A stretch of 25,730 bases of DNA from a virus, in IMG/VR virus record IMGVR_UViG_3300014501_000064, positions 1 to 25,730 of that record; one strand, written 5' to 3'. How positions within the stretch are numbered: the stretch's first letter is position 1; the number at the start of each line of letters is the position of its first letter. The translations under genes and the position numbers were made by a program. The notes under the pieces were generated by a model, which made no database searches, was not told where the DNA came from, and worked only from the letters and a program-made list of their open reading frames with translations. Positions 1-25,730 of this stretch are shown one piece after another.

Positions 1-1030
1 GACAGCGTTCCTACGCTTGGTACGTCAGCTCTTATTGAAATTCTGGTAGCAGCTACCCTTGCTGATAGCGCACCAACTATTGGAACGTTCGCTTTCATTG
101 AAGTTCTGATAGCAGCTGCCCTTGCTGACAACGCACCAACGCTCGGTACGTCAGTTCTCATTGAAGTGTTGGCTGCTGCAGCCCTGCTTGACAATGCACC
201 AACGCTCGGTACTTCAGCTTTTATTGAAGTTCTGGTAGCAGCTGGTGTTGCCGATAGTGTGCCAACGTTTGACAAACCTTTAATTGCCAAAATTATTTCG
301 ACGGCTGGCTTGCTCGACAGCGCGCCAATGCTTGGTGCACCTGTCTTCAACCAGAAAGACGTTTTGATTGGTGGTCTTGCAGACAGCGCGCCAACAATTG
401 CTACTCCTATATTTGCTGAAGTTGGTACTTCAGTTTTTACAGCGACTGCTCGGCTCGACAGCGTTCCGACACTCGGTGCACCAGCTTTCAATCAGGCTGA
501 TGTTCTAGTTGGCGGATTGCTCGACAGCGCGCCAATGCTAGGTACGTCAGCTTTAACCAAAGTTGTTGTTGCAGCTAGTCTGCTCGATGATGTGCCAACA
601 CTAGGTACGTCTTCTCTTATTGAAGTTCTGGTGGCAACTGCCTTCGCTGACAGTGCGGCAATAATAAGCACGCCATCTCTTATTGAAGTTTTGGCTGCTG
701 CTGGTTTGGTTGATACAAATCCTGTATTTGGTACTGTCAAATGCATAGGAGTTCTATCATCTGCCGGTTTGTTCGACAGTGCGGCAACCCTTGGAACGTC
801 AGCTCTCACTGAAGTTCTGGTGGCAACTGCTTTTGCTGACAGTACCCCTACGTTGGAAGCACCGCTTTCAGGAATAAACGTTGGGGCACTATCAGCAATT
901 AATCTTGCTGACAGTGCACCAACGTTTAACGCGCCATTACTTAGACAGCAAAACGTTCTATCGTCCGCCACTCTTGCTGATAGCGCACCAATCATTGATG
1001 TTGCAACGCTTATCCAGCACGTTGATTTGC
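1..1030 (+). repeat. In-frame tandem repeat array, ~63-75 bp units
   Basis: At least 16 consecutive units encode D-S-A-P-T-L-G-T-S-A-L-I-E-V-L-V-A-A-x-L-x or variants. Most are 63 bp (21 codons); some are 66-75 bp through short in-frame insertions. Several units, for example those starting near 1, 64, 127 and 190, remain very similar at the DNA level (shared ggtacgtcagct and attgaagttctggt strings). This suggests recent duplication or gene conversion as well as protein-level constraint. Confidence 0.9.
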
Positions 1031-1443
1031 AAGGAATTGATCTTGATATCGGTGCCCCAATTTTGCCTGCACCGACATTTGAGCAACGAGATATTTTCTT
1101 AGCGATGGTGCTGCAAACGGCGGCTACAATCCTTGATGCGATTGTAATTGCTCAAGCGCAAGTTTTGTTACCATACAGTTTGACTGATTTGTTGTTACCA
1201 TTGGCAACGCCTGAATTAATTGGCGTATCAGATTTCGTAGATGTTGACGGTGAGTCGATAATAATTCCCGATGTATGGATTGCAAATCCTGAATTTTATT
1301 TAGTCTTCATTGAAAACGTCATCGGTAATGAAACTTTACAACCTGCTATAATTGGTCAAAATTTATTCAGTACTGTTATTGCGCAAGAAAATAAATGGCC
1401 TGTCATTATTGGACAAGCCGCACCAATTGGAGTTCTTGAATGA
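1..1443 (+). CDS. Tandem-repeat virion protein, 5' truncated
   Basis: The reading frame is open from the first base of the window, so the true start lies upstream; 480 residues are visible. Residues up to about 350 are a tandem array of at least 16 units of 21-25 residues, each opening with D-S/N-A/V-P-T-L-G-T and followed by a hydrophobic stretch such as ALIEVLVAA. The last ~130 residues are not clearly repeated and end in GQAAPIGVLE. No catalytic motif, signal peptide or membrane helix is evident. It lies just upstream of the neck genes, where P2-like phages encode capsid proteins, so a head decoration or fibre role is possible but inferred. The same motif recurs in other proteins of this window. 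The next gene starts inside its stop codon (ATGA at 1440), so translation is probably coupled. The family is not recognised by name. Confidence 0.8.
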   Translation, partial: DSVPTLGTSALIEILVAATLADSAPTIGTFAFIEVLIAAALADNAPTLGTSVLIEVLAAAALLDNAPTLGTSAFIEVLVAAGVADSVPTFDKPLIAKIISTAGLLDSAPMLGAPVFNQKDVLIGGLADSAPTIATPIFAEVGTSVFTATARLDSVPTLGAPAFNQADVLVGGLLDSAPMLGTSALTKVVVAASLLDDVPTLGTSSLIEVLVATAFADSAAIISTPSLIEVLAAAGLVDTNPVFGTVKCIGVLSSAGLFDSAATLGTSALTEVLVATAFADSTPTLEAPLSGINVGALSAINLADSAPTFNAPLLRQQNVLSSATLADSAPIIDVATLIQHVDLQGIDLDIGAPILPAPTFEQRDIFLAMVLQTAATILDAIVIAQAQVLLPYSLTDLLLPLATPELIGVSDFVDVDGESIIIPDVWIANPEFYLVFIENVIGNETLQPAIIGQNLFSTVIAQENKWPVIIGQAAPIGVLE

Positions 1444-2183
1444 CCACAACCCATATACCGTTTTCATATCCAGTTGGTGATACTTGGGTTATTAATGCCA
1501 TGCTCAATGATAGTGCTGGCAATCCGCTTGATCTGACGACGGCCATATCTATTGATTGGACGCTAACTGATAGCAACAACAACGTTGCTATTGACTTGAA
1601 CCTGAGTTCTGGAATTACGCTAGGGTCTGGCGCTGGAAGTTGTATTATTACAATTCCAGCAACAGTAACTCAAGGTCTCGCCGCTGGCAATTATGTCGAC
1701 AAAGTTGTCGTTGTAATGCCGGGTGATTTTGTTTCTACTCAATTTGCTGGTCCCATTGAAGCTGTTGTGTTCAATGGTACATTATCACCCCAGTTGTCAA
1801 TGTTTCGCCAATGGTTTCCAGAGTTCAGTACCGTTGATGATATTAGCATTAGTCAATCATTGATGGTTGCTGGTTTATGGATTGATCCTTCCAAGTGGTC
1901 AAAAAAAGATTATCCAATGGCAATATTGTATTGGGCAGCTCACTGGACGCAGTTGTTGCAAACCCAATTAGCGACAATGGAAATTGCCGGTACAGGTTCG
2001 ACTGATATTTTTCTGCGACAAGTTCGCATGGGTGAACGATCGTTTAGTTTTCAGCAACGATCAGGTCAGAAACAGGTTGAAGCTATGGCGGCACCTGGTG
2101 AGTCGTTACTTTCACAAACGATTTACGGACAGCTTTTTATTCAGCTTAGGGCTAGAAACATACCTGCTGTGATGGTGGTTTGA
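1440..2183 (+). CDS. Head-tail connector protein, DUF4054-like, with extra N-terminal beta domain
   Basis: A 247-residue protein with two parts. Residues 1 to about 115 look like an immunoglobulin-like or BppU-type beta domain: a start resembling PVGDTWVINAML, the turn DSAGNPLDLTTA, then alternating beta strands. Residues ~120-247 resemble the DUF4054 family of phage connector proteins: FRQWFPEFSTVDD, a helix with a WID element, then AILYWAAHWTQLL, and a C-terminal part with an arginine-rich patch. Proteins of that family sit between portal and tail in the neck. Position directly before the head-closure and terminator candidates agrees. The start is ATG overlapping the upstream stop (ATGA), with GGAG about 8 bases upstream. 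The extra N-terminal domain is unusual for the family as I remember it and could decorate the neck. The DUF4054 assignment is from motif memory only. Confidence 0.65.
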   Translation: MTTTHIPFSYPVGDTWVINAMLNDSAGNPLDLTTAISIDWTLTDSNNNVAIDLNLSSGITLGSGAGSCIITIPATVTQGLAAGNYVDKVVVVMPGDFVSTQFAGPIEAVVFNGTLSPQLSMFRQWFPEFSTVDDISISQSLMVAGLWIDPSKWSKKDYPMAILYWAAHWTQLLQTQLATMEIAGTGSTDIFLRQVRMGERSFSFQQRSGQKQVEAMAAPGESLLSQTIYGQLFIQLRARNIPAVMVV

Positions 2184-2728
2184 TGTCTGTATGGGCCGCC
2201 CAAGAACAACGTCTTGATGCAGTTATTGATCGCTTCTGGGGCGAGCCTGTCGAGCTGCATCCGATGAGTGGTGGTGATGTTTCGGAAGAACCTGTGCCGG
2301 ATAGTACGCGCAATATTGTTTTCAGCACTGCTGTTTATATGCGTCCGGGTTCTGCAGTTACCGGAGAAGGTGGTACTCAAGGTGCAGGATTGTCGTCACA
2401 GATAGTCGAGAACGATACTTGGGCATCTATCGTTGGTGATGTCATTGGCGGTGATGATCCATTTTTTGAAAAAGATGATCGGGTGTATTGGCCTGAACGT
2501 AATGAATGGTGGGCGATTACTTACATTACACCATCGGCTACTAATCGACCGAATATACATCTGGTTCGCTTGAACCCCAACAGTATCATTGTTGGATTGA
2601 TTGGTGCTGAGTTTGATGGCGTGCCACCAATTTTTGATGGTGTAAACGTATATGCTGACAATTTTGCGCTGTCGGGTGCTGCCTTTATAGATAGCTCACC
2701 AATTTTAGATGATGCGGTGGAAACATGA
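2183..2728 (+). CDS. Probable head-closure (stopper) protein with C-terminal repeat tag
   Basis: 181 residues. The chosen ATG overlaps the previous stop (TGATG); an in-frame TTG lies one codon upstream. The middle contains FFEKDDRVYWPERNEWWAIT followed by P-x-x-T-N-R-P-N-I-H-L-V-R-L. That pattern (a K/G-D-R turn, then a tryptophan-rich strand, then an R-x-x-x-x-L-x-R strand) is typical of small beta-barrel head-tail joining proteins. Its position between a DUF4054-like connector and a terminator-like protein supports a neck role. The last ~40 residues do not belong to that fold. They carry two copies of the motif seen in the arrays, EFDGVPPIFDG and FIDSSPILDD. The function is inferred from motif shape and gene order. 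Confidence 0.55.
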   Translation: MSVWAAQEQRLDAVIDRFWGEPVELHPMSGGDVSEEPVPDSTRNIVFSTAVYMRPGSAVTGEGGTQGAGLSSQIVENDTWASIVGDVIGGDDPFFEKDDRVYWPERNEWWAITYITPSATNRPNIHLVRLNPNSIIVGLIGAEFDGVPPIFDGVNVYADNFALSGAAFIDSSPILDDAVET

Positions 2729-3615
2729 GTTTGTTGAGGTCAATAATCAGGCAAACGATGGTCGGAGCGTTGCGCTCCAGGACGTGGGCTGAAGAACGTG
2801 TTTGGGATAGTGATCAAACACCGCTGACGGAAGCTGTCTATGGCAAGACAGCCAAACCGTATATTGTTTGTTACACCGACATTGACGACATCACACCCGT
2901 CACAGGCTTTGCTGAACTGTACAACGGTGAGAACCGCAACCTGAACTTGGTGATGGAAATTGGCGTAGCCAATGCTGTCAAGGGCGCGAACAATAATATC
3001 GTCCTGAATTTTTCGGCGACCGACGAAGGTCTTGAATTTGCCGTTGACGTGGTTGAGACGCAAGCTATTGCGGCGCTGGTCGGTGATCCCACTTCAGAGT
3101 GGGGCAATCTGCTCAAGCAGATGATCCGAAAAGTGCGCCGCATGCCTTCAAGGCGTGGTGGTCAATCAGACAAGGGTGTTCGGTTCGCAGCTCGAAAGAC
3201 AACGCTGGTGGTCAGCACAATTTTTGACATCATACCTGGTGTGAAGCCAGTGCCTGAACATCCCGTTTGGGAGTTCATCAGGTTGGCACGCAGGCACCCC
3301 GAGGTTGGTATGGTCGATAGTGCCAGCGTCATTGAAGCTTTACTGAGCGTTTGTGATGCCCCAACGTGGGAGCAGGCACAGGCCTATCTTGGCTTGTCTT
3401 ATCAAGCTGTCAGGGCGCTCAATCCAGATGGCACACCGTTGCCGTTGCTCTATGGAGAACTGCCACCACTTGCGCGTCAGGATGCGTTCGTTCCGAAGCT
3501 GAGCGATATTGAAGTTGTCGGCAGAGACGGTTTCACCATCCTCTTGGATGCCGAAAATCTTGATAACGGCTCACCGATCTTGGCAGCAGGAAGTTACAAT
3601 GTGGACGGCATTTGA
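2725..3615 (+). CDS. Probable tail terminator/completion protein
   Basis: 296 residues, starting at an ATG that overlaps the upstream stop (ATGA). The first ~70 residues read SLLRSIIRQTMVGALRSRTW, then a short charged stretch containing ERVWDSDQTPLTE, then strands TAKPYIVCYTD and FAELYNGENRNLNLVMEIGV. This matches the shape of tail terminator or tail-completion proteins, which open with a helix of the type R-x-x-v-x-x-L followed by R-V-x-x-x-x-x-x-P-L. Residues ~70-185 continue the domain. The rest is an extension of unknown function ending in FTILLDAENLDNGSPILAAG, one copy of the window's repeat motif. It lies in the position of P2 gene R. Such a protein would cap the tube and sheath and dock the tail to the head. 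The assignment comes from order and fold pattern, not from a catalytic signature. Confidence 0.5.
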   Translation: MSLLRSIIRQTMVGALRSRTWAEERVWDSDQTPLTEAVYGKTAKPYIVCYTDIDDITPVTGFAELYNGENRNLNLVMEIGVANAVKGANNNIVLNFSATDEGLEFAVDVVETQAIAALVGDPTSEWGNLLKQMIRKVRRMPSRRGGQSDKGVRFAARKTTLVVSTIFDIIPGVKPVPEHPVWEFIRLARRHPEVGMVDSASVIEALLSVCDAPTWEQAQAYLGLSYQAVRALNPDGTPLPLLYGELPPLARQDAFVPKLSDIEVVGRDGFTILLDAENLDNGSPILAAGSYNVDGI

Positions 3616-3706
3616 GATTTACAGAGACATTTGCATGGCAGTTGTCACGTTCTATTTTTGTGTATTCGTTTATGGCTGTTTCATGGGATGGTGGACTAAT
3701 CGATGA
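3599..3706 (+). CDS. Small single-pass membrane peptide
   Basis: A 35-residue reading frame starting at ATG 3599, inside the last codons of the preceding gene. AGGAAG lies about 6 bases upstream, a good ribosome-binding site. Its stop overlaps the next start as ATGA. The sequence is MWTAFEIYRDICMAVVTFYF followed by CVFVYGCFMGWWTNR: one hydrophobic segment (about residues 11-31) with charged residues at both ends, consistent with one transmembrane helix. The tight overlaps at both ends argue for a real translated gene or a translational coupling device. The function is unknown. Tail regions sometimes carry small membrane proteins such as holin- or Rz-like peptides, but nothing here proves that. 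Confidence 0.55.
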   Translation: MWTAFEIYRDICMAVVTFYFCVFVYGCFMGWWTNR

Positions 3707-4317
3707 TTGAAATTACCGTTGATGCCTCAGATCTAATGAAGTGGTCTGCTAACTTCAGCAACATACCAAAGCAGACAAAACCAGCTTTGGCGCGTGCGTT
3801 GAACAGGGTTGGTGAACAAACGGCACGAGGTGCTGCTCAGTTCATTGCCAATCAAGCTGATCTCGATGCCAACGCGGTTTATGAAAAAATAGCTATTACG
3901 CAGGCAACACCAGACAGCCTTGAATGGTCAATGAATTCATCAGCAATATCACCGCCTTCATTGGACTGGTCGAGGCCTTGGGGTGAAAGAGATACCGACA
4001 GTTTCGATCAGGATACCATGGTCAAAGTTGTTACGATGGGTGATGGGGATGTTTGTGAACTTTGTATTCAAGCTGCAGATGATAGCCCTTACACGCTAGC
4101 TGAGGCTTATCAACTCAGACATGGTAGCGGTGGCGATGGTTGTTTGATCCATCAGAATTGTAGATGCGGCCTTGCACCATGGTCTTCCTCGCGTAAGTTG
4201 CCTGTGGTGTTCAACAAGCCCGGTGAAGATATGCCGTCTGGCATGTTCACCCCTGCACAGCTCGGTGAAGCTGTTGTTGATGAACTGAAGGTCTCGTTGT
4301 TTGTAACAGGGAGGTGA
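3703..4317 (+). CDS. Minor tail protein gpZ-like N-terminus joined to Mu F-type cysteine motif
   Basis: 204 residues. The N-terminal part (residues ~20-65: IPKQTKPALARALNRVGEQT, then ARGAAQFIANQ) resembles prophage minor tail protein Z and related tail-completion proteins, whose hallmark is an A-L-x-x-A-L-N-R-x-x helix. The C-terminal part carries D-V-C118-E-L-C121 and, about 30 residues later, H150-Q-N-C153-R-C155. This is the CxxC...HxNCRC signature of the Mu gpF/SPP1 gp7-type minor head domain, presumably a metal-binding knot. The gene lies where P2 carries S (tail completion), directly before the spike gene. It is short for a full gpF protein, so only the cysteine knot is present. The join of the two elements is seen in the sequence; the role in tail or head completion is inferred. 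Coupled to the upstream peptide by ATGA. Confidence 0.6.
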   Translation: MIEITVDASDLMKWSANFSNIPKQTKPALARALNRVGEQTARGAAQFIANQADLDANAVYEKIAITQATPDSLEWSMNSSAISPPSLDWSRPWGERDTDSFDQDTMVKVVTMGDGDVCELCIQAADDSPYTLAEAYQLRHGSGGDGCLIHQNCRCGLAPWSSSRKLPVVFNKPGEDMPSGMFTPAQLGEAVVDELKVSLFVTGR

Positions 4318-4321
4318 TGAA

Positions 4322-5167
4322 ATGTATGACAGGATGTTATTTAATGTAGCTGAAACAGCTCGCCAACATGCGAACTCAGATCGATTAGGTACTGTTCACG
4401 AAATTCAAAAAGACAAGATGCGTGTTGTTCTGGGTATTGATCCTAATGGACAACCTTTTCTTGGTCCTTGGACAGATCATAGCAGCATGCGTGGGGGTAC
4501 TCGTGAACGTGAGTATTATAAAGTTGGACAAAACGTTCGTATGTCGTCATCTGGTGGAGATTTTCAACAATCTACTGTAAGTCCACACGCTCCGAGTAAT
4601 TCGTTTCCAGCACCAGATCATGCAGACCAGTATCTTGATTCTAATGGAGCGCCAACTGCTGTTACCCATCAAATTGGAAATTTATGCATTGCTAAATCAG
4701 TTGGAAAAAATCCCGGTGATCCAGCTGTTCATTCAATGTGGATGGCTAAAGCGCAACAGCAGCCAGCATATGTTGCGTCAACTACAATGTCGACGACAAA
4801 TGCCGGTGCGTCAACAGCAGCAGCACCAGCGCAGCCTGCACCACAACCCGGCACACCAACAATGTCAGTTATAATGACGGATAATGGTTCTAACGGCACC
4901 GGTGGAGGCATTGTTACCAATTATGTTACTCCCAATGGCAATGTTCAGATGTCAGCAGACCAGAACGGTGCTCAATTAATTCATCAAAATAGCAAAGTCA
5001 CAGTGTTAAATAGTCAAATCACCGTGCACGCTGCCAGCGGGGATGTTCATATCAATGCCGCCACCGGAAACGTTCACCTTGATGCCAGTGGAGGAACGGT
5101 TCATGTCGCTGGTTCAAGTATTCAAATGAGCCAAGCACCCACGCTTGCTCCCGATACTAATGCTTAA
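4322..5167 (+). CDS. V: Baseplate spike/assembly protein, P2 gpV / Mu gp45-like
   Basis: 281 residues with a strong ribosome-binding site (GGAGGTGATGAA) before the ATG. Residues ~20-90 form the OB-like domain of this family: RLGTVHEIQKDKMRVVLGID, then P-x-G-Q-P-F-L-G-P-W-T, then YYKVGQNVRMSSSGGDFQQS. The middle (~95-190) is a low-complexity linker rich in Ala, Pro and Gln. The end (~225-275: VTVLNSQITVHAASGDVHIN, then ATGNVHLDASGGTVHVAGSS) is a run of short beta repeats expected of the trimeric needle. In P2 and Mu this protein is the membrane-piercing tip and baseplate hub. The gene starts the V-W-J-I series, as in P2. No iron-binding HxH tip motif is clear at the C-terminus. The symbol follows P2 usage. 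Confidence 0.8.
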   Translation: MYDRMLFNVAETARQHANSDRLGTVHEIQKDKMRVVLGIDPNGQPFLGPWTDHSSMRGGTREREYYKVGQNVRMSSSGGDFQQSTVSPHAPSNSFPAPDHADQYLDSNGAPTAVTHQIGNLCIAKSVGKNPGDPAVHSMWMAKAQQQPAYVASTTMSTTNAGASTAAAPAQPAPQPGTPTMSVIMTDNGSNGTGGGIVTNYVTPNGNVQMSADQNGAQLIHQNSKVTVLNSQITVHAASGDVHINAATGNVHLDASGGTVHVAGSSIQMSQAPTLAPDTNA

Positions 5168-5185
5168 CCTGAAGGAGACTTTCAA

Positions 5186-5413
5186 ATGACTAACGTTTCA
5201 AATCGTCACCGTCGCGCTGCGCTCAAGGCACCGCCAGTTGCGGCTATCCCGCAGGAATACATGATCACTGATCCCAATCATAAGGCTGATCTTCGCGGCG
5301 AGCTTGGTGGCGGCAAAGTTTATGTTCGCGCTGACAAGCAGTACGTTAAACTGACGCAGGCTCAAGCTAAATTTTACCAGGATTCAGGTGCATTGGTTCG
5401 GGTTGTCAGATAA
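5186..5413 (+). CDS. Small hypothetical protein between spike and adhesin genes
   Basis: 75 residues, preceded by an excellent ribosome-binding site (AAGGAGACTTTCAA). The start is basic (SNRHRRAALKAPP). The rest reads as a compact domain, GGGKVYVRADKQYVKLTQAQ followed by AKFYQDSGALVRVVR, with no membrane segment or catalytic motif. Its stop overlaps the start of the next gene by one base (TAATG), suggesting coupled synthesis with the adhesin-like protein. It could be an assembly factor or small baseplate component. I do not recognise the family. Confidence 0.7.
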   Translation: MTNVSNRHRRAALKAPPVAAIPQEYMITDPNHKADLRGELGGGKVYVRADKQYVKLTQAQAKFYQDSGALVRVVR

Positions 5414-7077
5414 TGCCCACGTTTGAACAAAACATTATTGGCAGTCTCGTCAATGAAGGGACAGGGTTGTCCAATATGTTTTTGTTCAATGGCGTACCAC
5501 CTGCATGGCTGACTGTCGGTTTGTCTGTTGTTGATACGAATAATTCGGTGGTTCCAAGTGGGGCAATCGTTGTTGCAATCAACCCTGTGACACCGTTGTT
5601 TCCTACTGATTTTGATGAAAACACGGCGATTTTATTCGACTTGCCTAATCTAAGTTCTTTTGGGACATCGGGACTTTCATCTGGTTTTCCGATTTTGGAA
5701 AGCACGATTTTTCAGTCTTTGCTCGCATCCAATTTTAATGATAGCTCACCAATTTTGGGTAGCCCGATCTTTGCGTCTTTGAGTGCTGTCAACCTTCCTG
5801 ACAGCCCATCAATATTGGGTGCGCCTGTTTTCAACTTCAAGATTGCGTTTGTAGCAGTAAATTTCTATGATAGTTCGCCAATGAATATATCGAGCTATCC
5901 TTACTTCAACGAATGCATTTCGGGTAGTACAGCCGCACCAATTCTAGTTGGTAGCCCAATTTTTGATGATCACCATCTTCATACTACATTTTTCCTGATC
6001 ATCAGCGCACCAATTTTAGGTAGCCCGATCTTCAAATCTATGCAGGCTGCCAGTTTTACCGACAGTGCACCAATTTTTGATAGTAAACATCTTCATATTT
6101 CTCTGACCCCAGATTCTCTTAATGACAGTGTGCCAATTTTGGGTAACTCGCCGATATCATCTCTGGAAGCATTTGCTCTAAATGACAGTTCAGCAATTGT
6201 GGGTAGTCCTATTTTTAATTCTAAAGATCATTTGACAGCAACCAATCTTCTAGACAGTGCACCAACTTTAAATAACCCAAGCGTTGTTGTGGATCATTTG
6301 ACAGCAACCAATCTTCTAGACAGTGCACCAACTTTAAATAGCCCAAGCGTTGTTTTGAATCTTGTTGTTTCTAACGTCGGCGGTACTGTAACCACTGTTG
6401 GTTCAAATACCGTTATCACGTTCAACGGTAGTGGCTCAATTACCCCGAACAAAGCGTTCACTGCATCATATCTTGTGGTAGCAGGAGGTGGCGGTAGCGG
6501 TGTTATTGCCAATGGCGGCGGTGGCGGTGCTGGTGGATTGCTCGCTGGTTCATCAACAATCAGCAGCGGTACCACGACAATAACAGTTGGCTCGGGCGGT
6601 GCTGCAGGCAGTAATGGTTCTAATTCAGTTCTTGGTGTGATTGCTACTGCTGTTGGTGGAGGTAGTGGTGGTAGTGGCAATAGTAATGGCGTCGCTGGTG
6701 GTTCAGGTGGTGGTGGCGGCAATGGCACCACATACGGCGCTGCAGGTACTGGCGGACAAGGCAATTATGGTGGTAACAACGGACTCAACAGTAGCCCCGA
6801 TTGGGTTGCCGGTGGTGGTGGTGGCGCTGGCGCAGCTGGTATTCCTTCATCTGGCGGCATTGGATTGGCATCATCAATAACCGGAACATCCATCTATTAT
6901 GCTGGTGGTGGTGGTGGTGGTCAGTCTACTGATCCATCGGCTGGCGGCTTGGGTGGTGGCGGCGCTGGTGGTCCAGCAGGTTCTTCTGGGACAGCTAATA
7001 CTGGTGGTGGTGGTGGTGGTAACGATTCTAGTGGTGGTTCTGGCGTCGTAATTATTAGCTTCGTCACCATTCAATAA
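5413..7077 (+). CDS. Repeat plus polyglycine tail adhesin/fibre-tip candidate
   Basis: 554 residues in three parts. Residues 1-~95 are a beta-rich head. Residues ~95-315 are about ten units around D-S-x-P-I-L-G-S-P-I-F, the same motif as the array at the left end; the last two units are an almost exact 66-bp DNA duplication. Residues ~330-554 open with SNVGGTVTTVGSNTVITFNG and SYLVVAGGGGSG, then a long region of glycine runs (GGGGGAGGLL, GGGGGGNDSSGGSG), closing with VVIISFVTIQ. This resembles the glycine-rich domain of tail proteins and the polyglycine sandwich of T-even-type gp38 tip adhesins, where glycine helices present variable receptor-binding loops. A receptor-binding role is inferred from this architecture. 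Its location between V and W is not the usual P2 fibre position. Confidence 0.65.
   Translation: MPTFEQNIIGSLVNEGTGLSNMFLFNGVPPAWLTVGLSVVDTNNSVVPSGAIVVAINPVTPLFPTDFDENTAILFDLPNLSSFGTSGLSSGFPILESTIFQSLLASNFNDSSPILGSPIFASLSAVNLPDSPSILGAPVFNFKIAFVAVNFYDSSPMNISSYPYFNECISGSTAAPILVGSPIFDDHHLHTTFFLIISAPILGSPIFKSMQAASFTDSAPIFDSKHLHISLTPDSLNDSVPILGNSPISSLEAFALNDSSAIVGSPIFNSKDHLTATNLLDSAPTLNNPSVVVDHLTATNLLDSAPTLNSPSVVLNLVVSNVGGTVTTVGSNTVITFNGSGSITPNKAFTASYLVVAGGGGSGVIANGGGGGAGGLLAGSSTISSGTTTITVGSGGAAGSNGSNSVLGVIATAVGGGSGGSGNSNGVAGGSGGGGGNGTTYGAAGTGGQGNYGGNNGLNSSPDWVAGGGGGAGAAGIPSSGGIGLASSITGTSIYYAGGGGGGQSTDPSAGGLGGGGAGGPAGSSGTANTGGGGGGNDSSGGSGVVIISFVTIQ
5695..6357 (+). repeat. Degenerate DSxPILGSPIF repeats
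   Basis: About ten in-frame units of the D-S-S/A-P-I-L-G-S-P-I-F type lie within the adhesin gene, spaced 20-30 codons apart. They are far more diverged from each other than the units at 1-1030, except for the final pair. The consensus prefers I-L-G-S-P-I-F over the T-L-G-T-S-A-L form of the left-hand array. Confidence 0.85.
6226..6357 (+). repeat. Near-perfect 66-bp tandem duplication
   Basis: Bases 6226-6291 and 6292-6357 are direct tandem copies of 66 bp (22 codons) differing at two positions (aataacccaa against aatagcccaa, and gttgttgtg against gttgttttg). The reading frame is preserved. This looks like a recent slippage or unequal-recombination event. Confidence 0.93.
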
Positions 7078-7088
7078 GGGATTGTAGA

Positions 7089-7745
7089 ATGTCTGAACCT
7101 GTTGTTCCTCCAACTTTTACAGTAACAGTCAGTTCACCATTAGACGGTTCACCGGCTGTTGGGGATAATATTCAATTCTCCCAGTCGACAAGTGTAGTTG
7201 CTGTACCATCTGCAACCGCAACGGCTTTAGCTGCACTGGCTAATGCAATGTGGCCTGATTTAATTAATCAGCAGACACAAATTTCGCCACCACGTAATGG
7301 TATGGATCGATCAACCGGACAGTTGCTGCAAGGTTGGGACCACGTTGAGCAATCGATGGAAATAATTTTCGAAACGCCGTTTCACCAACGGGTGTTGCGC
7401 AGATGGGTTGGCAGTTTCGTCCCGTCAATCTTGGGCGACAATGTTGTGCCGCGTGTGATCATGCGTTTTTTTTGGGCAATTGCATCGGCGCTCGATATGT
7501 GGGAGCCGGACTATCGGATCAAGCAAGTTTACTTTATGGGTAACACCTTGAACCAATGGTCGCCAGCAACTTTGGACGCTGTGAGTTTGATCAGGCAGGG
7601 ACAAGTTATTTTTCGTAATGAAGGTGTTTATTATCCAAGAGGTCATCTTGGAAATTTCACTCCTTACGAACAACGTCAATTTGGTTTAGTTGGGCGCGGT
7701 GGTCAATTATGGGACGTTGTCAGCCCAACATCAACATCGCAGTGA
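7089..7745 (+). CDS. W: Baseplate wedge protein, P2 gpW / T4 gp25-like
   Basis: 218 residues, with AAGGGA ahead of the ATG. Residues ~70-135 match the gpW/gp25 family pattern: NGMDRSTGQLLQGWDHVEQS, then MEIIFETPFHQRVLRRWVGS. The hallmarks are a G-M-D-R-x-T-G strand, a Q-S-I/M helix, a T-P-x-x-x-R turn and a Y/V-G-S ending. P2 gpW is about 115 residues. Here an N-terminal beta segment (residues 1-45) and a C-terminal tail of ~60 residues are additional; the tail includes GVYYPRGHLGNFTPYEQRQF. The protein would join the inner baseplate ring and help nucleate the sheath. The gene order V-W-J-I supports the call. Confidence 0.8.
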   Translation: MSEPVVPPTFTVTVSSPLDGSPAVGDNIQFSQSTSVVAVPSATATALAALANAMWPDLINQQTQISPPRNGMDRSTGQLLQGWDHVEQSMEIIFETPFHQRVLRRWVGSFVPSILGDNVVPRVIMRFFWAIASALDMWEPDYRIKQVYFMGNTLNQWSPATLDAVSLIRQGQVIFRNEGVYYPRGHLGNFTPYEQRQFGLVGRGGQLWDVVSPTSTSQ

Positions 7746-7752
7746 GGGTGCC

Positions 7753-8784
7753 ATGGCTGCTATAAATTTTGATAATTTGGTTACCACGACACCATCGCGT
7801 TTTTCAACCATCAATCCCTTGTTGCTTGGCCCGATGGCTGTACTGGAAACGATTTCGACCGAGAATATGATCACCGCTCGTATGGCGCAGTTGGTGACGA
7901 TCTGGGCAAGTTACGATCCGCCCAATGCCGCACAGTATGATGTAGGCAATCTTGAATTTGATCCGATCAGGATAAATCAAGAACTCAATAGTTTTTTTGA
8001 ATTGTTGGTGCGTGACCGTGTCAATCAGGCAGCACGCTCCGTCACACTGGCTTTCGCAGTTGGCACCGATCTTGACGCCATTGCCAGTCGTTATCCAGGT
8101 GGCGTGCCACGTCTCGCAGGCGAAACCGATACTGCGTATCAGCAACGCATCTGGATGTCGGTTAGCGCTCTATCGCTTAATGGCCCCGGTATGGGGACCT
8201 ATGACAGCTATGTCTTCTGGACGATGTCAGCACCCATGCCTGCGGTGGCTGCTGATGGTGTCACACCAGTGCCCGCGATCAGGCACGCATCGGCGTTCAC
8301 GATACCCGGCACCGGTCAAATTTATATCGCGATCATGTCGGCGGCCACGAGCGTAATTCCGTTGTTTCCAAATTTGGCTGGTGATACTACCATGGTTGCC
8401 ACACCAATTCCGACATCGGATCAGATCGCGGCGGTCTATCAATACATCACAGCATCAGGTTCTGCGCGCAAGGGTTTGACTGATGTTATCAACGTGCTAG
8501 CGCCAAAAATTGTTTACACTACGATCAATGTTCAAATTTGGCTATTTCCGGGTGTTGATCAAGTCACGCTGATGAACGAATGCAATATTGCGATGAGTAC
8601 ATTGGTGCAGGATATAAACTGGCTTGGTGCTGACCTGACGTTGCTATCAATTAACGGAGCGCTTGCACAAGTCGGTGTTTATAATACCAAGATCATTTCA
8701 CCTGCAGCTGACATCATTGTCGGAACTGATTCGTGCATCGTTGTAACAGGTGTGACGCTTCAATATATTGGAACGGGTCAGTGA
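7753..8784 (+). CDS. J: Baseplate wedge protein, P2 gpJ-like
   Basis: 343 residues from the ATG at 7753, eight bases past the W stop with GTGAGGGTG upstream; the frame stays open upstream to 7690 but that segment overlaps W. Family features include the opening AAINFDNLVTT, a helix LETISTENMITARMAQLVTI, a second helix RDRVNQAARSVTLAFAVGTD leading to LDAIASRYPGGVPR, then E-T-D-T-A-Y-Q-Q-R-I-W. The helical arm with G-T-D-L-D and E-T-D-x-x-Y-x-x-R is characteristic of gpJ/Mu gp47 baseplate proteins. The last 100 residues contain the expected IPTSDQIAAVYQYITASGSA segment. It forms the baseplate wedge together with I. Its stop overlaps the GTG start of I. Confidence 0.82.
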   Translation: MAAINFDNLVTTTPSRFSTINPLLLGPMAVLETISTENMITARMAQLVTIWASYDPPNAAQYDVGNLEFDPIRINQELNSFFELLVRDRVNQAARSVTLAFAVGTDLDAIASRYPGGVPRLAGETDTAYQQRIWMSVSALSLNGPGMGTYDSYVFWTMSAPMPAVAADGVTPVPAIRHASAFTIPGTGQIYIAIMSAATSVIPLFPNLAGDTTMVATPIPTSDQIAAVYQYITASGSARKGLTDVINVLAPKIVYTTINVQIWLFPGVDQVTLMNECNIAMSTLVQDINWLGADLTLLSINGALAQVGVYNTKIISPAADIIVGTDSCIVVTGVTLQYIGTGQ

Positions 8785-10202
8785 TTGATCTCACCAGCAC
8801 CGCACCAGTAAACGATCCTGAATATGGAACGACAGACCCTGTTTGGCCGGAAATTCTGGCGACAGCTGGTTCTGATGTCATCTATCGCGCCGCTGCTGGA
8901 CTTGAGAAGGCGATGGCCGATGTTGATGCCGGTCGGCTGATTTCAACTTATGCCGAGTTGGTTTCTGATCAATGGGATGCCTATTCAATCTCTTATCGCA
9001 ATCTGCCTTATCTTGCATGGGCGAGCGGATGTAATCTATGGGAAGAGAGCTGGTCAGAGGGGTTCAAACGTTATTGGGTTGCTAACCAGATGACGTTTCA
9101 ATCCCAACGCGGTTCGCTGCTCGGCATCAGCAATTTCGTCAATGCTGTTGGAGCTGAAGTTCTCAGCGCAGTGGTACCACCGGCGTCATTCTATCCTAAC
9201 CCATCTCAGACACCGGCTCAGACGGCGGCCTACGTTGCACGCTTTCCACAGCTGCGCCTCTATCCTTATGCGCCGACACCCGTTGAGCCTTATCTTTGCT
9301 TCCCTGGCAATTTTGTTGATCCTGTAACTAACGAAAAGGTATTCAACAAAAACGGCTGCTTTCTTGGTCCGCTACAAATGTTCTATCCAACTAATTACAA
9401 CGCCGGTGGACAATACTTTCAAGATGCGGTGTTGTGGGACCAGGGCGTATCGACTAACCTGACAGTGCAACAATGGACGCAAGTTGATGTCGGTACACAA
9501 CAGGATACGCTCTACACTCAAGTGACAATGCCGGGAATATCAGATGATCATTTCTTCATGGGTCGATCCGGAAAATATTTCCTGCCTGCGGGTCATCCGG
9601 TCTCACAGAACAAATATGGAATTTTTCTGGGTGCTCTATATAACACCGCCGATCACATTGCCCTTGTTCCGCAGAATGTAGATTTAACGCTGTTCGAAGC
9701 CAAAGCAATTTATCAAACGGTGTTGCCGGGTTTGCAGCCGCTTGAAGTGACACCTGAGAATGTGGCGTCTGTTCATCAATCACGGATAACCGAATTCTAT
9801 TGCGGTCAATGTCTTGCTGGAAAGTTTCAACCACCTAGTAATGCGTGGCAGTTCATGTACCAGCTTTGGTACCTGTTTGATCCGACAGTGGTGCCTGCTA
9901 ACAAGAAGGCTAGTTGCTTCATGGGACAGGCACGATTTGGTATTGGAGCATATACCGCTGAACTGAAGATCGCAGCTTACGGTATATGGCCTCGCTTCTA
10001 TTTGCGAGCTGGCGGCTTTCTCAATGGTTTTCTGCCGCCAAAGAACACTAGTGTAACTGACAAAATCCGACGCGCTGTCACAGCTTCGATGGCATTACGC
10101 GATACGGTCGGTATTGATACCTACGTCATGAGAGTTGTTCAAATTTCCGATGCCGTTTTAGCCGATGGAAATACGTGGGTTGGCATGTACATAGAATCGT
10201 AG
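8781..10202 (+). CDS. I: Baseplate/tail protein I-like with long C-terminal extension
   Basis: The best start is GTG 8781, overlapping the J stop (GTGA), giving 473 residues; an upstream in-frame start at 8733 would overlap J by ~50 bases. Residues ~45-135 match P2 gpI: YRNLPYLAWASGCNLWEESW, then S-E-G-F-K-R-Y-W-V-A-N-Q, then Q-R-G-S-L-L-G-I-S-N-F-V-N-A-V-G. These are the LP-LAW, W-x-x-x-x-R and h-G-T elements of that family. P2 gpI is about 176 residues. Here ~330 extra residues follow, rich in aromatic residues and with no motif I recognise. In P2, gpI joins the tail fibre to the wedge, so the extension may form a built-in fibre socket or an additional baseplate domain. That is inference. 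Confidence 0.75.
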   Translation: MIDLTSTAPVNDPEYGTTDPVWPEILATAGSDVIYRAAAGLEKAMADVDAGRLISTYAELVSDQWDAYSISYRNLPYLAWASGCNLWEESWSEGFKRYWVANQMTFQSQRGSLLGISNFVNAVGAEVLSAVVPPASFYPNPSQTPAQTAAYVARFPQLRLYPYAPTPVEPYLCFPGNFVDPVTNEKVFNKNGCFLGPLQMFYPTNYNAGGQYFQDAVLWDQGVSTNLTVQQWTQVDVGTQQDTLYTQVTMPGISDDHFFMGRSGKYFLPAGHPVSQNKYGIFLGALYNTADHIALVPQNVDLTLFEAKAIYQTVLPGLQPLEVTPENVASVHQSRITEFYCGQCLAGKFQPPSNAWQFMYQLWYLFDPTVVPANKKASCFMGQARFGIGAYTAELKIAAYGIWPRFYLRAGGFLNGFLPPKNTSVTDKIRRAVTASMALRDTVGIDTYVMRVVQISDAVLADGNTWVGMYIES

Positions 10203-10276
10203 GTTGGCGAATACATTCAGAGCTAAAATGCGCAATTTATGCGCAGTGATGGCAATAACTCAAAGGAGCGTTAACA
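10203..10276. other. Intergenic gap with short stem-loop
   Basis: This 74-base gap, one of the larger ones in the window, holds TGCGCA (10229-10234), ATTTA, then TGCGCA (10240-10245). It can pair as a 6-bp stem with a 5-base loop. No U-run follows, so an intrinsic terminator is unlikely. CAAAGGAGCG just before the next ATG is the ribosome-binding site. The stem could be an mRNA processing or stability element, or chance. Confidence 0.35.
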
Positions 10277-12799
10277 ATGGCTGAAAATTCTATTATTTTT
10301 CGGGACAATCAAGAGACACAGGCTGATGATTTTAACAACATGCAGTCTTGGATTGGCCAGTCTATTGATGATGTCGTCGGTGATGCCATTTGTGGTGGCA
10401 ACGCCTATACCGGTTTAACAATAACCAAAACCGCAGCGACCCAAATTACGGTACAGGTTGGTCGCTTGTATTGGGCTGGCGCAGTTTACGTGTTGCCTGC
10501 AATTACGGTGCTCGACTTCTACAATAACTTGCCTGTGACGCAGAACCGTCAGTGTGCGGTTGTTGCATGGGGCACGACCGTTCAGCAGGATATCGAGCCG
10601 CGTAACTTTATCATTGATGCTGATACTGGTCAGTCACAGCCGCAATCGGTTGCGATGGAATCCTCGCGTGTACTTAATCTGGCTATTGTTCCGGGTGTAG
10701 AGAATCCAAATCCATCTTATCCGTCAATTTCAGCAACGACCTTGCTGGTCGGTTACGTGTTGCTATCACCGACTGGTGTTGTAAGTTTTCAACAAGTAAC
10801 TTCCACTCAGCTTGATAATTTGACCGCGATTGCTGATGCCGTTATGGGATTACAATCATTTGTTAACCAAATTGCTGGTTCGGTTTCGACGTTGACAACG
10901 GCGTTGGCAGGTTTGTCAGCACAAATGGGCAATTACACGCTGAAGAGTGATTTTGTAAGTTTGGTAACGTTGGTTAATCAAATTTTGGCGAAGGTCAATC
11001 AACCAGCTGCATATCTATGGTATGGCACTGACAATTTTCTTGATGCAACACAGTCACAAACGACTGCGACTGTCGAAGGAGCTTACAACGCTACAATCAA
11101 TGAAGGTTTGCGTTTTCCCGGCAGTGGCAGTGGTTCGGCGAGCTATGCGATGATTCAGTTGTTGAATCCGTCAGACCCTCTTGCAGCTATTGGCACTGAT
11201 AATTTCATGTTACCAACGCCGTCTGGTGCTCGTATTCGCATGGACTGTTCGTTTACAACATTACCGTGGATTGCTGATCCCCTTCTTAATTATGCTTATT
11301 ATGTGCAGGCACTTCGTCTATTGACGCGATCGCGCTATCGTTTCGCTTGTGGCCCGCAATATATGCCGTGCCCTGCATCTCAGGTTTGGTGGTATCAAGC
11401 TCAGCTTGATCCGACGACAAAAATTTTGTCGTTCATTACTGAAACATGGGAAACTTCTGAATGGGCTGACATTGTGCAGCATGATACTGAAGACGATCCT
11501 GATTGGCCGCAACATCAGTTTTTGCGTAACCAATATCTATGGAGAGACAATGTTGATTTGCCTTACTGGTCCAAGATCAACACCAATCTAAATCATAGCG
11601 GAAATCACCTCGGACAATCGTTCTTGAACCAGCAAGACGGTTGGCTCAATGGCGTTATGGTTTATATGAACGCTCAATATTATCAGCCATTGACTGTTTC
11701 AATTGTGGCATGCGATGCGACGGGAACGCCTGATCCAACACAGTTGATCATGGAAGTTGATTTGACTGGCTCCAATATACAATCGTATATGACCACACCA
11801 ATGCAAGTTGGTGATATTTCTGGAGGCGGAGGACCAATTTATACCACATATCAAGCTGATACTGAAAATACGTCTATGGCTCAAATACCAGGTTTCGTTC
11901 CATTTGGACCTATGGTTACGACTTTAGCTGGGTACACCGCCGCTTATAATATTCCAGTTTATGTTTACCCATTACGAATTCCAATTCCGCCGACGTTCTT
12001 GTCTGGTGGAAAACAATATGCCGTAATCTTCACATCAACCTACGGACATGTTTTCAATATCAGTTCTGACCCAAGTTGTTTTGCAGTACATCAGGGCGCA
12101 TACTGGTATTCAACTGGTGCTGGTTTGGCGCAATGGACAACTGGCCTCAAGTCATTACGCTTCCAGTTGTTCTATTCAGTCTGGAACCAATGGCAGGGTC
12201 AGAGCACATCGACGCCTGGTGGGCCATGCATTATCAATTGTCAACCGCTGTCGAAAGCAGGAGGCATTGGAAGTCTTGAAGTGTTGGCTGAAGCAATTAT
12301 TCCAGCAAGTACATCCTTGATTTATCAGATACAAGTTGGCGGTACGTGGATGGATTTTACCTCTGCTCCCAATAGTCCGTCATTTGCAGCGGCACCCGCG
12401 TTGCTGCCGTTCCGTATTTGCTTCAACGGTACGACTGATTTGATGCCGGGCGTCAGTCTGACAAATAGTCAAATTTCATTGTTTGGTGCTACTACCGGAA
12501 CGTTGCATCACATTGGTGACCTCGTTACGCTTGGCTCCCCATGCAGCAGTGTGAAAATTGTTTGCAATGTCACTGGTTTTGTATCGGCACATCAAACGTT
12601 GACGGCTAGCCTCTATTACGGATCGACTTACGATACCACTTCAACTGCGGCTGATGTAATCAATGCTGATGGTACGTTGACGAGGACTTGGACGTTCACG
12701 GTAGCTATCACTGGCACCTTCGAAGTATTGCTAGATGGCACACAAGATGGCACCGGTGATCCGTATATTGTCTCCCAGAAAATTACATTTGCGGAGTAA
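10277..12799 (+). CDS. Large tail fibre/baseplate-associated structural protein
   Basis: 840 residues with a strong ribosome-binding site (AAAGGAGCG). The N-terminus reads AENSIIFRDNQETQADDFNN MQSW, then A-Y-T-G-L-T-I-T-K-T-A-A-T-Q-I-T-V-Q-V-G-R-L-Y-W. It resembles the attachment domain of phage tail proteins that put a G-x-x-V-T builder segment after a short entry helix. Residues ~180-230 (LDNLTAIADAVMGLQSFVNQ, then IAGSVSTLTTALAGL) form a likely coiled coil. The remainder is beta-rich with many aromatic and Asn/Gly turns and contains a segment with VYPLRIPIPPTFLSGGKQYA. No enzymatic motif is visible. It occupies the position of P2 gene H (fibre), right after I. I interpret it as the main fibre or a baseplate-attached plate protein; its exact role is unknown. 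Confidence 0.6.
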   Translation: MAENSIIFRDNQETQADDFNNMQSWIGQSIDDVVGDAICGGNAYTGLTITKTAATQITVQVGRLYWAGAVYVLPAITVLDFYNNLPVTQNRQCAVVAWGTTVQQDIEPRNFIIDADTGQSQPQSVAMESSRVLNLAIVPGVENPNPSYPSISATTLLVGYVLLSPTGVVSFQQVTSTQLDNLTAIADAVMGLQSFVNQIAGSVSTLTTALAGLSAQMGNYTLKSDFVSLVTLVNQILAKVNQPAAYLWYGTDNFLDATQSQTTATVEGAYNATINEGLRFPGSGSGSASYAMIQLLNPSDPLAAIGTDNFMLPTPSGARIRMDCSFTTLPWIADPLLNYAYYVQALRLLTRSRYRFACGPQYMPCPASQVWWYQAQLDPTTKILSFITETWETSEWADIVQHDTEDDPDWPQHQFLRNQYLWRDNVDLPYWSKINTNLNHSGNHLGQSFLNQQDGWLNGVMVYMNAQYYQPLTVSIVACDATGTPDPTQLIMEVDLTGSNIQSYMTTPMQVGDISGGGGPIYTTYQADTENTSMAQIPGFVPFGPMVTTLAGYTAAYNIPVYVYPLRIPIPPTFLSGGKQYAVIFTSTYGHVFNISSDPSCFAVHQGAYWYSTGAGLAQWTTGLKSLRFQLFYSVWNQWQGQSTSTPGGPCIINCQPLSKAGGIGSLEVLAEAIIPASTSLIYQIQVGGTWMDFTSAPNSPSFAAAPALLPFRICFNGTTDLMPGVSLTNSQISLFGATTGTLHHIGDLVTLGSPCSSVKIVCNVTGFVSAHQTLTASLYYGSTYDTTSTAADVINADGTLTRTWTFTVAITGTFEVLLDGTQDGTGDPYIVSQKITFAE

Positions 12800-12804
12800 T
12801 AAAT

Positions 12805-12990
12805 ATGGCTGACATTGTTGCATATAAAATCACAATGAAAGCACCAGTCTTTGCAGCTGGTGTGCAATTTCTGCCGGGACCGGGGCGCAGCTATCGCGTC
12901 TCGGTAGCGACCTATGATTTAACGTTGCCTGATGGCACACCATTTAAAGACAAGTGTGCAACGGTTCAACCTATTCCAGCGGTGAGCTAA
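12805..12990 (+). CDS. Small hypothetical protein in the fibre block
   Basis: 61 residues, five bases after the previous stop, with GGAG in the end of that gene as ribosome-binding site. The sequence is compact and beta-rich: VAYKITMKAPVFAAGVQFLP, then GRSYRVSVATYDLTLPDGTP and FKDKCATVQPIPAVS. No membrane segment or known motif is visible. Strong start signals, tight spacing and retention within a fibre block suggest a real virion or assembly protein. Not recognised. Confidence 0.65.
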   Translation: MADIVAYKITMKAPVFAAGVQFLPGPGRSYRVSVATYDLTLPDGTPFKDKCATVQPIPAVS

Positions 12991-12991
12991 C

Positions 12992-14227
12992 ATGGCGCAA
13001 GCAATTCAAATTTCTGATTTGACGGTTCCGGTCTCGCAGACACCGCTTGATATGGATTTTTTCAATACCCGATTTACGGAAATCGGGAACGCCATTAATG
13101 TTGCAAGTGCTCGTATGGATGCATACGACTCAACCGTAAACACCTTGGTGTCAGCTGGCCTTACACAGCTGAATACGGTGATGGGACCTTATCTTGCTAA
13201 TATCCAAGCTGCTGCACAGCTTGGTTTTTTGACGATAGCAGCCACTGGCGTATCGGTTGCTTTAACCCAGGGAAATAGTGCAACATTTGTAGCGACGAGC
13301 GGTGGACCATTATTTACACCAACGGTTTTCTTGTTGGCATCTGACAATACTGATGCAACAAATTGGGGTTTGCTTCAGGTCACGGAATGGACTGTAGCCA
13401 GCAATACATTGGTCGCCAATGTAGTCTATAGCACTAAAATTCAAGCTTCAAATAACTGGTCTATCTCGGCAAATGCCGCAGTTATTCCAGTGATACAAGC
13501 ATTGGTGACGTTGGCTCAAAATGCATCTGCATCGGCTGTAGACGCTTACGCCAGTGTCGAATCGGCAATATCAGCACTGGAAGGTTTGGCTGCTGCAATT
13601 TCGGCAGGCCCTGTAGCATCCGTTTGCGGTTATACAGGTACTGTCACCTTGATAACAAGTGACATCGGCGGCCTGACTGACGCTCTCGCCACCAAGGCGT
13701 CTCTGACGGCTTTAAGTAATGGTCTAGCCACCACGCAACCAAGCAACACGCTACTATCGTCATTAGCTGGTCTGACATTGACGGCCAACCAATTGATATA
13801 TGCTACCAGTTCAACAACCTTAGCTGCAGCATCATTGACAACGTTTGGAGCATCCCTACTCGCTCTATCCAACGCGACCGCTGTTCTGAGCGCCATCGGT
13901 GCCTCGCCGATCAATCTTCTGTTCAACGCACAAACCGGCACCACTTACACAATGCTGACAACTGACAATGCCCTTGCAGTCAGGTGCACCAATGGCTCAG
14001 CGATCACGGTGACGTTGCCAAATAATTTGCCTGTTGGCTGGAACTGTCTGGTTGAACAAGGTGGCGCTGGACAAGTGGCGTTCAGTGCTGCCAGTGGCGC
14101 TACTATTAACAATCATAACGGTCAGTATAAAATTGTTGGTCAATATGCCACGGTCGGTCTTTATGTTCGATCAAATGTTGATGGTGTCAGTGCAATTTAT
14201 AATCTGTCAGGGAGTACAGCGTTTTGA
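12992..14227 (+). CDS. Tail fibre protein
   Basis: 411 residues. The N-terminus (IQISDLTVPVSQTPLDMDFF, then NTRFTEIGNAINVASARMDA) looks helical and may mediate attachment or trimerisation. Residues ~165-200 (LAQNASASAVDAYASVESAI) are alanine-rich and coiled-coil-like. Residues ~205-235 carry ASVCGYTGTVTLITSDIGGL followed by TDALATKASL. This is close to the V-x-S-V-x-G-x-T-G-x-V-x-L-x-x-x-D-V-G-G-L element common in tail fibre shafts. The end (TTYTMLTTDNALAVRCTNGS, then VTLPNNLPVGWNCLVEQGGA) resembles the beta head domain found in many fibres. It is very likely structural and surface exposed. The stop overlaps the TTG start of the propeller gene (TTGA), so the two may be made in fixed ratio. 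Confidence 0.7.
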   Translation: MAQAIQISDLTVPVSQTPLDMDFFNTRFTEIGNAINVASARMDAYDSTVNTLVSAGLTQLNTVMGPYLANIQAAAQLGFLTIAATGVSVALTQGNSATFVATSGGPLFTPTVFLLASDNTDATNWGLLQVTEWTVASNTLVANVVYSTKIQASNNWSISANAAVIPVIQALVTLAQNASASAVDAYASVESAISALEGLAAAISAGPVASVCGYTGTVTLITSDIGGLTDALATKASLTALSNGLATTQPSNTLLSSLAGLTLTANQLIYATSSTTLAAASLTTFGASLLALSNATAVLSAIGASPINLLFNAQTGTTYTMLTTDNALAVRCTNGSAITVTLPNNLPVGWNCLVEQGGAGQVAFSAASGATINNHNGQYKIVGQYATVGLYVRSNVDGVSAIYNLSGSTAF

Positions 14228-16218
14228 ACGTAGCTTCCAGAATAGCTATGCTGGGTTCATGTTCTGCCAACTTAATGGCTACGCCTCTTGTTGACAGTGG
14301 TGCATTGGAAGATAGCCCGCTCTTTGCTAACAATTACATGTTGTTGGGTGTATGCGGTAGTAACACTTATACTTCAATCGATAACGGTGTGACTTGGGTT
14401 ACCCATACTTCTACGTTAAGTTATGGCGCTACTAGTTTAGGTTGGAATGGTTCAGTATTTTATGCATTTTATTCATCGTATGGGCAAGCCATTTCAGCAA
14501 CTGGTATTGGTGGATCAATCTATACATTTTCTTATGGACATAATGCAATAGCTTCGAACGGTTCAATCTTTTGTTCAGTAAATGGCTCAACTCCATATTG
14601 TCAAACATCTTCAAATAACGGAATTAGTTGGACCAATCAATCACTGCCTACAGGTTATTGGTTAGATATTGTTTGGACAGGTTCGTTGTTTTATGCCGTC
14701 GGTGATGCGTGTGCTGCCAGTTCTCCAGACGGAATTACCTGGACTTCTCACTCTCTTGTACTTGATTGGTCCAGCATTGCTTATAATGGTTCAACATTTT
14801 GTGTTGTTTATAACACTGTTGGTCAGACTTATGCGACAGCTTATTCGACAGACGGTGTTAGTTGGTATGGCAGCGTTGGACTTTCAAATCAAATAGCTTG
14901 GGAAAAAATTGCATGGAACGGGTCAGTATTTTGTGCAGTCGGTTATTATAGCAGCCTTGGTTATTGCGCAATTTCACAAGATGGAATCAATTGGACAAAA
15001 CCTTGTGTAATAAATGCAACTATGAATATCACTCCGAAAGGACTGGTGTGGAATGGTAAAGTTTTTTGTGTAGTATCAAGTAGTGGTATATTTACTTCTA
15101 CGGACGGGCTTAACTGGATCGCAACATCAGCACCGACTGTTAGTTATACAGCCATAAATTCTACTTTTGTTTCCAGCGGAGGCACCCCACCAACCTATGT
15201 TTTTGAAAATGCGTGGACAACGCCTGCCTTGATGAACGGTTCTACTATTGCCGCATACATGTGGAGTATAGCTGTCAATGCAGCTGGGCTATTCGTTGCG
15301 GTTGGTTATAACGGCAGCAGTTATCCACTCTATGCAACATCATCCAATGGTCAGACGTGGGCAACGCCTGCCTTGATGAATGGATCTACTGTTTTTGCAG
15401 CCATGTGGAGTATAGCTGTCAATACAGCTGGGCTATTCGTTGCGGTTGGTTATAACGGCAGTGGTTATCCAGTTACAGCATCATCTTCTAATGGTTCGAC
15501 ATGGACAACGCCGACTGTCATTCCTTCGTCTAACGCTTATACAAATTTGGGTGGTATAGCTGTCAATGCAGCTGGACTGTTCATTGCAGTTGGTTACAAC
15601 AGCAGCTATTATCCATTGTATGCAACATCATCCGATGGCTCGACGTGGACAACGCCTGCCTTGATGAACGGTTCTAATGTTGTAGCATTAATGACTTCTG
15701 TTGCTGTCAATGCAGCTGGGCTGTTCGTTGCAGTTGGTTATAACGGCAGCAGTTATCCACTCTATACAATATCATCCAATGGTCAGACGTGGGCAACGCC
15801 TGCCTTGATGAATGGATCTACTGTTGCTGCAACCATGACTTCTGTTGCTGTTAATAGCGCTGGCCTGTTCGTTGCAGTTGGTTATAACGGCAGTGGTTAT
15901 CCACTTTATGCAACGTCAGCCAATGGCTCGACGTGGACAACGCCTGCCTTGATGAATGGATCTACTGTTGCTGTAACAATGAAAGATATAACCGTTGATT
16001 TATTAACTGGCCTGTTCATTGCGGTTGGTTATAACGGCAGTGATCAATCAGTTTACGCAACATCATTCAATGGCTCGACGTGGACAACGCCTGCCTTGAT
16101 GAATGGATCTACTGTTGCCGTACTTACGAGAGGGGTTGCGGTTAATTCAGCCCATCTGTTTGTTGCAGTTGGTGAGGATAATTCAACCAATTATCCACTT
16201 TATGCTACTGGACAATAA
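14224..16218 (+). CDS. Double beta-propeller (Asp-box/BNR-like) tail adhesin
   Basis: 664 residues. The proposed start is TTG 14224 overlapping the fibre stop (TTGA), with GGGAG about 10 bases upstream; an ATG at 14248 lacks such a site. Residues 21-40 include SGALEDSPLFANN, a diverged copy of the window's repeat motif. Residues ~40-325 contain about six or seven diverged propeller blades marked by Asp-box-like turns: SIDNGVTW (51-58), SPDGITW, STDGVSW, SQDGINW, STDGLNW. Residues ~331-664 are seven highly similar 48-49 residue blades of the form W-T-T-P-A-L-M-N-G-S, eight variable residues, then IAVNAAGLFVAVGYNGSSYP and LYATSSNGST. Propellers of this kind in tailspikes and sialidases bind or cut glycans. 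I see no sialidase RIP motif or catalytic triad, so binding is more likely. The assignment to host recognition is inference from the fibre neighbourhood. Confidence 0.7.
   Translation: MNVASRIAMLGSCSANLMATPLVDSGALEDSPLFANNYMLLGVCGSNTYTSIDNGVTWVTHTSTLSYGATSLGWNGSVFYAFYSSYGQAISATGIGGSIYTFSYGHNAIASNGSIFCSVNGSTPYCQTSSNNGISWTNQSLPTGYWLDIVWTGSLFYAVGDACAASSPDGITWTSHSLVLDWSSIAYNGSTFCVVYNTVGQTYATAYSTDGVSWYGSVGLSNQIAWEKIAWNGSVFCAVGYYSSLGYCAISQDGINWTKPCVINATMNITPKGLVWNGKVFCVVSSSGIFTSTDGLNWIATSAPTVSYTAINSTFVSSGGTPPTYVFENAWTTPALMNGSTIAAYMWSIAVNAAGLFVAVGYNGSSYPLYATSSNGQTWATPALMNGSTVFAAMWSIAVNTAGLFVAVGYNGSGYPVTASSSNGSTWTTPTVIPSSNAYTNLGGIAVNAAGLFIAVGYNSSYYPLYATSSDGSTWTTPALMNGSNVVALMTSVAVNAAGLFVAVGYNGSSYPLYTISSNGQTWATPALMNGSTVAATMTSVAVNSAGLFVAVGYNGSGYPLYATSANGSTWTTPALMNGSTVAVTMKDITVDLLTGLFIAVGYNGSDQSVYATSFNGSTWTTPALMNGSTVAVLTRGVAVNSAHLFVAVGEDNSTNYPLYATGQ
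15214..16215 (+). repeat. Seven tandem 144-147 bp propeller-blade repeats
   Basis: Units begin with TGG codons at 15214, 15358, 15502, 15646, 15790, 15934 and 16081. The spacing is 144 bp except the sixth unit, which is 147 bp. Long blocks such as acaacgcctgccttgatgaa and gttggttataacggcag are almost unchanged between most units. Unit 3 is the most diverged. Differences concentrate just after N-G-S in each unit. Confidence 0.93.
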
Positions 16219-16232
16219 AAGGACATCCACAC

Positions 16233-16469
16233 ATGGGTATATCATTTGATGAAACACAGATCAGCCTTCAAAGCGTCATGGGCATCACGGTGTCGAGTAT
16301 CCAGCCCGATACAAACAGCACGCAATATGTACGGGTGCTCAAATTTTACACGACACCTGTAGCCGCTGTTAATTCAGTTCCAGTCTTGATCGTAACCTTG
16401 TACGGCGGCAACCAAACGAGCGGCGATATCAGTGAACTGGAAATCCAGACCCCGACGCTTGAATTTTAA
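16233..16469 (+). CDS. Small hypothetical protein before the sheath gene
   Basis: 78 residues with AAAGGACA upstream of the ATG. The sequence is beta-rich: ISFDETQISLQSVMGITVSS, then YVRVLKFYTTPVAAVNSVPV and LIVTLYGGNQTSGDISELEI. It has no membrane helix, catalytic motif or repeat. It closes the fibre block and lies 34 bases before the sheath start. It might be a fibre chaperone or minor structural protein, but I do not recognise a family. Confidence 0.65.
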   Translation: MGISFDETQISLQSVMGITVSSIQPDTNSTQYVRVLKFYTTPVAAVNSVPVLIVTLYGGNQTSGDISELEIQTPTLEF

Positions 16470-16503
16470 AATTCTATTTGATTTCAACAAAAGGAGAATT
16501 ATT

Positions 16504-18741
16504 ATGACGACTCCCGTTTTTGGTTTACAATTTATCCGCGTCGATGATCAAGCAGTTCCTGTCATTGGTGCCAATCTCGACGTGGTCGGCATTATCGGCC
16601 CGTGCAGCTCAGCTGATAACAATGCTTTTCCACTCGATACGCCCGTTTATGTAGCGAGCAACGATCTCGTTACGCTCGCAAAATTAGGAACAGACGGTTA
16701 CATCATGGATGCAATCAACGGCATCAATGATCAACTTTCTGATTATCAAATTGCAGCGCAGCTTGTAATTGTTGTGACTGCCTATGGTACGTCTGAAACT
16801 GAAAGCGTACAACTTCAGCAAACGATTGCCAACATTATGGGCAACAGTGGATTGGGAACTGGCCTGTTCGCTTTCCTGGCAGCACCGAATACTCTTTATT
16901 GCACGCCTCGTCTGATCCTCGCACCCGGTTATACCGGGCAGATGGCGAACAGCCTCGATACGTTGGTAAGTGCTGTTGCTGGTGCTGGCTACAGACCAAA
17001 TCAACTTTATACCGTAACCTTTGGTCAGGGTGAAGGTGAAACCAATGGTGCGCAGCTTATCCTGCCTGCCGCCCACGTTATTAGCGATGGAAATGGCGAT
17101 ATCGATAATGCTCAAATCTTTATCGATAGTTTTGGCGCATGGATGTCAGTCCATCCGACTGCAACGATTGTTGCGCCTGATGGCACGCCTCCTGCTGCTG
17201 TAGCTGCAACTGGTTCACTGATGTTCAGCGCTCAACCGGGCATTGGTTCTGCGGTCACCTTGAATACTACACCGATAGAATTTGTCAGCTCGGCAAATCT
17301 TGGTGCCGTTCCGTCTGGTCCCCATTTAACAGGCGGTCTTGATTCTAGTGCTTATGCAACCGGTAACATTGTCTTTAATTACAATCCGTCGCCCGGCGAT
17401 TATATTGTATTAGCAGGTGTCACGGTTGAATTTCTTGCCAGCGGTGCTACTGGAACAAACTGTGATATTGGCATCAATCTTGGTGCCACGCTCACAGCCT
17501 TGGTTACTTTGCTCGGCACTACGCTCAGTGCAAACGGTGCCCTGAACGTTGTAACCTACAACCAGACTGGCGGCAATGAGCTGACGTTCGTCTACAAAAC
17601 TGAGAGCACTGCAAGCAACACCTCGTTCACGACAACTGCCAGTGTCAGCACACGTCAAGTTTCACTCGGTGAAAATCTTGGTGCAACGCTTGCAAACTTC
17701 ATGGCATATACTGCTGCAACAAACCAGATTGACGTTGTTGCTTGCACCTATGTTCTGGCGGCTGGCACCGTTCTTCTTGCTTATGGCACTGCTGGAACTG
17801 CAGGCAACAGCTATGCTCTTGGCAGCACTGTGTTTGGTTTGTCGCTTTCCGGCCCGACGCTGACAGGAGGTGCGGCTGAAGGTGCTTCAACGCAAGCAAC
17901 GTTTACGGTTACGAACGCTCTCGGTGCCAATCCGATCGTTGCCACGGCAACGCCGGTGCTCAATACGCTAATGGCTCATGCTGTGTTTGAATCATCGGGA
18001 ACGTCCATGATCGATGATGAAAACTGGCGCGATACCATTAGCAGCAATCGTATTATTCCATGTTCTGGCGGTGTCAAGATTGTCGATCCTGTTAGTGGTA
18101 ATGTGATTGTTATGCCATTTGCCCCACGAGTTGTCGGTGCAATGATTGCCGTGGATTACAGCACTGGTTATCCGTTCCATTCTGCAGCGAACGAGCCAAT
18201 TCAAGGTGTCGTTGGACCGGCACGAACGATCGCCTTCTCTCTGGTTGATGGAAGTACTGAAGGTCAGGTATTGCTCGCTGCCAATATTGGCATCTTGGTG
18301 CGTGGACTGATTGGTATTGAAACGGCAATCAGCACTGGTGGTTTTGTTTACATTGGTACCGATACTTGTTCGGCAGATCCGCTTTGGGTGTTCTACAATG
18401 TTTCTCGTGGTCGCGATTACATTGAGCTGTCATTGATGCCTGCACTGCGCACCTATCTTGGTCGCAGCAATATTACAGCTCAGACCGTGACGAATTGTTT
18501 GAATACGGTCAAAAGCTTCCTTGCCAATCTGACAGCTTTGCAGCAGATTCTTGGTTATCAGGTTAATTTCCAAGGCAACCTCAATAGTGACGAACAGATC
18601 AGGCTAGGGCAATTGACCATCGGCTTCCAGGCGGAAGAACCGCCTGTGCTGCGTGAGATCACCACCATGAGCGCTCGGTACGCTCCTGCAATTGATGCGA
18701 TGGTTTCTCAGTTGTCAGCTCAGCTTAACCTGACTGCCTGA
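16504..18741 (+). CDS. FI: Contractile tail sheath protein, P2 FI-like, with large insertion
   Basis: 745 residues from the ATG at 16504, preceded by AAAAGGAGAATT; the open frame reaches further upstream but lacks such a site. The N-terminal part (PVFGLQFIRVDDQAVPVIGA, then VVGIIGPCSSADNNAFPLDT and PVYVAS) is typical of sheath proteins, with the V-x-G-x-x-G-P/T-A turn and a loop ending in P-V. The C-terminal part has W-R-D-T-I-S-S-N-R-I, SPDP-type VDPVSGNVIVMPFAPRVVGA, V-G-P-A-R-T-I-A-F-S, W-V-F-Y-N-V-S-R-G-R-D-Y-I-E and LGYQVNFQGNLNSDEQIRLG. P2 FI is 396 residues. About 235 residues (~237-475) are inserted between the two halves and look like two or three copies of a beta domain with L-G-A-T-L and T-L-T-G-G motifs. 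Sheath polymers contract to drive the tube through the envelope. Confidence 0.85.
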   Translation: MTTPVFGLQFIRVDDQAVPVIGANLDVVGIIGPCSSADNNAFPLDTPVYVASNDLVTLAKLGTDGYIMDAINGINDQLSDYQIAAQLVIVVTAYGTSETESVQLQQTIANIMGNSGLGTGLFAFLAAPNTLYCTPRLILAPGYTGQMANSLDTLVSAVAGAGYRPNQLYTVTFGQGEGETNGAQLILPAAHVISDGNGDIDNAQIFIDSFGAWMSVHPTATIVAPDGTPPAAVAATGSLMFSAQPGIGSAVTLNTTPIEFVSSANLGAVPSGPHLTGGLDSSAYATGNIVFNYNPSPGDYIVLAGVTVEFLASGATGTNCDIGINLGATLTALVTLLGTTLSANGALNVVTYNQTGGNELTFVYKTESTASNTSFTTTASVSTRQVSLGENLGATLANFMAYTAATNQIDVVACTYVLAAGTVLLAYGTAGTAGNSYALGSTVFGLSLSGPTLTGGAAEGASTQATFTVTNALGANPIVATATPVLNTLMAHAVFESSGTSMIDDENWRDTISSNRIIPCSGGVKIVDPVSGNVIVMPFAPRVVGAMIAVDYSTGYPFHSAANEPIQGVVGPARTIAFSLVDGSTEGQVLLAANIGILVRGLIGIETAISTGGFVYIGTDTCSADPLWVFYNVSRGRDYIELSLMPALRTYLGRSNITAQTVTNCLNTVKSFLANLTALQQILGYQVNFQGNLNSDEQIRLGQLTIGFQAEEPPVLREITTMSARYAPAIDAMVSQLSAQLNLTA

Positions 18742-18776
18742 TTTCAACCTACATTATTTTTTGAAAGGAATGACAA

Positions 18777-19334
18777 ATGGCCAATCCCGTCTGGACTATG
18801 GAAAGTGCAAACCTTTATTGTGGCAGCGGCCCCGATGATGGTAACGCTTCCAATCACCTCACATTGACTGAACTCAAACTTCCCGGTCTTGACGTTCAAT
18901 TTGTCGATCATAAGGCGGGTGGCTCACCTGTCGCTATTGAAATCGATACCCAGATTGCTCGCCTGGAGTGCACCTTCTCATTGATTGGTGTCACACCGCA
19001 GGTAATGGGAATGATTGGAGGTTGGGGTACTCAAGGTAAGAACACGTTTGATGCCTACGGTGTTATCCGTGATCAGCAAACGGGTCTAGCCTCGCAGGCT
19101 CATGCCAATCTACAAGGCATGCTCAGCAAAGCCGATCCCCAAAACTGGCGACGTGGTGACGTGATGCATACGGCTTATGCTATCCGTGGCATTATCCACT
19201 ACGAACTTGTTATTGGCGGCGCGCAAATGTACTTGTGGGATTGGGCGACCAACACCAGAATTATCGGCGGCAATGATTTGAATGCAGCAACAAATAGCCT
19301 ATTGCTCACTGGTGCCACTGGTGTGACATCATAA
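18777..19334 (+). CDS. FII: Tail tube protein, P2 FII-like
   Basis: 185 residues with GAAAGGAATG upstream of the ATG. It lies directly after the sheath, as in P2. Matching family features are TLTELKLPGLDVQFVDHKAG, then G-S-P-V-A-I-E-I-D-T-Q-I-A-R-L-E-C-T-F-S-L-I-G and the later Y-A-I-R-G-I-I-H-Y-E strand. P2 FII has about 172 residues, so this is full length. The final ~30 residues (NTRIIGGNDLNAATNSLLLT) are slightly longer than usual. The protein would stack as hexamers around the tape measure to form the DNA channel. Confidence 0.85.
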   Translation: MANPVWTMESANLYCGSGPDDGNASNHLTLTELKLPGLDVQFVDHKAGGSPVAIEIDTQIARLECTFSLIGVTPQVMGMIGGWGTQGKNTFDAYGVIRDQQTGLASQAHANLQGMLSKADPQNWRRGDVMHTAYAIRGIIHYELVIGGAQMYLWDWATNTRIIGGNDLNAATNSLLLTGATGVTS

Positions 19335-19335
19335 C

Positions 19336-19842
19336 ATGCCGGGCAATACATTGAAAAGAACAGGTCAATGGGCCGTAGAATTGCTTACGCCCCTGCATCA
19401 TCAAGGCAGGGAGATCACTGAGATCGTCATCTCACCTCCCGGTTTTGAACATGTTATTCGATGGGGTCTTCAGGAAATCCCATCGACGCTTGCGTTACTG
19501 GCAGAGCTGACTGGTCTGCCAGAAAAATTACTGCGCATGATCACCTATCCAGATGTTGACCGTGTGATGCTGGCTTTCACTGCGTTGATGCCAGCAACGA
19601 TCCAGGCTGATTTCAGCAAAGGCACACGACCATTTGCAACACCAATTGACGAACTGCCAGTTGATCAAATCATCAATGATCAGATCGATCCACGCTATCC
19701 GCATGTTGATGGACCAGTGCAGCGAAACATTGAACCTGTTCCAGTCTCACGCATGCCCGCTCCATCCCGTCGAGAATCACCTGAACCGTCTAACGGCGGT
19801 CTAGCAGCACCGTTGGCTGAAACAATGCGCAAGGTAGGATAA
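19336..19842 (+). CDS. E: Tail assembly chaperone, P2 gpE / Mu gp41-like
   Basis: 168 residues. Residues ~15-90 match the P2 E/Mu gp41 chaperone family: VELLTPLHHQGREITEIVIS, then a proline-led segment, L-A-L-L-A-E-L-T-G-L-P-E-K-L-L-R-M-I-T and Y-P-D-V-D-R-V-M-L-A-F-T-A-L. These proteins coat the tape measure during tail assembly. P2 gpE is about 91 residues. Here a C-terminal extension of ~75 residues rich in Pro, Arg and Ser follows in the same frame. Many relatives make such an extension by programmed frameshift; I see no overlapping second frame here. The ribosome-binding site is weak (GGTG before the ATG). The stop abuts the tape-measure start. Confidence 0.75.
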   Translation: MPGNTLKRTGQWAVELLTPLHHQGREITEIVISPPGFEHVIRWGLQEIPSTLALLAELTGLPEKLLRMITYPDVDRVMLAFTALMPATIQADFSKGTRPFATPIDELPVDQIINDQIDPRYPHVDGPVQRNIEPVPVSRMPAPSRRESPEPSNGGLAAPLAETMRKVG

Positions 19843-22527
19843 ATGTCTGATACGGACTTCGCGGCAAATATTGATCTAACCGCCACTGACAACAGTGGTG
19901 ACGCATTTCGTGGAGTAGTACAGCACTTCAACGATACTGTAACTGCGTCTCAAAATGCTACCAAGGGAATGCAAACTTCTCTTGAGCAAGTCAAGAAATC
20001 TGTAGAAGATTTAAGTAAAGCTACCAAGGCGCATGATGAAACTGTTTCCAAAGCATTCGGTGGAGCTGGTGATGCCGTCACTGCATACTTTGGCAAATTT
20101 CTAGGCATAGGTGCCATTGAAGAATTTGCTCGTCGTTCGATCATAAACTTCGCTGAAATCGAACACGGCATGGGTCAGATCGGTTTTCAAACCGGGGCAA
20201 CGGATAAACAGCTAATAGAACTCGGTTCTACATTTGACGATATATCCAGAAAGAACGGTAAAAGTATTTCTGAACTGGCTGAACAATTTTTAAGCTTTCA
20301 AGGCACCGCCGGTATGGCGTTTGAACCGGCGAAAGAACAATTTGCAATAATTAATGACCTTGCTCAAACAACCGGTAATTCAGTTGAAAACCTTGGACGA
20401 ATTTCCATTGCGGCATCCAAGAACCTTGGTGTTTCTGGCGCTGAAAATGCAGCCATGCTGAAAAATATCGCTGTTGAAGTCCCGTCTGCGATGATGGATG
20501 CTTTGGCGCAGATGGCCCCACAACTTTCTATAACACTGGAGGCGATGGGTGTTACTGGGCGTAGAGGCATGGAAGATTTGGCGAAAGTATTTGCCGATAT
20601 TGAACCTGCCATGGGTACGCCTAGGCGTGCAATTAATGCATTAAAAGATCTTTTGGAAACTGCAAATGATCCATTTAGCAATCTTGGTCAGGCATTGTAC
20701 AATGAGTTGAGCCATCAAGAAAGAACTGTTGAAAACACACTGAATGCAATTCATACGTCATATGAAAATTTTAAAAAGAGTTTTCCTATAGATACAGACC
20801 TTGTTCTGATTGATGCTGCTTACAGGAAAACGTTTAATATTAGTGTAGAGCAGCTGGCAGTTGAAAAATCTCGAACAGAGGAACAAGCACGACGACATGC
20901 ATTGTCAGAAACAGAACGTAACAAAGAAGATGCTTTTAATAAAGAACGTAATCGTCAAGCTGCAGAAACGCTGCGTCAGTTTAATGAGATGTCGGCGTCG
21001 CTTGAAAATATGCGTATTGCTGTTGGTAAATTAATGTCATCGTTTGGCGCTACTGCAGAGCTAAAAGAAGCGGCGGCGATTCTGCAAAACATGGCCAAGC
21101 TGATTGACGATATCAGGAAGCACAATCTTAAAGAAGTACTACACGATCTTTTTCCCAAACCTCATATGCCGACACCAAGTGAGTTATGGAGTGGGATGAC
21201 GAATGGTCCCGGTGGTGAGAGCGATGAAGATAGTAACGCAAAGATCGCTCAAAAATGGGGTGTCCCAGCTCCACCCACACCACGTGGTGCTGCTCCTGCC
21301 TGGCGACCGCCTTCAAGGCATTCATACGCCACAGGCACAAGCTACGTCCCAGAGGACATGATCGCTCAAATTCACAAGGGCGAGCAAGTCATTCCTGAAG
21401 GTCAAGGCAAAAGTGGTAGCGGTGCAATCAAGGTTGCCGACCTGGATAACACAGCCGCGACCGACAAGAACACTATTGCCTTGAATAAACTTACAAGCGA
21501 CATGAGTGATGATGCGTTCAAGAAGCTTGGCAGCCATGGCGGAGCTGGTGGTGGCAGCAGCGGCGGTGGTGGACAAGGCTACAGCGGTGGTGGTGGTGGC
21601 GATGGTGGTGGTGGTGGCGATGGTGGTGGTAGCCAGAACCCCGCTCTAGGTGGTTCGGTGCCGCGCAGGATGGGTCGCTATAGCGGCGGTGGCCATAGTG
21701 GCGGTGGTCATCACGGCGGCAACAGTGACGGCGGCCCCGGTGCAGATGGCAGCACCGTTCCACCAGATGGAAATCTTGCTGCTCAACGAGCAGGACATAT
21801 GAAAGAACTTAATGATGATCCCCATCTGAAAGCTTTTGCCGTCGATGCTATGCAGCATGAAGGTGGGGTTCAGTCTAACCTCGAACAGTTGTTCAATTAC
21901 GCGTCGATGCGTCACATGACCATCCAACAAGCACTTCATTCGGGACAATATGGTCCTGTGAATAGAGGTCTTATCAGTGGAAATCGTGGTATATCAAAAG
22001 CAAACGAAACAGCTCTTGAAAAAGTTGGTGCTGGATCAAACATCACTGATTATGCCACTGATCAAGGCATGGCTGGTGATCGGAATTTTGCCAAGTACAT
22101 GGCAAATCGTCAACACTATGGAATGCATCAAGTCCAAGGTGCCTGGTTTTCTGCTCATGGTGAGCAAGGTGTAAAATGGGCAGAACGACAAAGGGCAGCA
22201 GCCAAGGGTTCAGTTCACGGTAACGACGAAGCTGCGCAATATCTCGATCCTTCAGCAGGGTCGCATCCAGCAGCGGCGACACCAAGTCATGCTCTTCCAA
22301 CACCACAAACATCAAACTACTCTGAAAAATCAGTGTTCGATACTGGATCAAATATCAATCACCACATTCAAGAATACGAAACATATCGTCGACACGTTAC
22401 TGCTCACCCTGTTGTTGTTGGTCTTAGGTCGAAAGTTCAACGGAATAAAGCCAATAATTTACTTGATGATTCAGCAAAAAAGGTGACAGGCACCACATAT
22501 GCTGATGTTGGGCTGATAGGAGCATAA
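19843..22527 (+). CDS. T: Tail tape measure protein with C-terminal hydrolase-like domain
   Basis: 894 residues, with its ATG directly following the chaperone stop and AGGTAGGATAA as ribosome-binding site. The N-terminus is helical and coiled-coil-like (FRGVVQHFNDTVTASQNATK). Residues ~95-330 have the phage tape-measure pattern: FAEIEHGMGQIGFQTGATDK, ISELAEQFLSFQGTAGMAFE, LAQTTGNSVENLGRISIAAS. Residues ~340-430 form a charged coiled coil. About 494-522 is YATGTSYVPEDMIAQIHKGE, a GEQ/AVIP element usual near tape-measure C-termini. About 566-640 is a glycine-rich linker with GGGHSGGGHHGGNS. About 645-786 is a compact domain with MQHEGGVQSNLEQLFNYASM and later GSNITDYATDQGMAG and W-F-S-A-H-G-E-Q-G. 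It resembles peptidoglycan hydrolase modules seen in phage tails, with the EGG glutamate as candidate catalytic residue. The length predicts a tail near 130 nm if the usual ~1.5 angstrom per helical residue applies. Confidence 0.8.
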   Translation: MSDTDFAANIDLTATDNSGDAFRGVVQHFNDTVTASQNATKGMQTSLEQVKKSVEDLSKATKAHDETVSKAFGGAGDAVTAYFGKFLGIGAIEEFARRSIINFAEIEHGMGQIGFQTGATDKQLIELGSTFDDISRKNGKSISELAEQFLSFQGTAGMAFEPAKEQFAIINDLAQTTGNSVENLGRISIAASKNLGVSGAENAAMLKNIAVEVPSAMMDALAQMAPQLSITLEAMGVTGRRGMEDLAKVFADIEPAMGTPRRAINALKDLLETANDPFSNLGQALYNELSHQERTVENTLNAIHTSYENFKKSFPIDTDLVLIDAAYRKTFNISVEQLAVEKSRTEEQARRHALSETERNKEDAFNKERNRQAAETLRQFNEMSASLENMRIAVGKLMSSFGATAELKEAAAILQNMAKLIDDIRKHNLKEVLHDLFPKPHMPTPSELWSGMTNGPGGESDEDSNAKIAQKWGVPAPPTPRGAAPAWRPPSRHSYATGTSYVPEDMIAQIHKGEQVIPEGQGKSGSGAIKVADLDNTAATDKNTIALNKLTSDMSDDAFKKLGSHGGAGGGSSGGGGQGYSGGGGGDGGGGGDGGGSQNPALGGSVPRRMGRYSGGGHSGGGHHGGNSDGGPGADGSTVPPDGNLAAQRAGHMKELNDDPHLKAFAVDAMQHEGGVQSNLEQLFNYASMRHMTIQQALHSGQYGPVNRGLISGNRGISKANETALEKVGAGSNITDYATDQGMAGDRNFAKYMANRQHYGMHQVQGAWFSAHGEQGVKWAERQRAAAKGSVHGNDEAAQYLDPSAGSHPAAATPSHALPTPQTSNYSEKSVFDTGSNINHHIQEYETYRRHVTAHPVVVGLRSKVQRNKANNLLDDSAKKVTGTTYADVGLIGA

Positions 22528-23079
22528 ATGGTTACCTTCACGCCAGCCGGTACAAACATCGTCTCCGGTGGACCTTCCATATCGCCTGTTGGTGCGCAAG
22601 TTGCTTTCAATTGGCAGGACATCTATGCCATTGGCGTCAATTCAATGTTGTATCAATGGGGTGTGATCCAATTCGAAGTCATGCCATTGAACCTGCATGA
22701 TGCTGAGCATGATACGGCAAGCGATTGGTCTAAAAAAGAAATTGCCGGAGCATCCATCTATCGTGAATGGGTTGGTGAGAACGACGAAACACTTTTCATC
22801 AACGGCAAATTGTTTCCGTATCGTATCGGTGGCATGTCTCAACTTGAATTGTTCGAAGCAACTCGACGTGGTGCTCAAGCCAATATGTTGATACGTGGTG
22901 ATGGCTTGGTGTTGGGGTGGTTTGTGTGTGAAAAGCTGACACGTCATCATACTTATCTATCAGGCCAAGGTGTCGGACAAATGATTGAATTCGAGGCACA
23001 TCTGGCGCGTGTTCCAGTGCCTAACAGTTCAACTTATCTAAGTGCGATGTGGGGTACCGTTGTAGGACCGGGAGGTTAA
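22528..23079 (+). CDS. U: Tail protein, P2 gpU-like
   Basis: 183 residues, preceded by ATAGGAGCATAA. Residues ~39-165 match the gpU family: MLYQWGVIQFEVMPLNLHDA, then E-I-A-G-A-S-I-Y-R-E-W-V-G-E-N-D-E-T-L-F-I-N-G, F-P-Y-R-I-G-G-M-S-Q-L-E-L-F-E and IRGDGLVLGWFVCEKLTRHH. The first 38 residues precede the canonical gpU start; because the strong ribosome-binding site belongs to ATG 22528, they are probably a genuine extension. P2 gpU is about 159 residues and takes part in tail assembly at the baseplate/tube junction. The gene order T-U-X-D supports the call. Confidence 0.82.
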   Translation: MVTFTPAGTNIVSGGPSISPVGAQVAFNWQDIYAIGVNSMLYQWGVIQFEVMPLNLHDAEHDTASDWSKKEIAGASIYREWVGENDETLFINGKLFPYRIGGMSQLELFEATRRGAQANMLIRGDGLVLGWFVCEKLTRHHTYLSGQGVGQMIEFEAHLARVPVPNSSTYLSAMWGTVVGPGG

Positions 23080-23085
23080 GTAGCC

Positions 23086-23352
23086 ATGATTGCGGGCTTT
23101 GAATTATACGTTATCGCATCCGATTATGTTACGGCGGATATTCTCATTTGGAAACGTTATCGATGCCCAACTCCTGGTATAGTGGAAGCAATGCTTGACG
23201 CCAATCCTCAAATGTCTTTGGTACACAAAACAACACCATTTCTTCCAGTTGGCATGTACGTCAGAGTACCGATTGATCTGGACCTGCTGTCAGGTACGCC
23301 ACCAGCTTCTTTAATCCCAGCCACTGCTACGTGGGGACCTGGTGTGCGATGA
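23086..23352 (+). CDS. X: Tail protein X-like (LysM-type fold)
   Basis: 88 residues with GGGAGGTTAAG upstream of the ATG. It matches P2 gpX, a LysM-like baseplate hub protein: ADILIWKRYRCPTPGIVEAM, then L-D-A-N-P-Q, a hydrophobic turn and LPVGMYVRVPID. The elements W-x-x-Y/Y-G, E-x-x-x-x-x-N-P and L-x-x-G-x-x-V-x-x-P are those of the family. P2 gpX has 67 residues; ~20 extra residues lie at the C-terminus. Its stop overlaps the D start as ATGA. Confidence 0.82.
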   Translation: MIAGFELYVIASDYVTADILIWKRYRCPTPGIVEAMLDANPQMSLVHKTTPFLPVGMYVRVPIDLDLLSGTPPASLIPATATWGPGVR

Positions 23353-24638
23353 CAGTATCTAATCCAACCATAGCGCTCGACACAACTGCCATAACCGCAA
23401 CTAGCCCTTTCACGGGAACACCTGCACATACAACACGCATGCAAGCGTATGCCAAGGTATTGGTAAATGGATTTGACGTCACAACGGCGCTGGCACAATA
23501 TCTGTTAAAAATTCATGTTACCGATACGGGTAGAAGTGAATGTACGCTTGAGCTTGACGACCGTGACGGGCGATTAGATATCCCGCCAGTGAATGCAAAC
23601 TTGGTTGTGCAACTAGGTTGGCAAAGCCAAAGCCTAATTCAAGTATTCACTGGTTTCATACAGGAAATAGAACATTCGTTTGATCGCGCAAACGGACGAC
23701 GCATGCATGTTATTGGAACTGCCGGGACAACTTTTGCCGATAAAGCTAAATCACCTTTCTCCGCTCACATGGGCACTGGCGCACCTCCTGGTCAAACTAC
23801 TGGTGCAACCAATTCAGTCAGTGCCTTTCTGCAGCAAGCTGCTGGCTTCGCCAGCACATCAATAGACATACATCCGTATTTCAATTCCATCATGCGGGAT
23901 TATTTTGCCCAGACCAACGAATCATTTCTTCACTTGGGCCAGCGATTAGCTGAAGAACATGGTGGCGTGTTTGGTTTTAATTCAAATAACGGAAAATGGC
24001 AACTTACCCAAGCTGGACAAGACCCTAATGGTTCTCCAACAGGCACCATCAATGCCTTGTGGGGTGATAATCTGATCAATTGGAAAATTCATCCATTTTC
24101 GGCGCGCTCTTCATGGCAAGGTTCCAGCCAGCTTTTTTACGATCCTGGCGCTGCACAATGGAAAAAAATTGCAAGCCAATTTGGCTTAAGTATGCCGTGG
24201 TCAATAGCCACTGCAGTTTTTAATATGCGTAACCCTGCACCAAGCAGCCAAGTTGCCACTCAACAAACGCAAGGTGCTTCAGGGACAGGTGAGCAATATA
24301 TTGGAGGAGGTACTATCCTCATTGACGGTGAACCTTCGGCACGCTGGCAAATGAGCGTAGTACTGACCGGTGCAAGGCCCGGTGTTGACGGGACTTATCG
24401 TATTGGCAAGGCAGAACATGATTATGAGCGAGGCGGTGGCTACACCACAACTTTAACTGTTTTTCCTACTACACAAGCTACTGGAATTACCGGTGGTGTT
24501 CCTGTCGTGACAAATCAAATTGGTTCTGTCTGGACCAGCTCAAACGTGGATGTCAATGGCAATATCGTCATCACCAACGCTTCAGGAGGTACGACTACTA
24601 TCGATGCCAAAACAGGCAACACAATATCAACTCCCTAA
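23349..24638 (+). CDS. D: Baseplate hub protein, P2 gpD-like
   Basis: 429 residues from ATG 23349, overlapping the X stop (ATGA); a GTG at 23331 would add six residues. Matching P2 gpD/T4 gp27-like features: KVLVNGFDVTTALAQYLLKI, then H-V-T-D-T-G-R-S-E-C-T-L-E-L-D-D-R-D-G, LNVV-type strand LVVQLGWQSQSLIQVFTGFI and FLHLGQRLAEEHGGVFGFNS. Residues ~320-385 (GEPSARWQMSVVLTGARPGV, then D-G-T-Y-R-I-G-K-A-E-H-D-Y-E-R-G-G-G-Y-T-T-T-L) are the conserved C-terminal part. A further ~35 residues (DVNGNIVITNASGGTTTIDA) form short beta repeats like those in the spike, not typical for gpD. The protein forms the trimeric hub that carries the spike. Confidence 0.8.
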   Translation: MTVSNPTIALDTTAITATSPFTGTPAHTTRMQAYAKVLVNGFDVTTALAQYLLKIHVTDTGRSECTLELDDRDGRLDIPPVNANLVVQLGWQSQSLIQVFTGFIQEIEHSFDRANGRRMHVIGTAGTTFADKAKSPFSAHMGTGAPPGQTTGATNSVSAFLQQAAGFASTSIDIHPYFNSIMRDYFAQTNESFLHLGQRLAEEHGGVFGFNSNNGKWQLTQAGQDPNGSPTGTINALWGDNLINWKIHPFSARSSWQGSSQLFYDPGAAQWKKIASQFGLSMPWSIATAVFNMRNPAPSSQVATQQTQGASGTGEQYIGGGTILIDGEPSARWQMSVVLTGARPGVDGTYRIGKAEHDYERGGGYTTTLTVFPTTQATGITGGVPVVTNQIGSVWTSSNVDVNGNIVITNASGGTTTIDAKTGNTISTP

Positions 24639-24688
24639 AACCACAACGTCCCTGACCTTTTAACCCCTCTCTACAAAGGAGACTTACT

Positions 24689-25087
24689 ATGGCTGCTCAG
24701 CTTGAAACCATCTCTATCGATGCTGGCCTCACTGGTCTGCATACCAACGTCACACACATCACTGTGTGTGCGGCTGAACCGACGACCTATGCTCTTGCAA
24801 CGCTTGGTTCTGGTTCGACCACTGGTGCTTTGCTCGGCTACAACTCGTTTGGTGCAGGCAGTGCTTTCGGTGCGCCCGGTACCAGCAGCACCTCGTTGCG
24901 GGCCGTATCGTCAGCGGCGGTCACCGCTGGCACCATTACGACCAGTGGCACCGCTGCGTGGTGGGCTGCAGTTGACGAAACCGGATCGAACCTCTATGCG
25001 CATGGTTCGCTTTCGGCAACGCAGGTTGTGACGGCAGGAAATACGTTTTCTTTGGCGTCCTTTAATATCTCAATTCCCCAGCATTAA
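24689..25087 (+). CDS. Probable small virion protein
   Basis: 132 residues with an excellent ribosome-binding site (AAAGGAGACTTACT). It is rich in Ala, Thr, Ser and Gly. The N-terminus is ETISIDAGLTGLHTNVTHIT; the C-terminal half is VTAGTITTSGTAAWWAAVDE, then Y-A-H-G-S-L-S-A-T-Q-V-V-T-A-G-N-T-F-S-L. The latter looks like the x-G-x-x-x-x-x-W-x-x-x-x-D-x-x-G-x-x-L-x-x-x-x-L element of small beta-sandwich virion proteins seen in phage genomes. The exact role is unknown. A decoration or fibre-associated protein is plausible from composition. Base composition is slightly richer in G+C than its left neighbours. Confidence 0.6.
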   Translation: MAAQLETISIDAGLTGLHTNVTHITVCAAEPTTYALATLGSGSTTGALLGYNSFGAGSAFGAPGTSSTSLRAVSSAAVTAGTITTSGTAAWWAAVDETGSNLYAHGSLSATQVVTAGNTFSLASFNISIPQH

Positions 25088-25197
25088 CAAGGACTTAGAC
25101 AGAAACTCATACTAAACTATTACGTGTAACTGTCAATACTCCTTGAAACGTATTTCCACCATCACTATATCCCTTTGACAACAAAGGGAAAATTTTG
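25088..25197 (+). promoter_or_regulatory. 110-bp leader with RBS-sequestering hairpin
   Basis: The gap between the two genes is 110 bases and AT-rich. CCCTTTG (25171-25177) and CAAAGGG (25182-25188) form a perfect 7-bp stem with loop ACAA. The right arm contains the only plausible ribosome-binding site (AAAGGG, nine bases before ATG 25198). Pairing would mask it. AAAATTTT follows, so the same element could act as a weak terminator reading through. No clear -35/-10 pair is convincing. Confidence 0.5.
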
Positions 25198-25674
25198 ATG
25201 GAAAAGAAATGCAGGATTTGTGAAAAAACAAAGCCGCTCGATGAAGCACACTTTCATCGGCGGCCTGAGGCTAAGGATGGTTTCCGAAACGAGTGCCGTG
25301 AATGCATTCGCAAGAAACAGGAAACCTATAATCGTAAGCCAGAACGAAAAGAACGGCGCGCGGAGTATGATAAACATCTTCGCGCGACCAACCCGGATTG
25401 GGTAGCCGCACAATATGCGCAACAGCAAGATTGGCATCAACGTAATCCTGATTGGAATAAAGAATATGGTGAGCGTCTAGAAGTTAAAGTGCGACGTAAA
25501 AAAGAAAATGAAAATTGGCGTGAAAAAGATGGTGGTGCATGGGCGCGTAATCGTTATGCTACTAACGCGGAATACCGTGCTCAACAACTTGAACGCGCAC
25601 GTAAGCAAAGGGCAATAAAATGCCAGAAGATTTCTTATCTTAACGCTCTTACATGGTCAGGCAAAATATCATGA
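25198..25674 (+). CDS. Zinc-ribbon protein, possible HNH-nuclease relative
   Basis: 158 residues from ATG 25198; a TTG one codon upstream is also in frame. Residues 5-8 (CRIC) and 33-36 (CREC) form a CxxC-x24-CxxC zinc ribbon. A K-x-x-x-x-x-x-F/H pattern and G-F-R-N-E-C lie between, the typical N-terminal module of phage HNH or endonuclease VII-like proteins. The remainder is highly charged and helical, with NPDW twice (about residues 63-66 and 81-84) and RKKENENWREKDGGAW. The catalytic DH...N...H block of those nucleases is absent, so nuclease activity is doubtful. Composition rich in Lys, Arg and Glu differs sharply from the Ala/Thr-rich virion proteins, suggesting an inserted accessory gene. 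The gene is probably translated only when the hairpin over its start opens. Its stop overlaps the next start (ATGA). Confidence 0.6.
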   Translation: MEKKCRICEKTKPLDEAHFHRRPEAKDGFRNECRECIRKKQETYNRKPERKERRAEYDKHLRATNPDWVAAQYAQQQDWHQRNPDWNKEYGERLEVKVRRKKENENWREKDGGAWARNRYATNAEYRAQQLERARKQRAIKCQKISYLNALTWSGKIS

Positions 25675-25730
25675 AAACTTCTACATCGAAATGCAAGTAC
25701 GGTACCTTCTCATATTTCACCGAAGACGAA
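25671..25730 (+). CDS. Start of an unknown gene, cut by the window end
   Basis: ATG 25671 overlaps the preceding stop (ATGA), and the frame is open to the end of the window, giving 20 residues beginning MKTSTSKCKYGTFSYFTEDE. The opening C-K-Y-G-x-F-x-Y-x-x-x-x-D-E resembles openings I remember from phage-encoded FkbM-type methyltransferases, but 20 residues are too few to judge. Coupling to the zinc-ribbon gene suggests a two-gene accessory unit. Confidence 0.5.
   Translation, partial: MKTSTSKCKYGTFSYFTEDE

Follow-up and report, generated by a model that had tools for sequence, protein, structure and literature searches.

By its sequence, the short motif DSxPxLGxPxF that recurs in the virion proteins of this phage is one unit of a widespread phage repeat of 20-25 residues. 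The repeat family is apparently uncatalogued; no entry for it was found in Pfam, PHROGs, NCBIfam or PDB, and the repeat strings were not found in print in the literature searched. The window, meaning the whole stretch of 25,730 nucleotides analyzed here, encodes two proteins built around tandem arrays of the unit and a head-closure candidate that carries lone units. The best overall explanation, which we hold with slightly more belief than doubt, is that the arrays are the shafts of virion appendages made together with a small companion protein, and that the lone units are their anchors.

Organization of the virion module

The window, a viral fragment of 25.7 kb from IMG/VR, contains the virion module of a phage with a contractile tail. 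It encodes array 1, a DUF4054 connector, the head-closure and terminator candidates, a tail-completion protein, a spike, array 2, gp25, gpJ, gpI, fibres, sheath, tube, tape measure and hub (Table 1). The names head closure and terminator are based on synteny and a weak sequence relation, not on structure. A similar gene order is found in Bradyrhizobium phage BDU-MI-1, Aurantimonas phage AmM-1, Paracoccus phage Pyei1 and Microcystis phage Mae-JY30. Close relatives of the window phage did not emerge when array 1, the terminator and the sheath served as queries in viral scans.

The C-terminal extension of the head-closure candidate is missing in relatives, and that of the terminator candidate is either absent from its relatives or not shared by them. 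The extra N-terminal domain of the connector is ~110 aa long, and the BDU-MI-1 counterpart is seemingly too short to have it. At 15212-16118 the propeller protein contains a 144-nt repeat in 6.3 tandem copies that are 79% alike. A small HNH-like endonuclease candidate, recognized by eye, follows the companion gene at the contig end (25195-25674).

Table 1. Positions of the array, connector, neck, propeller and companion genes and of the lone unit copies in the window
Feature	Position	Strand	Remarks
Array-1 protein	1..1443	+	5' end beyond contig; clear units to ~base 1095, degenerate units beyond
Connector	1440..2183	+	C-terminal DUF4054 domain, extra N-terminal domain (phrog_1084)
Head-closure candidate	2180..2728	+	Named by synteny; C-terminal extension of ~45 aa with two unit copies
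Unit copy 1, head-closure candidate (EFDGVPPIFDG; core GVPPIFDG)	2618..2641	+	Array-2 DNA matrix
Unit copy 2, head-closure candidate (FIDSSPILDD; core DSSPILDD)	2690..2713	+	Protein profile and DNA matrix; secure
Tail-terminator candidate	2725..3615	+	phrog_12983, named by synteny; extended C-terminus
Probable unit copy, terminator candidate, near C-terminus (NGSPILAA)	3565..3588	+	Second-best DNA site
Tail-completion/neck protein	3703..4317	+	phrog_27
Array-2 protein	5413..7077	+	N-terminal region, array at 5665-6361, Gly-rich tip domain at ~6442-7062
BNR propeller protein	14224..16218		Doubtful unit-like site near start
Doubtful unit-like site, propeller start	14293..14331	+	Fourth-best DNA site, array-2 matrix
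Companion protein	24689..25087	+	Homologues near array gene elsewhere; distant relative of Sf14 neck whisker

The tandem arrays

The two arrays that the initial annotation had placed at 1-1030 and 5695-6357 are real. The array-1 protein has about 16-18 units of 20-25 aa each, beginning at base 1, and the array-2 protein has about 12 units with a Gly_rich_2 domain behind them. Array 2 ends 11 bases upstream of gp25. The DNA shows clear periodicity in places, 63 nt at 13-243 and 66 nt at 6226-6361. Two adjacent array-2 units (6226-6357) have 97% DNA identity over a fresh 66-nt duplication, and this duplication is recent.

The minus strand opposite array 1 (window 3-995) has extended open stretches that translate into a similar repeat, as in contigs L006, L007 and L016. 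The codons are nearly self-complementary, and GAPTVGAP therefore reads as GAPTVGAP on the other strand.

The arrays are rather likely to be shafts of virion appendages. This spacer or shaft reading follows from their setting: an N-terminal domain precedes them, a tip comes after them, and appendage genes are their neighbours. AlphaFold2 models of the arrays were of low confidence (pLDDT 58 and 54) and matched no solved fold, and to that extent the shaft reading is unproven; the strand pattern per unit was similar between both repeat types in these low-confidence models.

The initial annotation had also suggested a surface-decoration or glycan-binding element. A repeat that serves for adhesion or glycan binding across the virion, in the manner of phage Ig-like domains, would account for the several carriers, the position at protein ends and the many copies, as well as for the glycine-rich domain at the end of array 2, a domain type that some phages have in their receptor-binding tips. 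Units of 20-25 aa, however, are too short to form an independent domain, and no lectin or Ig match was found in Pfam, PHROGs, NCBIfam or PDB. No Ig-like profile matched the repeat, nor did any Pfam leucine-rich repeat of the kind expected for BspA-type proteins. Decoration is thus an improbable role, and glycan binding in particular is not supported.

A repeat family in other phages

The initial annotation mentioned GAPVLG-type repeats in other phage proteins. Related repeats were verified in viral contigs: a DNA pattern for GAPxxGxP arrays retrieved contigs with 23-residue repeats, and the family consensus is TGAPTVGTPALxQxHxLTATGI with a period of 22-23. A profile was built from 74 units of unrelated phages, with the window sequence excluded. 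Among the 25 window proteins it ranked array 1 first, with 45.9 bits (maximum of 16.1 in 300 shuffles), and array 2 second, with 17.0 bits (shuffle maximum 9.7); the single copies were not detected by it. A broader family profile retained array 1 (49.0 bits, shuffles up to 16.9) and did not recognize array 2 (11.7 bits, shuffles up to 17.1). Unmasked tblastn aligned array 1 with contig L016 at E 2e-23; E-values of the repeat profiles are inflated by the repeat. The link between array 2 and array 1 comes mainly from common DNA-level units and from the place of array 2. Array 1 very probably belongs to the TGAP-type family, and array 2 probably does.

Named carriers of the family are gp57 of Roseobacter phage CRP-6 and gp11 of Octadecabacter Antarctic DB virus 2, and further arrays are found in IMG/VR contigs (among L005-L019 and L081-L158). 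In Microcystis phage Mae-JY22 a divergent array of 22-residue units was read by eye from a weak match (E 0.03). The family arrays adjoin portal, adaptor or tail-fibre genes and, in relatives of the window phage, lie upstream of gp25. The DB virus 2 array protein (gp11; L065 7065-8588) is annotated as ribonuclease E, which is probably a misannotation.

Low-complexity-filtered BLAST of phages with array 1, array 2 or a typed consensus gave no match, and it appears that the filtering hides arrays; they were detected by unmasked tblastn and HMMs. A genome scan matched 109 stretches, none of which was confirmed as an array, and a DNA pattern scan of GTDB genomes found only short GAPxxGAP low-complexity runs. 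The sole yield from 385 genomes in the class of a Rhodobacter genome was one genome with leucine-rich repeats, which matched the repeat profile by period alone and was rejected, as was a bovine virome contig found in the same way by BLAST.

The lone units

According to the initial annotation the motif is shared by five virion proteins. Sequence comparison makes three of these secure carriers, namely the two array proteins and the head-closure candidate; the terminator probably carries a copy, and a copy in the propeller protein is doubtful, the weakest of the four lone sites.

The single copies were compared with a protein profile built only from the arrays of the window. FIDSSPILDD, the second head-closure copy, scored 12.7 bits, a value reached in 0/600 shuffled protein sets; the other single copies were individually at or near chance. 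EFDGVPPIFDG, proposed together with it, was not significant alone with protein profiles. Nor was the terminator copy, NLDNGSPILAAG, at the end of its ORF (-0.3 bits, with 28/600 shuffles of that protein reaching the same). The propeller copy was at chance and was not even the best site within its own protein. A clean copy at that place is not supported; the matching register (DSGALEDSPLF) starts at 14293, 18 nt upstream of the one first proposed. Local alignment of the protein ends was noisy and did not discriminate.

A DNA matrix of array 2 was run over both strands. The best four non-array sites were 2690, 3565, 2618 and 14293, all of them in frame. One such hit alone is unremarkable, as it arises in 9-12% of shuffles. 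A second hit of 15.2, however, was seen in only 0.5% of codon shuffles, and third and fourth hits of 14.4 in 0/400. The joint occurrence of four in-frame hits therefore means that some of the copies are real, without saying which; it also supports the five-carrier claim jointly, and the rank of the terminator site lends that copy its probable status. Like the head-closure copies, the terminator copy is found within the C-terminal extension of its protein. When units of both arrays went into the matrix, these four sites ranked 1, 2, 4 and 5, the third being 6544 in the Gly-rich domain.

Composition and chance could be blamed for the likeness among the lone copies, given that head-closure copy 1 and the terminator and propeller copies are at or near chance with protein profiles and that the end alignments are noisy. 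The 0/600 shuffles for head-closure copy 2 and the 0/400 codon shuffles of the joint test speak against this, and as a general account it is very improbable; it is refuted for head-closure copy 2 and is a fair reading of the propeller copy.

The lone units may instead be passive by-products of recombination or copying between neighbouring genes, tolerated without function, the arrays still being fibre shafts. FIDSSPILDD shares 17 identical bases with an array-2 unit and head-closure copy 1 shares 14 with an array unit; this closeness in DNA, the fresh duplication within array 2 and the rarity of lone units elsewhere all agree with such an origin. Against it, the two head-closure copies are kept in frame and are separated by 72 nt, one unit period; the terminator copy has kept its SPIL core despite divergence in DNA; and the C-terminal position is seen again in a second phage contig, L090. 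We regard the by-product origin as a serious minority possibility.

In L090, independently of the window, a 143-aa non-array protein beside the spike ends in one family unit, which scored 22.3 bits with L090's own array profile as compared to a shuffle maximum of 6.9. L090 was the only one of the non-redundant array loci scanned to have lone units above shuffles outside the array. The relative of this protein in contig L087 resembles, by eye, the C-terminal domain of the array protein; the lone unit of L090 is thus carried by a protein related to a fibre-end domain. The genes gp25 and gpJ are common to the window, L087, L090 and L107, with gpI also present in L087 and L090. In both L087 and L090 an array and its companion lie between the spike and gp25, the same place as array 2 of the window. 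These results support a transferable unit that is present in several virion proteins and sits at their ends.

The companion gene

The companion protein of the window has 36-41% identity to a small gene found near nearly every array when the window proteins are compared with the array loci, and a companion profile made without the window sequence gave it 94.7 bits. It lies ~18 kb from array 2 and is not adjacent to it. Elsewhere the companion is found within about 0-5.5 kb of the array, on the same strand, in every array record with enough flank; the array contigs that have no companion (L005, L007, L017) are either short or truncated at the array. The association also holds in reverse. Three of 50,697 phage records matched the L016 companion by tblastn, and all three also matched the array, the array match of Mae-JY22 being the weak one noted above. 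Among the 27 companion loci that have 6 kb or more downstream, 25 contained a family array, and one of the two exceptions, L101, has a 22-residue repeat that looks family-like by eye. In four phage records that have no companion neighbour (149 kb), no array was found among the best background hits.

The companion profile matched the Sf14 neck structure, PDB 9C39, at E 9e-4 (1.5e-4 with a single companion), and hhalign of the companion with the Sf14-type family gave 91%, E 9e-7. The relation is between the C-terminal half of the companion and a 110-aa neck chain, over ~50-70 residues. We take this chain to be the whisker protein gp31 from the whisker description and the gene order, which in relatives is portal, 167 aa, 111 aa. 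Of 14 companions, 5 were matched by Pfam Gp80 (fibre I of podophage GP4); the one match that was fully inspected was below the cut-off.

Collagen-like GQKG or GIQG repeat proteins, another type of shaft, often occur at companion loci (L127, L133, L138, L155 and CRP-6 gp60, L079 35175-36641).

A model for fibre attachment

In the model that we favour, the tandem arrays would make up the shaft, elongated and probably rich in beta structure, of neck whiskers or baseplate fibres, with the small whisker-like companion encoded together with the shaft proteins. In the window, the putative shaft proteins are array 1, in the connector cluster, and array 2, between the spike and gp25 and with a Gly-rich tip. 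The location signs are mixed: synteny with gp25 points to the baseplate and the lone units point to the neck. Single units on the C-terminus of the head-closure protein (two copies) and probably of the terminator would act as anchors or seeds. A lone unit would pair with an array end or with the companion, as units pair inside the array, and such pairing would tether the fibre to the neck.

The docking of arrays by lone units is a tentative part of this model. Lone units at protein ends would most simply be tags that pair with arrays, and the head-tail joint may be the place where appendages plug in. The narrower idea that the fibre repeat is its own plug, with the C-terminal units of neck-ring proteins pairing with an array end, is somewhat less likely still. 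The docking site for a common partner proposed at the outset has become more plausible through the companion gene and the C-terminal unit of L090, without passing beyond inference. As the primary role of the repeat, that of fibre shaft is the better reading, and docking would come second.

If the plug reading is true, the repeat would amount to a self-matching peptide code, movable between proteins, by which appendages are attached. The window would be a small testable case in which repeat units may pass from one virion protein to another and function as tags for attachment. The repeat family is seemingly unmodelled and is present in many environmental phages, and its conserved companion connects it with a structural relative in a phage neck that has been solved. 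Recognition of the family would aid annotation of genes that are now labelled hypothetical or are probably misnamed.

Comparison with known systems

Ig-like virion domains, for example Hoc (PMC10385173), resemble the window unit in being a module repeated on several surface proteins. They are, however, far larger folded domains, whereas the unit of 20-25 aa matches none of them.

The neck fibres of Anabaena phage A-1(L) are chains of beads, the beads being many copies of a separate protein, gp81 (PMC10966104). Like the proposed window fibres, they are long, repetitive and attached to the neck of a phage with a contractile tail. The likeness drawn here is one of description, and the separate bead protein is unlike the window arrays.

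The whiskers of Shigella phage Sf14 are made of the proteins gp30/gp31 (PDB 9C39; PMC11821841). Their 110-aa neck chain is related to the C-terminal half of the companion; we have seen no array reported for Sf14, and the likeness concerns the companion only.

The TGAP arrays of CRP-6, DB virus 2 and the IMG/VR contigs share with the window a tandem repeat with the same pattern of proline/glycine and hydrophobic residues, the same companion gene and a place in the virion gene cluster. The window differs in having DS in place of TG and periods of 20 to 25 rather than 22-23, and in having two array genes together with lone units on the neck-protein candidates.
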